Below the pieces are notes generated by a model, which saw nothing but the letters and a program-made list of their open reading frames with translations, did no database searches and was not told the DNA's origin. DNA of 64,000 bases. Origin: an uncultured Alcanivorax sp. (GTDB taxonomy: Bacteria; Pseudomonadota; Gammaproteobacteria; Pseudomonadales; Alcanivoracaceae). The stretch spans positions 62,001 through 126,000 of the forward strand of contig NZ_CAMYIV010000008.1 in NCBI RefSeq assembly GCF_947258575.1, given 5' to 3'. Below are positions 1 to 64,000 of this stretch, one piece after another (position 1 is the first letter of the stretch; each line of letters opens with the position of its first letter). A program made the translations under genes and the position numbers.

Positions 1-255
1 CAGATCGCGAATCACCAGGCCGGACGCCCAGATCTGGGCGGACTCTTCGTCCTCGGGCGTCACACCGGTGTTACCGATATGCGGATAGGTCAGGGTCACA
101 ATCTGTTTGGCGTAGGAGGGATCCGTCAGGATCTCCTGGTAGCCGGTCATAGCAGTGTTGAACACCACTTCACCCACGGTCTGACCCGTGGCACCGATAG
201 CAACACCCCGAAAGATGCTTCCGTCTTCAAGAGCGAGAATGGCGGGAACCGTCAA
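1..255 (-). CDS. carA: Carbamoyl-phosphate synthase small subunit, N-terminal part (cut by window edge)
   Basis: The first 85 codons of the glutamine-hydrolysing subunit of carbamoyl-phosphate synthase are present; the enzyme feeds arginine and pyrimidine synthesis. Read from 255 leftward, the protein begins [15 protein letters not shown] and contains [15 protein letters not shown] and [11 protein letters not shown], which are hallmark blocks of the CarA N-terminal domain. The GATase domain lies beyond position 1. The start is a TTG, the only sensible start in frame, with a GGAGG ribosome site 6 to 10 bases upstream; TTG starts are known for carA in other gammaproteobacteria. It lies downstream of dapB on the same strand, but a hairpin at 309-345 separates the two, so it probably has its own promoter. 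Confidence 0.95.
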
Positions 256-308
256 CGCAACCTCCAGGCTGGTAAGAATATAGGGAGATATGCGGCAGGG
301 CACATTCG

Positions 309-345
309 CAAAAAAGCGAGATGGATTGCTCCACCTCGCTTTTTC
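309..345 (-). terminator. Hairpin terminator between dapB and carA
   Basis: An A-run plus GCGAG arm pairs with CTCGC followed by a T-run, with a further short stem inside (one A-C mismatch). The A-run and T-run flank the stem on both sides, so it can act on either strand. It lies 121 bases past the dapB stop and 54 bases before carA. Confidence 0.6.
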
Positions 346-465
346 ATGAAATTCGTCATCAGTGCCCCGCACGCCCATCACGGGCTGCGCGCTATTTTAG
401 GGCCTCAGCGGGCAAATGTCACCCTTTGCTCGGTGCAACCGACCGCTGGCAGCCCGCCGGCTTTT

Positions 466-2525
<2,060 letters not shown>

Positions 2526-2776
2526 GATTACCTCTGTTATTGTTGTTTTTATGCACAATATCGCAGGCGGGGTTAAAGCGGCAACGACAGTGGTCAAATT
2601 TCAGACTATTGGCTTACGCGTGCGAAAGGGCGATTGCAGACGCCGTACAATGACAGCTCATCAAGTTGATCGCGTCACCACTTCTCAATGCCAAACAATG
2701 CCTCCAGCGTCTAATCAAACTTTCCGGCAGCACCATCAACTACTGAGGCAAGAATGCCGAGCACGGGCCGCTGACG

Positions 2777-3814
2777 TCATGCCTCCACCTCCTGTGCCAA
2801 CGACGAAGATGCCAGCAGTCGCAACCAGGCGGGATGACCGCCAAGGACGGACGGATCGACAAGCGTTCTGGCAATCAGAGACAGGCGACGTTGCTCCGTG
2901 TCGATTACCAGCGTGTCGCACACAGTGGTCAGACGTTGCGACGGATGGCCACGACGAACCAGCAGCGCGGGGGGCTGCCAGCGTGGCAGCGTCAGTGATA
3001 CCGGCTCCGGGTGCTCCGGGAAGAAGCCCTGCAACGTCAACTGCTCGCCTCCCGCAAAGGGGTGGGACAGCCATTGATCCTGCGGAGCGCAATGATGGAG
3101 TGACGGTTCGGCATCCTGACCCCAGGGGCAACCTTGCTCATCCAGCGGCATCTGCGAGGGTGAACCGAAACGCGCCTGGCGGGGAGCCCAGAACACTGGC
3201 AAGGGTGCAAAGCTGGCCACCGCACAGGGCCGCGAAGGAGACAGGGCTGAGCGCCCCTCATATTCAATCTGTGGCGCGCGGGGATCGAGAATCTTCCACC
3301 CCGACGGATTGAAGCCACGCCCCACCGGGTTGCGCTTCTCCCGCTGGCCGCTTTTCTCATGGCTGCCGCCATAGGCGTTTTCATAGCACAACGGCAACGA
3401 GGTAAAAGCTGCCGGCTCTCCACGACGGGCACCGACCAGGCTTTTTTCCCAGCCATGCTCCCCCAGTGCAATCAATCGCTTTCGGCTGGCGCTATCTCGT
3501 TGACGAATTTCCACACTGACATGGGCTCGATTCTCCGCGCCGGTACGGGTGTAAGCCTTGCCGTGCAGGTAGTACTCGGCGCCCTGCTTGAACGCGCCGA
3601 TTTCATTCGCTGCCAGCAAACTGGTTTCCATGGGCTTGCCGTAATGGCTATCCGCCAGCAACGGCGAAGGCTGCTCGTCCGCCACCACAATCTGCCCGTT
3701 CAGATCAAAATGCAGCGTCAAACGGGCAACCAGAACAGACCGGTAATTGCCAACCAGATCCCAGCCGGGAACCACCACCGCCCCGGCGTCGGTTTCATTG
3801 ACTAACTCAAGCAT
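2777..3814 (-). CDS. DUF2169 family protein, type VI secretion effector adaptor
   Basis: The 345-residue protein is a DUF2169 member: it begins MLELVNETDAGAVVVPGWD, then has VLVARLTLHFDL, and the family block with SLPLCYENAYGGSHE and NPVGRGF. Proteins of this family serve as chaperones/adaptors that load effectors with PAAR-like tips onto VgrG in type VI secretion (family knowledge). The ATG at 3814 is preceded by a G-rich ribosome site and overlaps the end of the upstream gene by 8 bases, indicating translational coupling. It is the last gene of a three-gene cassette (4874-5314, 3807-4868, this). What is odd is that no effector, PAAR protein or VgrG lies downstream; the next 250 bases hold no gene. 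Confidence 0.88.
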   Translation of the reverse strand: MLELVNETDAGAVVVPGWDLVGNYRSVLVARLTLHFDLNGQIVVADEQPSPLLADSHYGKPMETSLLAANEIGAFKQGAEYYLHGKAYTRTGAENRAHVSVEIRQRDSASRKRLIALGEHGWEKSLVGARRGEPAAFTSLPLCYENAYGGSHEKSGQREKRNPVGRGFNPSGWKILDPRAPQIEYEGRSALSPSRPCAVASFAPLPVFWAPRQARFGSPSQMPLDEQGCPWGQDAEPSLHHCAPQDQWLSHPFAGGEQLTLQGFFPEHPEPVSLTLPRWQPPALLVRRGHPSQRLTTVCDTLVIDTEQRRLSLIARTLVDPSVLGGHPAWLRLLASSSLAQEVEA

Positions 3815-4868
3815 GGGCGCCCCCCTCACTCAGGGAGTGAAACTGCCATCCTGAGACGGGCAGTACGCGACGCTCGGCCAGCCAGCTTTGTTGCGCGGCA
3901 ATCAACGGGGCGATCTGTCCTGCCCATTGTTGGTCAAGTAACTCCAGAGACGAGACCGTCACGGGTTCACCAAAGAAATAACGCGCCTCGCTCGGCAACT
4001 GTTTCGCTTGCCAACTGATGGCCGCCGCCGGTGCATCGGGCAAAGTCTCTTTCGACTCTCGCGATGACTCATCACTCACCCCCACCGCTTGCAAGCGCGG
4101 CTTGCGGGGCACCATTTCACCAGTGAGCCAGAACCAGGCCTGCGCCGCGTCTTCGCAGCAGGCCACTTGCTCCATGGCATCCAGCAGCTGACGCGCCGCT
4201 GATACCGAACCACCAAACGCGATTCCGAGGAGGTTTTCCGGCGGGTGACCACTCTGCGCCAACAACAACGTAAAGAGAGGATCATCCTGGTAATCCCGGG
4301 CAGCCTGAACGGCCAGCGAATCCCTGCGTACCAGCCCGGCCTGCAAGGCATGATGACGGGAGCGGGGAAAATCATGACGCTGATACCAGGACTGGAAACA
4401 GGAAAGATCCGCACCGGCGGCATCCTGAAAAAAAAGCCAGCGTGCCAACAGCGCATCATGCTCGGCAGCCTCTTCCTCGCTCATGGCCATGGCCGTCTGC
4501 TCTGACATCAGCGCGGCACGCAGTTCAGGATGCCTCACCTCGCCGCTGCAAGACGACAGCGTCATGGCCTCAATGACGGCGCCCTGCTGCTCCGGCTTCA
4601 GCTCCGGAAAAATCCCGTCAAGGCTCTCCAGGCAGCCGACGCTATCTCGCTGCAACCCCACCCAGGTTTCCACGAACAACGCCGGAGGGCGCAGTGACAC
4701 CTCCGGACGCCCCTCCTGATGAATCGCCACCGCATCCAGATTGGCCGCCAGTCGCCAGTCCAGCTGCCGCAACGCTTCCAGCGGCGAGGCGGTCGCCTTC
4801 AACAAACCACAGCGGCGCTGAAACAACGCCGTGGCTTCGCGATAGTGGGTGTCGATCTGAGGCAGCAT
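3807..4868 (-). CDS. TIGR02270-type protein associated with type VI secretion
   Basis: A 353-residue protein that matches the general pattern of the TIGR02270 family, conserved hypotheticals found next to DUF2169 genes in type VI secretion loci. It is rich in helix-forming segments (TSPLEALRQLDWRL-like blocks, EEEAAEHDALLARWLFF, HHALQAGLVRRDSLAVQAARDY) that fit a HEAT-like repeat architecture. No catalytic motif was seen. Start is uncertain: a GTG at 4874 overlaps the stop codon of the upstream gene, and an ATG follows two codons later; neither has a strong ribosome site, and I chose the ATG. Either way the gene is translationally coupled to both neighbours. The family name is from memory of its context and sequence, so a profile search would settle it. 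Confidence 0.7.
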   Translation of the reverse strand: MLPQIDTHYREATALFQRRCGLLKATASPLEALRQLDWRLAANLDAVAIHQEGRPEVSLRPPALFVETWVGLQRDSVGCLESLDGIFPELKPEQQGAVIEAMTLSSCSGEVRHPELRAALMSEQTAMAMSEEEAAEHDALLARWLFFQDAAGADLSCFQSWYQRHDFPRSRHHALQAGLVRRDSLAVQAARDYQDDPLFTLLLAQSGHPPENLLGIAFGGSVSAARQLLDAMEQVACCEDAAQAWFWLTGEMVPRKPRLQAVGVSDESSRESKETLPDAPAAAISWQAKQLPSEARYFFGEPVTVSSLELLDQQWAGQIAPLIAAQQSWLAERRVLPVSGWQFHSLSEGGAHA

Positions 4869-4873
4869 AACCA

Positions 4874-5314
4874 CTAGTTGATCTGCACCAAACCGCCCAT
4901 GATGCGCTGCAAACCGCTGGCCAGGGTGTGGATTTCCTTGCCGTCCACGGTGATGCAGCCTTCCGGGGTGATCGCGATGAAGGCGTCGCCGACCTGCAAT
5001 TGCAGGCCCTTGTCACAGCGCAGACACAAGGCACCACTGTCGATGAACTGAAACGGCGAGGCGTCGAGACCGCTCAGCTGGGCGGTGATCACCCATCCCT
5101 GGAGGGTGGGCTGCACCAGCACGGTATCGCCGGCCTGTAGCGGAGGCAGATTTCGTATCGCATCCACTGGCGTCACCCGTTCACCGGAATCCTGCAATCT
5201 GAGTGTAAGCTCCCCTACTGCGCCGGCCTCAACCGTGGCCAGTTGCGCCATTGCCTCATTGTCTGGAGCCCGGACTGCCCTGGTGGCTTGCTGCTGTTTC
5301 ATGGCTGCTGTCAT
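4874..5314 (-). CDS. DUF6484-like protein of a type VI secretion cassette
   Basis: A 146-residue protein with a beta-rich middle: LQAGDTVLVQPTLQGWVIT, then ALCLRCDKGLQLQVGDAFIAIT, then GCITVDGKEIHTLASG. The last part resembles the repeating beta motif seen at VgrG-spike ends and in DUF6484 proteins, which occur beside TIGR02270 and DUF2169 genes. It is the first gene of the three-gene cassette and its TAG stop touches the start of the next gene. The ATG at 5314 has an AGGGG directly against it, which is too close; a second ATG at 5302 is possible. The DUF assignment is by resemblance and context. Its role may be to present or cap a spike protein, but this is inference. Confidence 0.62.
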   Translation of the reverse strand: MTAAMKQQQATRAVRAPDNEAMAQLATVEAGAVGELTLRLQDSGERVTPVDAIRNLPPLQAGDTVLVQPTLQGWVITAQLSGLDASPFQFIDSGALCLRCDKGLQLQVGDAFIAITPEGCITVDGKEIHTLASGLQRIMGGLVQIN

Positions 5315-5450
5315 CCCCTGACTGGCCCATTCAAAAGCAGGGATGGTCGAGGGTTAGCGCGGGATTGTCATTGCGCTGAGGAGGATTCTGCTGTGCGAGG
5401 ATGCTTACATCGGGATTTTTGCGGGGTGGGTCGCAGCAAAAACCGGCCAC

Positions 5451-5484
5451 AAAAAAGCCCGGGCAAGATGCACCGGGCTTTTTT
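5451..5484 (-). terminator. Terminator after dnaJ
   Basis: A strong stem: AAAAAAGCCCGG and CCGGGCTTTTTT around a ten-base loop, 21 bases past the dnaJ stop. A- and T-runs on both sides make it work in both directions. Confidence 0.92.
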
Positions 5485-5504
5485 GATGGCGCTGGGCTCA
5501 GGGA

Positions 5505-6632
5505 TTATTTGGCGTCGAAGAAACGCTTCACCCCTTCAAACCAGCTGCTCTTGCGCGGGTTGTGGCGGTTGCCACCGCTTTCCAGGGATTCCTGGAATTT
5601 GCGCAGCAGATCTTTCTGTTCGCTGGACAGTTTCACCGGCGTTTCGATCACCACCTTGCAGAGCAGGTCACCCGGGCCACCACCGCGTACCGGGGTCACC
5701 CCCTTGCCACGCAAGCGGAACAGCTTGCCGCTCTGGGTTTCCGCAGGGACCTTCAGTTTGACCTTGCCATTCAGGGTCGGCACATCGAGCTCGCCGCCCA
5801 AGGTGGCATCGACAAAACTGATCGGCACTTCGCAGAACAGATTGGCACCGTCGCGCTGGAAGATGTCGTGCTCGCGCACCGCCACCTGCACGTACAGGTC
5901 GCCGGCGGGGGCGCCATGCATGCCCGCTTCGCCTTCGCCAGCCAGACGGATACGGTCACCGGTATCAACGCCCGCCGGAATTTTCACCGACAGGGTCTTG
6001 GTGTTTTGTACCCGGCCCTGACCACCACAACTGGTGCAGGGATCCTTGATGACACGCCCTTCGCCCTTACAGGTAGGACAGGCCTGCTGCACGGTGAAGA
6101 AACCCTGCTGCATGCGCACTTGGCCCATGCCGCCACAGGTGTTACAGGCCACTGGCTGTGAGCCTTCCTTGGCACCACTGCCATGGCAGACTTCACAGCT
6201 ATCCCAGGTCGGCACGCGGATTTTTTCATCGCAGCCACGCACGGCCTGCTCAAGAGACAGCTCCAGGGTATAACGCAGGTCGGCGCCACGGGCCGGCCCA
6301 CGACGACCACCACCGCCGCCGCCAAAGATATCGCCGAAAATGTCGCCGAAAATGTCACCAAAACCGCCACCGCCGAAGCCACCGGCTCCGCCGCCGCCCG
6401 CTTGGCCATCCACGCCGGCATGGCCGAACTGGTCGTAGGCAGCGCGCTTCTGCTCATCGGAGAGCACTTCGTAGGCTTCCTTGGCTTCCTTGAACTTGGC
6501 CAGGGCTTCCTGGTCATCCGGGTTGCGATCCGGATGGTATTTCATGGCAAGCCGTCGATAGGCCTTTTTCAGATCCTGCTGGCTGGCATCTTTTGATGCG
6601 CCCAGCACTTCGTAATAATCACGTTTGGACAT
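5505..6632 (-). CDS. dnaJ: Chaperone DnaJ (Hsp40)
   Basis: DnaJ delivers unfolded proteins to DnaK and stimulates its ATPase. The 375-residue protein has all three parts of a type I Hsp40. The J domain (about 1-70) carries the HPD motif in [10 protein letters not shown] Gly/Phe-rich linker (about 75-120) holds three successive DIFG units followed by a glycine run. The zinc domain has four CxxCxGxG repeats: [24 protein letters not shown] and [10 protein letters not shown]-terminal substrate-binding domain follows. The start is the ATG at 6632 ([11 protein letters not shown]), not the upstream codon at 6677. It is the last gene of hrcA-grpE-dnaK-dnaJ and ends at a strong terminator. Confidence 0.98.
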
Positions 6633-6707
6633 AGTGGGCCTTTTTGAATCAGTCCCGTCACACAAAAACGCCGGCAAGGCGCCGGCAATAAAGAAGTTGC
6701 GCGGATC

Positions 6708-6738
6708 TCCCGGCTACCGCGCCTGAGCGCGGCACCGG
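6708..6738 (-). other. Hairpin between dnaK and dnaJ
   Basis: CCCGG and CCGCGC pair with GCGCGG and CCGGG around a four-base CTGA loop with small internal bulges. There is no T-run, so it is more likely an mRNA-stabilising or attenuating structure that lets DnaK be made in excess of DnaJ than a full terminator. A second small GCCGGC inverted repeat lies nearby at about 6670-6686. Confidence 0.5.
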
Positions 6739-6751
6739 GATGTCCGACGAC

Positions 6752-8683
6752 TTACTTCTTCTTGTCGTCGTCCACTTCTTCAAACTCGGCGTCGACTACG
6801 TCATCACCAGAAGCTTTCTGCTGCTCGCCAGCGGCGTCCGCGGCTGCGCCTTCCGCCTGCTGAGCCTGCTCGGCATACAGCTTCTCGGCCAGCGGCGCAG
6901 AGACTTCCGACAGCGCCTTGATCTTGGCGTCGATGTCGTCCTTGTCGCTGCCTTTGGCGGCTTCTTCCAGCTCGTCAGCCGCCTTGGTGATAGCTTCTTT
7001 CTCTTCGTCAGTCGCCTTGTCACCGGCTTCTTCCAGAGTCTTCTTGGTGGCGTGCACCAAGTGGTCAGCCTGGTTGCGGGTCTGCACCAGCTCTTCGAAC
7101 TTTTTGTCTTCGTCCGCGTGAGCTTCGGCGTCCTGCACCATCTTTTCCACTTCCTCGTCGGACAGACCGGAGGAGGCCTTGATCTGGATGGTCTGCTCTT
7201 TACCGGTGGCCTTGTCTTTCGCGCCCACGTGCAGAATACCGTTGGCATCGATGTCGAAGGTCACTTCGATCTGCGGCATACCGCGCGGTGCCGGCGGAAT
7301 GTCTTCCAGGTTGAACTGGCCCAGCGACTTGTTCTGTGCCGCCTGCTTACGCTCACCCTGCAGTACATGCACGGTCACTGCGGTCTGGTTGTCATCCGCC
7401 GTGGAGAACACCTGGGACGCGTTGGTCGGGATGGTGGTGTTCTTCTCGATCAGCGGCGTCATCACGCCACCCATGGTTTCGATACCCAGGGTCAGCGGCG
7501 TCACATCCAGCAGCAGCACGTCGGTGACGTCACCGCTCAGTACCGCACCCTGAATGGCTGCGCCCATGGCAACCGCTTCATCCGGGTTCACGTCCTTGCG
7601 CGGCTCTTTGCCGAAGAACTCGGTGACTTTCTTCTGCACCATCGGCATACGGGTCTGACCACCCACCAGAATCACGTCGGTGATATCGGCAGTTTTCACG
7701 CCCGCATCAGTCAGCGCAGTCTTGCATGGCTCCAGGGAGCGGCTAACCAGATCACCCACCAGGGATTCCAGCTTGGCACGGGTCACTTTCACCACCAGGT
7801 GCTTGGGACCGGTGCTGTCGGCGGTGATGTACGGCAGGTTCACTTCGGTCTGCTCGGCGGAGGACAGCTCGATCTTGGCTTTCTCGGCCGCTTCTTTCAG
7901 ACGCTGCATGGCCAGCGGGTCGCCGCCCAGGTCTATGCCGGAATCTGCCTTGAACTGGTCTGCCAGGAAGTTGATCAGCGCCAGGTCGAAATCTTCACCA
8001 CCCAGGAAGGTGTCACCGTTGGTGGCCAGCACTTCAAACTGGTGCTCACCGTCCACTTCGGCAATCTCGATGATGGAGATATCGAAGGTACCGCCGCCCA
8101 GATCGTAGACCGCGATGGTGCGGTCGCCGCCTTTCTTGTCCAGGCCATAGGCCAGGGCCGCCGCGGTGGGCTCGTTGATGATGCGCTTCACGTCCAGACC
8201 GGCGATGCGACCGGCATCCTTGGTGGCCTGACGCTGGGAATCGTTGAAGTACGCGGGCACGGTGATGACGGCCTCGGTAACGGCCTCACCCAGGTAATCT
8301 TCCGCGGTCTTCTTCATTTTCTTGAGCACCTGCGCAGAGATCTGCGGCGGCGCCATTTTTTCGCCCTTCACTTCTACCCAGGCATCGCCATTGTCGGCCT
8401 TGGTGATCTTGTAGGGGACCATCTTGATGTCTTTCTGAACGACGCTGTCGTCAAAACGACGGCCGATCAGACGCTTCACCGCGTACAGGGTGTTTTCCGG
8501 GTTGGTCACCGCCTGACGCTTGGCGGACTGACCGACCAGGGTTTCCTTGTCGTCGGTGTAGGCGATGATGGACGGCGTGGTACGCGCGCCTTCAGCGTTT
8601 TCAATAACCTTGGCTTTATCACCTTCCAGCACGGCCACACAGCTGTTGGTCGTACCCAGGTCGATACCGATAATCTTACCCAT
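6752..8683 (-). CDS. dnaK: Chaperone DnaK (Hsp70)
   Basis: The 643-residue Hsp70 begins [18 protein letters not shown], the phosphate-1 loop of the ATPase domain. It also has [15 protein letters not shown] (phosphate 2) and [10 protein letters not shown] (adenosine motif), the conserved hydrophobic linker [16 protein letters not shown], and the substrate-binding domain. It ends in an acidic/Lys tail [14 protein letters not shown], close to the EEVKDKK-type bacterial tail. Length equals the usual 635-645. It lies between grpE and dnaJ on the same strand, so nucleotide exchange factor, Hsp70 and Hsp40 are made together. Heat control is expected from the sigma-32-like promoter upstream of grpE. 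Confidence 0.99.
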
Positions 8684-8804
8684 ATCTCTCGTTCTCCTTC
8701 ACACCAGCCGGGCCCCTTTCGGCGACCCAGGCAGTTGAATTGTTAATTCGTCTGGCATCTATATGGCGCTGTCGCGCGCCGTTTCAAGGGGCCAGCACCG
8801 CTTT

Positions 8805-9404
8805 TTACTCAGCCGCCTTGCTGACGATGACGCGGGCCGGGCGGATCAGGCGACCATTGAGCTGGTAGCCCTTTTCCAACACATCAATCACGGTGTTGGG
8901 CTCCACATTGGGCACCGGCACCATGGTCATGGCCTCGTGCAGTTCCGGGTTGAACGGCTCATCAGACGGACTGATCTGCTCCAGGTTGTACTTGGCAAAC
9001 GCATCGAGCAGCGACTTGAGGGTCAGCTCGATACCTTCGCGGGCACCTTGCAGGGCGTCGTCGTCGGCATCCAGGGCGGCCAGGCCGCGCTCCAGGTTGT
9101 CCGCCACGCTCAACAGATCGCCGGCAAACTTCTCCAGGGCAAACTTGCGGGCGTGCTGCACGTCCCGCTCGGCGCGCTTGCGCACATTCTGGATTTCCGC
9201 CTGAGCGCGGATATCCGCCTCACTCAGGGCTTTCTTGACCTTGGCCAGCTCGACTTCCGCCTCTGCCAGCTTTTCTTCCGCTGAGGGCTCTTCTGGCGCG
9301 GAAGGCTCTGCCTGGGCCGCTTCAGCCTCCTTTGCCGCCTGCTGCTCTTCGGCAGTCTCTACCTGCGCCTCGGCGTTTTTAGGGTCTTTTTCCTGATCAC
9401 TCAT
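8805..9404 (-). CDS. grpE: Nucleotide exchange factor GrpE
   Basis: GrpE opens the nucleotide cleft of DnaK. The 199-residue protein has a charged, low-complexity N-terminus (KDPKNAEAQVETAEEQQAAKEAEAA) and then a long coiled coil. The family core QAEIQNVRKRAERDVQHARKFALEKFAGDLLSVADNLERGL-type block is present in order, as is the C-terminal beta domain with VPNVEPNTVIDVLEKGYQLNGRLIRPARV. It is preceded by a sigma-32-like promoter at 9451-9480, which would drive grpE-dnaK-dnaJ independently of hrcA. Confidence 0.98.
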   Translation of the reverse strand: MSDQEKDPKNAEAQVETAEEQQAAKEAEAAQAEPSAPEEPSAEEKLAEAEVELAKVKKALSEADIRAQAEIQNVRKRAERDVQHARKFALEKFAGDLLSVADNLERGLAALDADDDALQGAREGIELTLKSLLDAFAKYNLEQISPSDEPFNPELHEAMTMVPVPNVEPNTVIDVLEKGYQLNGRLIRPARVIVSKAAE

Positions 9405-9450
9405 TCTCTACTCCACATCCCAATCCGGGCTTTTCCAGGAAAGCGGGCAA

Positions 9451-9480
9451 ATATATGGGAGCGGATGGCGAGGATTCAAG
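9451..9480 (-). promoter_or_regulatory. Sigma-32 (heat-shock) promoter for grpE-dnaK-dnaJ
   Basis: On the minus strand, CTTGAA (9480-9475) is followed after 15 bases by CCCATATAT (9459-9451). The RpoH consensus is CTTGAA, 13-17 bases, CCCCATNT. The predicted start of transcription is around 9445, giving a leader of about 40 bases before grpE. No CIRCE inverted repeat (the HrcA operator) is seen here. Confidence 0.75.
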
Positions 9481-9492
9481 GGGGGAAGGAAA

Positions 9493-9531
9493 GGCAGTTA
9501 ACAGTTAATAGTGAATAGTTCACAGCTCGCG
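9493..9531 (+). repeat. Heptad stop element, copy A
   Basis: GGC, then four 7-base units AGTTAAC, AGTTAAT, AGTGAAT, AGTTCAC, then AGCTCGCG. It is the outer arm of an inverted pair with copy B (9619-9644), with an 87-base GC-rich spacer holding a GGGTGC/GCACCC hairpin at 9585-9604. Copy A is the only copy not next to a stop codon; it abuts the grpE promoter. Confidence 0.85.
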
Positions 9532-9618
9532 ATAGAGCTTCGTGATTACAGAGACCCCGGCGGCCGCGCCCGAAGCCTGCTCGCGGGTGCCTGCATTTGC
9601 ACCCCTCCGGAGCGATCT

Positions 9619-9644
9619 CGCGTAACTGTTAACTGTTAACTGCC
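9619..9644 (-). repeat. Heptad stop element, copy B, at the hrcA stop codon
   Basis: Read on the minus strand directly after the hrcA TAG: GGC, AGTTAAC, AGTTAAC, AGTTA, then CGCG. It faces copy A. The element starts at the very first base after the stop codon. Confidence 0.85.
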
Positions 9645-10694
9645 CTAAAGCTGCGTCAGGGCCGCCGAGAGGATTTTGGCGGTGATATCCACGGTGGGGA
9701 TGACCTTTTCGTAGTCCATGCGGGTGGGGCCGACCACGGCGAGGACGCCCACCGGACCATTGTCTGCCCGGTAAGGAGCCGAGATCAGCGAGTAGTCCTC
9801 GAATGGCTGGAAGCCGGATTCCCGGCCGATGAAGATCTGCACCCCGTCCGCTTTCATGGAGCGCTCCAGCAGGTGCAAGATGTCGCGCTTGTGGCTGAAC
9901 GCATCGAACAGGTTGCGCAACTGACCGATATTGTCGGCTTCTGCGGACTTCAGCAGGTTGGACTCACCGGACACCACATAATCGGAATCCTCCTGCTCAG
10001 TGCGTAATGCCTTGCCCGCGACAGCGACCGCCGTCTCCATCAATACATCCATCTGTGCCCGATCTGCATTCATGGTGTTAAGCAACCCATCGCAGATGCT
10101 GTTCAGGTCACAGCCGGCATAGGTGTGATTGATGTAGTTGGCAGCTTGGCGCAGCTCCACCTCATCGTAATCCCGGTCGGTATGGATGATGCGGTTCTGC
10201 ACCTCGGAGCGGTTGACCACCAGTACCACCAACACCCGCTTGCCCGATAACGGCAAGAATTCCACCTGGCGCAGGGTCGTCACCTCCCGGCGCGGCACCG
10301 CCACCAGCCCGGCCATGCGGGTCAGCTCCGCCAGGGTTCGCGATGCCTGGGCAATCAACTCCTGGGGCGACTGCTCCGGCGCCAGTAACTGACCCAGCTC
10401 CTTTTTCAGTGAGCGGTGGCCCGGACGATCCATGACACTGGATGCCAGCAGGGAGTCCACATACAACCGGTAACCCAGCTCCGTGGGCACGCGCCCGGCA
10501 GACGTATGAGGGCTGGTCAGCACACCAAGATCTTCCAGCTCCGCCATGATATTGCGGATGGTGGCCGGGCTCACGGTGAGCCCACTGCCGGAAGCCAGGG
10601 TCTTGGACCCCACCGGCTGACCGTCGCGGATATGGCGCTCCACCAGCGCCATCAGCAATCGTTGTTTGCGTTCGTTCAGATCCAGCTTCGTCAT
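9645..10694 (-). CDS. hrcA: Heat-inducible transcription repressor HrcA
   Basis: HrcA represses chaperone operons by binding CIRCE and is itself controlled by GroEL. The 349-residue protein has the N-terminal winged helix (LNERKQRLLMALVERHIRDGQPVGSKTLA, SPATIRNIMAELEDLG) and the family block LTSPHTSAGRVPTELGYRLYVD. The C-terminal GAF-like domain has IFIGRESGFQPFEDYSLIS and VGPTRMDYEKVIP. Start ATG at 10694. It heads the heat-shock cluster but is separated from grpE by the heptad element pair and the sigma-32 promoter. No CIRCE sequence was found in the window, so its targets may be elsewhere, for example at groESL. Confidence 0.97.
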   Translation of the reverse strand: MTKLDLNERKQRLLMALVERHIRDGQPVGSKTLASGSGLTVSPATIRNIMAELEDLGVLTSPHTSAGRVPTELGYRLYVDSLLASSVMDRPGHRSLKKELGQLLAPEQSPQELIAQASRTLAELTRMAGLVAVPRREVTTLRQVEFLPLSGKRVLVVLVVNRSEVQNRIIHTDRDYDEVELRQAANYINHTYAGCDLNSICDGLLNTMNADRAQMDVLMETAVAVAGKALRTEQEDSDYVVSGESNLLKSAEADNIGQLRNLFDAFSHKRDILHLLERSMKADGVQIFIGRESGFQPFEDYSLISAPYRADNGPVGVLAVVGPTRMDYEKVIPTVDITAKILSAALTQL

Positions 10695-10836
10695 AGCGGT
10701 ATATGTACCAGAAAATCAGTACGACATTATATAGCCTTCTCGTTCGGAGTTTATCGGGGGCTTACACTGGCGACCGGAATCCCCTAAGATTACAACCACT
10801 GCCCAAAAGAACAGTTATCGTAACAAGGACGTCACC

Positions 10837-11355
10837 ATGACCGACAACAGCAACCCCTACCAGAGCCCCGCCGCCGACACACAGAACCGCCCGACTCTGG
10901 ACAACCCGGCGCTTGCCAGCCGCTGGTATCGCTTTTTCGGTGCCCTGATCGACGGCCTGGTCCAGCTCGCCATTATCGGCCCTATCGTGTTCTTTTCCGG
11001 CACCTGGGCTGACATGATGGCTAACAATGGCGCTCTCGACCTGACCGCCACCCTGGTCTGGTTCATTGTCGGCGAAGTAATCTTCCTGGCCCTGCAGGGC
11101 TGGCTGCTGTTCAACCGCCAGCAGACCATCGGCAAGTGGCTGCTGGGCATGAAAATTATCGGCATGGAGCAGCTGGACGTGCCCCCCGGCAAACTCTACG
11201 GTCTGCGCTATCTACTGTTCCATGTGCTGGCACAGGTGCCCGGCATCAACCTGGTCATGCTTGTCGACCCGCTGCTGATATTCCGCGGTGATCGCCGCTG
11301 CCTGCACGATCTGCTGGCCAGCACCCAGGTGATACAGGTCCCTGCCAGCCGCTAA
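10837..11355 (+). CDS. RDD family membrane protein
   Basis: The 172-residue protein has the RDD signature in its first membrane segment: LASRWYRFFGALIDGL (Arg and Asp), with a matching second RDD-type block near the end, PLLIFRGDRRCLHDLLA. Three or four hydrophobic segments are visible (LIDGLVQLAIIGPIVFF, LTATLVWFIVGEVIFLAL, LLFHVLAQVPGINLVMLV). RDD proteins are small inner-membrane proteins, some linked to sodium or proton exchange; the function here is unknown. The N-terminus starts NPYQSPAAD, a proline-rich cytoplasmic tail often seen in this family. An AAGGA site precedes the ATG. recN begins 35 bases downstream on the same strand. Confidence 0.9.
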   Translation: MTDNSNPYQSPAADTQNRPTLDNPALASRWYRFFGALIDGLVQLAIIGPIVFFSGTWADMMANNGALDLTATLVWFIVGEVIFLALQGWLLFNRQQTIGKWLLGMKIIGMEQLDVPPGKLYGLRYLLFHVLAQVPGINLVMLVDPLLIFRGDRRCLHDLLASTQVIQVPASR

Positions 11356-11390
11356 TCGTCACCCTGACTCGCCCGTTTCGGAGAGATACC

Positions 11391-13058
11391 ATGCTGACCC
11401 ATCTGAGCGTTCGTCACTTTGCCACCGTGGACCAGTTGGAACTGGAGCCGGAGAACGGCCTCACCGCAATCAGCGGGGAAACCGGGGCGGGCAAGTCCGT
11501 GATCATCGATGCCCTGGGCCTGACCCTGGGCGATCGAGCCGACTCCAGCATCGTCCGCCACGGCCACGACCGGGCTGAGGTACTCGCCACCTTTGATGTC
11601 AGCGACAACGCGACCGCCCGCCAGTGGCTGGCCGACCGGGAGCTGGATGATGACGACCAGTGCCTGCTGCGCCGCACCGTACGCGCCGATGGTCGCTCCC
11701 GGGCCTATGTGAACGGCACTCCCACTCCGCTGGCGGAAGTGCGGGAACTGGGCGAGCGGCTGATCAGCATCCACAGCCAGCACGAACACCAGGCCCTGAT
11801 GAAGAAAGAAGCCCATCGGCAGCTGCTGGACAACTTTGCCGACGCCCGCGATCTAGCCAACACCGTTCGCGAACACTGGCGCCACTGGCAAAAAGCGCGC
11901 CGGGCACACGACGATGCCCTGAATCAGGCCCGCGAGCAAAACGAAAAGGAAGAGTTGCTGCGCTTCCAGCTGGAAGAGCTGGACGCCCTCGCCCTGCAGG
12001 ACGGCGAACTGGAACAGCTGGAGCAGGAACAGCAGCGTCTGGGCAACGCGGAAAGCCTGATTCGTACCTGCCAGCAGTCTCTCAACGCCCTTTACGAAGG
12101 CGATGACGGCACCTGCAACGACCACCTCAGCCAGGTCAGCCACTGGCTGGACGAGGCTCGCAACCAGGATGAAGGCCTGACAACCATCGCCGACACCGTG
12201 GAATCCGCCCGCCTGCAAGTGGAAGCCGCCGCCGATGACCTGCGCCATTACCTGGAACGGCTGGACCTGGACCCGGAGCGCCTGGCCCAGGTGGAAGAGC
12301 GGCTCAGCCAGAGCTACACCCTGGCCCGCAAGCACCGCATTCGCCCGGAAGAACTGGTTGAACACCACCGGCAACTGCTGGCGGAGTCCGACGCCCTGGG
12401 CAATGTGGATGCCCATCTGCACGCCCTCTCCGAGCAGGAAGCCGCGGCCCAGCAACAATACATGGACAGCGCCCGCCAGCTCAGCAAAGCCCGCCGCAGC
12501 GCCGCCAAGAACCTCACCCAGCAGGTACAGAAACAGCTCACCGCCCTGAGTATGAAAGCCGCCAAGCTGGAAGCCCAGCTGGGCGAATGCGCCCCTGGCG
12601 CCGACGGCCTGGAAGACGTGGAATTCCTGTTCTCTGCCAACCCGGGCCAGCCCCTCAAGCCGCTTGGCAAAGTGGCTTCCGGCGGCGAATTGTCACGGGT
12701 AAGCCTGGCGATCCAGGTGATCTGCGCCCGCAACCTGACAGTACCGAGCCTGGTATTCGATGAAGTGGACGTGGGTGTCGGTGGTGGCGTGGCCGAGATC
12801 GTCGGCCGGCTGCTGCGTGAACTGGGCAGCCACGCCCAGGTGCTATGCATCACCCACCAGCCCCAGGTCGCCAGCCAGGGTCACCAGCACTGGCAGGTCC
12901 ACAAGATTCAGGGGGACGACACTACCCATACCCGTATCCAGGGGCTGGATGACAACGCAAGAATTGAAGAGTTGGCGCGGATGCTGGGCGGCGTGGAAAT
13001 CACCGAATCCACCCGCAACCATGCCAGGGAGATGCTGAGTAAGGCTCAGGCAGCGTAG
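11391..13058 (+). CDS. recN: DNA repair protein RecN
   Basis: RecN is an SMC-like ATPase that works early in double-strand-break repair. In the 555-residue protein, Walker A is GETGAGKS at residues 29-36, followed by the RecN-specific VIIDALGLTLGDRAD. Long alanine- and glutamate-rich coiled-coil arms fill the middle. The C-terminal lobe has the ABC signature SGGELSRVSLAIQ and Walker B LVFDEVDVGVGGGVAE. Length matches the family. A copy of the heptad stop element begins 3 bases after its TAG. I saw no clear LexA box in the short gap upstream, and it may be read from the RDD gene promoter. Confidence 0.98.
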   Translation: MLTHLSVRHFATVDQLELEPENGLTAISGETGAGKSVIIDALGLTLGDRADSSIVRHGHDRAEVLATFDVSDNATARQWLADRELDDDDQCLLRRTVRADGRSRAYVNGTPTPLAEVRELGERLISIHSQHEHQALMKKEAHRQLLDNFADARDLANTVREHWRHWQKARRAHDDALNQAREQNEKEELLRFQLEELDALALQDGELEQLEQEQQRLGNAESLIRTCQQSLNALYEGDDGTCNDHLSQVSHWLDEARNQDEGLTTIADTVESARLQVEAAADDLRHYLERLDLDPERLAQVEERLSQSYTLARKHRIRPEELVEHHRQLLAESDALGNVDAHLHALSEQEAAAQQQYMDSARQLSKARRSAAKNLTQQVQKQLTALSMKAAKLEAQLGECAPGADGLEDVEFLFSANPGQPLKPLGKVASGGELSRVSLAIQVICARNLTVPSLVFDEVDVGVGGGVAEIVGRLLRELGSHAQVLCITHQPQVASQGHQHWQVHKIQGDDTTHTRIQGLDDNARIEELARMLGGVEITESTRNHAREMLSKAQAA

Positions 13059-13061
13059 AAA

Positions 13062-13102
13062 GGCAGTGAAGAGTTAATAGTGAAGAGTTAACAGCGGCGC
13101 GG
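13062..13102 (+). repeat. Heptad stop element, copy C, after recN
   Basis: GGC, then AGTGAAG, AGTTAAT, AGTGAAG, AGTTAAC, then AGCGGCGCGG. It is followed at once by a hairpin whose arms are GCGCGGGC (about 13097-13104) and GCCCGCGC (about 13131-13138). There is no inverted partner on the fur side. Confidence 0.82.
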
Positions 13103-13168
13103 GCAGGCCCCAAAGAACCGGCAGCGCCCAGCCCGCGCACAAACGCCGGCGCACCACGCAGGACGGAG

Positions 13169-13256
13169 GGTGGATTAGCCGCAGGCGTAATCCACCATGC
13201 CTGCCTCACCATAACGCAACCGGTAAAAGGTGGATTACGCCTGCGGCTAATCCACC
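13169..13256. repeat. Doublet of inverted 28-bp palindromes (REPIN-like)
   Basis: Two 28-base units, 13169-13196 and 13229-13256, are exact reverse complements of each other. Each is itself an imperfect palindrome with arms GGTGGATTA and TAATCCACC. The 32-base spacer separates them. This is the layout of REP doublets (REPINs/BIMEs), mobilised in trans by RAYT transposases. None is in the window. It lies between the convergent recN and fur genes and may also serve as their transcription barrier. Confidence 0.8.
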
Positions 13257-13287
13257 CTACCCAGGCCACCTGGGCCGGGGTGCTGGA

Positions 13288-13689
13288 TCACTTCTTCGGC
13301 TTTACGTACAGCACCAGCGAGTGGTCCATGATTTCATAGCCGTGTTCCTCGGCAATGGCGTGCTGGCGTTTCTCGATCACGTCATCCATGAACTCGATCA
13401 CCTGGCCGGTTTCCATGCACACCATATGATCATGATGGTCCTCGTCCGCCAGCTCGAAAACGGCAGAGCCACCCTCGAAGTTGTGGCGCAGCACCATGCC
13501 CGCCTGCTCGAACTGGGTCAGCACACGGTAGACGGTGGCCAACCCCACATCCTCGCCGGCGTCCATCAGCGACTTGTAGATATCTTCGGCGCTCAGGTGG
13601 CGCTCTTCAGATTTCTCCAGTTGCTGCAGGATTTTCACCCGCGGCAGGGTCACTTTAAGGCCCGCTTTTCTGAGATCCTGATTATCCAA
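13288..13689 (-). CDS. fur: Ferric uptake regulator Fur
   Basis: Fur is the iron-responsive repressor of siderophore and iron uptake genes. The 133-residue protein has the winged-helix block LRKAGLKVTLPRVKILQQL, DIYKSLMDAGEDVGLATVYRVLTQFEQAG and RHNFEGGSAVFELA. The metal-site region is DEDHHDHMVC. As in Pseudomonas Fur it lacks the Cys-rich tail of the E. coli protein and ends LVLYVKPKK. The only start that keeps the normal N-terminus is TTG at 13689, with GGAG nine bases upstream; no ATG or GTG is available. This suggests a deliberately low translation rate. Confidence 0.96.
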   Translation of the reverse strand: MDNQDLRKAGLKVTLPRVKILQQLEKSEERHLSAEDIYKSLMDAGEDVGLATVYRVLTQFEQAGMVLRHNFEGGSAVFELADEDHHDHMVCMETGQVIEFMDDVIEKRQHAIAEEHGYEIMDHSLVLYVKPKK

Positions 13690-13908
13690 TGCGTATGCTC
13701 CAATTTGCCAAAAGGTGGCGATGCCCCTGAATCCGTGACTTCATCGCGGCGCCTGACGCAAGCCTTTGCCGCCACAGAGGATTTTTTCAGTCGATCGTAT
13801 TCAGATAATACGACCCTCCCTCAGAAAACCCACTGTGACAACAAATTCTCACGCCGTGCATCCACGCTGAAGCCACAGATTCAGGGCGATATGAAAAAAG
13901 CGGGAAAC

Positions 13909-13936
13909 TTGTACCGCTACTGCAAGTCTGTATTAT
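13909..13936 (+). promoter_or_regulatory. Sigma-70 promoter of bamE
   Basis: TTGTAC (13909-13914), a 16-base spacer and TATTAT (13931-13936). Transcription would begin near 13943, about 24 bases before the bamE ATG. It faces away from fur, whose own promoter must lie in the same 277-base gap. Confidence 0.6.
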
Positions 13937-13966
13937 CGCCCGAACACTTAGTGAAGTCGAAAAACC

Positions 13967-14464
13967 ATGCCACGAATTCTAGCCGTCCTTAGTCTGACAG
14001 CCCTGCTGGCCACCACTGGCTGCAGCTCCTTGCGCTTTCCCGGTGTCTACCGGATCGATATTCCGCAGGGCAACTTCGTCACCGAGGAGATGCTCGGCGA
14101 ACTCGAGCCCGGCATGAGCCCGGAGCAGGTGCGCTATGTGCTTGGTGCCCCCACCCTGGTGGACCCGTTCACGCCTGACAAATGGTTTTATCTGATGACC
14201 TACCGCCCCGGCAAGGGCGATAACGTCAGCCAGCAGATTGTGCTGCACTTCGAAAACGGCAGCTATAGCCGCCATGAAGGCGAAGTGATCGAGGATTTCC
14301 GCAAGAAAACCAGCTCACAACAGGACCGCGAATTGCAGCGCAAACTGGATGAGCGCAAGCAGGAAGAAACCAGCCCCGAGCCCGCCCCTGCTACCGAGCA
14401 ATCGGCGCCAGATCCGGAAACACTGCCTCAGGAACCGAGCGACCCGGGCCAGCCGGCAGCCTGA
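13967..14464 (+). CDS. bamE: Outer membrane protein assembly factor BamE
   Basis: BamE (SmpA) is a lipoprotein subunit of the BAM complex that inserts beta-barrel proteins into the outer membrane. The 165-residue protein has a lipoprotein signal: ALLATTGCSSLRFPGVY with the lipobox Cys at residue 19. It then has the family core YRIDIPQGNFVTEEMLGELEPGMS-type block, EQVRYVLGAPTLVDPF and WFYLMTYRPGKG. The C-terminal third is a low-complexity Glu/Gln/Pro tail (EETSPEPAPATEQSAPDPE) longer than in E. coli and probably disordered. It stands divergent from fur, as in Pseudomonas, and converges with rnfH nine bases downstream. Confidence 0.97.
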   Translation: MPRILAVLSLTALLATTGCSSLRFPGVYRIDIPQGNFVTEEMLGELEPGMSPEQVRYVLGAPTLVDPFTPDKWFYLMTYRPGKGDNVSQQIVLHFENGSYSRHEGEVIEDFRKKTSSQQDRELQRKLDERKQEETSPEPAPATEQSAPDPETLPQEPSDPGQPAA

Positions 14465-14473
14465 TCCGCACCA

Positions 14474-14773
14474 TCAGCGGGCCTTTTCCGCCGCCCGCTT
14501 CTTGCGATTGAGCTTCGGATCCGCCTGCAGCGGGCGGTAGATCTCCACCCGCTCGCCAGGCTTGAGCACCTGGCCGGCCGGATTGGCCACCACCTTGCCG
14601 AAAATCCCCATGGGCGCCTTGTCCAGCACCAGCCCTTCGAACTGCTCTTCGATACCGGACAGCTTTGCCGCCTCCAGCATGGTGGTACCTTCCGGCACAT
14701 CCAGACCGATCAGGCGCTGCTTGTCCGGCAGCGCATAGGTCACTTCCACATGAATACGCGCATCATCGGCCAT
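14474..14773 (-). CDS. rnfH: RnfH family ubiquitin-fold protein
   Basis: A 99-residue RnfH (UPF0125) protein with a beta-grasp fold: IHVEVTYALPDKQRLIGLDVPEGTTMLEAA, then the family block LGIFGKVV-like GIFGKVVANPAGQVLKPGERVEIYRPLQADPK in order, and a lysine/arginine tail NRKKRAAEKAR. The biochemical role is unclear. RnfH is usually the partner of RatA (ratA-ratB/rnfH) between bamE and smpB; here RatA is absent and a sodium symporter takes its place. The ATG overlaps the symporter TGA by one base (TGATG), so it is translated by coupling. Confidence 0.92.
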   Translation of the reverse strand: MADDARIHVEVTYALPDKQRLIGLDVPEGTTMLEAAKLSGIEEQFEGLVLDKAPMGIFGKVVANPAGQVLKPGERVEIYRPLQADPKLNRKKRAAEKAR

Positions 14774-16311
14774 CAGGGCGACTCCTGCTCCACGGGCACC
14801 TCAGCGGCATCCTCTTGCGGCAGTGGCGCAGCATCCTGCTGCGCCGGCGCCTCATTGGTAACCGCATCCGCCTGCTCCTGAGCAGGCGCATCAGCAGACT
14901 GCGCCTCTTCTTCTGGCGCGAACGTGGCCCAGATGGAATAGACAAACAACACAATCACCGCCACCGGCGAGAAAATCCGCACCAGTGCCCGCCATACCAG
15001 ATAGAGCTTGAAGTTCTGCATGGCCAGCTCCTTGCGCGCCTGGGTCTCCTTCATCACCCAGCCAGCAAAGATGGCGATCAGCAGCCCGCCCAGCGGCAAC
15101 ATCACCGTGGTGGACAGGAATTCCATATTGTCGAAGAAGGTGCCCACCAGGAAGGTGTGATCCTTCCATACGTTAAAGGACAACACCGAGCCCACACCCA
15201 GTAGCCAGGCCCCCAGGCCCACCACCAGTGCCGCCATCGGGCGCTTGAGCCCCCGCTCTACCAGCCAGGCCACCACCGGCTCGCCAAGACTGATGGACGA
15301 GCTCCAGGCGGCACACACCACCAGCACAAAGAACAGTGAACCGAACAACAGCCCGCCCGGCATCTGACCGAAGGCCAGCGGCAGGGTCACAAACATCATC
15401 CCCGGCCCCTGGCTCACTTCCAGCCCATTGGAGAACAACAGCGGGAACATGGCCACACCGGCGCCCAGCGCCACCAGGGTATCGAGCAGCGCAATGATGG
15501 CCACGGTCGACATGATCGACACCGGCCGGCTGCGCCCGGTCTTCTTGTCCTTCACCGTTTTGGGCATATACGCCCCATAGGCCATGATCGCCCCCATGCC
15601 CAGACTCAGGGTAAAGAAGGCCTGCCCCACAGCCACGATGACTGCCTTGCCGGTCAACTTGGAGAAATCAAAGGCAAACAGGAAGCCAACCCCCTCCTTG
15701 AAACCCGGTGTAGTCGCCGCGTAGCCCACCAATACCAGCAACAGCACGAACAGCAGCGGCATCAGAATCTGCACCGCCTTTTCCAGGCCACCCTTCACGC
15801 CCCTGGCTACCACCGCCATGGTCAGCACCATAAAGAGCGTGTGGTAAGCCAGCAGCAACCCGGGGTTGGCCAGCATATCGTTGAAATGGGCTTCCGACTG
15901 GGTCGCGGTAATGCCCTCAAAGACACCGCGCACTGCCTCCCAGGCGTAATACAACGCCCAGCTGGCCACCGCAGAGTAGAACGACAAAATCAGAAACGCC
16001 GACAGTGCGCCCAGGTAACCGATACCCGCCCAGCGCTGGGTGACCTTGCTGTCCGTCGCCACCTTGCGCATGGAATTGATCGGGCTCAGCCCGCCCTTGC
16101 GGCCCAGCATCACCTCTGCCGCCATGATGGGAATGCCCACCACGGCGATACACAGCAGGTACAGCAACACAAAGGCGCCACCACCGTTCTCGCCGGTGAT
16201 ATACGGGAAACGCCAGATATTCCCCAGCCCCACGGCCGACCCGGTCGCCGCCAGAATAAACACCCAACGGCTGGCCCACATGCCATGGACCGGCTTGCTC
16301 TCTTGCTTCAT
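14773..16311 (-). CDS. Sodium-dependent transporter of the SNF family
   Basis: A 512-residue neurotransmitter:sodium symporter (LeuT fold). The first helix has the sodium/substrate site WVFILAATGSAVGLGNIWRFPYITGENGGGAF in order, and the family blocks GLEKAVQILMPLLFVLLL and QAFFTLSLGMGAIMAYGAYM follow. About twelve membrane helices are visible. The last 45 residues are an unusual acidic, Ala/Gln/Glu/Pro tail (AQSADAPAQEQADAVTNEAPAQQ) with no membrane segment. Substrate is probably an amino acid, not determined. It lies upstream of rnfH with a one-base overlap and takes the place that RatA holds in related genomes. Confidence 0.93.
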   Translation of the reverse strand: MKQESKPVHGMWASRWVFILAATGSAVGLGNIWRFPYITGENGGGAFVLLYLLCIAVVGIPIMAAEVMLGRKGGLSPINSMRKVATDSKVTQRWAGIGYLGALSAFLILSFYSAVASWALYYAWEAVRGVFEGITATQSEAHFNDMLANPGLLLAYHTLFMVLTMAVVARGVKGGLEKAVQILMPLLFVLLLVLVGYAATTPGFKEGVGFLFAFDFSKLTGKAVIVAVGQAFFTLSLGMGAIMAYGAYMPKTVKDKKTGRSRPVSIMSTVAIIALLDTLVALGAGVAMFPLLFSNGLEVSQGPGMMFVTLPLAFGQMPGGLLFGSLFFVLVVCAAWSSSISLGEPVVAWLVERGLKRPMAALVVGLGAWLLGVGSVLSFNVWKDHTFLVGTFFDNMEFLSTTVMLPLGGLLIAIFAGWVMKETQARKELAMQNFKLYLVWRALVRIFSPVAVIVLFVYSIWATFAPEEEAQSADAPAQEQADAVTNEAPAQQDAAPLPQEDAAEVPVEQESP

Positions 16312-16414
16312 AACAGGACTACCCTCGTTAGCGTGGCGCTATTGTCTTTTTTTTAACTGGGCGGCTCAAGTAAGGGTAAGTCACAACTCACCTCCATCCT
16401 GACAGACAAAGCCC

Positions 16415-16443
16415 TGTCAGCCGCCAAACGCATGCTCTATAAT
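16415..16443 (+). promoter_or_regulatory. Sigma-70 promoter of smpB, very close to the start codon
   Basis: CTGTCA (16415-16420), 17-base spacer, and a perfect TATAAT (16438-16443). The smpB ATG is at 16453, ten bases after the -10 box, so transcription would start at or within about three bases of the ATG. Confidence 0.7.
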
Positions 16444-16452
16444 CGTCCGCCT

Positions 16453-16935
16453 ATGGGAAACGCCAAGAAAAAAGCCAAAGCGCCGTCGGCCACCATTGCG
16501 CAAAACCGCAAGGCACGCCACGAATATCATCTGGAAGAGCACTTCGAAGCCGGCCTGGTCCTGGAAGGCTGGGAGGCGAAGTCACTGCGTGCCGGTAAAG
16601 GCAACCTGACCGAGGCCTACGTCCTGCTCAAGGACGGGGAAGCCTTTCTGTTCGGTGCTCGCTTCGAGCCCCTGATCGCCGCCAGTACCCACGTCAACCC
16701 GGATCCGGTGCGCACACGCAAGCTGCTGCTGCATCGCAGCGAACTGGGGCGCATTTTTGGTGGCGTACAGAAAGAGGGCTACACCTGCGTACCGGTGAGC
16801 CTGTTCTGGAAGAAAGGGTTTGCCAAGTGCAATATCGCCCTGGCCAAAGGTAAGCAGAAGTTTGATAAGCGCGCCACCGAGAAGGAGCGCGACTGGAACC
16901 GTCAGAAGCAGCGTCTGATGCGGCAGGGCAGCTGA
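16453..16935 (+). CDS. smpB: SsrA-binding protein SmpB
   Basis: SmpB binds tmRNA and brings it to stalled ribosomes. The 160-residue protein has the core blocks [37 protein letters not shown] in order, [30 protein letters not shown] and the basic C-terminal tail [24 protein letters not shown] that enters the mRNA channel. I start at ATG 16453 ([10 protein letters not shown]) rather than 16432, since the upstream codons overlap the -10 box. No ribosome site precedes this ATG, so the message may be leaderless. Its RNA partner ssrA lies 745 bases downstream on the same strand. Confidence 0.97.
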
Positions 16936-16996
16936 CCCGGGTTAACGGGCCGCCCCCTGCACGCGTGACACTGTCTTCAGACTGTACCGGTTGGCG

Positions 16997-17278
16997 TTAC
17001 ACCGACTGGTGGGTGTTCACGTCCTGAGCCCGGCTGTCGCCGCGCAGCTGCCAGTAAAGCTGCAGCCAGGCGCGTAGCACCGCAGGCAGGAAGTAAACAG
17101 CGAACAGAATCACCGGAAGACGTGCCTCCGGGGTCGCCATATCCACCAGGTACACACCACCTGCATACGCAGCCAGCGCGAATACCAGTTGCAACGCTCT
17201 GTAGAGCAGCGGCTGAGCCTTCAAAGGCGACAGTGCCTTCTCGGAAACTTGCCCTGCTGACCGAAAGATCGTGTTCAT
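16997..17278 (-). CDS. Small two-helix membrane protein of unknown function
   Basis: I do not recognise this 93-residue protein. It has two hydrophobic segments, LYRALQLVFALAAYAGGVYLV and LPVILFAVYFLPAVLRAWL, with a positively charged N-terminus and a short polar tail. A strong AAAGGAG site six bases before the ATG supports it as a real gene. It lies alone between the convergent smpB gene and the divergent tmRNA region, with no partner suggesting a role. Confidence 0.72.
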   Translation of the reverse strand: MNTIFRSAGQVSEKALSPLKAQPLLYRALQLVFALAAYAGGVYLVDMATPEARLPVILFAVYFLPAVLRAWLQLYWQLRGDSRAQDVNTHQSV

Positions 17279-17679
17279 CGGCTTTCTCCTTTAATGAACG
17301 ACAATGCTTTGATCAGCGGCCTTCATATAACGTCTATTTCAAGGCTCGCTGTAAAGCCATTGTGTGATACACAATTTCGAGCAGGATGTTTCATGGTGGC
17401 TTGTGGCTACCTGAGCATCACTCGCTCAACCTCACCATCGGCCAATGACACAGTGCCGTGGTGACACCTGTATAGTGCGCCTGAAAAATGACAAAACAAG
17501 CATTCGGGGTCTGATTGTCAGACAAGACATGTGTATTCGGGTAACACTTTTCACAATCTGATTACATTCCGAACATTATTCATGGCGTTTACCCCCACAA
17601 TATGGCCGATCCGGAACATCCCGGACCCCACTTGTGAATCGACTTCCCTGCCCCCATCACCTACAATGAACCCATCACA
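17279..17679. other. Intergenic region upstream of tmRNA
   Basis: No gene is seen in these 401 bases. The region is AT-richer than its surroundings. It should hold the promoter of the small membrane protein on the left and of tmRNA on the right. A TACAAT box at 17662-17667 is a plausible tmRNA -10, but I see no convincing -35. A clean inverted repeat, GTCTGA-TTG-TCAGAC at 17509-17523, could be an operator. Confidence 0.5.
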
Positions 17680-18036
17680 GGGGCCGACCTGGATTCGACG
17701 CCGGTATTGAATTCTGTGGTGCATGCCGAGAAGGTCACGAGTCTCGTAAATCATTTGTGGCACATTAAAGCAATCGCTAACGACGATTCTTACGCACTAG
17801 CAGCTTAAACCCTGCTTATCGCCAATCGACCCTGCCTGTGGGGAAGAGCGGCGAGCATCGCAACACAGGCTCGCAGCAAAGTCCGCCCCGGATGGCGCTG
17901 TTAAAACTCTTAGGGGCCCGGCTTTCACGTCCTGCCAGTTGGGTTGTGAAGGCTTAAATCAATAAACTTGGCTAAGCATGTAGATCTGCAGATGGATTGC
18001 TGACGGACGCGGGTTCGATTCCCGCCGGCTCCACCA
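17680..18036 (+). ncRNA. ssrA: Transfer-messenger RNA
   Basis: The 357-nucleotide RNA rescues stalled ribosomes together with SmpB. The 5' end GGGGCCGACC pairs with the 3' end CGGCTCC, and the encoded ACCA ends at 18036. The T-arm GGGTTCGATTCCC is present. The tag reading frame runs 17776-17808 and encodes ANDDSYALAA followed by TAA; the resume codon is GCT. The tag keeps the ALAA end recognised by ClpXP and the AND start bound by SspB. Ser replaces the usual Asn or Glu-Asn before Tyr. A strong terminator follows 15 bases later. Confidence 0.97.
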
Positions 18037-18050
18037 AACAGCAAAAAGAA

Positions 18051-18081
18051 AGGGCCGCCCCATTGGGGTGGCCCTTTTTTT
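18051..18081 (+). terminator. Terminator of tmRNA
   Basis: AGGGCCGCCCC pairs with GGGGTGGCCCT around ATT, followed by a run of seven T. It begins 14 bases after the tmRNA 3' end. Confidence 0.93.
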
Positions 18082-18179
18082 GTGCCGCGCTACGGCGGCC
18101 TCCCTCTCCAAACACAAAACCTTGCCTCCTCCCCCAACATCCACCAACCTGGCAACTCACCATCTCAGCCAGGATTCAC

Positions 18180-19112
18180 ATGTCGGATCCAGACATCCTC
18201 AATGCAGCGTTTACTAGAGTCGGACTGCTGAAAGCGCTTTATGATGACGCCATTCCGTGGGCTGCCATCGAAGCTGGCTTTATGTATCAGGGCCAGAGAA
18301 TCCACTTTGCCAGCCGTGCGAACGGTATCTTCAAACCTTCACAGATGAAGCATGGGGCACTAAGCATCAAAACAGTGGTACCTAGAACGGGACGAATCAA
18401 TATATACAACGACTACCAGTCTTCAGATGACTACTACCGCTACGCCCTGCAAGCTGGCGATGTTCACCGAGGGCCTAATCGGTACCTCTGGCAATCAAAA
18501 GAGCTGGGGCAGCCATTCATCTATTTCCACGGGATTTCCCCCGGATTCTATACCGCACTATGGCCCTGCTTTATTTCCGAAATTAAAGACTTGGGAAGCC
18601 AACACTCTTACTGCAACATCTATGTGGGCCTGAATGATCCTCAGAACCACCTCCCTCCCCTGGTTGATGGGCACTATTCCATACCAACTACTTTTGAACG
18701 TCGCTATGCGGTGAGAGAAACCCGAACACGGTTGCATCAGTCATCATTTCGACAAGCCGTTCTGACCGCTTATAACAACAAATGCGCAATGACTGGACTA
18801 CCAACAACGCACCTTCTTGATGCCGCTCACATAATCCCAGATGCTGATGAACGCGGTGAAGCTAGCATTCAAAACGGGATTGCACTGAGCAAACTGCACC
18901 ACAGCGCTTTCGACAAATATCTCATCGGTATTGATGGGAACCTTACGATTCATATTAGTGAAGAGGTCATGGCTTCCAGCGATGGTCCTTTGCTGGAACT
19001 CGGCATTAAAGACCTTCACGGAAAATGCCTCAGCATTCCCGAGCAGGAAAAACTGCAGCCAAACAGGGACTTTCTCGCTGCCCGCTTTGAAGCTTTCCTA
19101 AGGGAAAACTAA
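18180..19112 (+). CDS. HNH endonuclease, putative restriction enzyme
   Basis: A 310-residue two-part protein. The C-terminal third is an HNH nuclease: RQAVLTAYNNKCAMTGLPTTHLLDAAHIIPDADERG in order, where the CxxTG turn, the AAHI histidine pair and the later NGIALSKLHHSAFDKYLI (Asn, then His) give the H-N-H set. This is the arrangement of HNH_2-type putative restriction endonucleases. The N-terminal 190 residues (FTRVGLLKALYDDAIPWAAIEAGF onward) probably recognise DNA. Base composition is clearly AT-richer than the neighbours and the ribosome site (CCAGGATTCAC) is modest. It sits immediately past tmRNA, a well-known integration hot spot, so horizontal acquisition is likely. No cognate methylase is nearby. 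Confidence 0.82.
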   Translation: MSDPDILNAAFTRVGLLKALYDDAIPWAAIEAGFMYQGQRIHFASRANGIFKPSQMKHGALSIKTVVPRTGRINIYNDYQSSDDYYRYALQAGDVHRGPNRYLWQSKELGQPFIYFHGISPGFYTALWPCFISEIKDLGSQHSYCNIYVGLNDPQNHLPPLVDGHYSIPTTFERRYAVRETRTRLHQSSFRQAVLTAYNNKCAMTGLPTTHLLDAAHIIPDADERGEASIQNGIALSKLHHSAFDKYLIGIDGNLTIHISEEVMASSDGPLLELGIKDLHGKCLSIPEQEKLQPNRDFLAARFEAFLREN

Positions 19113-19365
19113 ACCCCTGATCAGGAACCCGCCTTCGCACTGGAGCAGACCAGACTGCCTACCGTAGAGAACGCATCCGCCTCTGACGAAAACACATTAA
19201 TCACTTTAATTCCGGCTCCTCTCAGCCTTAAGCTAGCGGGTAGACTGGCAGCTCTGTAGAGCGCTTCGGCTTCTGCCATGTGCGCATCAAGCGGTGAACG
19301 CTTGCCCACCCTATCACTGACAAACAACCTGTCGGTTCATCGACGCTAAGGAGCGCCTGATCCCT

Positions 19366-20340
19366 ATGATTCTGGCCACTGCTGCTATCGCATTTGGTTT
19401 GTTGCTGCTGGTATGGAGTGCCAACCGGTTTGTGGAAGGCTCCGCCTCCACCGCCTCCCATTTCGGTATGCCGCCGTTGTTGATCGGCATGGTGGTCGTC
19501 GGTTTCGGTACCTCCGCACCGGAGATGGTGGTGTCGGCCCTGGCGGCGTCGCAGGGTAATCCGGGCATCGCCCTGGGTAACGCCTATGGCTCGAACATCA
19601 CCAACATTGCCCTGATCCTGGGGGTTACCGCCCTGATCAGCCCTATCGCCGTGCATTCGCAGGTGCTACGCAAGGAGCTGCCCATCCTTGCACTGGTCAC
19701 CGGCCTGGCCGCGTGGCAGCTGCTGGACGGCGAAATCACACGGGTTGATGCGCTGGTGCTGCTCGGTGTATTCGGCGCCCTGATGACCTGGACGATCTGG
19801 CAGGGCATGCGAAAGAAGGAAGATGCACTAGCCAGTGAGATCGAGCAGGAACTTGAGGGCCGCGCCCTGCCTCTGCGGCGAGCCATTTTCTGGCTGGTGG
19901 CCGGGCTGTTGCTGCTGATTGTCAGCTCCCGCGTGCTGGTATGGGGCGCGGTAGAGATTGCCCAGGGGTTTGGCGTCAGCGACCTGATTATCGGCCTGAC
20001 CATCATCGCGGTGGGCACGTCGCTACCGGAGCTGGCATCGTCGATCATTGCTGCCAGAAAGGGCGAACACGATATCGCTCTGGGCAACATCCTGGGGTCC
20101 AACCTGTTCAATACCCTTGCCGTAGTAGGTATCGCCGGCACGATCCATCCATTGGCGGTGGGACCCGAGGTGTTCAATCGGGACATGCTGGTCATGGCGG
20201 CGCTGACCCTGTCGCTATTCGTGATCGGTTACGGGTTCCGGGGGCAAGGGCGCATCAACCGCATTGAGGGCACACTGCTGCTGGCTGCTTACGTTGGCTA
20301 TACCCTTTACTTGCTCAGTACGGTATTCGGCCAGGCGTAA
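19366..20340 (+). CDS. Calcium/sodium antiporter, CaCA family (YrbG-like)
   Basis: A 324-residue inner-membrane exchanger. It has two alpha repeats with inverted topology: VVVGFGTSAPEMVVSALAASQGNPGIALGNAYGSNITNIALILG in order in the first half, and IIAVGTSLPELASSIIAARKGEHDIALGNILGSNLFNTLAVVG in the second. The acidic GTSxPE residues in each repeat bind the cation. About ten membrane segments are visible. E. coli YrbG is the closest well-known relative. The start is the ATG at 19366. It is monocistronic, with a hairpin at 20412-20439 downstream. Confidence 0.94.
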   Translation: MILATAAIAFGLLLLVWSANRFVEGSASTASHFGMPPLLIGMVVVGFGTSAPEMVVSALAASQGNPGIALGNAYGSNITNIALILGVTALISPIAVHSQVLRKELPILALVTGLAAWQLLDGEITRVDALVLLGVFGALMTWTIWQGMRKKEDALASEIEQELEGRALPLRRAIFWLVAGLLLLIVSSRVLVWGAVEIAQGFGVSDLIIGLTIIAVGTSLPELASSIIAARKGEHDIALGNILGSNLFNTLAVVGIAGTIHPLAVGPEVFNRDMLVMAALTLSLFVIGYGFRGQGRINRIEGTLLLAAYVGYTLYLLSTVFGQA

Positions 20341-20411
20341 TAGACACATGCGGCTTGCCGATGGCGAGCCGAACCAGCGACCGTAAATCGGACACACGGT
20401 GACTTTCACCT

Positions 20412-20439
20412 GCCAATAACGGGCCACACCGTTATTGGC
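20412..20439 (+). terminator. Hairpin after the antiporter gene
   Basis: A perfect 11-bp stem, GCCAATAACGG and CCGTTATTGGC, with a six-base loop, followed by TTTGATT. The T-run is short, so termination may be partial. Confidence 0.6.
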
Positions 20440-20501
20440 TTTGATTCCAGTTACCCCTGCCCTTAAGCTGACCTGAAAGCCACCATGCAGGGATAACAAT
20501 A

Positions 20502-20858
20502 ATGAAGCTCACCACCCTTACTCCGCCCCTGCAGGCTCTCCACGATTCCTCTGATGATATCCTGCTGGTATCGCTGATCAGTAGTGACGGTATGCCGGTG
20601 GTGCATATTGGTGAGGGGCTGGATTATGACGAGCAGAGTGCGCTTTTTTTCGAGATGAAAAAAGCCTGTGACCGGGTACTCGACGGGTTACGGCTGGGTC
20701 ATAGCGAAGAAATCTTCATCCGCTGCCGGGAAGGATGCATCTGTATCTGGCCCGTGGGCGATATGGTGTTTGCCTGTATGGCACGGCCATCGGTGAACTC
20801 TCAACGCATGCAGATGCTCGCCTGGAAAACCGTATCGGCACTGGGAGCACTGGTTTAG
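20502..20858 (+). CDS. Roadblock/LC7 domain protein
   Basis: A 118-residue single-domain protein with the roadblock fold pattern: amphipathic helix, SSDDILLVSLISSDGMPVVHIG strand pair, middle helix SALFFEMKKACDRVLDGLR, strands EEIFIRCREGCICIWPV and DMVFACMAR, and a last helix. Such proteins (MglB-like) often regulate small Ras-like GTPases, but no GTPase gene is nearby. It could also act as a free dimerising module. The ATG has an AGGGAT site eight bases upstream. Function unknown; the fold call is fairly safe. Confidence 0.75.
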   Translation: MKLTTLTPPLQALHDSSDDILLVSLISSDGMPVVHIGEGLDYDEQSALFFEMKKACDRVLDGLRLGHSEEIFIRCREGCICIWPVGDMVFACMARPSVNSQRMQMLAWKTVSALGALV

Positions 20859-21029
20859 TCCTTCACTCACCCTGTCTTCACACCCAGATCACAAAATGCA
20901 TCCTGCCCAGCAGGTACGCGGCCTCCAACCTCCTGAATTCTCTTCAGCGCAACAAAAAAACACAGCCATTGCATAGAGAGATACACCCGTACTAATTAGG
21001 GTCAGAGCACGACTTTTGGAGGGATCTTC

Positions 21030-22850
21030 ATGCAGAGAAAAACAGGTATTGCCGCCCTGCTGGCGGCGCTACTGGGTGGCAGTGTGCTCAGCCCGGTGTG
21101 GGCGGATGATTCACCGTCTTTTGCGACGCAAACGCAGAATGAGGTCATCGACAATCAGTACATCGTGACACTGGCCCCGGACATTATTCAGCGCCTTGGT
21201 GTTACGGATCTGACCACGGCGATTCGCACCCTGCTGGCAACGGTGGGTGGCGGCGACGTGCTTTATACCTACCAGCATGCGCTCACCGGCATGACAGTGC
21301 GGCTAACGGATCTGCAGGCCACTCTGCTAGGCCAGCTGCCCGGTGTGATCGGTCTGGAACAGGACCGTCGGGTGCAGGCCATCGCTACCCAGGCAAACGC
21401 CACCTGGGGCCTGGACCGGGTGGATCAGCCGGCACTGCCACTGGATGGCAGCTACCAGTACCCCAACAGCGCCGGTAACGATGTCACCGTCTATGTGATC
21501 GACACCGGTCTGCGCGCCAGCCATAACGAATTCAGCGGGCGGGTCAGTCCTGGCCGTAACTTCGTCAGCAGTGGCGGCGGTTTCCTGTTTGGCGGCGGCA
21601 GCGTCGACCCGGCCAATACCAACGACTGTAATGGCCACGGCACCCATGTGGCCGGCACGGCCACTGGCACCATTTACGGGGTGGCCAAGCAGGCACAGAT
21701 TGCCCCCGTCAGAGTCCTCGACTGTAACGGTAGCGGCAGCAATTCCGGCGTCATTGCCGGGGTGGACTGGGTAGCCGGCAATCACCGCAAACCCGCCGTG
21801 GCGAATATGTCTCTGGGGGGCGGCAGCTCCAGCGCCCTGGATACCGCCGTGCGCAATGCGGTATCCGCAGGGGTGAGCATGGTGGTGGCCGCCGGCAACG
21901 ACAATTCCAATGCCTGTAACGGCTCCCCCAACCGGGTCGCAGAAGCCCTGACTGTCGGGGCAACCACCCGAACAGACCAGCGCTCTTCGTTCTCCAATTT
22001 CGGCGCCTGTGTGGACCTGTTCGCCCCGGGTAGCGACATTACCTCTGCCTGGTTTCAATCCGACACCCAGACCGCACGCCTGAACGGCACCTCCATGGCA
22101 GCCCCTCATGCTGCCGGTGCAGCGGCCGTGTATCTGGGAACGAATCCCAGCGCCAGCCCTGAGCAGGTGTTCGCGGCACTGGTCGATGGCAGCGCCACCG
22201 GCATGATCAGCAATGCCGGCAGCCAGTCACCCAACCGCCTGTTGCAGGTAGGTGAAGACGATGGCGGCACAGTGATAGATCGTTTGCCCACGGCCGCCTT
22301 TACGGCCCAGTGCAGCGGCACCGTCTGCCAGTTCGATGCCAGCGGCAGCAGCGATGATATTGGCGTGGCTGCATGGGACTGGACCCTGGGCGACGGCAAT
22401 GTGGCCAGCGGCGAACAGATCAGCCATGACTACGGCAGCGCCGGCAGCTTTACCGTGACCTTGACCGTCACCGACACTGCCAACCAAACCGCCAGCATCG
22501 ACAAGAGCGTCACCAGCGAAGACACCAGCAACCCTTGCCCAAGCTGCACACGCTATGAAGGCAATCTGGGGAATGGCAGCTCCGTAACCTTGCCTTCCGG
22601 TGGCTTCAGCTACGGTGGTGGTAATGTGGAGGCCTACCTGTACAGCCCTGCCGGTGGCGCCTTCTCACTGGCCCTGGAGCAACGTAGCTGCTTCCTCTTT
22701 TTCGGCTGTAGCTGGTCCCAGGTGGGCAGCGCCCAGCCGCAGAACGGCGTGGCGACCCTGAACGGCTCGGTGGGCAGCGGTACCTACCGCTGGCGCGTCA
22801 CGGCGCAAAGCGGCTCCGGCGCTTATACGCTGTTGGCGAACCCGCGCTAA
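21030..22850 (+). CDS. Secreted S8 subtilisin-like serine protease with PKD domain
   Basis: A 606-residue pre-pro-protease. Residues 1-25 are a Sec signal peptide ending in PVWADD. An I9-type propeptide follows ([39 protein letters not shown]). The catalytic domain is of the proteinase K/aqualysin type, with Asp158 in [15 protein letters not shown], His203 in [10 protein letters not shown] and Ser355 in [16 protein letters not shown] domain (about 420-500) has [30 protein letters not shown] and [10 protein letters not shown]. The last 90 residues form a beta-rich C-terminal domain like those of secreted Xanthomonas/Alteromonas subtilases. Even numbers of cysteines suggest disulphides. GGAGGG precedes the ATG. 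Confidence 0.95.
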
Positions 22851-22868
22851 ACACGCCTTGCCCTTAAA

Positions 22869-22900
22869 CGAAAAAACCACCGCGTGCGGTGGTTTTTTCG
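22869..22900. terminator. Bidirectional terminator between subtilase and ahpF
   Basis: GAAAAAACCACCGC and GCGGTGGTTTTTTC form a perfect stem with runs of A and T at either side. It serves both converging genes. Confidence 0.93.
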
Positions 22901-22924
22901 TTCTACCGGTAAGCGTCAGCAGGA

Positions 22925-24547
22925 TCAGGCCACGGCAGCATCCTGTTGCTCATCATGATTCTGCTCACCCTCATACAGGTCTTCCAGACGGTCACCCTGA
23001 GTCATCAGGTATTCGAAGGCAGCCAGCGATGCCTTGGACCCTTCACCCATGGCAATGACGATCTGCTTGTAGGGCACAGTGGTGACATCGCCACAGGCAT
23101 AGATACCTTCTTGTGACGTCTGGCACTTCTCGTTGATGACGATCTCGCCGAAGCGGGAGCGCTCCACCACGCCGTCCATAAAGTCGCTGTTAGGCACCAG
23201 ACCGATCTGCACGAACACCCCTTCCAGCGGCAGCTCGTGTACGGCTTCGGTGGCACGGTCCTGATACTCGATGGCGCTCACCTTGCCATTGCTGGCCTTG
23301 ATCTCACGGGTGGCCGCGTTGCGGTGAATGGTGACGTTGGCCTTCTGTTCTGCCTTGTCCACCAGCACCTTATCCGCCTTCAGCTCGGGCATGAATTCGA
23401 ACACGGTGACGGATTTGACGATGCCGGCCAGGTCCAGTGCCGCTTCGATGCCGGAGTTACCGCCACCGATCACCGCCACGTCCTTGCCCTTGAAGAAGGG
23501 ACCATCGCAGTGCGGACAGTAGGCCACACCGTTACCGATGTTCTCTTTCTCGCCGGGCACACCCAACTCTCGCCATTTGGCACCGGTGGCCACGATCAGG
23601 GTCTTGGTATCGATTTCCTCACCGGAGGACAGCACCACGGTCTTGATCTCGCCGTTGCGTACCTCGGCCACTTTCAGGTGCTCCTTCACGGTCACATCGT
23701 AGTCATTCATGTGGGCGTGCAGAGCGCCGGACAATTCCGGCCCGGTGGTTTTCTTCACCGAAATCAGGTTCTCGATATCCATGGTGTCTTTCACCTGGCC
23801 ACCGATACGATCGGCAATCAGGGTGACCTTCAGGCCCTTGCGGGCGCTGTAGATGGCCGACGCCACGCCGGCGGGGCCACCACCGATCACGGTCACGTCC
23901 TGCAACGGCAGTTTTTCTCCGCCGCCTGCCTGGGCGATGGCCGGGTCGAAAGCCAGCAACTTGTCGATCAGCTCGGCGGCGGTGACCTTGCCGTTGGCGA
24001 ACAGCTCACCGTTCAGGTACACGCTGGGCACGCCCTGAATGTCGCGCTCGTTGACTGTGTCCTGGAACAGACCGCCGTCGATCATTTCACTCTTGATGCG
24101 CGGATTGAGCAGGGCGAACTGGTTGAGCGCCTGCACCACGTCCGGGCAGTTGTGACAGCTCAGGCTGATGAATACCTCGAAGTGCAGGTCGTCTTTCACG
24201 TTGGCAACCATGCGCTGCAGGCTGTCATCCAGCTTGATGTCGGTCCCTGATGCATGCAGAAACGCCAGCACCAGGGAATTGAATTCGTGGCCGGCCGGGA
24301 TACCGGAAAAACGGATACCGGTATCCTCGCCGTCCGCCTCCAGCAGGAAGGAAATGGGGCTGCGCAGAGCATCACCCAGGTCCCGTTCCTCGAAGGCCAG
24401 ATTGTCACTGACACCGGCGATATCGGAGAGAAACGTCACCAGTTCATCGCGCTTTTCGTGCGCACCGGTCTGCAGCACGAAGGTGATCTTTTTCTGCATG
24501 TTGGCTGCATAGCCTTTCAGGGCCTGCAGGATGTCATTCGTGAGCAT
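22925..24547 (-). CDS. ahpF: Alkyl hydroperoxide reductase subunit F
   Basis: AhpF is the NADH-dependent flavoprotein that recycles AhpC. In the 540-residue protein the N-terminal tandem thioredoxin-like domain carries the redox pair in [12 protein letters not shown]. The FAD site is [21 protein letters not shown], the second redox pair is in [24 protein letters not shown], and the closing FAD block is [15 protein letters not shown]. Length is standard (about 520). It lies 132 bases downstream of ahpC, with two hairpins between, so some ahpC messages probably end before ahpF. Confidence 0.97.
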
Positions 24548-24608
24548 GAGTCTTCCCTTAACGTGAGTTCAGTAATCAGTGACTAAAAAAAACATACCCT
24601 CTCCCTGT

Positions 24609-24652
24609 CCCTCTCCCGCAAGCGGGAGAGGGGCCCTTCCATTGAAGGAAGG
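24609..24652 (-). repeat. Twin hairpins between ahpC and ahpF
   Basis: First hairpin: CCCTCTCCCGC and GCGGGAGAGGG (24609-24632), 11 bp with a minimal loop. Second: CCTTCC-ATTGAA-GGAAGG (24635-24652). The first resembles short REP-like units seen in many proteobacteria. In the ahpCF transcript the pair could stabilise the ahpC part or reduce read-through into ahpF. Confidence 0.7.
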
Positions 24653-24679
24653 TGCTAACGGGGAGCGGGATAGGCCGGT

Positions 24680-25243
24680 TTAGATCTTGCCGACCAGGTC
24701 CAGGGAAGGCGCCAGGGTTTGTTCGCCTTCTTTCCACTTGGCCGGGCACACTTCGCCAGGATTGTTGCGGACGTACTGGGCCGCTTTGACCTTGCGCATC
24801 AGGTCGTCGGCGTCACGGCCGATGCCTTCGGCGGTGATTTCCATGGCCTGGATAACGCCATCCGGATCAATCAGGAAGGTAGCGCGATCTGCAAGGCCCT
24901 GACCTTCACGCATCACACCAAAATTGTTGGTGATGGTGCCGGTCTGGTCGCCAACCATGTAGTAGTTGATCTTGCCGATGGTGTCGGAGGTGTCGTGCCA
25001 GGCCTTGTGAGTGAAGTGGGTATCGGTGGATACGGAAAACACTTCCACGCCCAGCTTCTGCAGCTCTTCATACTTGTCAGCCACGTCGCCCAGCTCGGTG
25101 GGGCAGACGAAAGTAAAGTCGGCCGGATAGAAGAAGAAAATGGCCCACTTGCCTTTCACGTCGGCTTCGGAGATGTCGACGAATTCGCCCTGTTTGAAGG
25201 CGGTGGCGTTAAACGGTTGGATCTCGCTGTTGATCAGTGCCAT
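24680..25243 (-). CDS. ahpC: Alkyl hydroperoxide reductase subunit C (2-Cys peroxiredoxin)
   Basis: AhpC reduces hydrogen peroxide, organic peroxides and peroxynitrite. The 187-residue protein has the peroxidatic Cys47 in [13 protein letters not shown] and the resolving Cys166 in [10 protein letters not shown], and ends SLDLVGKI, as E. coli AhpC does in general form. The start is ATG 25243 with an AGGGAG site; the upstream codons to 25309 are not part of the family. An ATAG-N7-CTAA sequence at 25343-25357 recalls an OxyR half-site pair but the full four-part operator is not clear. It is cotranscribed with ahpF. Confidence 0.97.
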
Positions 25244-25374
25244 GTGGTTAAGACTCCCTCGATTGGTCGTTGATTCGTTTCGGCGAGGGATAGAATGGGG
25301 AATCCACACTAATAGTTAAATTTGAAACTTCTTATCATGGCGATAGAAAATTTCTAACGGACTGCAACCGCGGT

Positions 25375-26880
25375 TCAGAACAGCGACAACTGGGAATCGT
25401 CCGGCTTGCGACTACGGCGGGAGCGACGCCGACGGCTACCGTGGCGCTGATTAACGGCCAGGCTTTCATCCCGGAAGCCGGCTTGCTGGCGTGCCTGGGC
25501 CAGGCGCTGACGGGCCTCGCGCACCGCTGTGTCGAAACACACCAGCGGCGCCGGATAATCCTGCCCTATCACCACCCCGGCATCCCGTTGCTGGCGCGGG
25601 CCCATCTGCCAGGGCTGGTGGATCCAGGTGGCTGATACCCGCTTAAGCTCGGGCACCCAGCGGCGGATAAAGCTGCCATCCGGGTCCAGCTTGCGGGCCT
25701 GCAAGGTGGGGTTGTACATGCGCAGGGCATTGATACCGGTGACACCGGCCTGCATCTGCACCTGGGGGAAATGAATGCCCGGCTCGTAATCCACAAACAG
25801 GCGCGCCAGATGCAGCGCCGGTTCGCGCCAATGCAGCCAGAGCGGGTAACAGGCCATGGACACCAACATGGCGCGCATGCGGAAGTTGATCCAGCCATGG
25901 TGATGCAGATAACGCATGGCCGCGTCCACCAGCGGCCAGCCGGTGTGACCGCTTTGCCAGGCCGACAACCACTGCGGGTTATCAGGCCCGTCGCGCAGGT
26001 TGCGCAACAACGGGTGCACACTGCAGGTCTCCATAGAGACCTGGTCTTCCAGTTTCTGGATAAAGTGGCAGTGCCACCAGAGTCGCGATTCGAAGGCGGA
26101 CAAGCCGGCCCGCAGGGCCGGGTCATCCTCTTGCTCTAACGCCTCCCAAGTCTCCTGCACCACCCGGCGCAGGCTCAGACAGCCCCAGGCCAGATAGGGA
26201 CTAATGCGCGCCCCGCAGTGTTCGGCTTTCTGCGGCGCACTGATGCCACCGCGATAGCCTCGTGCCCGCCGCTCCAGAAAACTCTGCCAGACCGGCTCCG
26301 CCGTATCGGTACCACCATGCTGACGCCCCGGGCAGTCGGACCGGTCGGCACCACGGGCGGTGCGCAGGTCCGGCCAGGGATCGGCGGGGGCCGCCGCCTG
26401 AATAGTGGACGGCAGCGTGGCCAGGGGCCGGGTCATAAAATCCTGCCAGTGTGTCCCCCAGTGATCCCGGTCCAGGCAGGGACGCTGGACGCCGAAGGGG
26501 GCTTCCTCATGCCAGGGCACCCGACGCTCCCCGCACCACTGCTTCACGGCCCGGTCGCGGGCATAGGTCCAGGCGCCGCCGTATTCCTCATGACTGTGCA
26601 GCACCATGGCACCAAAGCGCTGTTGCAGGTTCGCCAGCACGGTCACGGCCTCCCCTTCCACCACCCACAGCGGCAACCCCAGCCGGGCCAGTTGGCCGCG
26701 TAAATCCCGCAGGCTTTCCGCCACGAAACGCCACTGGCGCAGGCTGGTGTCCGGCTGCTGCCAGTAACCAGGCTCCAGGATATACAGGGGCAGCACCGGG
26801 CCCTCCCGGCAGGCGCGGGCCAGCGGGCCGTGATCATGTGCCCGCAGGTCACGCTTGAACCAGACCACTTGCAGCGTCAT
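25375..26880 (-). CDS. Photolyase/cryptochrome family protein with a C-terminal sliding-clamp-binding motif
   Basis: A 501-residue class of photolyase-like flavoprotein. The N-terminal alpha/beta antenna domain begins [21 protein letters not shown]. The FAD-binding domain has [44 protein letters not shown] in order, and [20 protein letters not shown]. The last 23 residues are unusual: a basic segment (residues 479-492, nine Arg and one Lys) and then DDSQLSLF at the extreme end. QLSLF (25378-25392) is the consensus beta-clamp-binding pentapeptide. It is the fourth gene of a photolyase operon, with a four-base ATGA overlap with the DASH gene. DNA repair of pyrimidine dimers is likely; the clamp link is inference. 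Confidence 0.85.
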
Positions 26881-28301
26881 GCCAGTTTCAGATCCGCAGC
26901 AGGAAGCGGCAGCATGGCCGCCGGGTAATCCGGCAGCGGATCATCCTGCCCGAAGGTGAAATGCAGCGACAGACACTGGCGGGCAGACAGTGCGCGCAAG
27001 GCGGGCAACCAATAGTGCAGGTGCTCGCCCTCGGGATCGTACTGCTGGCACTGGCGAGTAGGGCTGAAGCGACGGCCGCCGCGGGCATCGTGCCCCACGC
27101 CGGCGATGTAGGCCCAGTTGCCCCAGTTGGAGGCCACATCATCATCCACCAGGTGGTGCTGAAACCAGCGGGCACCCCGGCGCCAGTCCAGCCCCATGTC
27201 GTGCACCCAGAAGCTGGCCAGGTTCTGCCGCCCCCGGTTGGAGGCATAGCCGGTGGCCATCAGCTCGCGCAGGTTGGCGTCGATAAAGGGCAGACCGGTG
27301 TTGGCCTGACACCAACGCTGCCAGTATTCACGGGCCAGTGACGTTGCCGGTTCCGGTCGCCGCGGCGCCTGGTCATTGAGCCCGGCATAGTGAAACACCC
27401 GGGCACCGTGTTCTCGCAGCGACCAGTGGTAAAACTCCCTCCACAGCAATTCCACCCGCAGCCATTCACTGCCCGGGTTGGCGCCATGACCGGCTTCGTA
27501 GTCGAGAATGCGCTGCCAGACCCGCCTTACAGAGAGATTCCCCCAGGCCAGGAAGGCGCTCAAACGGCTGGAATAATGCTCCCCGATCAGCCGGTTCCGG
27601 GTCTGCTTGTAGTGGTCCGCGCTGCGGGTCTCAAACAGGTAATGCTCCAGCCATTGCAGGCCCGCCTGCTCTCCACCGTGCAGAGAAAAGTAGTCCTGGG
27701 AATTGCGCTGCCAGTGCTGGCTGCGTTTCGCCAAAAGCTCACGGGCAAGCTCGGCGAAGGGAGGCGTGGGCAATGACTGGGCGGCGGTAAGGGACGGCGG
27801 CGGACCGTCCGGCTGGGACACCGGCACGCCATCGCGACTATCCACCTTGCGCCGAAAACGGCTGAAAGTGGCCGGGAAAGATCCCTCCCAGGGCAAGGCG
27901 TCAGCGGCAAGCAGGGTCTGGGTCTCTTCTTCGATAACCCGGATACCGGCCTGTCGCAACGCGGCGATCATGGCGGCCTCTTCCGGAGCCTGGGCCGCCG
28001 CTGTTATCACCTGCAACGGCTGCCGGGCGTGCCAGTGGCTCAGCAGCGTTACCGGCTCCGCCCGCAGGCACTGCAGGGTCAGACCACGTTGTGCCAACTG
28101 CGCCTGCAAGTCGCTGAGACTTTCCAGTAAAAAAGCTGACTTGGCCGGGCCCAGCCGGTCCATGCCATCCACATCCGCTTGCAGCCAGTGGTCGGGCAAC
28201 AGATACAGCCCCAGCACCGGCTGCGACAGACTGGCCGCCCGCTGCAGCAGCGGCTGGTCCGCCACGCGCAGGTCTTGCCGGAACCAGACCACGGTAATCA
28301 T
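26877..28301 (-). CDS. Cryptochrome DASH
   Basis: A 474-residue DASH-type cryptochrome/photolyase, known to repair pyrimidine dimers in single-stranded or looped DNA. It begins [23 protein letters not shown] hallmarks are clear: [76 protein letters not shown] in order, and [21 protein letters not shown]. No C-terminal extension. It overlaps the DUF2256 gene by four bases upstream (ATGA) and the clamp-motif photolyase gene by four bases downstream, so all are coupled in translation. Confidence 0.94.
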
Positions 28302-28453
28302 TGCGGTCTCCCCTGGCGGCGACAGCGTTCACTGCAGTACACCACCTGCTCCCAGTTCCGCGCCCATTTGCGGCGCCAGCTGAAGGGCCGCTGACACACC
28401 GGGCAGGTCTTCTGCGGCAGCGCCGCCTTGTTGCCTTTCCAGCCGCTGCTCAC
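28298..28453 (-). CDS. DUF2256 small zinc-finger-like protein
   Basis: A 51-residue protein too short to stand out by length but well supported. It starts with GTG at 28453, four bases overlapping the stop of the FeS photolyase gene, and its TGA overlaps the DASH start. The sequence has [20 protein letters not shown] and YCSERCRR: Cys17, Cys20, Cys40 and Cys44 form a CxxC...CxxxC site likely to bind zinc. DUF2256 proteins occur next to photolyase/cryptochrome genes in many bacteria (family knowledge). Function is unknown; a nucleic-acid or partner-binding role is inference. Confidence 0.9.
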
Positions 28454-29970
28454 AGGGCCTCCGGGTCCGCCAGCAATTGTTCCGCCCGAGTCAGCATGGC
28501 GTTGACCTTGGCCGGGTCCATGCGATCCAGGTTGCGATAGATCATGCGCATGCGGTGGTTGTTCTGGAACTGGCCGCGATGCCGATGAATGAAATGCCAG
28601 TAGAGGCTGTTGAACGGACAGCTGTCATCGTCACTGGCGGTTTTGACGTTGTACTGGCAGTGCTTGCAGTAGTCCGACATGCGATTGATATAACTGCCGG
28701 ACGCCGCATAGGGCTTGCTGCCCAGGTAGCCGCCATCGGCATGCATCACCATGCCCAGGGTGTTGGGCAGCTCCACCCAGTCGAAGGCATCTGCATACAC
28801 TTCCAGGTACCACTGGCAAATGGCTTCCGGCAGCACGCCCAGCAGCAGGGCAAAATTGCCGGTGACCATCAAACGCTGGATGTGATGGGCATAGGCGTGG
28901 TCCAGGGTATTGCGCAATGCCTCGGACATGCAGTGCATGCGGGTGTGGCCGCTCCAGTAATAACCGGGCAGCGGACGCTGATTGTTAAGCCGGTTTTCGC
29001 CGGCGTAATCCGGCATCAGCAGCCAATAGATGCCCCGCACATATTCCCGCCAGCCCAGGATCTGGCGAATGAAGCCCTCCACCGCATTGAGCGGCGCCTG
29101 ACCATCCCAGTAAGCCTGCTCGGCGGCCTGACAGACCACCAGCGGATCCAGCAAACCAATATTCAGATAGGGCGACAGCAGGCTGTGGAACAGGGTGTCT
29201 TCCCCGGTGACCATGGCATCCTGGAAATCACCGAAGTGCGGGAGCCGCTGTTCGATAAAATGTGCCAGTGCCTGCTGTGCCTGGGCGGCGGTGGTGCCCC
29301 AGCGAAAATCTGTCAGGTTGCCGATGTGATCGGGGAAGTGCTGCTCCACCAGCGCCAGCACCTGCTCGTCGATGGCATCGCGAGGGAAAGAAAGGTCCAC
29401 GGGCAAGGGCACGTCACCCTTGTAGGCCTTGCGGTTGCTGGCATCAAAATTCCACTGACCGCCCACCGGTGCATCCCCTTCCATGAGCAGGCCGGTGTGG
29501 CGACGCATTTCCCGGTAGAAGAATTCCATGCGCAGCTGTTTCTTGCCGCTGGCCCAGCGCTGGAAGAAGGCCGGGGAACAGAGGAACCGACTGTCTTCCA
29601 GACAGGTGACGGGACAGGACAATTGCTCCGGCCACTGCTCATTGATCTGCTGCTGCAGACGGTATTCGCCGCAATGGGTAACCACCAGCTCCTCGGCCTG
29701 CTCACAGAGCGGGCCCAGCACCTCAGGCAGGCTGCCATGGTCATGCTCGCCATAGGCAAAGTAATCCAGCTGCCAACCTGACTCGCGCAGGTCTGCGGCA
29801 AAGTGGCGCATGGCGCTGAAGATAAAGGCAATCTTCTGCTTGTGGTGGCCCACATAGGTCGCCTCGGCGGGCACCTCCGCCATCACCAGCCGGTCGCGTT
29901 TTTTGTCCAGCGCCTGCAGCGTGGGCAGAGACAGGCTGAGCTGGTCACCCAGAATAATTCCGACTTTCAC
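28450..29970 (-). CDS. Iron-sulfur bacterial cryptochrome/photolyase (PhrB/CryB type)
   Basis: A 506-residue member of the FeS-BCP group, prokaryotic (6-4) photolyases. It begins [13 protein letters not shown]. The FAD-binding half has [36 protein letters not shown] and [33 protein letters not shown] in order. Four cysteines that would hold a 4Fe-4S cluster are placed as in PhrB: HCMSEAL, then YCKHCQYN (two), then [13 protein letters not shown] start at GTG 29970 because GGGAG lies five bases upstream; GTG 29982 is also possible. It is the first gene of the operon. Confidence 0.92.
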
Positions 29971-30065
29971 GACCTCTCCCACAACATCTCAAAACTCAAG
30001 AATGCCGTCAGGGGAGTGGCCGCCGGGTGAAGGAACCCTGTCCGGGCAAGGAGTAATAGATGTCA

Positions 30066-30093
30066 GTTGGCGCCTTGTTCACAAGGCGCCAAC
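30066..30093 (-). terminator. Hairpin after the GGDEF-EAL gene
   Basis: A perfect 12-bp stem, GTTGGCGCCTTG and CAAGGCGCCAAC, with a four-base loop, 15 bases past the stop of the GGDEF-EAL gene. It has no T-run on either strand, so it may stabilise the mRNA end rather than terminate on its own. Confidence 0.55.
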
Positions 30094-30107
30094 AAGTCCT
30101 GCCGGAT

Positions 30108-32690
30108 TCAAGCGTCCCGATTCACCAGCCGCAGTTGCCGCCCTTGGAGTACCGAGGGTGCCGCCAGTTGCTCGAACAGCATGGTCAACGGTTGGGGCCG
30201 ACCAATGGCATAGCCTTGCACAAAGTCCACACCAGCCTGCTCCAGTATCGGAATCATGGCGATATCTTCCACGTATTCCGCCACGGTTTTCACGCCCAGT
30301 CGGTGGGCCACTTCGCTGATGGATTCGACAATGGTGCGGTCCACGCTGGAATAGAGCAGGTTGCGCACGAAACTGCCATCGATCTTGATGAAGTCCACCT
30401 GGAAATGCTTGAGATAATTGAACGAGCTGAAGCCACTGCCAAAGTCATCCAGCGCCACCTTGCTGCCCTTCTGGCGAATCCGCGCCAGCAATTCGCTGGC
30501 ACTGGACAGCTGATTGACCACGGTGGTTTCGGTGATCTCGAAGGTAAGCCGCTCTGGCGCCACCGTGGTGCGATCAAGCAGTTCCTCCAGAAACGGAATA
30601 AAGGTGGGATCATCCAGGGAAGTGGCTGACAGATTGATCGCCAGATGCAGGCTGGGCAGGGCGGCCAATTCCTCGCTGAGCGTAACCAGCACCTGGGTGA
30701 GTACCCAGCGATCGATGTGCGGCATCATCTGGTAGCGTTCCGCCGCGGGGATAAAGGCACCGGGGTTGAGAATGTCACCGTTGCGGTCGCGCAGGCGCAA
30801 CAGGATTTCGTAATGGGAGGCATCCGTTTCCCCGCCGATGGGGCGGATTTCCTGGGCATAAAGCAGAAAGCGATTCGACTCCAGGGACTCGCGCAGACCC
30901 GCGGCCATCTGCAGCTCCAGATGCCGGCGAGAGGCTTCGCTGTCATCCGGGGTGTACACCGAAACCCGGTTACGACCCCGGTGTTTGGCGGCGTAGCAGG
31001 CCACGTCTGCCCGACTCATGGCCTCTTCCACGCTGATCAGATTGCCATCCAGCTGCACCAGACCGACGCTGGCACCGATATCGTAAAGGGAATCCTTCCA
31101 GGCAAAACGGATGTCTCCCAGGGCCGCGATCAGTCGCTCGGCAATTTGCACGGCCTTGTCTGACGGGCAGCTACGCAGCAGCAGGCCAAATTCGTCGCCG
31201 CCCAACCGGGCTACCACATCCCCGTCGCGAATCTGACGGCCAATGACACGGGCGCATTCGCGCAACAGGGCATCGCCGGCCACATGGCCGGCGGTATCGT
31301 TGACCACCTTGAAACGATCCAGGTCGATAAAGCACAACACGCTATGCTCGGCGATGCCTTCATCCAGTGTCTGCTGCAAGGTGTTTTCAAATTCGCGCCG
31401 GTTGGTCAGGCCGGTCAGGGCATCATGGGTAGCGTGATAGCGCAGCTTCTTCTGCATGGCGCGACGGGCGCTCACATCACGAAACACCATCACCGCCCCT
31501 TTCACTTCACCCTCGGCGGTCTTCACCGGGGCGGCCGAATCCTGGATTTCATAGCGGCTGCCATCGCGGCTCAGCAGAAAACAATCCTCGCGCAAAAAAC
31601 ACATGTCTCCGCCGCGCAAGGCCACCGCAATGGGATTGGTGGGCGCTGGCCGACCCTCTTCATCACTGAGCTGCAGCACCGTATCCACGGGCTCACCCTC
31701 GGCATCCCTTTCCCGCCAGCCCGTTAATGATTCTGCCACCGGATTCATGAAGGTAATCCGCCCGCCTTGATCCGTGGCGATCACCCCGTCGGCAATGGAG
31801 TTAAGCGTCACCCTCAGGCTTTCTTTCTCATGGGCCAGTGAGTGCTGCATGGTCCGTTCGGCAGTCACATCCCAGTTGGTTCCCACCATCAGTGGCACCT
31901 TGTCCGGGCCAACCAGGGTGGTCTCGGCGCGGGCGCGGATATAGCGCTCTTCGCCATCCGGGGTGAGGATGCGGAATTCCCCATCCAGCTCGCCGGGGGC
32001 ATCCATCACCTGTTGCAGTCGGGGCTGCAGCTGGGCCAGGTCATCCGGGTGAATGCGGTCGTACCAGATTTTCAGGGTACCATCGCCCTGCTGCCCGGGC
32101 TTGACCCCGTACATCTCATAAATACGCTCATCCCAGTCCAGCTGGCCGGTGACGGTGTTGTACTGCCAGATCCCCACGCCACCGGCAGACAGGGCCAGTT
32201 GCAGTTGGTGGCGGCTTTCCGCCAGGGCATGTTCGGCCTCCTTGGCGGCCTGGATATCCTCGCACTGCACGATAAGATAGCGAACGCTGCCGTCTTCACT
32301 CACGGCAGCAATGGACAGGCGCACCCAGACCAGCTCGCCGGCCTTGGTGACATAGCGTTTTTCCAGGCGAAGGCTCTCCACCCGGCCTGCCAGTATCGCT
32401 CCCAGCTGCTGAAGATCCTCCTGCAGGTCATCCGGGTAAATCATCTGCTGGAAGGAACTCGCCAGTAGCTCTTCCTCCCGATAGCCGCTCAGACGGCACA
32501 GGGCACGATTGACCGCCAGCCAGCGCCCATCGGGGCCCATCAGCGCCATGGCTATCGCCGAACACTCCATGGTCAGCCTGAAACGCTTTTCCCGCTCCTC
32601 CAGGGCCAATCGCCCAGACCGTTCACGGCGGAAAAAAATGACCGCCAGGGCCACTACCCCCACGGCTGCCCCAATTAGCAAAGCCTGCAT
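30108..32690 (-). CDS. PAS-GGDEF-EAL membrane protein (c-di-GMP turnover)
   Basis: An 860-residue signalling protein. Residues 1-20 form one membrane helix, then three PAS-type sensor domains follow (about 35-150, 160-285, 295-420; each with its NxxLCRLSGY- or HPDDL-like blocks). The GGDEF domain is intact (ARLGGDEFGLLL) and could make c-di-GMP. The EAL domain reads EIL instead of EAL but keeps the catalytic set: INLSATSL, TFEITETTV, LDDFGSGFSSF, FIKIDGSF and AEYVED. Phosphodiesterase activity is therefore likely, and the protein may do both. It follows the photolyase operon on the same strand but 125 bases away. Confidence 0.93.
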   Translation of the reverse strand: MQALLIGAAVGVVALAVIFFRRERSGRLALEEREKRFRLTMECSAIAMALMGPDGRWLAVNRALCRLSGYREEELLASSFQQMIYPDDLQEDLQQLGAILAGRVESLRLEKRYVTKAGELVWVRLSIAAVSEDGSVRYLIVQCEDIQAAKEAEHALAESRHQLQLALSAGGVGIWQYNTVTGQLDWDERIYEMYGVKPGQQGDGTLKIWYDRIHPDDLAQLQPRLQQVMDAPGELDGEFRILTPDGEERYIRARAETTLVGPDKVPLMVGTNWDVTAERTMQHSLAHEKESLRVTLNSIADGVIATDQGGRITFMNPVAESLTGWRERDAEGEPVDTVLQLSDEEGRPAPTNPIAVALRGGDMCFLREDCFLLSRDGSRYEIQDSAAPVKTAEGEVKGAVMVFRDVSARRAMQKKLRYHATHDALTGLTNRREFENTLQQTLDEGIAEHSVLCFIDLDRFKVVNDTAGHVAGDALLRECARVIGRQIRDGDVVARLGGDEFGLLLRSCPSDKAVQIAERLIAALGDIRFAWKDSLYDIGASVGLVQLDGNLISVEEAMSRADVACYAAKHRGRNRVSVYTPDDSEASRRHLELQMAAGLRESLESNRFLLYAQEIRPIGGETDASHYEILLRLRDRNGDILNPGAFIPAAERYQMMPHIDRWVLTQVLVTLSEELAALPSLHLAINLSATSLDDPTFIPFLEELLDRTTVAPERLTFEITETTVVNQLSSASELLARIRQKGSKVALDDFGSGFSSFNYLKHFQVDFIKIDGSFVRNLLYSSVDRTIVESISEVAHRLGVKTVAEYVEDIAMIPILEQAGVDFVQGYAIGRPQPLTMLFEQLAAPSVLQGRQLRLVNRDA

Positions 32691-32898
32691 GGTTCACGTC
32701 CATTGTTGATTATTGTAATTCCTGACCACCTGTTCACTTTTTGAACTGCCTGCCTCTTACTTGCCAGCGTCACCTGACAAAACCGGAACTTTCACCGACA
32801 ATTGGGTGACTATCAGAGGGCCTCCTGCCCGAACATTCGCCTGCGGCTTGCCCATCGCTTTCCGCAAAAGGAGTATCGCCTACCCGGCTGTGCAGACC

Positions 32899-33633
32899 AT
32901 GACGCTCCGATACCGTGCTCTACAATGCCTCGCCCTGCTGTTTGTGGCCTTCGCCCTGTCCCAGCTCTGGTATCTGGGCCAGGTGCTGCGCCTGCAGCAC
33001 CACAATCCGGAAGGCAGCGCCTATATGCAGCGGGCCAAGGCGCAGGGACAGGTGCAGCAGCACTGGCGGGACTACGATCAGATCAGCGATTACCTGAAGC
33101 GCTCGGTACTGATTTCCGAGGACGCCCAGTTCACCAATCACAGCGGTTTTGACTGGCAGGGCATCCGTTATGCCCTGCGCCGCAACCTGGAAGCCGGCAA
33201 GCCGGTGGCCGGTGGCTCCACCATCACCCAGCAACTGGCCAAGAACCTGTATCTTTCCGGCGCACGCAGTTATACCCGCAAGGTTCAGGAAGCCATGATT
33301 GCGTTGATGCTGGAAATCGGCCTGAGCAAACGCCGCATTCTGGAGCTGTATCTGAATGTGGCCCAGTGGGGCCACCAGATTTACGGCGCAGAGGCGGCGG
33401 CCAGACACTATTTCCAGGTCAGCGCCGCCGAACTGAGCATCGTCCAGGCGGCGCAACTGGCGGCCATGCTGCCGCGCCCCAATTACTATGATTTCAAGGG
33501 CCCGACCGATTACGTACAACAACGTGCCAACTGGATTCAGGAGCAAATGGCGCTGGTGCGCATCCCCGATCCCGGGAACCTGCCGCTGTCACAGCCGTCT
33601 GAACCCGACCCCCGCCAAGGAAACACGCAATGA
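32899..33633 (+). CDS. mtgA: Monofunctional biosynthetic peptidoglycan transglycosylase
   Basis: MtgA polymerises lipid II into glycan strands. The 244-residue protein has one N-terminal membrane helix (LALLFVAFALSQLWYL) and a GT51 domain with the family motifs EDAQFTNHSGFDWQGIRYA (catalytic Glu), GGSTITQQLAKNLYLS, RKVQEAMIALMLE, KRRILELYLNVAQWG and AAQLAAMLP. Start is uncertain: the ATG at 32899 gives the usual length but lacks a good ribosome site, while an AAGGAG at 32868 would serve the GTG at 32890. Its stop overlaps the next gene by four bases, so the lipoprotein gene is coupled to it. Confidence 0.95.
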   Translation: MTLRYRALQCLALLFVAFALSQLWYLGQVLRLQHHNPEGSAYMQRAKAQGQVQQHWRDYDQISDYLKRSVLISEDAQFTNHSGFDWQGIRYALRRNLEAGKPVAGGSTITQQLAKNLYLSGARSYTRKVQEAMIALMLEIGLSKRRILELYLNVAQWGHQIYGAEAAARHYFQVSAAELSIVQAAQLAAMLPRPNYYDFKGPTDYVQQRANWIQEQMALVRIPDPGNLPLSQPSEPDPRQGNTQ

Positions 33634-34961
33634 AGCAGTTTGTAGTACTTTGCCTGACCGGCCTGGCCCTGCTGGGCTGCAGCGACAATGACAGCCGTAC
33701 TCCGCCGATCTCGTCACCGGCCACCAGCGACACCAGCAACCCGCTGGTAGGGGCCTGGCAAAACGGCGAACAGACACTGGTACTGGAAGAAAACGGCGAT
33801 TTCTACCTACCCGCCGACAACCAGCGCCAGGGTCTGAGCTGGGAAAACACCGATGGCACCTTCACCTTCCGCTACCTGGATAACAGCCGGCTGGCGGTAG
33901 AAACCCAGAGTGCCCGTGGCGAACAACAGCAGGACACACTCAGCCTCAGCCCCGCCACCCCCTCTACCGGGGAACAAGAGCAAACCGACAGCCCCCTGTT
34001 CACCGGCGACTATCAACGGGCCAACAGCGCCGTTGGCCATCTCAGCGGCAAGGTGGAGCTCCCCGAGGATAGCGAACTGCCCGACAAGGCGGTGCTGACC
34101 GTCTCCCTGCTCACCCGCAACGACGAGGCGGTCATCCGCCGTCTGATTCCCCTGACCAGCGATGCACTCAGCCAGCCCTTCCGGCTTTATTACCCGGCCA
34201 GCGCCGTGAACGCGGATAGCGACTATCAGGTGCGTAGCCAGATCCTTGCCGATGGCGGCCTGTTCTTCCAGTCCGAGCCCACGCCGCTGGACTTTACCCG
34301 CGGCCAGTTTGCCGATATCACCCTGCCCCTCAGTGCGGTAATGACGGCCAGCGAAACCCTGCGCGGCGCCCTGGTATACCAGTACGGCACCACCAGCCTG
34401 ATCCTTTGCAACAGCGATCGCCGCCTGCAACTGGCCGGCCCCCAGCGCGACGACCTGATCGACGCCTATGAAGCCGCTCGCGAGTACCCGCTGCAGCCCC
34501 GCGTCGCCACCGTCAGCGGTCTGCTGCGCAAGGTGCCCGGCGAACAGGAAGGCAGCACCCAGAGTGGCGTCATTGTGGAAAGCTTTTCCCTGGAAAGCGG
34601 CTATGACGACTGCCGCCTGCCCGGCGCAGAGCTGACCAACACCCGCTGGCAGCTCAGTGCGCTCGGTGACAAGACGCTTGATGCGAGCCAACAACAGCCC
34701 TATCTGACCCTGGACGGTGAAGGCAACGTGCATGGCAATGCCGGGTGCAACGGTCTCAACGGCAGCTACCAACTCAAGGATGACACCCTGTCTTTCGGCA
34801 CCATCGCGACGACCCGCAAGGCCTGCCCGGACATGGCGAGAGAGCAGGCCTTTTTGCAGGCACTGAAAGCGGCCAGTGGTTTGCGCATCGACGGCGAGTT
34901 ACTGACCCTGTTCGATGACAATAATCAGCCGCTGGCCGGTTTCCAGGCCATCGCGCTGTAA
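33630..34961 (+). CDS. Lipoprotein with YbaY-like and META (HslJ-like) domains
   Basis: A 443-residue lipoprotein: the signal LTGLALLGCSDN has the lipobox Cys17. After a low-complexity stretch, residues about 130-235 match the YbaY domain (GHLSGKVELPEDSELPDKAVLTVSLL then PFRLYYPASAV and YQVRSQILADGGLFF in order). Residues about 245-320 are a COG3650-like middle part with LILCNSDRRLQLAGPQ. Residues about 335-443 form a META/HslJ domain: NTRWQLSAL, GNVHGNAGCNGLNGSYQL and TRKACPDMAREQAFL. META proteins bind or protect against stress in the envelope, but the function is unknown. It overlaps mtgA (ATGA), hinting at a cell-wall link. Confidence 0.85.
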   Translation: MKQFVVLCLTGLALLGCSDNDSRTPPISSPATSDTSNPLVGAWQNGEQTLVLEENGDFYLPADNQRQGLSWENTDGTFTFRYLDNSRLAVETQSARGEQQQDTLSLSPATPSTGEQEQTDSPLFTGDYQRANSAVGHLSGKVELPEDSELPDKAVLTVSLLTRNDEAVIRRLIPLTSDALSQPFRLYYPASAVNADSDYQVRSQILADGGLFFQSEPTPLDFTRGQFADITLPLSAVMTASETLRGALVYQYGTTSLILCNSDRRLQLAGPQRDDLIDAYEAAREYPLQPRVATVSGLLRKVPGEQEGSTQSGVIVESFSLESGYDDCRLPGAELTNTRWQLSALGDKTLDASQQQPYLTLDGEGNVHGNAGCNGLNGSYQLKDDTLSFGTIATTRKACPDMAREQAFLQALKAASGLRIDGELLTLFDDNNQPLAGFQAIAL

Positions 34962-34990
34962 CCGCCCGCTGAGTCCTGGAGGGAAAGACC

Positions 34991-35680
34991 ATGCGCATCC
35001 ATTACCTGTCCCATGTGCCGTTCGAACAACTGGGCGCCATGGAAGCCTGGTTCCGGGAGCGCGACGCCACCATCAGCCAGTCACTGCTGTTTCAGGGCGA
35101 CCCACTCCCTGACACCGCCGAGTTTGATGTGCTGGTGGTCATGGGTGGCCCCATGGGGGCGGATGATGATGGTCACCATGTCTGGATGACCCCGGAAAAG
35201 GCGCTGATACGCGACAGTATCGCCGCCGGCAAGAAAGTGCTGGGGATCTGTCTGGGCGCGCAACTGATTGCCCGGGTGCTGGGCGCCCCGGTAACGGCCA
35301 ACCCGGACAAGGAAATCGGCTGGTTTGCGGTCTACCCCACCAGCGCCGGCAAGTCCGACAGCATCGGCAAACTGTTTGCCAGTGCCCCGCCGGTGCTGCA
35401 CTGGCACGGCGACACCTTTGCCATTCCTGACGGTGCCGTACACCTGCTGGAAAGCAAAGGCTGTCCCAATCAGGCATTTCGTTACGGCGATAATGTGCTG
35501 GGCCTGCAGTTTCACCTGGAGCTGCAAGCCGACAATGCCGCCGCCCTGTGCGATGCCTGCCCGCAAGACCTGGCAGACGGCCCCTGGGTGGAACCCCGCG
35601 CCAGCATGCTGGCGGACGAACAGCGCTTTGAGGATGCCCGCCAGTTACTGGGCCGAGTGTTGAGCGCCTTTCTTCGCTAA
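34991..35680 (+). CDS. Class I glutamine amidotransferase-like protein
   Basis: A 229-residue stand-alone GATase1 domain. The nucleophile is the Cys in VLGICLGAQLIARVLG, and the catalytic His follows in LGLQFHLEL; the oxyanion block VVMGGPMGADDD is near the N-terminus. Such proteins resemble GuaA-type or gamma-glutamyl hydrolase-like amidotransferases that act on unknown small molecules. A GGAGGGAA site precedes the ATG. It follows the lipoprotein gene by 29 bases and ends at a strong terminator, so it is the last gene of the mtgA operon. No specific substrate can be inferred. Confidence 0.88.
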   Translation: MRIHYLSHVPFEQLGAMEAWFRERDATISQSLLFQGDPLPDTAEFDVLVVMGGPMGADDDGHHVWMTPEKALIRDSIAAGKKVLGICLGAQLIARVLGAPVTANPDKEIGWFAVYPTSAGKSDSIGKLFASAPPVLHWHGDTFAIPDGAVHLLESKGCPNQAFRYGDNVLGLQFHLELQADNAAALCDACPQDLADGPWVEPRASMLADEQRFEDARQLLGRVLSAFLR

Positions 35681-35710
35681 GCCGGCCAAACCCCGTACCC
35701 CTACAAAAAC

Positions 35711-35745
35711 AAGAAGCCGCACCCCTACCAGGAGCGCGGCTTCTT
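35711..35745. terminator. Terminator between amidotransferase and leuA, part of a heptad element locus
   Basis: AAGAAGCCGC and GCGGCTTCTT pair around a 15-base loop, with A-rich and T-rich flanks, so it works for both converging genes. It sits 19 bases from heptad element copy D and is close in sequence to the hairpins at 43655 and 52677. Confidence 0.85.
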
Positions 35746-35763
35746 CGTTTTCAGCTCACTCAA

Positions 35764-35811
35764 CGCGACCTAGCGCCGCTGTTAACTATTCACTATTAAC
35801 TGTTCACTGCC
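35764..35811 (-). repeat. Heptad stop element, copy D, overlapping the leuA 3' end
   Basis: Read on the minus strand: GGC, AGTGAAC, AGTTAAT, AGTGAAT, AGTTAAC, then AGCGGCGC and further to TCGCG. Its units encode the last nine residues of LeuA (GSEQLIVNS) and its TAA stop at 35782-35784. Confidence 0.85.
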
Positions 35812-37461
35812 TTCCTGCACCCTGCCCACTGCCGACAGAATCGCCTGCAAGGCAGCCGCCGTCGTATCAGCCGCAGTGGCCACCGCACTCTGCACCGTTT
35901 CCCCCACCTGAACCCGCACACAGGCCATGGCGTTGGCTTCGGTGTTGTCACCCAATGAATACTCATCGAAGGACACAACCTTCACCTCGCCACCGATACG
36001 ACGGTTGAGGGCATCCACCAGTGCCGACATGGCGCCGTCGCCGCGGCCGGACAACAGGGTGACCGGCTGGCTGGCATCGCCGATGCTGATCTGGGCCTGC
36101 ACCTGATCGTTACTGCGGTTCAGGTCGTAGGAGCGCAACATCCAGCCCAGCGGCACATTGAGATAATCGCTGTTGAAGCGACGGTGCACACGCTCGCTGG
36201 TGATCTCGCCACCATCCTCTTCCGCATCGCGCTGCACCACCCCGGCCAGCTCCTGCTGCAACCAGCGCGGCAAGTCGATACCGAAATCCCGCTCCAGCAC
36301 GTGGGCGACCCCGCCCTTGCCGGACTGGGAGTTGATACGCACCACTTCCTCGTAGCGACGCCCCACATCGGCAGGATCGATGGGCAGGTAGGCCACTTGC
36401 CAGATATCGCCTTCCTGGTAGCGGGCCAGGCACTTGCGGATAGCATCCTGATGGCTACCGGAGAAGGCGCTGAATACCAGATCGCCGGCATAGGGGTGGC
36501 GCGGGTGGGTCTGGATATCGGTAATTTCCTCCACCAGGGCAATGATCTCCTTCATGCGCGAGAAGTCGATTTGCGGGTCGATGCCCTGGCTGTACAGATT
36601 CATGCCAGCGGTGACCAGATCCATGTTGCCGGTACGCTCGCCGTTGCCCAGCAAGGTGCCTTCCACACGATCCGCTCCCGCCATCACCGCCATTTCTGCA
36701 GCCGCCACGCCACAACCACGGTCATCGTGGGTATGCACACTGATAATCACATGCTCGCGGTACTGAATATTGTCATGCACCAGCTCCACCTGGTCGGCAA
36801 ACACATTGGGCGTGCTCACCTCCACGGTGGCCGGCAGGTTGATGATCACCCGCTGGCCCTGGTCCGGGCGCCACACCGCGTTCACCGCATCAATCACCTC
36901 GATGGCGAAATCGGTTTCCGTGGCACTGAAGGTTTCCGGGGAATACTGAAAGCTCCAATTCGTTTCCGGCTGCGTCGCGGCACAGGCTTTTACCCAACCG
37001 GCCGCGCGTTCGGCAATCGCCTTGCAGCCAGCCTTGTCCACGCTGAACACCTGCTCGCGGAAGGTAGGCGAGGTGGCGTTGTAGATATGCACGATGGCGT
37101 TCTTCGCCCCCTTGAGGGATTCAAAGGTACGGGCGATCAACTCTTCCCGAGCCTGGGTGAGCACCTGAATATGCACGTCATCCGGCACCAGGTCTTCTTC
37201 GATCAAGGCACGGCAGAAATCGAAATCGATCTGGCTGGCAGACGGGAAGCCCACTTCGATTTCCTTGAAACCCAGCTCCACCAGCATCTGGAAGAAGCGA
37301 CGTTTCTGAGCCACGGACATGGGTTTGATCAGCGCCTGATTGCCATCACGCAGGTCCACCGCCGCCCACAGGGGGGCTTTTTCGATACGCTGACTGGGCC
37401 AGCGACGGTCGGGTTTGTCGATAACGGGGAAAGGCTGGTATTTACGGTGATCAAAGCTCAT
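35782..37461 (-). CDS. leuA: 2-isopropylmalate synthase
   Basis: LeuA condenses acetyl-CoA with 2-ketoisovalerate in leucine synthesis. The 559-residue protein is the long LeuA type with N-terminal block KYQPFPVIDKPDRRWPSQ, catalytic WAAVDLRDGNQALIKP (metal Asp), and the HxH metal motif in VIISVHTHDDRGCG. The C-terminal regulatory domain has LSGRGDGAMSALVDALNRRIG and the leucine-binding fold. Its last nine residues and stop are contributed by a heptad element, so the native C-terminus has been replaced. GAGGAAA precedes the ATG. A terminator-like hairpin in its leader (37476-37500) suggests attenuation. Confidence 0.97.
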   Translation of the reverse strand: MSFDHRKYQPFPVIDKPDRRWPSQRIEKAPLWAAVDLRDGNQALIKPMSVAQKRRFFQMLVELGFKEIEVGFPSASQIDFDFCRALIEEDLVPDDVHIQVLTQAREELIARTFESLKGAKNAIVHIYNATSPTFREQVFSVDKAGCKAIAERAAGWVKACAATQPETNWSFQYSPETFSATETDFAIEVIDAVNAVWRPDQGQRVIINLPATVEVSTPNVFADQVELVHDNIQYREHVIISVHTHDDRGCGVAAAEMAVMAGADRVEGTLLGNGERTGNMDLVTAGMNLYSQGIDPQIDFSRMKEIIALVEEITDIQTHPRHPYAGDLVFSAFSGSHQDAIRKCLARYQEGDIWQVAYLPIDPADVGRRYEEVVRINSQSGKGGVAHVLERDFGIDLPRWLQQELAGVVQRDAEEDGGEITSERVHRRFNSDYLNVPLGWMLRSYDLNRSNDQVQAQISIGDASQPVTLLSGRGDGAMSALVDALNRRIGGEVKVVSFDEYSLGDNTEANAMACVRVQVGETVQSAVATAADTTAAALQAILSAVGRVQEGSEQLIVNS

Positions 37462-37762
37462 GTCGTTTCCTCAAACCAAAAAGGGGCATCGTCTGCCCCC
37501 CGAAGGAGAATTCCCGGCCGAATCCAGGGGGTGAGCCGGATGGGGCCAACAACTCGCTGTCTGTGATCTCGGGTCTCGATCAGCACGCCGATAGGCACGG
37601 ATGGCAACGAAGAGTGGCGGCCCGCTTGTGACGGTTCGCATCATCGCCCCACGAGAGATACTTTACGGCAGCAAACCGGCAATGTGCTTGCTTTTTTCAT
37701 CGAAAAACCGCCTTATTGGCAATAATATTGCGCCAAAAAAGCGAATAAAGGCTGAAATCATC
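37462..37762. promoter_or_regulatory. Divergent control region between leuA and the Lrp-type regulator
   Basis: These 301 bases contain the leuA leader hairpin (37476-37500) and promoters for both genes. A 57-codon minus-strand ORF (37644-37471) begins MMRTVTSG and ends just before leuA, overlapping the hairpin. It has only three leucines, so it is a poor classical leader peptide. AT-rich sequence at 37690-37750 is the likely promoter zone. The regulator may bind here. Confidence 0.5.
37476..37500 (-). promoter_or_regulatory. Terminator-like hairpin in the leuA leader
   Basis: On the minus strand GGGGCA-GACGA-TGCCCC is followed by TTTTT, 17 bases before the leuA ATG. A CCCCC run upstream (about 37528-37532) could pair with the G-run as an antiterminator. 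This is the layout of a transcription attenuator. Confidence 0.62.
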
Positions 37763-38257
37763 ATGAGCAAGCAAGAACTGGCAAAACTGGACCGCACTGA
37801 CCTGCGCATCCTGGAAGCCCTGCAACATAATGGCGGGCTTACCAACCAACAGCTGGCGGAAACCGTGGGCCTGTCGCCCTCCCCCTGTTCCCGGCGGGTA
37901 CAGAAGCTGGAAGCCGCCGGCATCATTCTCAAACGGGAAACCGTGCTGGACGCCCGCAAACTGGGACTGGACCTGACCGTGATCATCCAGATCAGCATGG
38001 ACCGCCATACCCCTGAGCGTTTCGCCAACTTTGAGGAAAAGGTCGCCAGTTATCCGGAAGTGCAGCAGTGCTACCTGGTCACCGGCCAGGAAGCCGACTA
38101 CCTGTTGAAAGTGGTGGTGCCGGATATTGATGGCTACCAGCATTTCCTGCTCAACAAGATCACCCGCATCGAAGGGGTCAGCGGGGTGCATTCCAGCTTT
38201 GTCATGCGGCGGGTGGTGGATACGGCGGCATTGCCGTTGAATTATGTGGAGGCGTAG
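37763..38257 (+). CDS. Lrp/AsnC family transcriptional regulator
   Basis: A 164-residue feast/famine regulator. The N-terminal helix-turn-helix is KLDRTDLRILEALQHNGGLTNQQLAETVGLSPSPCSRRVQKLEAAG in order, and the C-terminal RAM domain has QQCYLVTGQEADYLLKVVVPDIDGYQHFLLNKI. The chosen ATG (37763) removes a 54-residue upstream extension that does not match the family; a short AAAGG site is near. It is divergent from leuA, which suggests it may sense leucine or another amino acid and act on leuA; this is context only. Its closest well-known relatives are Lrp and BkdR. Confidence 0.92.
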   Translation: MSKQELAKLDRTDLRILEALQHNGGLTNQQLAETVGLSPSPCSRRVQKLEAAGIILKRETVLDARKLGLDLTVIIQISMDRHTPERFANFEEKVASYPEVQQCYLVTGQEADYLLKVVVPDIDGYQHFLLNKITRIEGVSGVHSSFVMRRVVDTAALPLNYVEA

Positions 38258-38286
38258 TTCTCGCATTCGCAAACCCTGGCCCCCTT

Positions 38287-38316
38287 TGTAGGAGCACCTC
38301 TCTCTGTGCTCCTACA
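38287..38316. repeat. REP-like palindrome after the Lrp-type gene
   Basis: TGTAGGAGCAC and GTGCTCCTACA form a perfect 11-bp stem around an eight-base loop (CTCTCTCT). TGTAGGAGC palindromes are widespread REP units in Pseudomonas and related genera. It may also act as a terminator, but has no T-run. Confidence 0.75.
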
Positions 38317-38420
38317 GCTGCTTCGTGGCCGGGCCTAGCCATCCATCAAGCGACACACCTACAGATACTCCCAACCAAGCTGATATGCTGATGTCGTTGA
38401 TCGCGTAGAGTTGCGAGACC

Positions 38421-38882
38421 ATGAAAAAACTATTGATCGTCGCCCACGCCCCGTCGCCGAATACGCTGAAACTGCGCGAGGCTGCCGCCCGTGGCGCTGG
38501 GCATGAGGATATCGAGAACGTGTCCGTGATCGTAAAGGCACCGCTGGACGCCGGTCCCGACGATGTGATGGCCTGCGATGCCATTCTGCTCGGCACCACG
38601 GAAAACCTGGGCTACATGAGCGGAGCCCTGAAGGATTTTTTCGACCGCAGCTATTACCCGGTGCTGGAAGAAAAACAGGGACTCCCCTGCGCTCTCTACA
38701 TCCGCGCCGGCCAGGACGGCACCGGCACCCGTCGAGCCGTGGAAAGCATTGCTACGGGGTTGCGCTGGAACTGGGTACAGGACCCACTGGTGCTGCGCGG
38801 AGAATGGCAAGATGCCTTCGAGCAGCAGGTAGAAGAGCTGGGGATGTATCTGGCGGCAGGGCTGGATGCGGGAATTCTTTAG
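38421..38882 (+). CDS. Flavodoxin-like family protein
   Basis: A 153-residue single-domain protein of the flavodoxin fold. It begins MKKLLIVAHAPSPNTLKL (the FMN phosphate loop), then has AILLGTTENLGYMSGALKDFFDRSYY, which resembles the WrbA/NADPH-FMN reductase flavin-contact block, and ALYIRAGQDGTGTRRAVES. It probably binds FMN and reduces quinones or similar acceptors, but the partner is not shown by the sequence. It stands alone, converges on the enoyl-CoA hydratase gene, and its stop is followed by heptad element copy H. Codon use and start are unremarkable. Confidence 0.8.
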   Translation: MKKLLIVAHAPSPNTLKLREAAARGAGHEDIENVSVIVKAPLDAGPDDVMACDAILLGTTENLGYMSGALKDFFDRSYYPVLEEKQGLPCALYIRAGQDGTGTRRAVESIATGLRWNWVQDPLVLRGEWQDAFEQQVEELGMYLAAGLDAGIL

Positions 38883-38887
38883 GTACA

Positions 38888-38915
38888 AGCGTCTAGCTGC
38901 TAGCGACTAGACGCG
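38888..38915 (+). repeat. Heptad stop element, copy H (CTAG type)
   Basis: AGCGTCT, AGCTGCT, AGCGACT, AGACGCG, five bases past the TAG of the flavodoxin-like gene. CTAG occurs three times at 7-base spacing, giving TAG in three frames on both strands. It forms an inverted pair with copy I. Confidence 0.82.
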
Positions 38916-38938
38916 GGTTGGCTTGTCAGTAATCGCGA

Positions 38939-38976
38939 GTCTGTGCCCGCGCCCATGGTTGGCCGCGGGCACAGAC
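38939..38976. terminator. Long hairpin inside the H/I element pair
   Basis: GTCTGTGCCCGCG and CGCGGGCACAGAC form a perfect 13-bp stem around a 12-base loop. It lies centrally between copies H and I and between two converging genes. No T-run is present. Confidence 0.65.
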
Positions 38977-38999
38977 ATTAAGCCCCCAAAGAGCGCCAT

Positions 39000-39037
39000 C
39001 GCGACTCGAAGCTAGCCGCTAGAAGCTCACAGCTGCC
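39000..39037 (-). repeat. Heptad stop element, copy I (CTAG type), at the enoyl-CoA hydratase stop
   Basis: Read on the minus strand directly after the TGA: GGC, AGCTGTG, AGCTTCT, AGCGGCT, AGCTTCG, then AGTCGCG. The GGC start and CGCG end are the same as in the TTAA-type copies. Confidence 0.83.
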
Positions 39038-39805
39038 TCACCCCTTGCTCTTGTTCACCATGGCCGCCAACACCGCCTTGGCCTCATCGCCTTGCAGCAT
39101 CTCGCCGAACAGGGCCAGGTCTTCCTCCAGCACATCCTGCAGCGGCTTGCTGATCGCCTGGCGCATCAATCGTTTGCTCTCGCGCAGGGCCTTCGGCGGT
39201 TTCTTTGCCAGGGCGTCGGCCCAACCGCGGGCGGTGGATTGCAGTTCGTCACGCCCCACCACCTTGGCGATCAGGCCGGCCTCGAAGGCTTCCTGTGCCA
39301 GCATGGGCTCACCCAGCAGCAACATGCGGGCGGCACGCTGATAACCCAGCCAGTCAGGCAGCAGCTTGGCGGAACCGGCTTCCGGCACCGCGCCGAGATC
39401 GGCGAAGGGGGTGATGAACTTGGCATCGTCGGACGCGACCACCATGTCCATGTGCAGCAGCATGGTGGTGCCCACGCCCACCGCATTGCCCTGAACAGCG
39501 GCTACCACCACTTTCGGGAAGGCATAAATCGCCTTGATGAAATTCGCCGCCTCACCCACTTCACCGGGCTTGGCATTGAGAAAGTCCACCAGATCGTTGC
39601 CGGCGCTGAAGGATTTGCCTTCAGCGGCAAACAGCACCACGCGAATCTCCTCGCTCTGTTCGGCGGCGTTGAGCAGGGCAATCATATCCCGGTACATGGC
39701 GCCGGTAAGGGCGTTCAATTTATCCGGGCGGTTCAGGGTAATTTCCAACACTGATTCGGTGTGTGTCACCAGAATCAGATCACTTTCCAGTGTCGGCAAG
39801 GTCAC
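39038..39805 (-). CDS. Enoyl-CoA hydratase/isomerase family protein
   Basis: A 255-residue crotonase-fold enzyme. Typical blocks are VLEITLNRPDKLNALTGAMYRDM, FSAGNDLVDFL (first oxyanion loop, Gly-Asn), AVQGNAVGVGTTMLLHMDMVVAS and FADLGAVPEAGSAKLLPDWLGYQRA in order. The second Glu in PEAG suggests hydratase or isomerase activity, probably on fatty-acyl or aromatic acyl-CoA. I start at GTG 39805 because GGGAGAG lies just upstream; the frame is open to 39865 but those residues are not conserved. Its stop codon is immediately followed by heptad element copy I. Confidence 0.88.
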   Translation of the reverse strand: MTLPTLESDLILVTHTESVLEITLNRPDKLNALTGAMYRDMIALLNAAEQSEEIRVVLFAAEGKSFSAGNDLVDFLNAKPGEVGEAANFIKAIYAFPKVVVAAVQGNAVGVGTTMLLHMDMVVASDDAKFITPFADLGAVPEAGSAKLLPDWLGYQRAARMLLLGEPMLAQEAFEAGLIAKVVGRDELQSTARGWADALAKKPPKALRESKRLMRQAISKPLQDVLEEDLALFGEMLQGDEAKAVLAAMVNKSKG

Positions 39806-39942
39806 GACAGCTCTCCCAATCATTATTTGTCGGGCAAGGCTAGCCGTCCGCCCCGCCCATGCCAAGGACGAATACCGACAAAGGGTATTGACCAGCCGGT
39901 CAAAGCACCTTAAAAAAGCGCACCTCTCCTGAGATCGTCACC

Positions 39943-40740
39943 GTGAAACTGATCACTTTCGATCCTTTCCGCACCCTGGGCCTACCCGGCGTGCGTTATA
40001 TCAAGCCGGAACACATGAACCAGCACCGCGATGCGTTGGCAGAAGCGGACTGGTTGCTGTTCCCCGGCTACTGGCAGATCAACAGCCTGCATTACGTGCT
40101 CAAGCGGCCGATCTTCCCCAGCCTGAGCAGCTACCACCTGGGTCATGACAAGGTGGAGATGACCCGCGCCCTGCAGACTGCCTGCCCGGAGCATGTGCCG
40201 GAGACACTGATTGTCGCCTCCGACAAGTACGGTATTGGCCAGGTGCTGGATCAATGGCGGTTTCCGTTTGTGGCCAAATCAGTGCGCTCCAGCCAGGGCA
40301 TGGGCGTCTACCTGATCGAGAACCGCCAACAGTTTCTCGACTATGCGGAGCGCGAAGCCGTGCTCTATATCCAGAAGCTGCTACCCATTGTGCGCGACCT
40401 GCGGGTGGTGGTGGTGGGCGAGGAAGTCGTAGCCAGTTACTGGCGCGAAGGGGTGGGCTTTCTGAACAACGTAAGCCAGGGCGGGCGCGTGCGCACCGAT
40501 CTGTCGGTACCGGACAATGCCATTTCCCTGGTGGAGGGGCTGGCCCGTTATCTGGGCATCAACCATGCCGGCTTTGATGTGGCCATGGTGGATGGCCACC
40601 CCTACATCCTGGAATTCAATCGCCTGTTCGGCAACACCGGCATGCCCGACCTCAATCAGCGGGTACAGGGGGCCATGAGTCGTTACCTGCTGGGCGAGCC
40701 ATCGTCACCGCCCTCTTCAGACAGCAAGGTGTCCGCCTGA
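39943..40740 (+). CDS. ATP-grasp (RimK-like) ligase
   Basis: A 265-residue ATP-grasp protein. The ATP-binding half has FPFVAKSVRSSQGMGVYLIENRQQF and LYIQKLLPIVRDLRVVVVGEEVVASYWREG, and the metal-binding end is GHPYILEFNRLFGNTGMP with the conserved Glu and Asn. This pattern is closest to RimK/LysX-type ligases that add an amino acid to a carboxyl group. The substrate is unknown. Start is a GTG at 39943. Its 3' end overlaps that of the convergent ytjB gene by 58 bases, so both proteins end in codons read from the same DNA on opposite strands. Confidence 0.82.
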   Translation: MKLITFDPFRTLGLPGVRYIKPEHMNQHRDALAEADWLLFPGYWQINSLHYVLKRPIFPSLSSYHLGHDKVEMTRALQTACPEHVPETLIVASDKYGIGQVLDQWRFPFVAKSVRSSQGMGVYLIENRQQFLDYAEREAVLYIQKLLPIVRDLRVVVVGEEVVASYWREGVGFLNNVSQGGRVRTDLSVPDNAISLVEGLARYLGINHAGFDVAMVDGHPYILEFNRLFGNTGMPDLNQRVQGAMSRYLLGEPSSPPSSDSKVSA

Positions 40741-41876
40741 GTGCGCAGCAGGTTCTGGTAACGGTGAGCCAGCTGCTCAACCGGCTGTAGCCTCACCTTG
40801 TGATCGCCGGCGGTCACCACCTGGGCCTTTTCCGGCTGGTACAAGGCTTTCACATCCAGCTCGGTGGCGGCCAATTGTGCTTCCGGCACATTCAGCCGTC
40901 CCGGCACCCCGGCCACACACAGGGACCAGGCTTCCTGCTGGTCCCCATCGGTGGTGACCAGTGCCTTGAATTCCAGAGGCGGTTTGCCCTGTTGCTTGCG
41001 TAACGGCGCCAGCAGACGCACCACTCGCAGGAACAACAGGCCGGCGCACAGCGCGGAAAAGGCACAGCGCGACGCCGGCTCCTGGTAAAAAAACAACCCG
41101 GCCTGATCCCCCACTCTCTGACCTACCCGGCCTCCGTAGATACCCGCCACCTTGTCGAGGATCCGCTGATAATCCGCTAACACCTCGACCATGGCCGCCT
41201 GGGTATAACGCTGACGGATGTGCTCGAAATTCACGATACTCAGGCGCAGCTGGGCCAGCGGCTCGGCCCCTTCCGGCAGGGGCTCGGTCAGCGCCTGCGT
41301 CGATGCCTGAGTGGCCAGCGGGGAAGGTGCCGGCGGCTCTACCGGAACCGCTTCTACGGGTTCCGGCGGCGCTGGCAACAAGCGTTGCTGGATCAGCGCT
41401 GCCGCGACCCGCAGCAGCAACAGGCACAATACCGCCAGCACAAAGCCGGCTTCCAGGCGCTGGCGCGGCAAGGCACTGGTATCGCCCAGCAGGGTCAGGG
41501 TCCCCGCCAGTTCACCGTCCGGCAGCGCCACCGGCACCGAGATAACCAGATCGGAACGAGACACCCCGGTCAGGCCCACCTGGATATCCGCGGCATCCTG
41601 AAACCGCACCCCGGCCACCGGGGCCAGCTGTACGGTTTCCCGACCGATCAGGTTAATGCTGATGGAATCATCGCTGGCCAGGGCCTCGGCCGCCCGGCGG
41701 GCGGTCTGTTCGGCCAGCGCCTGCAGCTGCACCTTGCGCTCCTGCTCCAGACGCGCGGAGAAGTGCTCGAGAAAATAGACACCGACCACCAGCATGGCCA
41801 GCAGCATCAGGATCAGCTCTCGCAGCAGGCTGCGCTGTTGCCGAATCCATGGCCGCCATTGTTCCCACAGGGACAT
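40683..41876 (-). CDS. AhpA/YtjB family membrane protein
   Basis: A 397-residue protein of the YtjB/SMP group, typically found beside serB. One N-terminal membrane helix (LRELILMLLAMLVVGVYFLEHF) is followed by a periplasmic segment, a second helix at about 170-190 (AGFVLAVLCLLLLRVAAAL), a Pro/Glu-rich linker and a cytoplasmic domain (LRLSIVNFEHIRQRYTQAAMVEVLADYQRIL) that recalls a degenerate cyclase fold. The role is unknown. I start at ATG 41876 because the family begins there; the frame upstream is open but unlike it. It is divergent from serB, as in Pseudomonas, and separated from it by a MITE-like element. Confidence 0.82.
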   Translation of the reverse strand: MSLWEQWRPWIRQQRSLLRELILMLLAMLVVGVYFLEHFSARLEQERKVQLQALAEQTARRAAEALASDDSISINLIGRETVQLAPVAGVRFQDAADIQVGLTGVSRSDLVISVPVALPDGELAGTLTLLGDTSALPRQRLEAGFVLAVLCLLLLRVAAALIQQRLLPAPPEPVEAVPVEPPAPSPLATQASTQALTEPLPEGAEPLAQLRLSIVNFEHIRQRYTQAAMVEVLADYQRILDKVAGIYGGRVGQRVGDQAGLFFYQEPASRCAFSALCAGLLFLRVVRLLAPLRKQQGKPPLEFKALVTTDGDQQEAWSLCVAGVPGRLNVPEAQLAATELDVKALYQPEKAQVVTAGDHKVRLQPVEQLAHRYQNLLRTQADTLLSEEGGDDGSPSR

Positions 41877-42360
41877 AGAGTTGCATTCCGTAGTATTGAG
41901 CTCGCGCGCAGTATACCGCGACAGGGCAGACAGCCCGAACATTTCACCGAATGCTGTGTAGTAGGCGAGTGATAAAGTGCCTCCGGTGCGTTCAGGCTGT
42001 GCCGTGTCAGGCTGGACGCCTTTCCAAGCAGCCTGGGCGCGCCGGAGGGGCTTTAGCGCTCGTCTAATGCATAGCAAGCGTAGGAGTTACAAATGGCGCA
42101 GTCCCTGAACAGGCAACCAGCCACCTCACTGTGAACACGTTTGGCTCAGGAGCGCTTTGGTGAAATGTTCGGGCTCACCGTTGACCGAATCGGCGCACCT
42201 TAGCAGCGATGGTGCATCAACGGACGGTTGGCGATGTAAAACATCGCTAATCCCCAAGGCACTGCCGCTTGCGGTACCATTTCTGCTACCCTTACGCGGT
42301 TTTCGCGGGAGCCACTGCTTCCGCTTTCCGCTTGTCTGACTTGCCCCCGGGAGCCCATGC
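41877..42360. other. Long intergenic region between ytjB and serB
   Basis: These 484 bases hold the MITE-like element (41932-42175) and, to its right, two small hairpins: GCACC/GGTGC at 42194-42215 and GCGATG/CATCGC at about 42231-42249. The serB promoter should be to the right of 42175 and the ytjB promoter in or left of the element. A mini-ORF at 42093-42134 (MAQSLNRQPATSL) has a good TAGGAG site but no clear role. Confidence 0.55.
41932..42175. mobile_element. MITE-like element with perfect 17-bp terminal inverted repeats
   Basis: AGCCCGAACATTTCACC at 41932-41948 and its exact complement at 42159-42175 bracket 210 bases. The interior has no long ORF but does carry a ribosome site and ATG at 42080-42095 leading to a 13-codon frame. 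That is what a deleted insertion sequence (start of a transposase gene plus both ends) would look like. No target duplication is evident at the borders. Confidence 0.6.
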
Positions 42361-43596
42361 GTGCGCGAGATCATTCTGATTCAGGTATCCGGCAGTGACC
42401 GTCCCGGTCTGACCGCCGCTTTCACCCGGATTCTGGCCCGTTACCGGCTCAATATCCTGGATATCGGCCAGGCCGTGATCCACGACACCCTGTCGCTGGG
42501 TATCCTGGTGGAAACCCCGCCAGACGCGGAATCCTCGGCGGTGCTCAAGGATCTGTTGTTCGAGGCCCACAAGCTGAACATCAATGTGCGCTTCCGTCCC
42601 ATCGACGAAGACCGCTACGAGGAATGGGTGTCCGGCCAGGGCAAGGACCGCCACATCATCACCCTGCTGGCGCGCAAGATCACCGCTGAACAACTCTCCG
42701 ACGTGACCGCCACGGTGGCAGACAACGGCCTGAACATTGACAGCATCGCCCGCCTGTCCGGCCGGGTGCATCTGGAAGGGGAAGCGCTCAACGAGGACAG
42801 TCGCGCCTGCATCGAGATTTCCGTGCGCGGTGAGCCGAAAGACGGCGAAGCCATGCGAGCCGCCTTCCTCAGCATCGCCAACGAACGCAATCTGGACATC
42901 GCCTTCCAGCGCGACAGCGCCTTCCGCCGTAACCGTCGCCTGGTGGTGTTCGATATGGATTCCACCCTGATCCGCTCGGAAGTCATCGACGAGCTGGCCA
43001 TGGAAGCCGGGGTGGGCGAAGAGGTGGCTGAAATCACCGAGCGGGCCATGCGCGGTGAGCTGGATTTCAACGAAAGTTTCCGGGCCCGGGTGGCCCTGCT
43101 CAAGGGGCTGGATGAAGGCGCCCTGGAGCGGGTGCGCGAACGCATCCAGCTCACCGAAGGGGCGCAACGGCTGATCAGCACCCTGCGCGCCCTGGGCTAT
43201 CGCACGGCCATTCTATCCGGCGGCTTCACCTGGTTCGGTCAGTGGCTGCAACAGTTGCTGGGCATCGATTATGTGTACGCCAACGAGCTGGAAATCGAGA
43301 ACGGCCAGGTCACCGGCCGGGTAGTCGGGCAAATCGTCAACGGCCAGCGCAAGGCCGATCTGCTCAAGCAGATCGCCACCCAGGAAGGCATCAGCCTGGA
43401 ACAGGTTATCGCCGTGGGCGACGGCGCCAACGACCTGCCCATGCTCGGCGAAGCCGGCTTGGGCATCGCCTTCCGCGCCAAACCCCTGGTAAAACAGAAC
43501 GCCGAACAGGCCATCTCCACGCTGGGCCTGGACGGGATTCTTTATCTGATCGGGGTACGGGACAAGGATCAGGCAGAACTGCTTAAGAGCAATTAA
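42361..43596 (+). CDS. serB: Phosphoserine phosphatase
   Basis: SerB makes serine from phosphoserine. The 411-residue protein is the long Pseudomonas-type form with two N-terminal ACT domains (ILIQVSGSDRPGLTAAF and IITLLARKITAEQLSDV) and a C-terminal HAD phosphatase. The nucleophile Asp198 and acid Asp200 are in VVFDMDSTLIRSEVIDELA, motif II is AILSGGFTWF and motif III IAVGDGANDLPMLGEAGLGIAF. The start is a GTG at 42361 with GGGAG eight bases upstream; a nearby ATG is out of frame. The last two codons, including the TAA, lie inside heptad element copy E. It converges on fimX. Confidence 0.97.
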   Translation: MREIILIQVSGSDRPGLTAAFTRILARYRLNILDIGQAVIHDTLSLGILVETPPDAESSAVLKDLLFEAHKLNINVRFRPIDEDRYEEWVSGQGKDRHIITLLARKITAEQLSDVTATVADNGLNIDSIARLSGRVHLEGEALNEDSRACIEISVRGEPKDGEAMRAAFLSIANERNLDIAFQRDSAFRRNRRLVVFDMDSTLIRSEVIDELAMEAGVGEEVAEITERAMRGELDFNESFRARVALLKGLDEGALERVRERIQLTEGAQRLISTLRALGYRTAILSGGFTWFGQWLQQLLGIDYVYANELEIENGQVTGRVVGQIVNGQRKADLLKQIATQEGISLEQVIAVGDGANDLPMLGEAGLGIAFRAKPLVKQNAEQAISTLGLDGILYLIGVRDKDQAELLKSN

Positions 43597-43627
43597 TAGT
43601 TAATAGTGAATAATTAATAGTTGCGCG
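43588..43627 (+). repeat. Heptad stop element, copy E, containing the serB stop
   Basis: GC, then AATTAAT, AGTTAAT, AGTGAAT, AATTAAT, then AGTTGCGCG. The serB TAA (43594-43596) is the TAA of the first unit. It forms an inverted pair with copy F around the terminator at 43655-43689. Confidence 0.85.
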
Positions 43628-43654
43628 AGACAGCTTTGCCTTGTCTTTAAACAT

Positions 43655-43689
43655 AAGAGGCCGCGCCCAGGCTATGGGCGCGGCCTCTT
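43655..43689. terminator. Bidirectional terminator between serB and fimX, inside the E/F element pair
   Basis: AAGAGGCCGCGCCCA and TGGGCGCGGCCTCTT form a long perfect stem. Almost the same hairpin sits beside copy G at 52677-52712, so it appears to be part of the element. Confidence 0.9.
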
Positions 43690-43715
43690 GCGTTTCAGAC
43701 AAGACAGACCCAAAC

Positions 43716-43754
43716 CGCGAATTATTAATTATTCACTATTAACTATTAATTGCC
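43716..43754 (-). repeat. Heptad stop element, copy F, after fimX
   Basis: Read on the minus strand: GGC, AATTAAT, AGTTAAT, AGTGAAT, AATTAAT, AATTCGCG. Unit by unit it matches copy E in inverse orientation. It begins four bases after the fimX stop. Confidence 0.85.
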
Positions 43755-43757
43755 TTT

Positions 43758-45830
43758 TCACGCCGACTCCGGAATCTGCAACGTATCCATCGGCGCCTGC
43801 AGGTAGAAACCCTGCAGGTAATCGATCCCGCCGAGGGTCCACAGAGCCTGCATCTGGGCGGCGGATTCCACGAAACCTACCACCGTCTTGCGGTTGCCTT
43901 CCTTCACCTGTTTGACGATCTCGGTGAGACGCTGGCGGCCTTCTGACTTGGCCACATCCTGGGTGAAGGAGCCTTCGAATTTCACCATGGTGGCAGGAAT
44001 GTGCTGGAACAGTTTGAACGGGTCCAGGCCACCGCCAAAACGGCTGATGGAAATGCCGCAGCCGGCACTCTTCATCTTCTCGGCAAACACGCCGGCCTGC
44101 TTCAGGTAAGTGGTGGCATCGCCTTCGGTAAGCTGGAAGGTCACGCGGGAGCCGTCCATCTTGGCCGCTCGCATGGCCTTGAGCAGCCAGTCAGCCAGGG
44201 ACGCATCGGCCAGCGACCCACCATTGATATTGAACACCAGTTTCACCGGTTCGCTCATGGTCGCCGCCGAGCGCATGGCGTTAAGTACCACCCAGCGATC
44301 AATCTTGCCCACCAGCCCCTGCTCGGCCGCCACCGGAATGAACTCGCTGGCCTCCATGGCTTCGCCCTGTTTCTGGGGCAGGTTCACAAACACCTCGAAA
44401 ACATGCTCACTGTCGTCTTCCAGATTCATCAGCGGCTGGTAGCGCAGATTGAAACTGCCCTGCTCCAGCGCCTGACGCAGCAGCATGACAATGGCCTCGG
44501 AAGAACCGGCGGCCACCTCGTCCATGGGGTCGTGCACCTTGATGCTGTTGCCCTTGCCACTGTTTTCCCGTTGGGCCTGGTTACAACATTTCAGGGCCGT
44601 GGTCAGGGTGCCCTGACCGCTGCGAGCATCCTCACGGACAAAGGCGACACCCACACTGGCGGTTACCTGGATGGTCTTGGCCGCCACTTCCGGCATCAGC
44701 CCTTCAATACCGGCCCGCAGGCGCTCGGCCAAATCCTCGGCCTCGTCGGTGTCAGCCACCGGCAGCAGCACGGCAAAATCCTCACCATCCACCCGGGCCA
44801 GCTTGGCATCGCCAACCTGACCTCCGAGCCAGTCGGCTACTGCCCGCAAAATTTCATCGGCGCCATCAATCCCCAGGGAGGATTGATGTTGCTCGAAGTC
44901 ATCCAGACGCAGATACAGCACGGTAGCCAACTGCCCTTCGCGGGCCGCTTCGGCCACCGCATCATCAAGCTGATCCATAAACCATTTGCGGGCGAACAGG
45001 CCGGTGACCTGATCTTTCTGGCTCATCTCATGGAGCCGTTCCTGCATTTCGTTCTCGTCCACGCCGCCGGCGCGGATCACGATCTGGGTACAGGCTTCGC
45101 CGTCGTAGGTGCTGGACGAGAAAGTAAAGGACGCATCGAATTCATTGCCCTCGGTGTGAACCCCCTTGCAATCCAGCTCCTGGGTCTGGCTTTCATCCTG
45201 GGCGCGGCTACGCAGCAGCTGCTTGAGCTTGTCGTGATCCGCCGCCGACACCATGTCCATGATTGGCACGCCAGCGAGATCATCGGCGCTTTCATAGCCG
45301 AACAGCTCCACATAATTGTCGTTGGCGTGAATATGCATGCCATCAAGCACATAGGCGATGGCATCGCGGCTCTGATCCATCAACAGCGCCAGACGTTTTT
45401 CCGCATCGTGGCGAACAATCTCGGAATGCTGCAGCTCCTTGCGCAGGCGCAGATTTTCCACCACCCGGTCCACCATCAGGGTGAGCATGTCCCGATCGTC
45501 ATTGGGGACCACGCCACTGGCACCTTGCAGCAATGCAGCTTTTACGGTCTCGGCAGAAAAGGTGTTTTCCAGCAGAATCACCGGCACCGCCTTACCCAGA
45601 CGCTTGAGGTGAGCCATGGCGGATTCGAAGCTGCCATCACCAAAGGAAGGCCGGCATAGCATCAGCTCCCAGGCACCGCCCTTGAGGGCACGCAGCAAGT
45701 CATCCTCGCCCAGCGCCAGTTGCGCACGGGTCGCCCGGCCGGCATTGCGCAGCATATTCATCAGCTGCTCAGCCTCATCCTGTGAATCGTGGGCGATCAG
45801 TAGGCGGAGATTATCCAGGGCATAGCTCAT
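43758..45830 (-). CDS. fimX: FimX-like degenerate GGDEF-EAL c-di-GMP receptor
   Basis: The 690-residue protein has the FimX order: receiver-like domain (LRLLIAHDSQDEAEQLMNMLRNAGRATRAQL in order), PAS domain (about 150-260), GGDEF domain and EAL domain. Both enzymatic motifs are broken: GGDEF reads VDGEDF and EAL reads EVF, as in Pseudomonas FimX, which binds c-di-GMP through its inactive EAL domain and controls type IV pilus assembly and twitching. Length and N-terminus also fit FimX, so I start at 45830. It follows a PilZ-like gene and converges with serB, the same order as in Pseudomonas aeruginosa. Confidence 0.87.
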   Translation of the reverse strand: MSYALDNLRLLIAHDSQDEAEQLMNMLRNAGRATRAQLALGEDDLLRALKGGAWELMLCRPSFGDGSFESAMAHLKRLGKAVPVILLENTFSAETVKAALLQGASGVVPNDDRDMLTLMVDRVVENLRLRKELQHSEIVRHDAEKRLALLMDQSRDAIAYVLDGMHIHANDNYVELFGYESADDLAGVPIMDMVSAADHDKLKQLLRSRAQDESQTQELDCKGVHTEGNEFDASFTFSSSTYDGEACTQIVIRAGGVDENEMQERLHEMSQKDQVTGLFARKWFMDQLDDAVAEAAREGQLATVLYLRLDDFEQHQSSLGIDGADEILRAVADWLGGQVGDAKLARVDGEDFAVLLPVADTDEAEDLAERLRAGIEGLMPEVAAKTIQVTASVGVAFVREDARSGQGTLTTALKCCNQAQRENSGKGNSIKVHDPMDEVAAGSSEAIVMLLRQALEQGSFNLRYQPLMNLEDDSEHVFEVFVNLPQKQGEAMEASEFIPVAAEQGLVGKIDRWVVLNAMRSAATMSEPVKLVFNINGGSLADASLADWLLKAMRAAKMDGSRVTFQLTEGDATTYLKQAGVFAEKMKSAGCGISISRFGGGLDPFKLFQHIPATMVKFEGSFTQDVAKSEGRQRLTEIVKQVKEGNRKTVVGFVESAAQMQALWTLGGIDYLQGFYLQAPMDTLQIPESA

Positions 45831-46067
45831 GGGGTGACGACTCATACTGTTTTCGTACGGCCCACCATTGTGCCTGACAACCCTGTCTTGGCAACTTTCC
45901 AGCAGAAAAAGAGAGAACCGACCGACCTTTCCCGGGAGAGATCGCCACAGATTCCGTGTTTTCTGTTTATGAAAAGCAACCCGGCCAATGGCAGAAGACC
46001 ATCACACAGCATCCTCGCTGTGAACATAGCAAACGGGTCAGACGCGCATCAGCGCGCCTTGGAATTA

Positions 46068-47834
46068 TTAAAGACTGGACCAGATTGAATCCAGATCACC
46101 TTCATCATCATCGCTCACCGGCCTGACAGGAGCCGCTGGGGTCGCCATATCCCGGAACGGGTACTGGCTGAATCCAGATGCCCCCTGAGTGCGGCGCATC
46201 AACTGTACGCGACGGGGCTCGCCGGCCTCAACCAGCTCCACCTTAACGCCTTCGTTGAAACCCACGGTAGGCAGCAACAGGGTGGCCGGCTGGCCAACAC
46301 CGGTCAACTCCGGCAGCAGGATGGCCCGCATGAAATCACTGTCCTCTCCCTGCTTGCGCAGCGCGCGCGCCGCTACCGGTCGCCCCCCCGGAGCCAGCAA
46401 CTCCACCCCGAAACGAGCACCGTGATTGGGTAACTGGGTGACCCAGCGCACCACCGCCAGCATCCACTGGCTTTCCGGGTGATCACGCAGGGCCAGCAAC
46501 TCCCCCGTGCGCATCAGGCTTGGCGTATTGCCTTGCCAGGACAGGCAATAGCCACCGGGGCTGGCATTGACCTTCTGGCAATGATAGCTCTCCGGCAGCG
46601 CAGCCTCGCTGCGAAACGAGGAGTCGGGTTTGCCGATATCAATCGTTTCATTGGGGAATTCAGACTGATACGCCGTGGCCCAGGGATCTTCATGTTGTTG
46701 CTTTTGCCGGGTGCTCACTTTGATATTGCGCAGGAAGGGATTGTTCTCTTCTCCATCCCCCATCACCGTCAGGCTGCCGCGCTCGATCAGGGTTTCAAAC
46801 GGCACCTTGCCGGACAGAAAATAATGTACGCCCACCAGCCCGAAGCACAGCTCGATCTCGCCGCTTTCCGCCATGCGTTTGAAGGCCCGCTCAGTAAGCG
46901 CGCCCCACACCTGCTGCAGATGGCTCATCATGCTGTCAGTGAGCCCTTTGGGCACGACCAGCTCGCTGCTCTGCGGATCGCCTTTCCAGGCACTGATGGC
47001 CTGCACCAACCGGGTAGAATCAATATAGCGCCAGCTATCCGTTGCCTGGGAGGCGTGGGTGCGATAAATCGGCGGACGATCCGCCTGCAGATCGAACACG
47101 AACAGGTCTTCATCATCACTGGCGGTTTTGATCTCGATCAGATCCCCCCAGGTGAACGCGGCCTTGAACAGGGCTGCCAGTTCCTGCTGGCGCAATTGAT
47201 TGGGCTTGGCGGTGGCCAGTAACAGACAACGGGCATAGGCAGACTGGATACTGGAATTGCCCTTCTCGTCTTCCACCGGCGAAGCCGCGATGCCGTGCAG
47301 CTCCGCCAGCAGATAAAGTTGATGCAACTCCAGCCAGAGATGGCGAGGGCTGGGGAAGTACAACTGGTAGCAACGCAACAGCGTATCGCCAAGGGCGCTG
47401 ATAGCACGATGGATCGATGTGGTCACTGCGCGCCGAACCGTTTTGTCCTTGAGCTTACGCATCCCCCTCACGGCCACCAGTTTGTAACCATTGGCCAGGT
47501 GCCCCTGCAGGGCCTGGGCCAGACTGGCCACGCGACGCGCCTTGTCCGGCAAAACCAGAGACTGATTCAGGTAATGTTTCTGCAGGGAATCGCTGACATG
47601 CAGAATGGAAGGGCGCACCACTTCCAGCAACTGGAAGCGCTGCTTGGAGTCGATGTGCAGCCGATTCAGCTCCTGAATGAACTGATAGAGCTGACGGGCC
47701 GTTTCCCCCATGTTCATAACCGGGAGAGCATCAACCCATTGTTGCAGCTTCTTTGGCTGATCAGCGCCAAGTGTCAGGTGCGGCAAATCCTGCTCGGGCA
47801 GTTTCAAACGCACCGTTTGGGCTGGTTGCTCCAT
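46068..47834 (-). CDS. PilZ-like domain protein upstream of fimX
   Basis: A 588-residue cytoplasmic protein in the position of PA4958 of P. aeruginosa. Most of it is alpha-helical with no recognisable enzyme motif. Near residue 450 it has VNASPGGYCLSW, which fits the second PilZ c-di-GMP-binding motif (D/N-x-S-x-x-G); the arginine motif ahead of it is less clear. The end is acidic (VSDDDEGDLDSIWSSL). ATG 47834 is chosen because AAGGA lies ten bases before it; the earlier codons are not conserved-looking. It is likely to act with FimX in c-di-GMP control of type IV pili, by context. Confidence 0.68.
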   Translation of the reverse strand: MEQPAQTVRLKLPEQDLPHLTLGADQPKKLQQWVDALPVMNMGETARQLYQFIQELNRLHIDSKQRFQLLEVVRPSILHVSDSLQKHYLNQSLVLPDKARRVASLAQALQGHLANGYKLVAVRGMRKLKDKTVRRAVTTSIHRAISALGDTLLRCYQLYFPSPRHLWLELHQLYLLAELHGIAASPVEDEKGNSSIQSAYARCLLLATAKPNQLRQQELAALFKAAFTWGDLIEIKTASDDEDLFVFDLQADRPPIYRTHASQATDSWRYIDSTRLVQAISAWKGDPQSSELVVPKGLTDSMMSHLQQVWGALTERAFKRMAESGEIELCFGLVGVHYFLSGKVPFETLIERGSLTVMGDGEENNPFLRNIKVSTRQKQQHEDPWATAYQSEFPNETIDIGKPDSSFRSEAALPESYHCQKVNASPGGYCLSWQGNTPSLMRTGELLALRDHPESQWMLAVVRWVTQLPNHGARFGVELLAPGGRPVAARALRKQGEDSDFMRAILLPELTGVGQPATLLLPTVGFNEGVKVELVEAGEPRRVQLMRRTQGASGFSQYPFRDMATPAAPVRPVSDDDEGDLDSIWSSL

Positions 47835-48012
47835 GAAGATAATCCTTATCTCGGTGGCACCCAGATGGGGAACCCTGAACAATTTCTTCTGGAAGCCTGC
47901 CAACGACTTCGCACGGCTAAAATATGCAAGAAATTGTTAGGCGAGCCCTCTAGTTATTAAGTAGTAGTTCTTGTTTTCTATGTGTCCTTCGTCACATGAC
48001 TTTACGATACCG

Positions 48013-48026
48013 TTACAGACCTGTAA
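48013..48026. promoter_or_regulatory. Short perfect inverted repeat, possible operator
   Basis: TTACAG-AC-CTGTAA lies in the gap between the PilZ-like gene and epmB, 179 bases upstream of the former. Its regulator is unknown. Confidence 0.35.
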
Positions 48027-48056
48027 ATATTGTGTTCGCGCCGACCAGCGGATGCC

Positions 48057-49085
48057 CTAGCCCGCCAATACGGTCTTTGCCGGCTCCCCGGGCTCTTCCC
48101 GGGACAGTCTGGGGACCAGAAAACCTGGTAAGCGGCTGCGCAACTCCTTATGCAATTGCATGGCAGCCGAATCCGACACCGCAAAGTGCGCCGCCCCTTG
48201 CACCGCATCCAGCTGGTGCAGGTAATAGGGCATCACCCCGGCCTCATGGAGCCGGTCCGACAGCGCTTCCAGCGCATCCACCGAATCGTTCACCCCGGCC
48301 AGCAACACACTCTGATTCAGCAGAGTGATACCTTGCCGTCGCCACTGCCGGCAGCGATTCACCAGCTCATCGCTGATTTCCCGGGAGTGATTGGCGTGCA
48401 ACACCAGGGCGGTCTGCCAGCGTGCATCCGAGAGCAGCGCCAGCAGGGGCCCATCCAACCGCCCGGGAATGACCACCGGTGTGCGGCTATGAATGCGTAG
48501 CCGGCGCAGATGGGGGATCTTCGCCAGTGCCGCCAGCAGTTCCTGCAAACGGCGATTGTTCAGGGTCAGCGGGTCACCGCCGCTGAGGATCACCTCACGG
48601 ATGTCCGAGCGCGATGCCAGCCATTCCAGCGCCTGGTCCCAGCGCTTGCCGCTCAGATGGCTCTGGTAGGGAAAATGCCGGCGAAAACAGTAGCGGCAGT
48701 GCACCGCACAGGCGCCGGTTACCACCAGCAGCGCCCGGCCATGGTACTTGTGCAACAACCCGGGCACCGGAGTGTGGGAGGCTTCCTCCAGCGGATCGCT
48801 GCTGTAGCCCTCCTCTTCCCGCAGCTCCGCCGGCACACTGAGCACCTGCCTCAACAGCGGATCATCCGGGTTGCCCGGCTCCATCAGCCGCACATAGCCA
48901 CGGGGCACGCGCAGGGGGAAATCCTGCGCTGCGGCCAGCATTTCGGGCAGCGACTCCGCCTCAAGCTGCAGCAGGCTCAGCAATTCCGCCGGATCGGTAA
49001 TCAGGTCCGCCTGCTGGCGCTGCCAGCCCGGCAACTCCCAACCAGCTTCTTCCTGCGTTATGATTGCCACCCTCTGCGACGCCAT
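48057..49085 (-). CDS. epmB: EF-P beta-lysylation 2,3-aminomutase EpmB
   Basis: EpmB is the radical-SAM, PLP-dependent lysine 2,3-aminomutase that turns alpha-lysine into (R)-beta-lysine for EF-P. The 342-residue protein has the cluster motif [19 protein letters not shown] (CxxxCxxC), [16 protein letters not shown] and a C-terminal PLP region ([17 protein letters not shown]). AAGG lies eight bases before its ATG. It is divergent from efp, with only 24 bases between the two start codons, so each promoter must reach into the opposite gene. Confidence 0.96.
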
Positions 49086-49109
49086 ACATCAACCTTTGGA
49101 ACAACATTT

Positions 49110-49679
49110 ATGGCCAACTATTCTACCAGTGAATTCAAGTCCGGCTTGAAAGTAATGCTTGATGGCGATCCCTGCGCCATCATCGAGAACGAATTCGTCA
49201 AGCCCGGCAAGGGCCAGGCGTTCAGCCGTGTCCGCCTGCGCAACCTGCGCAGCGGCAAGGTCTGGGACCGCACCTTCAAGTCCGGCGACTCCCTGGAAGG
49301 TGCCGACGTGATGGACGTGTCCATGCAGTACATCTTCAACGACGGCGAATTCTGGCACTTCATGGACCAGACCAGCTTCGAACAGAAGCAAGCCGATGAA
49401 GCTGCCGTGGGCGACGCCAAAAAGTGGCTGAAAGAAGAAGACATCTGCGAGGTCACTCTCTACAACGGTGAGCCCCTGTCTGTCAGCCCGCCGAACTTCG
49501 TGGAACTGCAGATCGTGGAAACCGACCCGGGCCTGAAAGGCGACACCGCCGGCACCGGCGGCAAGCCCGCCACCCTGAGCACCGGCGCGGTTGTCCGTGT
49601 GCCACTGTTCGTGCAGGAAGGCGAAATCGTCAAGGTGGACACCCGCACCGGCGATTACGTGGGTCGCATCAAGAGCTAG
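49110..49679 (+). CDS. efp: Elongation factor P
   Basis: EF-P rescues ribosomes stalled on polyproline. The 189-residue protein has the modification loop at Lys34 in [19 protein letters not shown], the KOW-like N-domain and the C-terminal OB domains ending GDYVGRIKS. Presence of epmA and epmB beside it means Lys34 is modified with beta-lysine, not rhamnose. The ATG at 49110 is preceded only by a weak GGA site. epmA starts three bases after its stop, so both are cotranscribed. Confidence 0.98.
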
Positions 49680-49681
49680 TC

Positions 49682-50617
49682 GTGACCGACTGGCAACCCA
49701 CCGCCTCGCTGGAGGCCATCAAGGCGCGCGCCGAGCTGCTGAGCACGGTGCGCGCTTTTTTTGCTGCCCGCAACATACTGGAAGTGGACACCCCACAGCT
49801 GGCCCGCTACGGCGTCAGCGACCCGCACATCCAGTGCATCCCGGTACCCGGTTACGGCTACCTGCAAAGCTCACCGGAATACCACATGAAACGCCTGCTG
49901 GCAGCAGGCAGCGGCCCCATCTACCAGATCTGCAAGGCCTACCGGGATGGCGAAGCCGGCGGCCGCCACAATCCTGAATTCACCATGCTGGAATGGTACC
50001 GCCCCGGCTTCGAACTGAATGATCTGATTCAAGAATGCCTAATCCTGTTCGCCGAACTATTCCCCGGCGCCCCGTCAGAGTGCTTCCGCTTCCGGGACCT
50101 GTTCAGTGACATCACCGGCCTGGACCCACTCACCGCCAATGACGCAGACCTGATTGCCCACGCCGAATCCCACGGCGCCCCGGAAGGCCTGAACAAAACC
50201 GCCGCCGTGGACTACCTGATGGCCACCCGGGTAGAAGCCGCTCTGCCCGCCGAGCAACTGTCCGTGGTCACCGACTTCCCCGGCTGGGCCGCCGCCCTGG
50301 CGCAGACCCATGAAGACAAAGACGGCGTCACCGTCGCCCGCCGCTTTGAGATCTATTATCGGGGGCTTGAACTAGCTAACGGCTATCAGGAGCTGACCGA
50401 TGGGGAGGAACAGAGGCGACGATTCAAGAGGGATAATGCGCTGCGGCGGAAACTGGGACTGAATACCATGGAGGCAGACCCCTATCTACTCGCAGCAATG
50501 GCCTCATCTTTACCCGAATGCAGTGGCGTCGCCGTCGGGGTTGAGCGACTTCTCATGACCCGTCAGCGTTTCAGCAATATCAACCAGGCCTTGATGTTCC
50601 CCTATAGCAGAGCCTGA
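49682..50617 (+). CDS. epmA: EF-P lysine aminoacyl-transferase EpmA (PoxA/GenX)
   Basis: EpmA is a truncated class II lysyl-tRNA synthetase that attaches beta-lysine to EF-P. The 311-residue protein lacks an anticodon-binding domain and has the class II motifs ILEVDTPQLARYG, SPEYHMKRLLAAGSGPIYQICKAYRDGE and GRHNPEFTMLEWYRPGF, plus the end block GVAVGVERLLM. Start is GTG 49682, three bases after the efp stop. Together with efp and epmB this gives the complete two-enzyme pathway; EpmC, the hydroxylase, was not seen. Confidence 0.97.
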   Translation: MTDWQPTASLEAIKARAELLSTVRAFFAARNILEVDTPQLARYGVSDPHIQCIPVPGYGYLQSSPEYHMKRLLAAGSGPIYQICKAYRDGEAGGRHNPEFTMLEWYRPGFELNDLIQECLILFAELFPGAPSECFRFRDLFSDITGLDPLTANDADLIAHAESHGAPEGLNKTAAVDYLMATRVEAALPAEQLSVVTDFPGWAAALAQTHEDKDGVTVARRFEIYYRGLELANGYQELTDGEEQRRRFKRDNALRRKLGLNTMEADPYLLAAMASSLPECSGVAVGVERLLMTRQRFSNINQALMFPYSRA

Positions 50618-50924
50618 CTCCCCCAAAAACGCCAACGCCCTCCCCTCTTTTGTCGGCGAACCACGCCTGTATTCACAGGAAAAGGGCGCCATCAAGCGCT
50701 CATTCTCCGACAGCCAATGCATTTAAAATGATCTATCACAACGCCCGACATTCCGCCTTCTATATAGTTTGCTGCCGCTTGTATGTCACCGCGAGCGCGC
50801 TCACGCTGCGCAGAGAGATGTGGATTGCTGAATTTTGTGGCGACGAGGCAGACTCCGCTCCTTACCTGGCGGTTTATGCCAACCCCAAGCCAGATACACA
50901 GACACTGATCCTATGAGGAGCACT
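50618..50924. other. Intergenic region before the BCCT transporter
   Basis: No gene, hairpin or repeat that I can support is seen in these 307 bases. The region is AT-richer at 50725-50790 (including TATATAG), the most likely place for the transporter promoter. Confidence 0.45.
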
Positions 50925-52628
50925 ATGGAGAGGCTAAGACGGTGGAGAAACCAGCTACTCGGCGATGTAGGCACCGTCTTCTATCTATCGCTGCTGTTGA
51001 TTGCCGTCTTTCTGGCGGCAGCGATGGCCGACCCCCAGGCGGTGCAGAGGCAAGCGCAGAAAATCCTCGATGCAACGGCCAATAATTTTGGCTGGCTGTA
51101 CCTGATGACGACCAGCGGCTTTGTTCTGTTCGCCCTGGGCCTGGCCTTTTCCCGTTTCGGCAGTATTCGTCTTGGGCCGGATGACGAGCCACCGGAGTTC
51201 AGTTTCAAAAGCTGGCTGGCCATGATCTTTTCGGGTGGCATGGGCGTTGGCCTGGTGTTCTGGGGGGTAGCCGAACCCATGATGCATTTTAACTCCCCTC
51301 CCCTGGGGATCGGCACACCTCGAACCGCAGAAGCGGCACAGACAGGTATGCGCTATGCTTTTTTCCATTGGGGGCTGCATCAGTGGGCTAATTTTACGGT
51401 GGTGGGGCTGGCCATTGCCTACGTGCGTTTCCGGCACAACAGCCACGGGTTGATCAGTGAGACCTTCAGGCCCTTGCTCGGTGAAAGAGTGGATCACGGC
51501 TGGGGCAAAGCAATCGACATTCTGGCTGTCGTCTCCACTCTTTTTGGTGTCGCCACCACGCTCGGGCTGGGTGCGCTGCAGATCAACAGCGGGCTCGCCA
51601 GGCTCACCAGTGTGTCCTACGGGGCAACGCCGCAACTACTGATCATGGCCGGGCTCGGTCTGCTGTTTATTCTCTCTGCCATGACACCCCTGAAGTGGGG
51701 GATCCGCTATCTGAGCAGTGCCAACATGGCACTGGCGGCGGGTCTGTTACTGTTTGTACTGATACTCGGCCCCACCGCGTTCATCTTCAGCGAATTCACG
51801 CAAACTGTCGGCGAATATCTGGGCAACATTGTGCAAATGAGCCTGGTGACCACCCCTTATTCCAGTGAACACTGGGTGCAGCAGTGGACCATTTTCTACT
51901 GGGCCTGGGGCCTTAGCTGGGCACCTTTCGTGGGCAGCTTTATCGCCCGTATTTCCAAAGGCCGCTCAATTCGCGAGTTTGTCCTTGGTGTCATGATCGT
52001 GCCAGTGATCCTGAGCATGCTCTGGTTCTCCACCTTTGGCGGGGCAGCCATCCACTTCGAGTTATTCGGGCAAGCAGGTATCGCTGACGCCGTTGCACAG
52101 GAAGTACCAGCAGGGCTTTATGTACTGCTGGAGCAGCTGCCAGGCGGATTCTATGCCGCGATTGGCGCAATCCTTCTGGTCGCCATGTTTGTGGTCACCT
52201 CGGCAGACTCCGCCACCTTCGTGCTGGGCATGTTTACCTCCAAAGGCATCCTCAACCCTACCCGCTTTGTGCGCATCCTGTGGGGCGTGGTGCAGCTGTT
52301 GATGGCGTCAGCACTGCTACTCAGCGGCGGCCTGCTCGGCCTTCGCACCGTCTCCATTGTCGCCGCATTCCCGTTTATGTTGCTGATGGTGCTGATGGCT
52401 TATTCCCTTTATCTGGACCTGGCTCTGGAATCACGCCGCCGAGAAGAGAGAGACAAACTGCTGAATGAACGGATTGAACGGCTGCTACTTCGAGAATCAG
52501 AACGGGAAGCGGAACGACTGGCGGCAGAAGAAATACACCCCAGCGCACCGGAGACGCCACACCCTGAGCCTGAAGAGGCCGATGCATTGCAGTCAAAGCA
52601 GGCTGCAGTGGGCGATAAACCCAGCTGA
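50925..52628 (+). CDS. BCCT family transporter (betaine/choline/carnitine type)
   Basis: A 567-residue secondary transporter, probably sodium- or proton-coupled uptake of a quaternary amine such as glycine betaine for osmoprotection. Family blocks are IFSGGMGVGLVFWGVAEPMMHF, RYAFFHWGLHQWANFTVVGLAIAY, IFYWAWGLSWAPFVGSFIARISKGRSIREF in order, and SADSATFVLGM. About twelve membrane helices are seen, then an 80-residue charged cytoplasmic tail (SRRREERDKLLNERIERLLL) that may sense osmotic or ionic state. I start at ATG 50925, with GAGGAG five bases upstream; ATG 50913 is an alternative. No nearby osmolyte genes were seen. Confidence 0.93.
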   Translation: MERLRRWRNQLLGDVGTVFYLSLLLIAVFLAAAMADPQAVQRQAQKILDATANNFGWLYLMTTSGFVLFALGLAFSRFGSIRLGPDDEPPEFSFKSWLAMIFSGGMGVGLVFWGVAEPMMHFNSPPLGIGTPRTAEAAQTGMRYAFFHWGLHQWANFTVVGLAIAYVRFRHNSHGLISETFRPLLGERVDHGWGKAIDILAVVSTLFGVATTLGLGALQINSGLARLTSVSYGATPQLLIMAGLGLLFILSAMTPLKWGIRYLSSANMALAAGLLLFVLILGPTAFIFSEFTQTVGEYLGNIVQMSLVTTPYSSEHWVQQWTIFYWAWGLSWAPFVGSFIARISKGRSIREFVLGVMIVPVILSMLWFSTFGGAAIHFELFGQAGIADAVAQEVPAGLYVLLEQLPGGFYAAIGAILLVAMFVVTSADSATFVLGMFTSKGILNPTRFVRILWGVVQLLMASALLLSGGLLGLRTVSIVAAFPFMLLMVLMAYSLYLDLALESRRREERDKLLNERIERLLLRESEREAERLAAEEIHPSAPETPHPEPEEADALQSKQAAVGDKPS

Positions 52629-52676
52629 ACACGCAAGGGGACATGCCGAGCCGGTAAAAAGCATTCCCCTCAAGCA

Positions 52677-52712
52677 AAAGAGGCCGCACCCAGGCATGGG
52701 CGCGGCCTCTTT
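52677..52712. terminator. Bidirectional terminator after the BCCT gene
   Basis: AAAGAGGCCGC and GCGGCCTCTTT pair around a CCCA/TGGG inner stem. It is nearly identical to the hairpin at 43655-43689 and lies 26 bases from heptad element copy G. Confidence 0.88.
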
Positions 52713-52737
52713 CATCTCAGCATCAACAACCCGACCT

Positions 52738-52783
52738 CGCGAGCTATTAACTATTCACTGTTAACTGTTAACTATTCACTGCC
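52738..52783 (-). repeat. Heptad stop element, copy G, after the alpha/beta hydrolase gene
   Basis: Read on the minus strand, one base after the TGA at 52785: GGC, AGTGAAT, AGTTAAC, AGTTAAC, AGTGAAT, AGTTAAT, then AGCTCGCG. With five units it is the longest copy. No inverted partner is on the BCCT side. Confidence 0.85.
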
Positions 52784-52784
52784 T

Positions 52785-53702
52785 TCACGCCATCGCCGGC
52801 TGCGCCACCGAATTGGCCCGTGCCACCGTCTCGGCAATCAGATCGCCAATACGATCAATCGCTGATGGCGGAAAGTCATGGCCCATGCCGGGAATGATGA
52901 CCAGCTTGGCGCCGCGAATGTGACGGGCAGAGGCCTTGCCACCGGCGGGACGGATCAGCGGGTCGGCACCGCCGTGGATCACGGTGGTCGGGCAGCGAAT
53001 CTGTTTGAGGTGTTTGCTGAGGGCACCAGTGGCCAGGACGGCCAGGAACTGGTTGCGAATGCCGCGCGGGTTGATGCCGCGGGCCCAGCACTCACGATAC
53101 ATGGCTTCCAGTTCATCGCGGCCCTGGGGCAGAGTACCGGCCAGTTTGCTCATCATTTCCAGGCCGAAAGCCACGAACTGGTCTTCGGTTTCCACCTTCA
53201 CCCTCGGAGCCACCAGGGTCTTGAGGGCCGCCGGTTTCGGCAATGGCAGGTAGGGGCTGTTGTTGCTGGACATGATGGAGGAGAGCGACAGCACCCGGCC
53301 CGGGTGGGTGGCAGCGATCAACTGGCTGATCATGCCGCCCATGGAGGCGCCGACAAAATGGGCCCGCTCTATGTTCAGGGCATCCAGTAGACCAACGGTG
53401 TCGGCTACCATATCGTGCAAGGTATAGGCGCTGTCCACGGACAACCCCAGGGTATAGCGCAGCAAGGCGACCAGCGGCCCCTGTTTGAACGGTTTGCGAA
53501 TGCGGGTGGATTTGCCCACATCCCGATTGTCGAAACGGATTACCCGGTAGCCACGCTCCACCAGTGCATCCAGCAACGGTTCCGGCCAGAACACCATCTG
53601 CGCCGACAGCCCCATGACAAAGACAATGGGCTCCCCGTTTTCCGGGCCACGACTCTCATAAAAAAGCTCGATACCGTTACTGCTCACCGTGCCTGACTGC
53701 AT
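52785..53702 (-). CDS. Alpha/beta hydrolase
   Basis: A 305-residue alpha/beta-hydrolase-fold protein. The nucleophile elbow is AHFVGASMGGMISQL (Ser in GxSxG), the oxyanion region is IVFVMGLSAQMVFWPEP, and the late His is in IPGMGHDFPP; an Asp follows in VIHGGADPLIR. It belongs to the broad esterase/dehalogenase-like group and its substrate cannot be told. No signal peptide is seen. It lies next to the lipid-metabolism block and its stop is followed directly by heptad element copy G. Confidence 0.9.
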   Translation of the reverse strand: MQSGTVSSNGIELFYESRGPENGEPIVFVMGLSAQMVFWPEPLLDALVERGYRVIRFDNRDVGKSTRIRKPFKQGPLVALLRYTLGLSVDSAYTLHDMVADTVGLLDALNIERAHFVGASMGGMISQLIAATHPGRVLSLSSIMSSNNSPYLPLPKPAALKTLVAPRVKVETEDQFVAFGLEMMSKLAGTLPQGRDELEAMYRECWARGINPRGIRNQFLAVLATGALSKHLKQIRCPTTVIHGGADPLIRPAGGKASARHIRGAKLVIIPGMGHDFPPSAIDRIGDLIAETVARANSVAQPAMA

Positions 53703-53798
53703 ATGCGTACCCTTTATTGTTCTACTGCGAGCTGATCAACATAGAAAAGCCCCGGGCAAACCACAAGCAAAGCTGCCACGATTGGCCCGATGGGCGCC

Positions 53799-54404
53799 TT
53801 AAACGGTGATGGCCCGCCACAACATATCGAACAGCACCCCATGCTGATCCGCCATGCGGCCGGGCCGACCGCGCAACAGGTGCATCTGGGAAATGCGCAG
53901 CAGTACGCCGTAAAAGAAATCCAGCAGGATCGGCGTGGCCACCTGACTATTGAGGATGCCCTGCTCCTGCCCCTCACCCAGCACGCTCATAAACAGTTCG
54001 GTAAGCCGCTGCTGCCCGGGCGTGGTATCGCTACCCCAGCGCCCCGGATACACCGAGTTGATCATCATCCGTCCCATCTGCGGGTTGCGATCGAAAAAAT
54101 CCAGCACCACCCAGAACACCTTGCTGAGCCGGTCGCGGAAGGTGTCGATGCCGGCCAGGTGATCGAGCATGCGCTCGGCCAGCTGTTCCAGGCCGTGATG
54201 CAGACAGGCGCTGAGCAGCGCCTCTTTACTGCCGTAGTAGCGATACAGGGTCTGCAGACTGCACTGCGCCGCTTTGGCAATTTGCTGCAGGGTCACCTGG
54301 TGGAATTCCGAGTCCGCAAACACCTGCACTGCAGCCCATTCAATGCGCTGACGCACCGCCGGGTCCTGGCGGGATTCGGGGAGCACTACCGTACCGTTTC
54401 TCAC
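53799..54404 (-). CDS. TetR family transcriptional regulator of the fad operon (by context)
   Basis: A 201-residue TetR repressor. The helix-turn-helix is VTLQQIAKAAQCSLQTLYRYYGSKEALLSA in order, and the ligand domain is helical. It is divergent from fadI-fadJ. Two matching palindromes (54423-54438 and 54530-54547) in the shared gap are likely its operators, one at its own start and one before fadI, so it probably represses both until a fatty acyl-CoA or similar ligand binds. I start at GTG 54404, with AAGGA nine bases upstream; GTG 54422 is possible but would leave the operator abutting its start codon. Confidence 0.88.
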   Translation of the reverse strand: MRNGTVVLPESRQDPAVRQRIEWAAVQVFADSEFHQVTLQQIAKAAQCSLQTLYRYYGSKEALLSACLHHGLEQLAERMLDHLAGIDTFRDRLSKVFWVVLDFFDRNPQMGRMMINSVYPGRWGSDTTPGQQRLTELFMSVLGEGQEQGILNSQVATPILLDFFYGVLLRISQMHLLRGRPGRMADQHGVLFDMLWRAITV

Positions 54405-54422
54405 ACGCTCATTTCCTTGCAC

Positions 54423-54438
54423 TGTAATTCTTATTACA
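54423..54438. promoter_or_regulatory. Operator palindrome O1 next to the TetR gene
   Basis: TGTAAT-TCTT-ATTACA, 19 to 34 bases upstream of the TetR start. It shares the arms TGTAAT/ATTACA with O2. Confidence 0.7.
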
Positions 54439-54529
54439 CCTCTGTCGGACAGAGCTCACTGCGACGTTGACTCACTGCCAAGAGGCTTCTAGTCTCGACA
54501 CACTTTGTCACCATTCAATGTCACATTTC

Positions 54530-54547
54530 GTGTAATTAAAATTACAC
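54530..54547. promoter_or_regulatory. Operator palindrome O2 upstream of fadI
   Basis: GTGTAATT-AA-AATTACAC with perfect 8-base arms, 32 bases before the fadI ATG and 107 bases from O1 (start to start). It fits a TetR-type site covering the fadI promoter. Confidence 0.75.
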
Positions 54548-54578
54548 CGTGACCGGCAACCCCTGCAAGGAGTCTGGA

Positions 54579-55883
54579 ATGCCTGTTCGTAAAATGAAGC
54601 TGGCTGGTCGTAGCGGCCGCGTGGCCGTGGTGGATGGTCTGCGTACCCCGTTCGCCCGTATCGCCACCCACTACAAAGACATGAACGCCATCGACCTGGG
54701 CGCCATGGCCGTAAAAGAACTGATGGCCCGCAACAACCTGGACCAGCGCGACATCGAGCAACTGGTGTTCGGCATGACGGTGATGATCCCGGAAGCGCCC
54801 TTTATCGCCCGGGAGATTGCCCTGGCGCTGGGCATGAACACGGTAGACGCCTACTCCATCACCCGTGCCTGCGCCACCAGCTTCCAGACCGCCGCCAGCG
54901 TCGCTGACAATATCGTCGCCGGTTACAGCGATATCGCCATCGCCGGTGGCACTGATTCCACCAGCTCTGCCCGGGTGCCGCTGTCTTCGGAGCTGAGCGC
55001 CGTGCTGCGCGATGTGAGCTTCGCCAAGAGCATGACCGACCGCATCAAACTGCTCAGCCAGCTGAAGGCGAAAGATCTGCTGCCCCAGGCACCGTCTATC
55101 ACCGAATACTCGGTGGGCGAAACCATGGGCGAAAGCACCGAAAAAATGGTGAAGAAATGGGGCATCAGCCGCCAGGAGCAGGACGACCTGGCGCATGCCT
55201 CCCATAGCAATGCCGCCCGCGCCTGGGCAGAGGGCCGTCTGGACAAGCAGGTGATGACCGCCTTCCTGCCACCCAAGGCCACCCCGCTGAAAGACGACAA
55301 TCTGGTGCGCAAGAATTCCGAGCGCTCCGGCTACAGCAAACTCAAGCCAGTCTTCGACAAGGTGTCCGGTAGCGTCACCGCCGCCAACAGCAGCCCGCTC
55401 ACCGATGGTGCCGGCGCCCTGCTGATGATGAGCGAGAAAAAAGCCAAGGCGCTGGGTTACCAGCCGCTGGGCTATATCCGCTCCTACGCCTTTGCTGCCC
55501 GCAGCCCTCAGGATGATTTGCTGATGGGCCCGGTGCTGGCCGCCCCCATGGCCATGGCCCGTGCCGGACTCACCCTGAACGACCTGACCCTGGTGGATAT
55601 GCACGAGGCCTTCGCCGGTCAGGTGGCCTGCAATCTGAAAGGCCTGGCCGATGACGACTACGTGCGCAGCCAGACCGGCCTCGCCGCTCTGGGCGAGGTA
55701 GATCGCAGCATCCTCAACGTGAACGGCGGCTCCATCGCCTACGGCCACCCCTTCGGTGCCACCGGCGCCCGTGTCATCAGCCAGGCACTGTATGAACTGC
55801 AGCGTCGCGGTGGCGGCCTGGCCCTGACCACCGCCTGCGCCGCCGGCGGTATCGGTGCCGCCATGGTGCTTGAAGCGGAATAA
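54579..55883 (+). CDS. fadI: Acetyl-CoA C-acyltransferase FadI
   Basis: FadI is the 3-ketoacyl-CoA thiolase of fatty-acid beta-oxidation, working in a complex with FadJ. The 434-residue protein has the active Cys98 in SITRACATSFQTAAS, the His block NVNGGSIAYGHPFGATGAR and the second Cys in TTACAAGGIGAAMVLE. Its length and insertions (AKDLLPQAPSITEYSVGETMGES) match FadI rather than FadA. The start ATG 54579 has AAGGAG eight bases upstream. fadJ follows after 22 bases. A TetR operator (O2) sits 32 bases before the ATG. Confidence 0.95.
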   Translation: MPVRKMKLAGRSGRVAVVDGLRTPFARIATHYKDMNAIDLGAMAVKELMARNNLDQRDIEQLVFGMTVMIPEAPFIAREIALALGMNTVDAYSITRACATSFQTAASVADNIVAGYSDIAIAGGTDSTSSARVPLSSELSAVLRDVSFAKSMTDRIKLLSQLKAKDLLPQAPSITEYSVGETMGESTEKMVKKWGISRQEQDDLAHASHSNAARAWAEGRLDKQVMTAFLPPKATPLKDDNLVRKNSERSGYSKLKPVFDKVSGSVTAANSSPLTDGAGALLMMSEKKAKALGYQPLGYIRSYAFAARSPQDDLLMGPVLAAPMAMARAGLTLNDLTLVDMHEAFAGQVACNLKGLADDDYVRSQTGLAALGEVDRSILNVNGGSIAYGHPFGATGARVISQALYELQRRGGGLALTTACAAGGIGAAMVLEAE

Positions 55884-55905
55884 GCAGCGGAATAAGGAGA
55901 TCCCC

Positions 55906-58065
55906 ATGAGCAAAACGCAACGTGCTTTTACTCTCAAACCGCTGGATAACGGTGTAGCCGTCCTGGAAATCAATGTCCCCAATGATGCCCAGAACACCCT
56001 GAAAGCGGAGTTTGCCGACGACTTCAACAGCGCCTTTGCTGCCATCGAGAAAGCCAAACCCAAAGCGCTGGTGCTGTACTCCACCAAAGCAGGCTCATTC
56101 ATGGCCGGCGCCGATATCAAGCTGTTTGAAAGCGCAAAGACAGCGAAAGAAGTGAGCGATCTGTCCACCCAGTGCCAGCAGACTTTCCAGAAACTGGAAG
56201 ACCTGGATATCCCGGTGGTGGCCGCTATCAAGGGCGCCTGCCTGGGCGGCGGCATGGAACTGGCACTGGCCTGCTCCTACCGCATCGCTGCCAGCAGCAG
56301 CGACACCGTACTGGGTCTGCCGGAAGTGATGCTCGGCCTGCTGCCTGCCGGCGGCGGCACCCAGCGCATGCCTCGCCAGGTGGGTATCGCCACCGCTCTG
56401 GACCTGATGCTCACCGGCCGTCAGCTGAAAGCCAAACCGGCGAAGAAAATCGGCCTGGTGGATGAAGTGGTGGAAGCCGTGGCGGTCTACGACCGTGCCG
56501 TGGCCCGTGCGCTGGAACTGGCCGACACCAAGGACGAAAGCGGCCTCGATCTGGCGAGCTATTTCAGTAAGGACGGACTCACCAAGGCAGCGCTGGAACA
56601 GAACAGCCTGGGCCGCAAGGTGGTTTTCGAGCAGGCCCGCAAGCAGACCGCCAAGAAAACCCACGGTCTGTACCCGGCACCACCGGCCATCATTGATGCG
56701 GTGGAAGCCGGCTTCGAGGAAGGCATCGAACAGGGTTACGCCACCGAGGCCCGCCTGTTCGGCGAGCTGGCCATGTCGCCGCAATCGAAACAGTTGCGCG
56801 GTATTTTCCACGCCACCAACACCCTGAAAAAAGAAACCTTTGTGGCCGACGGCGTGAAAGCCCGCGATATCAAAAAAGTCGGCGTCCTCGGTGCCGGCCT
56901 TATGGGGGCCGGCATTGCGCTGACCACCATCAACAAGGCCAGGTTGCCGGTGCGACTCAAGGACCGGGACGATAATGGTCTGGCCCATGGCGTGAAATAC
57001 GTCAGCGAGTTCTACAGCAAGCGCGCGAAAAAAGGCGCCATGAGCGCCGCCGATGCCAGCGCCGAACAGGGCCGCATTTCCTACACCGCCGATTACAGTG
57101 GCTTCAAGGGGCTGGATCTGGTGGTGGAAGCGGTGTTCGAGGACCTGGGGCTCAAGCACAAGATGCTCAAGGACGTGGAAGCCAACGGCAACAAGCACAC
57201 CGTCTTCGCCTCCAACACCTCGTCCATCCCCATTACCGACATTGCCAGCGCCGCCGAACGCCCGGAAAACGTGATCGGCCTGCATTACTTTTCCCCGGTG
57301 GAAAAAATGCCGCTGCTGGAAATCATCACCACGGACAAAACCGCCCCTGAGGTGACTGCCGGTTGCGTAGCCTTCGGCAAGGCCCAGGGCAAGACCGTGA
57401 TCGTGGTGAAGGATGGCCCGGGCTTCTATACCACCCGCATCCTTGCGCCCTACCTGAACGAAGCGACCCGCCTGCTCACCGAAGGGGTGGATGTGAAAGC
57501 CGTGGACAAGGCGCTGGTGCGCTTTGGCTTCCCGGTGGGCCCCATCACCCTGCTCGACGAAGTGGGTGTGGATGTGGGTACCAAGGTGGGGCCGGTACTG
57601 GAAAAGGCTTTTGGTGAACGCATGGCGTCACCGGATGCCGCCGGCCTGATGATCGAAAACGATTATCTGGGCCGCAAGAGTGGCCGCGGTTTCTATATCT
57701 ATGAAGGCGTGGCCAAGGGCGAAAAGCCGGTGAACACTGCTCTCTATGAGCTGATGAATGTCACCAGCGAAAAAGATGCGGACGACGAGGAAATCGTCAG
57801 CCGTTGTGCCTGGCTGATGATCAACGAAGCCGCCTACTGTTTGCAGGACGGCATCATCAGCGACCCCATGCACGGCGATATCGGCGCCATCTTCGGTCTG
57901 GGCTTTCCGCCCTTCCGCGGCGGCCCGTTCCGTTACATGGACAGCCTGGGCCTCACCAATTCGGTGCGTACCCTGGAGCGCCTGGCCGAACAGTTTGGCG
58001 AGCGCTTCACACCGGCTCCGTTATTGATAGAGATGGCCAAAAAGAAACAACGCTTTTACCCGTAA
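55906..58065 (+). CDS. fadJ: Fatty acid oxidation complex alpha subunit FadJ
   Basis: FadJ combines enoyl-CoA hydratase and 3-hydroxyacyl-CoA dehydrogenase. The 719-residue protein has the crotonase half with [11 protein letters not shown] (about residues 65-75) and [19 protein letters not shown], then [21 protein letters not shown] in order. The dehydrogenase half begins at about 322 with [16 protein letters not shown] (NAD site), and [17 protein letters not shown] (catalytic His, about 460) follows. AAGGAG precedes the ATG. With fadI it forms one operon under the TetR-type regulator; the acyl-CoA dehydrogenase gene 79 bases on probably belongs too. Confidence 0.96.
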
Positions 58066-58144
58066 GCGTCCGGCGCCTTTTTACTAGCGCCCGTAAACGT
58101 TCGCCCTGCCCCGCAGGGCCTAACAACCTCAAAGGAACCACAGC

Positions 58145-60448
58145 ATGTTTCAACAAGTGATGAACTGGATGCGGGACAACAAGATTCTCCCGCAGATCTC
58201 CGACACAGAACGGCAAGCGCTGGAAGCTGGCGATGTGTGGATTGATGGTCAATTCTTCGGTGGCAAGGTGGACTTTGAAAACATCCTCGCCGAAAACTAT
58301 GACCAGCTGCCCGCCCACGAACAGGCCTTCCTGGACGGCCCGGTGGAAGAGCTGCTGAAAATGGCCGACGGCTACGAGCTGTCGCGCACCCGCAAGCTGC
58401 CGGACGATGTCTTCAAGTTCATGGCAGACAATGGCTTCTTCGCCATGCAGATCGCCAAGGAATACGGTGGCATGCCCATGTCCACCCAGGCCAAGTCCTG
58501 CATCATGGCCAAGGTCAGCTCCTATTCCGGCCTGCTCAGCGCCATGGTGGTGATCCCCAATTCCCTGGGCGCCGCCGAACTGCTTGGCCACTACGGCACC
58601 GACGAGCAGAAGAACTACTACCTGCCCAAGCTGGCCAAGGGCGAGTTCATTCCCTGCTTCGGCCTCACCGAACCCACCGCCGGTTCTGACGCTGCCTCCC
58701 TGAAAGCGGAAGGCGTGGTATTCAAGGACGACGATGGCGAAGTGAAGTTCAAGCTCAACTTCCGCAAGCGTTACATCACTCTGGCACCAGTCGCCAACCT
58801 GATTTCCCTGGCAGTGCGCCTGCACGATCCGGAAAATCTGCTGGGCAAAGGCGAAGAGCCGGGCATCACCGTGGTACTGATCGAAAAAGGCGCCCCGGGT
58901 ACCGAAGGCCTGCATATCGGCGATCACCACCAGCCGATTGGTGAACACTTCCCCAATGGCCCCATCGTCGGTCGTGATGTGATCGTAGGCGCCGACAAGG
59001 TACTGGGCGGCGTGGAATACACCGGCATGGGCTGGAAAATGCTGATGGAAGCCCTGGCCGGCGGCCGCATGGTCTCGCTGCCTGCTACCGGCATCTGCGG
59101 TGTGCGTCACGGCGCCATGATTTCCGGCGCCTACTCCATGGTGCGCCAGCAGTTCGGCATCCCCATCGGTCGCATGGAAGGTGTTGAGCACAAGATCGGC
59201 AAGGCCGCCGGCATGACCTACGCCTTTGACGCTGCCCGCGTGTTCGGCTGCTCCGCCGTGGATCACGGCATTCAGCCGCCGGTAATGTCCGCGGTAATGA
59301 AAGCCTACTCCACGGAAATGGGCCGTGAGATCGGCACCGATGCCATGGACGTGACTGCCGGCTACGGCGTTATGCAGGGCCCCAACAACACCATGGGTCG
59401 CCTGTACAACTCCGCGCCGGTGAGTGTCACCGTGGAAGGCGCCAACATCATGACCCGCACCCTGATGATCTTTGGTCAAGGTGCTACCCGCTGCCACCCC
59501 TACGCCTACAAGGTGGTACAAGCGGTGGAAAACGAGGATGTGGCCAGCTTCCGCAAAAACCTCACCGGCTGGATGCTGCAGTTCCTGCTCGGCATGGTGA
59601 TGACCCTGGTACGCGGCGTTACCCGTGGCTGGTTCACCGTGAAGGTGCCGGATGTGGAGCCGAAGACCAAGAGCATCTACCGTCGTCTGGGCTGGGCAGC
59701 CACCCGCTTTGGCCTGCTCACCAACCTGGCCATGTTCTTCGTGGGCGGCAAACTGAAAGCCCGCGGTAATCTGACCGGTCGCTATGCGGATGCGGTTGCC
59801 TGGTTGTACATCACCACCTCTGCCCTGCGTCGTTTTGAAGCCGAAGGCCGCAAAGCAGAAGACCTGGCGCTGGTGCAATATTCTGGCGAATACGGCCTGA
59901 CCCAGATCCAGAAAGCCTTCGAAGGCATCTATGAAAACTTCGGTGGCCCGGTGGGTGTGATCCTGAAAACCGTGGGCCGTATCTGGCTGGGCCTGAACCC
60001 GCTGGCCAAACTGCCCGATGACCAGCTGACTCACAAAGCCGCGCTGACCCTGCAAAGCTACGGCGAGCAGTACAAGCGTCTGGTGGGCGGCAACTACATG
60101 CCGGAAGAAAGCGACCAGGGTCTGGGGCGTCTGCTCAAGGCCTTCCGCCTGACCACCGAAGCCGAGCCGGTTCGCGCCAAGATCCGCGCCGCCCAGAAAG
60201 CCCGCAAACTGGGCCGAGGCAAGGTAGATGAAATCGCCGCCGAAGCGGCCCAGCAAGGTGTGATCAGCGATGCGGAACTGGCACTTCTGAATGAGGCTAC
60301 CGCAGCCTGCATGCTGGCCATCGAGGTGGATGTGTTCACCAAGGACGAGTACTACGGCGCCGGTGGCATTCCTGCCATGAGCGCCACCGGTGACGGTGGT
60401 GTGGAACAGCCCCCGGAGTATGAGCTGGCCAAGGCGGTCGGCGAATAA
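58145..60448 (+). CDS. Acyl-CoA dehydrogenase, FadE-type
   Basis: A 767-residue acyl-CoA dehydrogenase of the large FadE class, which carries out the first step of beta-oxidation. The dehydrogenase core has EYGGMPMSTQAKSCIMAKVSS, IPCFGLTEPTAGSDAAS and LPATGICGVRHGAMI. The MQGPNNTMGRLYNSAPVSVTVEGANIMTRTL region (in order) holds the catalytic acid area, and the C-terminal 250 residues form the DUF1974-like domain typical of FadE. It is a little shorter than E. coli FadE (814) and has no N-terminal membrane segments. AAAGGAACC precedes the ATG. It likely shares the fadIJ transcript. Confidence 0.92.
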   Translation: MFQQVMNWMRDNKILPQISDTERQALEAGDVWIDGQFFGGKVDFENILAENYDQLPAHEQAFLDGPVEELLKMADGYELSRTRKLPDDVFKFMADNGFFAMQIAKEYGGMPMSTQAKSCIMAKVSSYSGLLSAMVVIPNSLGAAELLGHYGTDEQKNYYLPKLAKGEFIPCFGLTEPTAGSDAASLKAEGVVFKDDDGEVKFKLNFRKRYITLAPVANLISLAVRLHDPENLLGKGEEPGITVVLIEKGAPGTEGLHIGDHHQPIGEHFPNGPIVGRDVIVGADKVLGGVEYTGMGWKMLMEALAGGRMVSLPATGICGVRHGAMISGAYSMVRQQFGIPIGRMEGVEHKIGKAAGMTYAFDAARVFGCSAVDHGIQPPVMSAVMKAYSTEMGREIGTDAMDVTAGYGVMQGPNNTMGRLYNSAPVSVTVEGANIMTRTLMIFGQGATRCHPYAYKVVQAVENEDVASFRKNLTGWMLQFLLGMVMTLVRGVTRGWFTVKVPDVEPKTKSIYRRLGWAATRFGLLTNLAMFFVGGKLKARGNLTGRYADAVAWLYITTSALRRFEAEGRKAEDLALVQYSGEYGLTQIQKAFEGIYENFGGPVGVILKTVGRIWLGLNPLAKLPDDQLTHKAALTLQSYGEQYKRLVGGNYMPEESDQGLGRLLKAFRLTTEAEPVRAKIRAAQKARKLGRGKVDEIAAEAAQQGVISDAELALLNEATAACMLAIEVDVFTKDEYYGAGGIPAMSATGDGGVEQPPEYELAKAVGE

Positions 60449-60460
60449 CTCCCCTGACAC

Positions 60461-60490
60461 CGAACGCCCTTCCGGGCGTTCGGTTTTCTT
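60461..60490 (+). terminator. Terminator of the fadI-fadJ-acyl-CoA dehydrogenase operon
   Basis: CGAACGCCC-TTCC-GGGCGTTCG followed by GTTTTCTTT, 13 bases past the stop. Confidence 0.92.
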
Positions 60491-60569
60491 TCTTTCAGTT
60501 TCCATTCCTTTGTTCTGCCATATCGCAGTGCAAAGGAATTGATACTCTGCCTCTGCGACAGGATCCCCC

Positions 60570-61772
60570 ATGAACCCATTGCTCGACGGCCTGAAGGTCC
60601 TTGACCTTTCCCGTCTGTTACCCGGCCCTTTCTGCTCCCTCTCTCTGGCCCAACTGGGCGCCGACGTGATCAAGATTGAGGAACCGGATGGCGGCGATTA
60701 TGCCCGCGAACTATCCCCAGAGCTGTTCGATATCGTTAACCGGGGCAAGCAGTCCCTGACCCTGGACTTGCGCCAGGCAGAAGACGTGGCTCGCTTCAAA
60801 CAATTGGTGGAAACCGCCGATGTGGTGCTGGAATCGTTTCGCCCCGGGGTCATGGACAAGCTGGGCTGTGGCTACGACACCCTCAAGGCCATTAACCCCA
60901 GACTGGTGTATGCCTCCCTCACAGGTTATGGCCAGACCGGCCCTTATGCGGATCGCCCGGGCCATGATTTGAACTACCTGGGCTATGCCGGGGTGCTGGA
61001 TCAGACCGGGCTGGCCGGCAAGCGCCCGGCCATGTCCAACGTGCAGATCGCTGACCTGGCTGGCGGCGCCCAGAATTGCACCATTGGTATTCTCGCCGCC
61101 GTCATGGGGGCACGGCAGAGTGGCGAAGGGTGCTGGGTGGACGTGGCCATGCTGGATGGCGCCCTGGCCCTGCAGAGCATGGCGCTGGCCACCCATCACC
61201 AGCATGGTAGCAGCCAGCCCCGCGGCAAGGACATGCTCACCGGCGCCCTGGCCAACTACAACGTGTACCGCTGTCGCGATGGCAAGTACCTGGCGGTGGG
61301 CTCCCTGGAACCGAAGTTCTTCATGGCATTCCTGAAGGAAATTACGCCAGCCTTTCTGTGGAAGAAGAAAAAGAAAAAAACTGGCAACGCTTCCAGCTCA
61401 ACCGCCGACAAACCCAAGCCCGCCGGTAGCGGCAACGATGCATTGACCCGCCTGGCCGCAGACCCGAAAAAACTGCGACGCCTGATGATACCGGTGCGCT
61501 GGGCCATCCAATTGATCCTGCTGACCCGCACCCGCGATCAATGGGACGCCCGGCTGGCCCACAAGGATACCTGCGTCTCCGGGATCCTCACCCTGGAAGA
61601 AGCCCTGGCCAATGAACAGGTGCAAGCAAGAGGCCTGGTAACCGACAGCCAGAAAGGACCGGTGCTGCGCTCCCCCATCCGCTTTGTGGGCGCACAGACC
61701 CGCGACGGTGAGAGCCCATCACTGGGCGAGCACAACCCGTTATTTACGGACCAGGATAAGCGTCGGGCCTGA
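60570..61772 (+). CDS. Class III (CaiB/BaiF) acyl-CoA transferase or racemase with a lysine-rich insertion
   Basis: A 400-residue CaiB/BaiF protein, closest in look to alpha-methylacyl-CoA racemase. The N-terminal block is LLDGLKVLDLSRLLPGPFCSLSLAQLGADVIKIEEP in order, with the catalytic region GQTGPYADRPGHDLNYLGYAG (His-Asp) and CWVDVAMLDGALALQS. About residues 258-320 hold an insertion: LWKKKKKKTGNASSSTADKPKPAGSG, then a helical piece with KKLRRLMIPVRWAIQLILL. This is not in standard family members as I know them. An A7 tract at 61374-61380 codes for part of it. Branched-chain or methyl-branched fatty-acid degradation would fit the neighbours. Confidence 0.87.
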   Translation: MNPLLDGLKVLDLSRLLPGPFCSLSLAQLGADVIKIEEPDGGDYARELSPELFDIVNRGKQSLTLDLRQAEDVARFKQLVETADVVLESFRPGVMDKLGCGYDTLKAINPRLVYASLTGYGQTGPYADRPGHDLNYLGYAGVLDQTGLAGKRPAMSNVQIADLAGGAQNCTIGILAAVMGARQSGEGCWVDVAMLDGALALQSMALATHHQHGSSQPRGKDMLTGALANYNVYRCRDGKYLAVGSLEPKFFMAFLKEITPAFLWKKKKKKTGNASSSTADKPKPAGSGNDALTRLAADPKKLRRLMIPVRWAIQLILLTRTRDQWDARLAHKDTCVSGILTLEEALANEQVQARGLVTDSQKGPVLRSPIRFVGAQTRDGESPSLGEHNPLFTDQDKRRA

Positions 61773-61863
61773 CGCCCGTGCTTTCTGACCCGATCATCCC
61801 TGCTACTGGACGGGCTCAAACAGTAAGGTAGTGGGCAAAAGAATAATCAATACGGAACGTCCC

Positions 61864-62754
61864 ATGAGCATTCAGGCAAAAATCATCAAGGCGGTGACCC
61901 GCCGCACAATCAAACGTCACGGCCTCAACGAGCAGCAACTGGTTCGTCACCTGCGCAAGGTGTTCAATGACACCCCGGTTCTCACCCTGCTGCCACGAAA
62001 AGTCACACTCAACCAGATCCATGAATCACAGTTCCAAGGGGATCACCTGAGTGTTTCCAACCCATCCACCACGGTGCTGTATCTGCATGGCGGCGCCTAT
62101 ATTGGCGGGGTCACAAAGACTTATCACAACCTTGCCGGACGACTGGCAAAGCAGCTACATGGTGAAGTCTATCTGCCTGTTTATCCGTTCGCGCCCGAGC
62201 ACCCTTTTCCGGCAGCCGTTAACCGGGTGATGGAAGCCTACGAATACTTATTGGCCAAGGGCAAGAATCCCAGTGATATCGTGATTGCTGGCGACTCCGC
62301 CGGCGGCGGCCTGAGCCTGGCCACCCTGCTGCATATTCGCGACAAGGGCCTGCCCCAGCCACGCTGTGCGGTACTGTTTTCCCCCGGCAGCAATGCCTTC
62401 CCGGACGACAAGGTATTGGACGCCCTGGACCCCAGCGATGCCATGCTGTCGGCGGACATCATCCGTACCGTGATTGACGTCTACCTGCCGAACAAAGAGG
62501 ACCGCAAACACCCCTACGCCTCGCCCTGTCTGGGAGACTACAACGGCATCTGCCCAATGTTGATTACCGCCAGCACCGACGAAGTGCTGTATGCGGACGG
62601 CAAACAGGTTCGCAAGGCTGCGGAAAGTGCCGGTGTGCGGGTGAAATGGATTGAGCGCCCCGGCCTGTTCCATGTCTGGCCGATCATGGTGCCCTTCCTG
62701 CCAGAGGCAAATCGGGATCTCAAACGTGTGGTCGAGTTTATCCGCACCGCCTGA
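61864..62754 (+). CDS. Alpha/beta hydrolase of the HSL (GDXG) lipase/esterase family
   Basis: A 296-residue esterase of the hormone-sensitive lipase group. The oxyanion motif is TVLYLHGGAYIGG (HGG), the nucleophile is VIAGDSAGGGLSLA (GDSAG), and Asp in ITASTDEVLYAD and His in RPGLFHVWPIM complete the triad. No signal peptide, so probably cytoplasmic or membrane-attached. It starts MSIQAKIIKAVTRRTI; ATG 61864 was chosen over the GTG at 61831. It lies after the CoA-transferase and before another hydrolase, in a lipid-degradation neighbourhood, consistent with hydrolysis of storage or environmental esters. Confidence 0.92.
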   Translation: MSIQAKIIKAVTRRTIKRHGLNEQQLVRHLRKVFNDTPVLTLLPRKVTLNQIHESQFQGDHLSVSNPSTTVLYLHGGAYIGGVTKTYHNLAGRLAKQLHGEVYLPVYPFAPEHPFPAAVNRVMEAYEYLLAKGKNPSDIVIAGDSAGGGLSLATLLHIRDKGLPQPRCAVLFSPGSNAFPDDKVLDALDPSDAMLSADIIRTVIDVYLPNKEDRKHPYASPCLGDYNGICPMLITASTDEVLYADGKQVRKAAESAGVRVKWIERPGLFHVWPIMVPFLPEANRDLKRVVEFIRTA

Positions 62755-62824
62755 CTGTTTTGGTCATTGCTGCCAGCGCAGCAGCGGCGTTAACTGAATT
62801 ATTTCCAGTGATAGTGAGACGGTA

Positions 62825-64000
62825 ATGACAGAACTGCCCCGCATCCATCCTGACGACTATTGTGACGAGGATCTGCCCCGGCTTGCCCAGCCCTGGTGGC
62901 AGACTCTGCCGGGTAACTTTCATGCGCTGCCGGATCATTTTCTCGCGGATAATGATACCCGCTGGCGAATCGACTACACCGCCAGCATCGACACCCTGGC
63001 GCGTACCGGCCTGGCCAGCATGGCCGGCGCTGCGGCCCTGCCCGCCACACTGAATATCTCGCGGCAGAGGGAAGAACGGGCACTGGTGGATTTTTATCGC
63101 CCCTTTCTACAGGAAGAGGATCCCAATACGTTCTTCTCCCGGCCTACAGAGACGGCAAATATTGAACGTATTCCGGTGGCCCCCTATCACTTTCAACCGG
63201 AGGATGGCGACGCCCATACCCTGCGTTTTCGTTCGCCCTTCGAGCCCAAGAACCCGGCGCTGCGTGACCGTTACCTGGGCCATCGCCGGAACCGCACCGC
63301 CTGGGCCCAGCACTGGCGTCACCACGGCGAACCGCGCCCGACGCTGATCATGATCCACGGTTTTGTCGCCGACCCTTACTGGCTCAACACGCGCTGGCTG
63401 GCCTTGCCCTGGTTCTACAAGCAGGGGTTTGATGTGCTGCTTTATACCCTGCCCTTCCACGGACGGCGCAAAGGCCGCTTCGCGCCCTTCAGTGGTGCGG
63501 AATTTTTCAGCCAGGGTATGGCGCTGCTTAACGAAACCTTTGCTCACGCCATCCATGACCTGCGTCTGTTCATGGACTATTTACGCGAACAGGGCACCCC
63601 GGCCATGGGCGCCACCGGCATTTCCCTGGGCGGTTACACCACCGGGTTACTGGCTGCGCTGGAAGATGATCTGGCCTTCGCCATTCCCAATGTGCCGCTG
63701 GTCAGCATCATGGACCTGATGCAGAGCTGGTTCCCGATCAATCTGCAGGTGAGCCTGCTGAAAAAGGTCTACGGCACCGACCTGCAGGGCCTGCGGGAAA
63801 TCACCGCACTGCATTCACCACTGACCTGGCCGTGCAAGGTACCGCAAGCCGGGCGCATGATCATCGGCGGTGCCGGCGACCGCTTCGCGCCGCCAAAACA
63901 CAGCCATCTGTTGCACCAGCACTGGGGCGATTGCGATCTGCACTGGTTCCCGGGCAATCATTTGCTGCATCTGGATCAGGGGCTGTATCTGAAAGCCATG
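62825..64000 (+). CDS. Alpha/beta hydrolase, N-terminal 392 residues (cut by window edge)
   Basis: The frame starts at ATG 62825 (MTELPRIHPDDYCDEDLPRLA) and stays open to the end of the window. The nucleophile elbow is ATGISLGGYTTGLLAALEDD (GxSxG), the oxyanion region is TLIMIHGFVADPYWLNTRW, and a likely His follows in WFPGNHLLHLDQG. This is a long-chain alpha/beta hydrolase that may be complete or nearly so at 392 residues; the stop lies beyond 64000. Function not determined. It continues the run of esterase-type genes and lies 70 bases after the HSL-type gene. Confidence 0.85.
   Translation, partial: MTELPRIHPDDYCDEDLPRLAQPWWQTLPGNFHALPDHFLADNDTRWRIDYTASIDTLARTGLASMAGAAALPATLNISRQREERALVDFYRPFLQEEDPNTFFSRPTETANIERIPVAPYHFQPEDGDAHTLRFRSPFEPKNPALRDRYLGHRRNRTAWAQHWRHHGEPRPTLIMIHGFVADPYWLNTRWLALPWFYKQGFDVLLYTLPFHGRRKGRFAPFSGAEFFSQGMALLNETFAHAIHDLRLFMDYLREQGTPAMGATGISLGGYTTGLLAALEDDLAFAIPNVPLVSIMDLMQSWFPINLQVSLLKKVYGTDLQGLREITALHSPLTWPCKVPQAGRMIIGGAGDRFAPPKHSHLLHQHWGDCDLHWFPGNHLLHLDQGLYLKAM

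Follow-up and report, generated by a model that had tools for sequence, protein, structure and literature searches.

A fast-evolving palindromic element with inverted heptad arms is abundant at gene ends in Alcanivorax

The window, a 64-kb stretch from one contig of an uncultured Alcanivorax genome, carries nine short sites built from 7-bp units, which an earlier note had counted as nine copies of one intergenic element. All nine sites were found (9493, 9619, 13062, 35764, 38888, 39000, 43588, 43716 and 52738), and they turned out to be the arms of six elements: three inward-facing inverted pairs (9493/9619, 38888/39000 and 43588/43716) and three lone arms.

Element 1, 9493-9646, no strand assigned: between the tandem genes hrcA and grpE; arms at 9496-9523 (+) and 9621-9641 (-)
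Element 2, 13062-13104, + strand: lone arm, 6 bp past the recN stop codon
Element 3, 35711-35808, - strand: hairpin and one arm
Element 4, 38888-39030, no strand assigned: CTAG heptad class; arms at about 38888-38912 (+) and 39003-39027 (-)
Element 5 (slot A), 43588-43753, no strand assigned: AATTAAT class; arms at 43591-43618 (+) and 43724-43751 (-), hairpin at 43655-43689
Element 6, 52679-52784, - strand: hairpin at 52679-52710 and one arm

Element 5 takes up all the space separating two convergent genes, and the stop codon of the left one (43594-43596) lies within the element's first heptad. Element 4 has a long central hairpin (38939-38976) with another stem (GTCTGTGCCCGCGCCCA..), and an apparently decayed hairpin, GGCGGCCGCGCCCG, is found at the centre of element 1 (9559-9572). 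The hairpin of element 3, AAGAAGCCGC..GCGGCTTCTT (35711-35745), is accompanied by an arm (35781-35808) within which the 2-isopropylmalate synthase gene ends, and the 464-kb arm list described below holds no partner arm for the 35764 site. Element 6 has no left arm; its single arm of five heptads (52746-52780) abuts the stop codon of an alpha/beta-hydrolase gene. Element 2 consists of four heptads (13065-13092) followed by AGCGGCGCGG, and neither a second ARTKRAY arm nor a hairpin of this type was seen at 13062. A hairpin had been noted at every locus, often the same one. It is indeed tied to the element, but the GAGGCCGC form is present at two of the six loci (43655-43689 and 52679-52710), the others being different, decayed or, at 13062, not seen. 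Similarly, eight of the nine sites lie near a sense stop codon or contain one, as claimed, but within about 11 bp rather than 5; the exception, 9493, faces the start of grpE.

A 464-kb sample was assembled from the window, which is the source of the finding, and 400 kb of another contig of the same genome, genes being called by a codon-usage script instead of annotation. A de novo scan of this sample recovered 27 arrays of period 7. The other periods between 2 and 15 gave 0-3 each, apart from 14, whose 8 arrays are a harmonic of 7. Inverted pairs at period 7 numbered 14, and each other period from 5 to 12 gave 0-1. With a slightly looser cut-off, 35 arms were listed (one of them, at 224998, probably a chance match), 30 of which form 15 inverted pairs; a count of 33 arms was obtained after prior removal of those with repeated context. 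The sites exceed chance: a genome-wide pattern search gave 150 + 132 matches to AGTNAAN x3 in the 3.52-Mb genome and none to the reversed control pattern. For the G5 pattern, the reversed control was non-zero and the pattern did not exceed it in the own genome, G005, G007 or G011. A larger set, of 167 arms and 53 pairs in total, contains orthologues at slots A and B and loci fetched by heptad or hairpin pattern, and of the 28 pairs scanned beyond the own genome, 19 come from 19 named loci fetched by pattern; the 464-kb counts (27 arrays, 33 arms, 35 arms) and the count at 93 gene ends of G015 are less biased, the window still lying inside the 464 kb. Slots A to D were used for comparison between species.

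The description of the sites as a repeated cassette of gene 3' ends was borne out in this sample. Twenty-nine of the 33 arms lie within -27 to +9 bp of a sense stop codon, and the gaps occupied are mainly convergent (14 of 48, compared with 3 of 149 tandem and 1 of 52 divergent). The complete element reads GGC, four heptads, ARYNNCGCG, about 27 bp of free sequence and a GC hairpin, followed by the mirror image, and measures about 165 bp in its long form. Three to five heptads had been reported per copy; four is the rule, in 29 of the 35 listed arms and in 133 of the 167 of the larger set, orthologous and pattern-fetched copies included. Of 53 pairs, 41 have a spacer of 103-107 bp between their arms; 42 of the 53 elements have a core hairpin, and in 74 of their 84 halves the arm lies 35-37 nt from it. 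The sequence between CGCG and hairpin is variable and its length nearly fixed. Positions 10-24 before the hairpin show a likeness of 0.31-0.37 in the own genome and 0.26-0.33 in G004, compared with 0.28 expected from composition, so that the length of the spacer is held more than its sequence.

The central hairpin is of the GAGGCCGCGYCCA type, with T-rich flanks on both strands, and is part of the element, not a neighbour: among the 11 matches to the GGCCGC hairpin pattern in 464 kb, 10 are flanked by both arms and one, at 52682, by a right arm alone. It resembles the hairpin of a terminator. Its computed GC stem is strong, the wrong hairpin having been taken in a few elements, and its T-tract is interrupted (CTCTTGCGTTT). 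A simple terminator scan gave a full score to 35711-35745 and a partial one to 43669-43686, with only some of the hairpins scoring, and found 22 sites in the region compared with 15.0 in shuffles. The hairpin core is invariant, as fixed by the search pattern. Pairing in its flanks (0.747) is only slightly above the shuffled mean of 0.702 and within the shuffled maximum of 0.758; values were 0.848 on the loop side (shuffled 0.821, maximum 0.877) and 0.518 in the outer part (shuffled 0.548), so that covariation of the hairpin is not claimed. For the distance from stop codon to hairpin, 11 hairpins gave 21 values of 38-74 nt, beyond the roughly 30 bp at which full termination is described for E. 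coli tR2 (PMC4824070).

The consensus heptad, ARTKRAY, contains no GGG, and its classes take their names here from the bases at positions 2 and 5. Several heptad classes coexist within one genome, a situation that would need several binding proteins or a tolerant one. Position 4 is T or G, with A once and C never among 532 heptads. G is found in 104 of 133 third units, while T prevails in the others (88, 105 and 107 of 133). The two arms of an element share their class, position 5 agreeing in 52 of 53 pairs (41.1 when shuffled) and position 2 in 50 of 53 (shuffled 35.8). Within an element, the T/G choices match at 0.601 compared with 0.660 in shuffles (42 pairs with at least four units in both arms), as expected of protein sites and not of a paired stem. 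Correction of the quasipalindrome as the process keeping the arms alike is also disfavoured at this fine scale, the K and Y choices being unmatched between arms.

The earlier note had read the arms as a device for stopping translation in every frame ahead of a terminator. In favour of this idea, stop codons in all frames are present on the inward sense strand of 129 of the 167 ARTKRAY arms and on the outward strand of 11, and 15 of the 29 gene-end arms overlap the stop codon of the gene itself. The property nevertheless depends on the class: it is found in 87 of 108 GA, 20 of 20 AA and 20 of 26 AG arms, but in 2 of 13 GG arms and in 1 of 38 arms of other heptad classes, 19 of which have no inward stop at all (as is the case for 11 of 12 AAGCTNC arms). 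These stop-poor classes follow the same inverted-pair plan. Any repeated heptad holding one stop codon covers every frame, 7 and 3 being coprime, and a random heptad of 25% GC repeated four times does so 57% of the time. Units of 4, 5 or 8 would serve equally well, yet 7 alone stands out among periods 5-12, and A at position 4, which would likewise yield stops in all frames, is virtually absent. All-frame stops are thus probably a by-product and not the design, and selection of the arms to halt ribosomes appears quite improbable. Even less credit can be given to a single long RNA or cruciform stem whose arms are kept to pair, as in REP- or ERIC-like elements. The slot A element does fold as one hairpin (-99.1 kcal/mol, z -16.0), but the T/G and C/T choices within a class match no more than in shuffles, the two arms of the G006 element at slot A belong to different classes, and lone arms persist. 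The spacing of 105 bp is near ten helical turns, a feature inseparable here from common descent.

The AGTKAAY pattern occurs in 23 of 94 genomes, the own genome included, and in 2 of 54 genera; the genus of the own genome is Alcanivorax. No inverted pair of any period was found in 367 kb from 11 genomes of other families, and 240 kb from genera g2, g3 and g4 contained none with period 7, single arrays being present in g3. Among 293 genomes of the order, 14 carry arrays of AAGCTNC, with inverted pairs recognised by eye in 9 of the 15 stretches read. Within the genus, 16 of 17 genomes have an element at slot A (the arms being degenerate in G015 and partly N in G013), and the seventeenth, G009, reads N, which suggests vertical inheritance. 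G015 has hardly any arms, with no strict array at 93 gene ends, yet nine hairpins are retained. Between species, the heptads of conserved slots differ in every unit of an arm and usually in both arms.

Such an element recalls a non-autonomous transposon (MITE), present or past, with heptad inverted ends, surviving where it is harmless, beside stop codons. It is a short, gene-free palindromic repeat with terminal inverted repeats, would exceed 100 copies if the whole genome has the density of 15 pairs per 464 kb, is patchy between species and forms subfamilies with matching arms; moreover, the slot A elements of the own genome and G002 differ throughout (identity 0.77, flanks 95.5%). However, its copies are not near-identical, the occupancy of slot A points to vertical descent, the arms of slot C switch class while the spacer stays recognisably orthologous by eye, and arms also flank quite different terminators. 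No inward-facing arms surround a gene-sized gap in 464 kb, the sole wider case spanning 22 kb, and no autonomous partner with the same ends was found in that sample, about 13% of the genome. We regard a transposon as a somewhat unlikely explanation of the element. A functionless product of mutation, in which 7-nt slippage and template switching within the palindrome make and homogenise the arrays, is still less probable. According to Mrazek 2007, as cited in PMC4679880, heptads are the long repeat unit met most often in the majority of the genomes surveyed, and the polymerase has been suggested to contact 7 nt. One heptad was gained or lost in place between G008 and G011, and very long arrays (about 10 units of AGTGAAC, 20-33 units of CTAGAAG) imply that slippage also acts. 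Slippage alone, on the other hand, should erase the odd third unit with its prevailing G, the arms are not corrected to match in detail, and neither the four units, the near-fixed spacing nor the inverted pairing would be explained.

Other palindromic repeats resemble the Alcanivorax elements in part. EFAR repeats of Enterococcus faecalis are palindromes of about 170 bp that replaced stem-loops, to our knowledge without heptad arms. REP/BIME sequences are likewise palindromic, intergenic and dispersed, and are tied to RAYT transposases; we know of none with heptads. Two Y1_Tnp (RAYT) matches were found in the genome, one of them above the cut-off, and this search yielded no link to the present elements. 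At the Rfam gathering score, tmRNA was the sole match in the window and no family matched the elements. No Alcanivorax repeat of this kind was met in a literature search covering mainly journals outside subscription.

The claim that no named family has this design was nearly right, the same plan being described with G-rich heptads in Xanthomonas by Rehm et al. 2015 (PMC4692102). Inverted GGGAATC heptamers, explained there by G-quadruplexes, share with the Alcanivorax arms the 7-bp unit, the preference for four units, the variable length and the convergent inverted pairs (70 in Xcc and 75 in Xac). Downstream repeats lie on the sense strand less than 50 bp from stop codons, partly overlapping them, and their gene context is mostly the same between species, as here. 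The GGGAATC repeats are G-rich and mostly placed between aligned genes (16% convergent), whereas the Alcanivorax arms are AT-rich, without G-tracts and hence unable to form G-quadruplexes, of several heptad classes and mostly in convergent gaps, with a shared central hairpin and near-fixed spacing. The GGGAATC strand of such an array is free of stop codons. The TAACTGA repeats of Beggiatoaceae and cyanobacteria (MacGregor 2015, PMC4679880) are also 7-bp direct repeats, whose reverse complement, TCAGTTA, resembles AGTTAAC, and stop codons and a limited overlap with gene ends are mentioned. Unlike the present elements, they are described as mostly upstream of start codons in the main genome and as 169 direct sets versus one indirect repeat, with no terminator hairpin in that description. 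Finally, the ribbon-helix-helix ParB (omega) of pSM19035 binds as one dimer per 7-bp repeat and needs at least four contiguous repeats (PMC9499535). Contiguous 7-bp sites in fours or more are thus common to both systems; parS-pSM19035 differs in its unit (WATCACW, here ARTKRAY), its 7-10 repeats and its role as a plasmid partition site overlapping promoters.

We lean, by a small margin of confidence, towards a dispersed palindromic gene-end element acting as a bidirectional intrinsic terminator between convergent genes. As judged from its sequence, the hairpin very probably terminates transcription from both sides. The arms and spacer might, with about even probability, hold the last ribosome well clear of it, and in the AT-rich classes the arm may often have become the gene's stop codon. 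By analogy with parS-pSM19035, we tentatively propose that each arm offers four adjacent 7-bp candidate sites for a cooperatively binding DNA protein, whose specificity, and not base pairing or stop codons, would keep the heptads alike; no binding protein or mobiliser was identified. It is fairly likely that the element once dispersed as a whole and that its copies now undergo conversion and reshuffling where they stand, although the few slots compared gave no clean empty site, and no target duplication or transposase was found.

The account of Rehm et al. (PMC4692102) is the only published one found of a four-unit, inverted, stop-hugging heptamer plan. As Alcanivorax keeps the number, inversion and position with AT-rich units, the G-quadruplex explanation cannot be general, and a marine oil-degrading genus now allows the question to be tested. 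Its orthologous slots, in which all units differ at once between species, provide a natural experiment on the cohesion of tandem repeats. A speculative extension, which we consider rather unlikely, would unite inverted four-heptad pairs at gene ends in Alcanivorax, other Pseudomonadales and relatives of Xanthomonas in one superclass, read at the DNA level by a cooperative four-site protein whose switches of specificity convert all eight heptads of many elements. If true, this superclass would constitute a 3'-end system acting across the chromosome and having nothing to do with G-quadruplexes or stop codons.

Arrays of repeated 7-base units are present in the window at all nine sites named in the earlier note (9493, 9619, 13062, 35764, 38888, 39000, 43588, 43716 and 52738), but these are the arms of six elements rather than nine copies of one. 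Arms face each other at 9493/9619, 38888/39000 and 43588/43716 and stand alone at 13062, 35764 and 52738. In the 3.52-Mb Alcanivorax genome of the window, three AGTNAAN units gave 150 and 132 matches against 0 for the reversed pattern. A motif-free scan of 464 kb, taking in the window itself and 400 kb of another contig, counted 27 arrays with a 7-base period; period 14, a harmonic, gave 8 and the other periods 0-3. Inverted array pairs with matching units numbered 14 at period 7, and the remaining periods between 5 and 12 gave 0-1 each.

The association of arms with gene ends was borne out, a sense stop lying within -27 to +9 bp of the outer edge in 29 of 33 arms and overlapping the arm in 15 of these; for the remaining 4 of 33 none was found within 400 bp. 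When gaps of 40 bp or more are sorted by gene orientation, those with arms number 14 of 48 between convergent genes, 3 of 149 between tandem genes and 1 of 52 between divergent genes. Strict period-7 arrays follow 25 of 245 gene ends (convergent 19/96, tandem 6/149); in the same downstream regions, periods 4-6 and 8-11 together account for 1 of 245. Convergent 3' ends show a mean lag-7 identity of 0.315 versus at most 0.281 at other lags, lag 14 excepted; at tandem ends it is 0.281, barely over lag 3 (0.279), with lag 14 raised (0.291), and at divergent promoters it is 0.238.

The arm consensus is ARTKRAY repeated four times, with GGC or GC before and ARYNNCGCG after. The earlier range of three to five units narrows to exactly four in 29 of 35 arms of the 464-kb sample and 133 of 167 overall. 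The third unit is odd: in 104 of 133 arms its position 4 is G, a position at which units 1, 2 and 4 carry T in 88, 105 and 107 arms. Position 4 has nearly only keto bases (T, G), positions 2 and 5 purines and position 7 mostly pyrimidines. In the 464-kb sample, 13 of 15 inward pairs have a gap of 97-108 bp; the gaps of the remaining pairs are 57 and 61 bp. The centre of the element is GAGGCCGCGYCCA-loop-TGGRCGCGGCCTC, flanked by T-rich sequence on each strand. A pattern for such a hairpin matches 11 times in the 464 kb, always between arms; one match has a single arm only. Arm and hairpin are 35-37 nt apart in 74 of 84 halves, and positions 10-24 before the hairpin show little or no alikeness above composition expectation, so that length is conserved more than sequence.

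The position, symmetry and stem of the hairpin lead us to regard it as a putative bidirectional terminator; its T-tract is interrupted. It starts 38-74 nt from the stop codon (21 values, 11 hairpins). According to the part of the E. coli tR2 study drawn on here (PMC4824070), that terminator is nearly fully repressed when only a short distance separates it from the preceding stop codon, and its activity is maximal at distances above about 30 bp; by analogy, arms and spacer would place the hairpin beyond the reach of the ribosome.

Four readings of the arms were weighed. The evidence goes against the earlier proposal that they serve to stop translation in every frame. Pairing of arm with arm could be considered where the whole element at slot A (the orthologous gap of 43588-43753, between convergent genes) folds as a single hairpin (z -16.0; -7.3 for the portion up to the hairpin end). 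The evidence goes against it as the reason for the arms, since their finer choices are unmatched within an element: over 42 pairs, observed agreement was 0.601 vs 0.660 in shuffles within species and class for T/G, and 0.603 vs 0.606 for C/T. Slippage does occur at heptad arrays; as the sole cause it is disfavoured, both by the rule of four units and by the deviant third unit.

We favour the arms as putative protein-binding sites. This is suggested by the base pattern at positions 2, 4, 5 and 7 and by arms that agree in class, not in detail (same class at position 2 in 50 of 53 elements, shuffled mean 35.8; at position 5 in 52 of 53, 41.1). An RHH protein offers a precedent for heptad arrays, with one 7-bp repeat per dimer and at least four contiguous repeats needed, in the portion of PMC9499535 considered. 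A search covering the Y1_Tnp family found no candidate arm-binding protein.

The exact 30-base arm pattern was found in 19 stretches of the named-genome collection (Alcanivorax 17, Alloalcanivorax 1, an Alcanivoracaceae MAG 1), and the hairpin pattern in 17 of 17 genus genomes at 9-45 per genome. Heptad classes vary by species.

Heptad 20-mers with A/G at position 5 in the window's own genome and relatives (G numbers), with the reversed control of the G pattern; controls of 10 and 13 make the G count meaningless in the own genome and G007
Own genome: 313/17, control 10
G004: 10/38, control 0
G002: 77/64, control 12
G009: 60/69, control 4
G010: 164/90, control 5
G003: 212/0
G007: 408/4, control 13
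G015: 0/2

The element at slot A is visible in 16 of the 17 genomes of the genus; in G009 the sequence there is N. Its units are of class AATTAAT, AATTGAT, AGTTAAC or AGTTGAC and number 1-5 in each arm; the arm table demands two units, and some arms are therefore blank there. Arms are degenerate in G015 and of different classes in G006. Between the own genome and G002 the flanks are 95.5% identical and the element 77%, and one heptad was gained or lost between G008 and G011. At slot C, another orthologous gap, class changes while the spacer is orthologous by eye. A short GCCAGAC-class element differs between G008 and G011 at 10 positions of its 18-nt centre, at equal length (L236 1433-1516 vs its G011 counterpart); the arms are kept, the flanks are 97.2% identical and the altered centre forms a different small stem.

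Other repeats adjoin some arms. At window 13170-13255, beside the lone arm after recN, GTGGATTAGCCGCAGGCGTAATCCAC and GTGGATTACGCCTGCGGCTAATCCAC form an inverted repeat that resembles an independent REP-like element, one that may have displaced the second arm. The hrcA-grpE gap of several species (e.g. L103 of G005, L108 of G001, L116 of G004) holds REP-like palindromes with GTAGGAGC or TAGGAGCC..GCTCC motifs, sometimes beside a surviving heptad arm. The window also carries a tmRNA gene at 17680-18036 (tag ANDDSYALAA).

The same plan recurs with other units, the long spacing mostly in the AAGCTNC, AGTTNAA, CAAGTTN and ACGCNNC classes and the short one in CTAG/CGAGCTN, CGAGTYN and GACGYCN. Aligned by eye, these would in our reading share a core NN[AC]G[CT]NN. 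AAGCTNC arrays are not confined to this family: across the order they turned up in 14 of 293 genomes and 7 of 118 genera. Of 15 stretches read, 9 contain inverted pairs as judged by eye. A GGGAATC array was found in 1 of 369 genomes sampled in the host's taxonomic class, and one locus there has inverted arms of three and four units. Very long CTAGAAG arrays of about 20 and 33 units (G005:C1:35847-35990 and G002:C12:29426-29660) point to heptad expansion. In L276 (G018, 286-540) an AAGCTTC pair is interleaved with an AGTTGAA pair, as if one element were built across another. A short GACGYCN-class inverted pair lies 3' of grpE, in the grpE-dnaK gap, in G001, G007 and G016 and in none of the others listed.

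In the parts of Rehm et al. 2015 (PMC4692102) drawn on here, Xanthomonas heptamers prefer four units, a number tied to G-quadruplexes, and form convergent pairs; their downstream repeats are on the sense strand, no more than 50 bp from a stop codon. As far as those parts go, the plan is identical, but the Alcanivorax elements lack the defining G-tracts, and add a common hairpin, near-fixed spacing, many classes per genome and class changes at conserved slots. Given the shared plan and the absent G-tracts, the Alcanivorax elements probably work like the Xanthomonas heptamers and are the same kind of object, minus the G-quadruplex.
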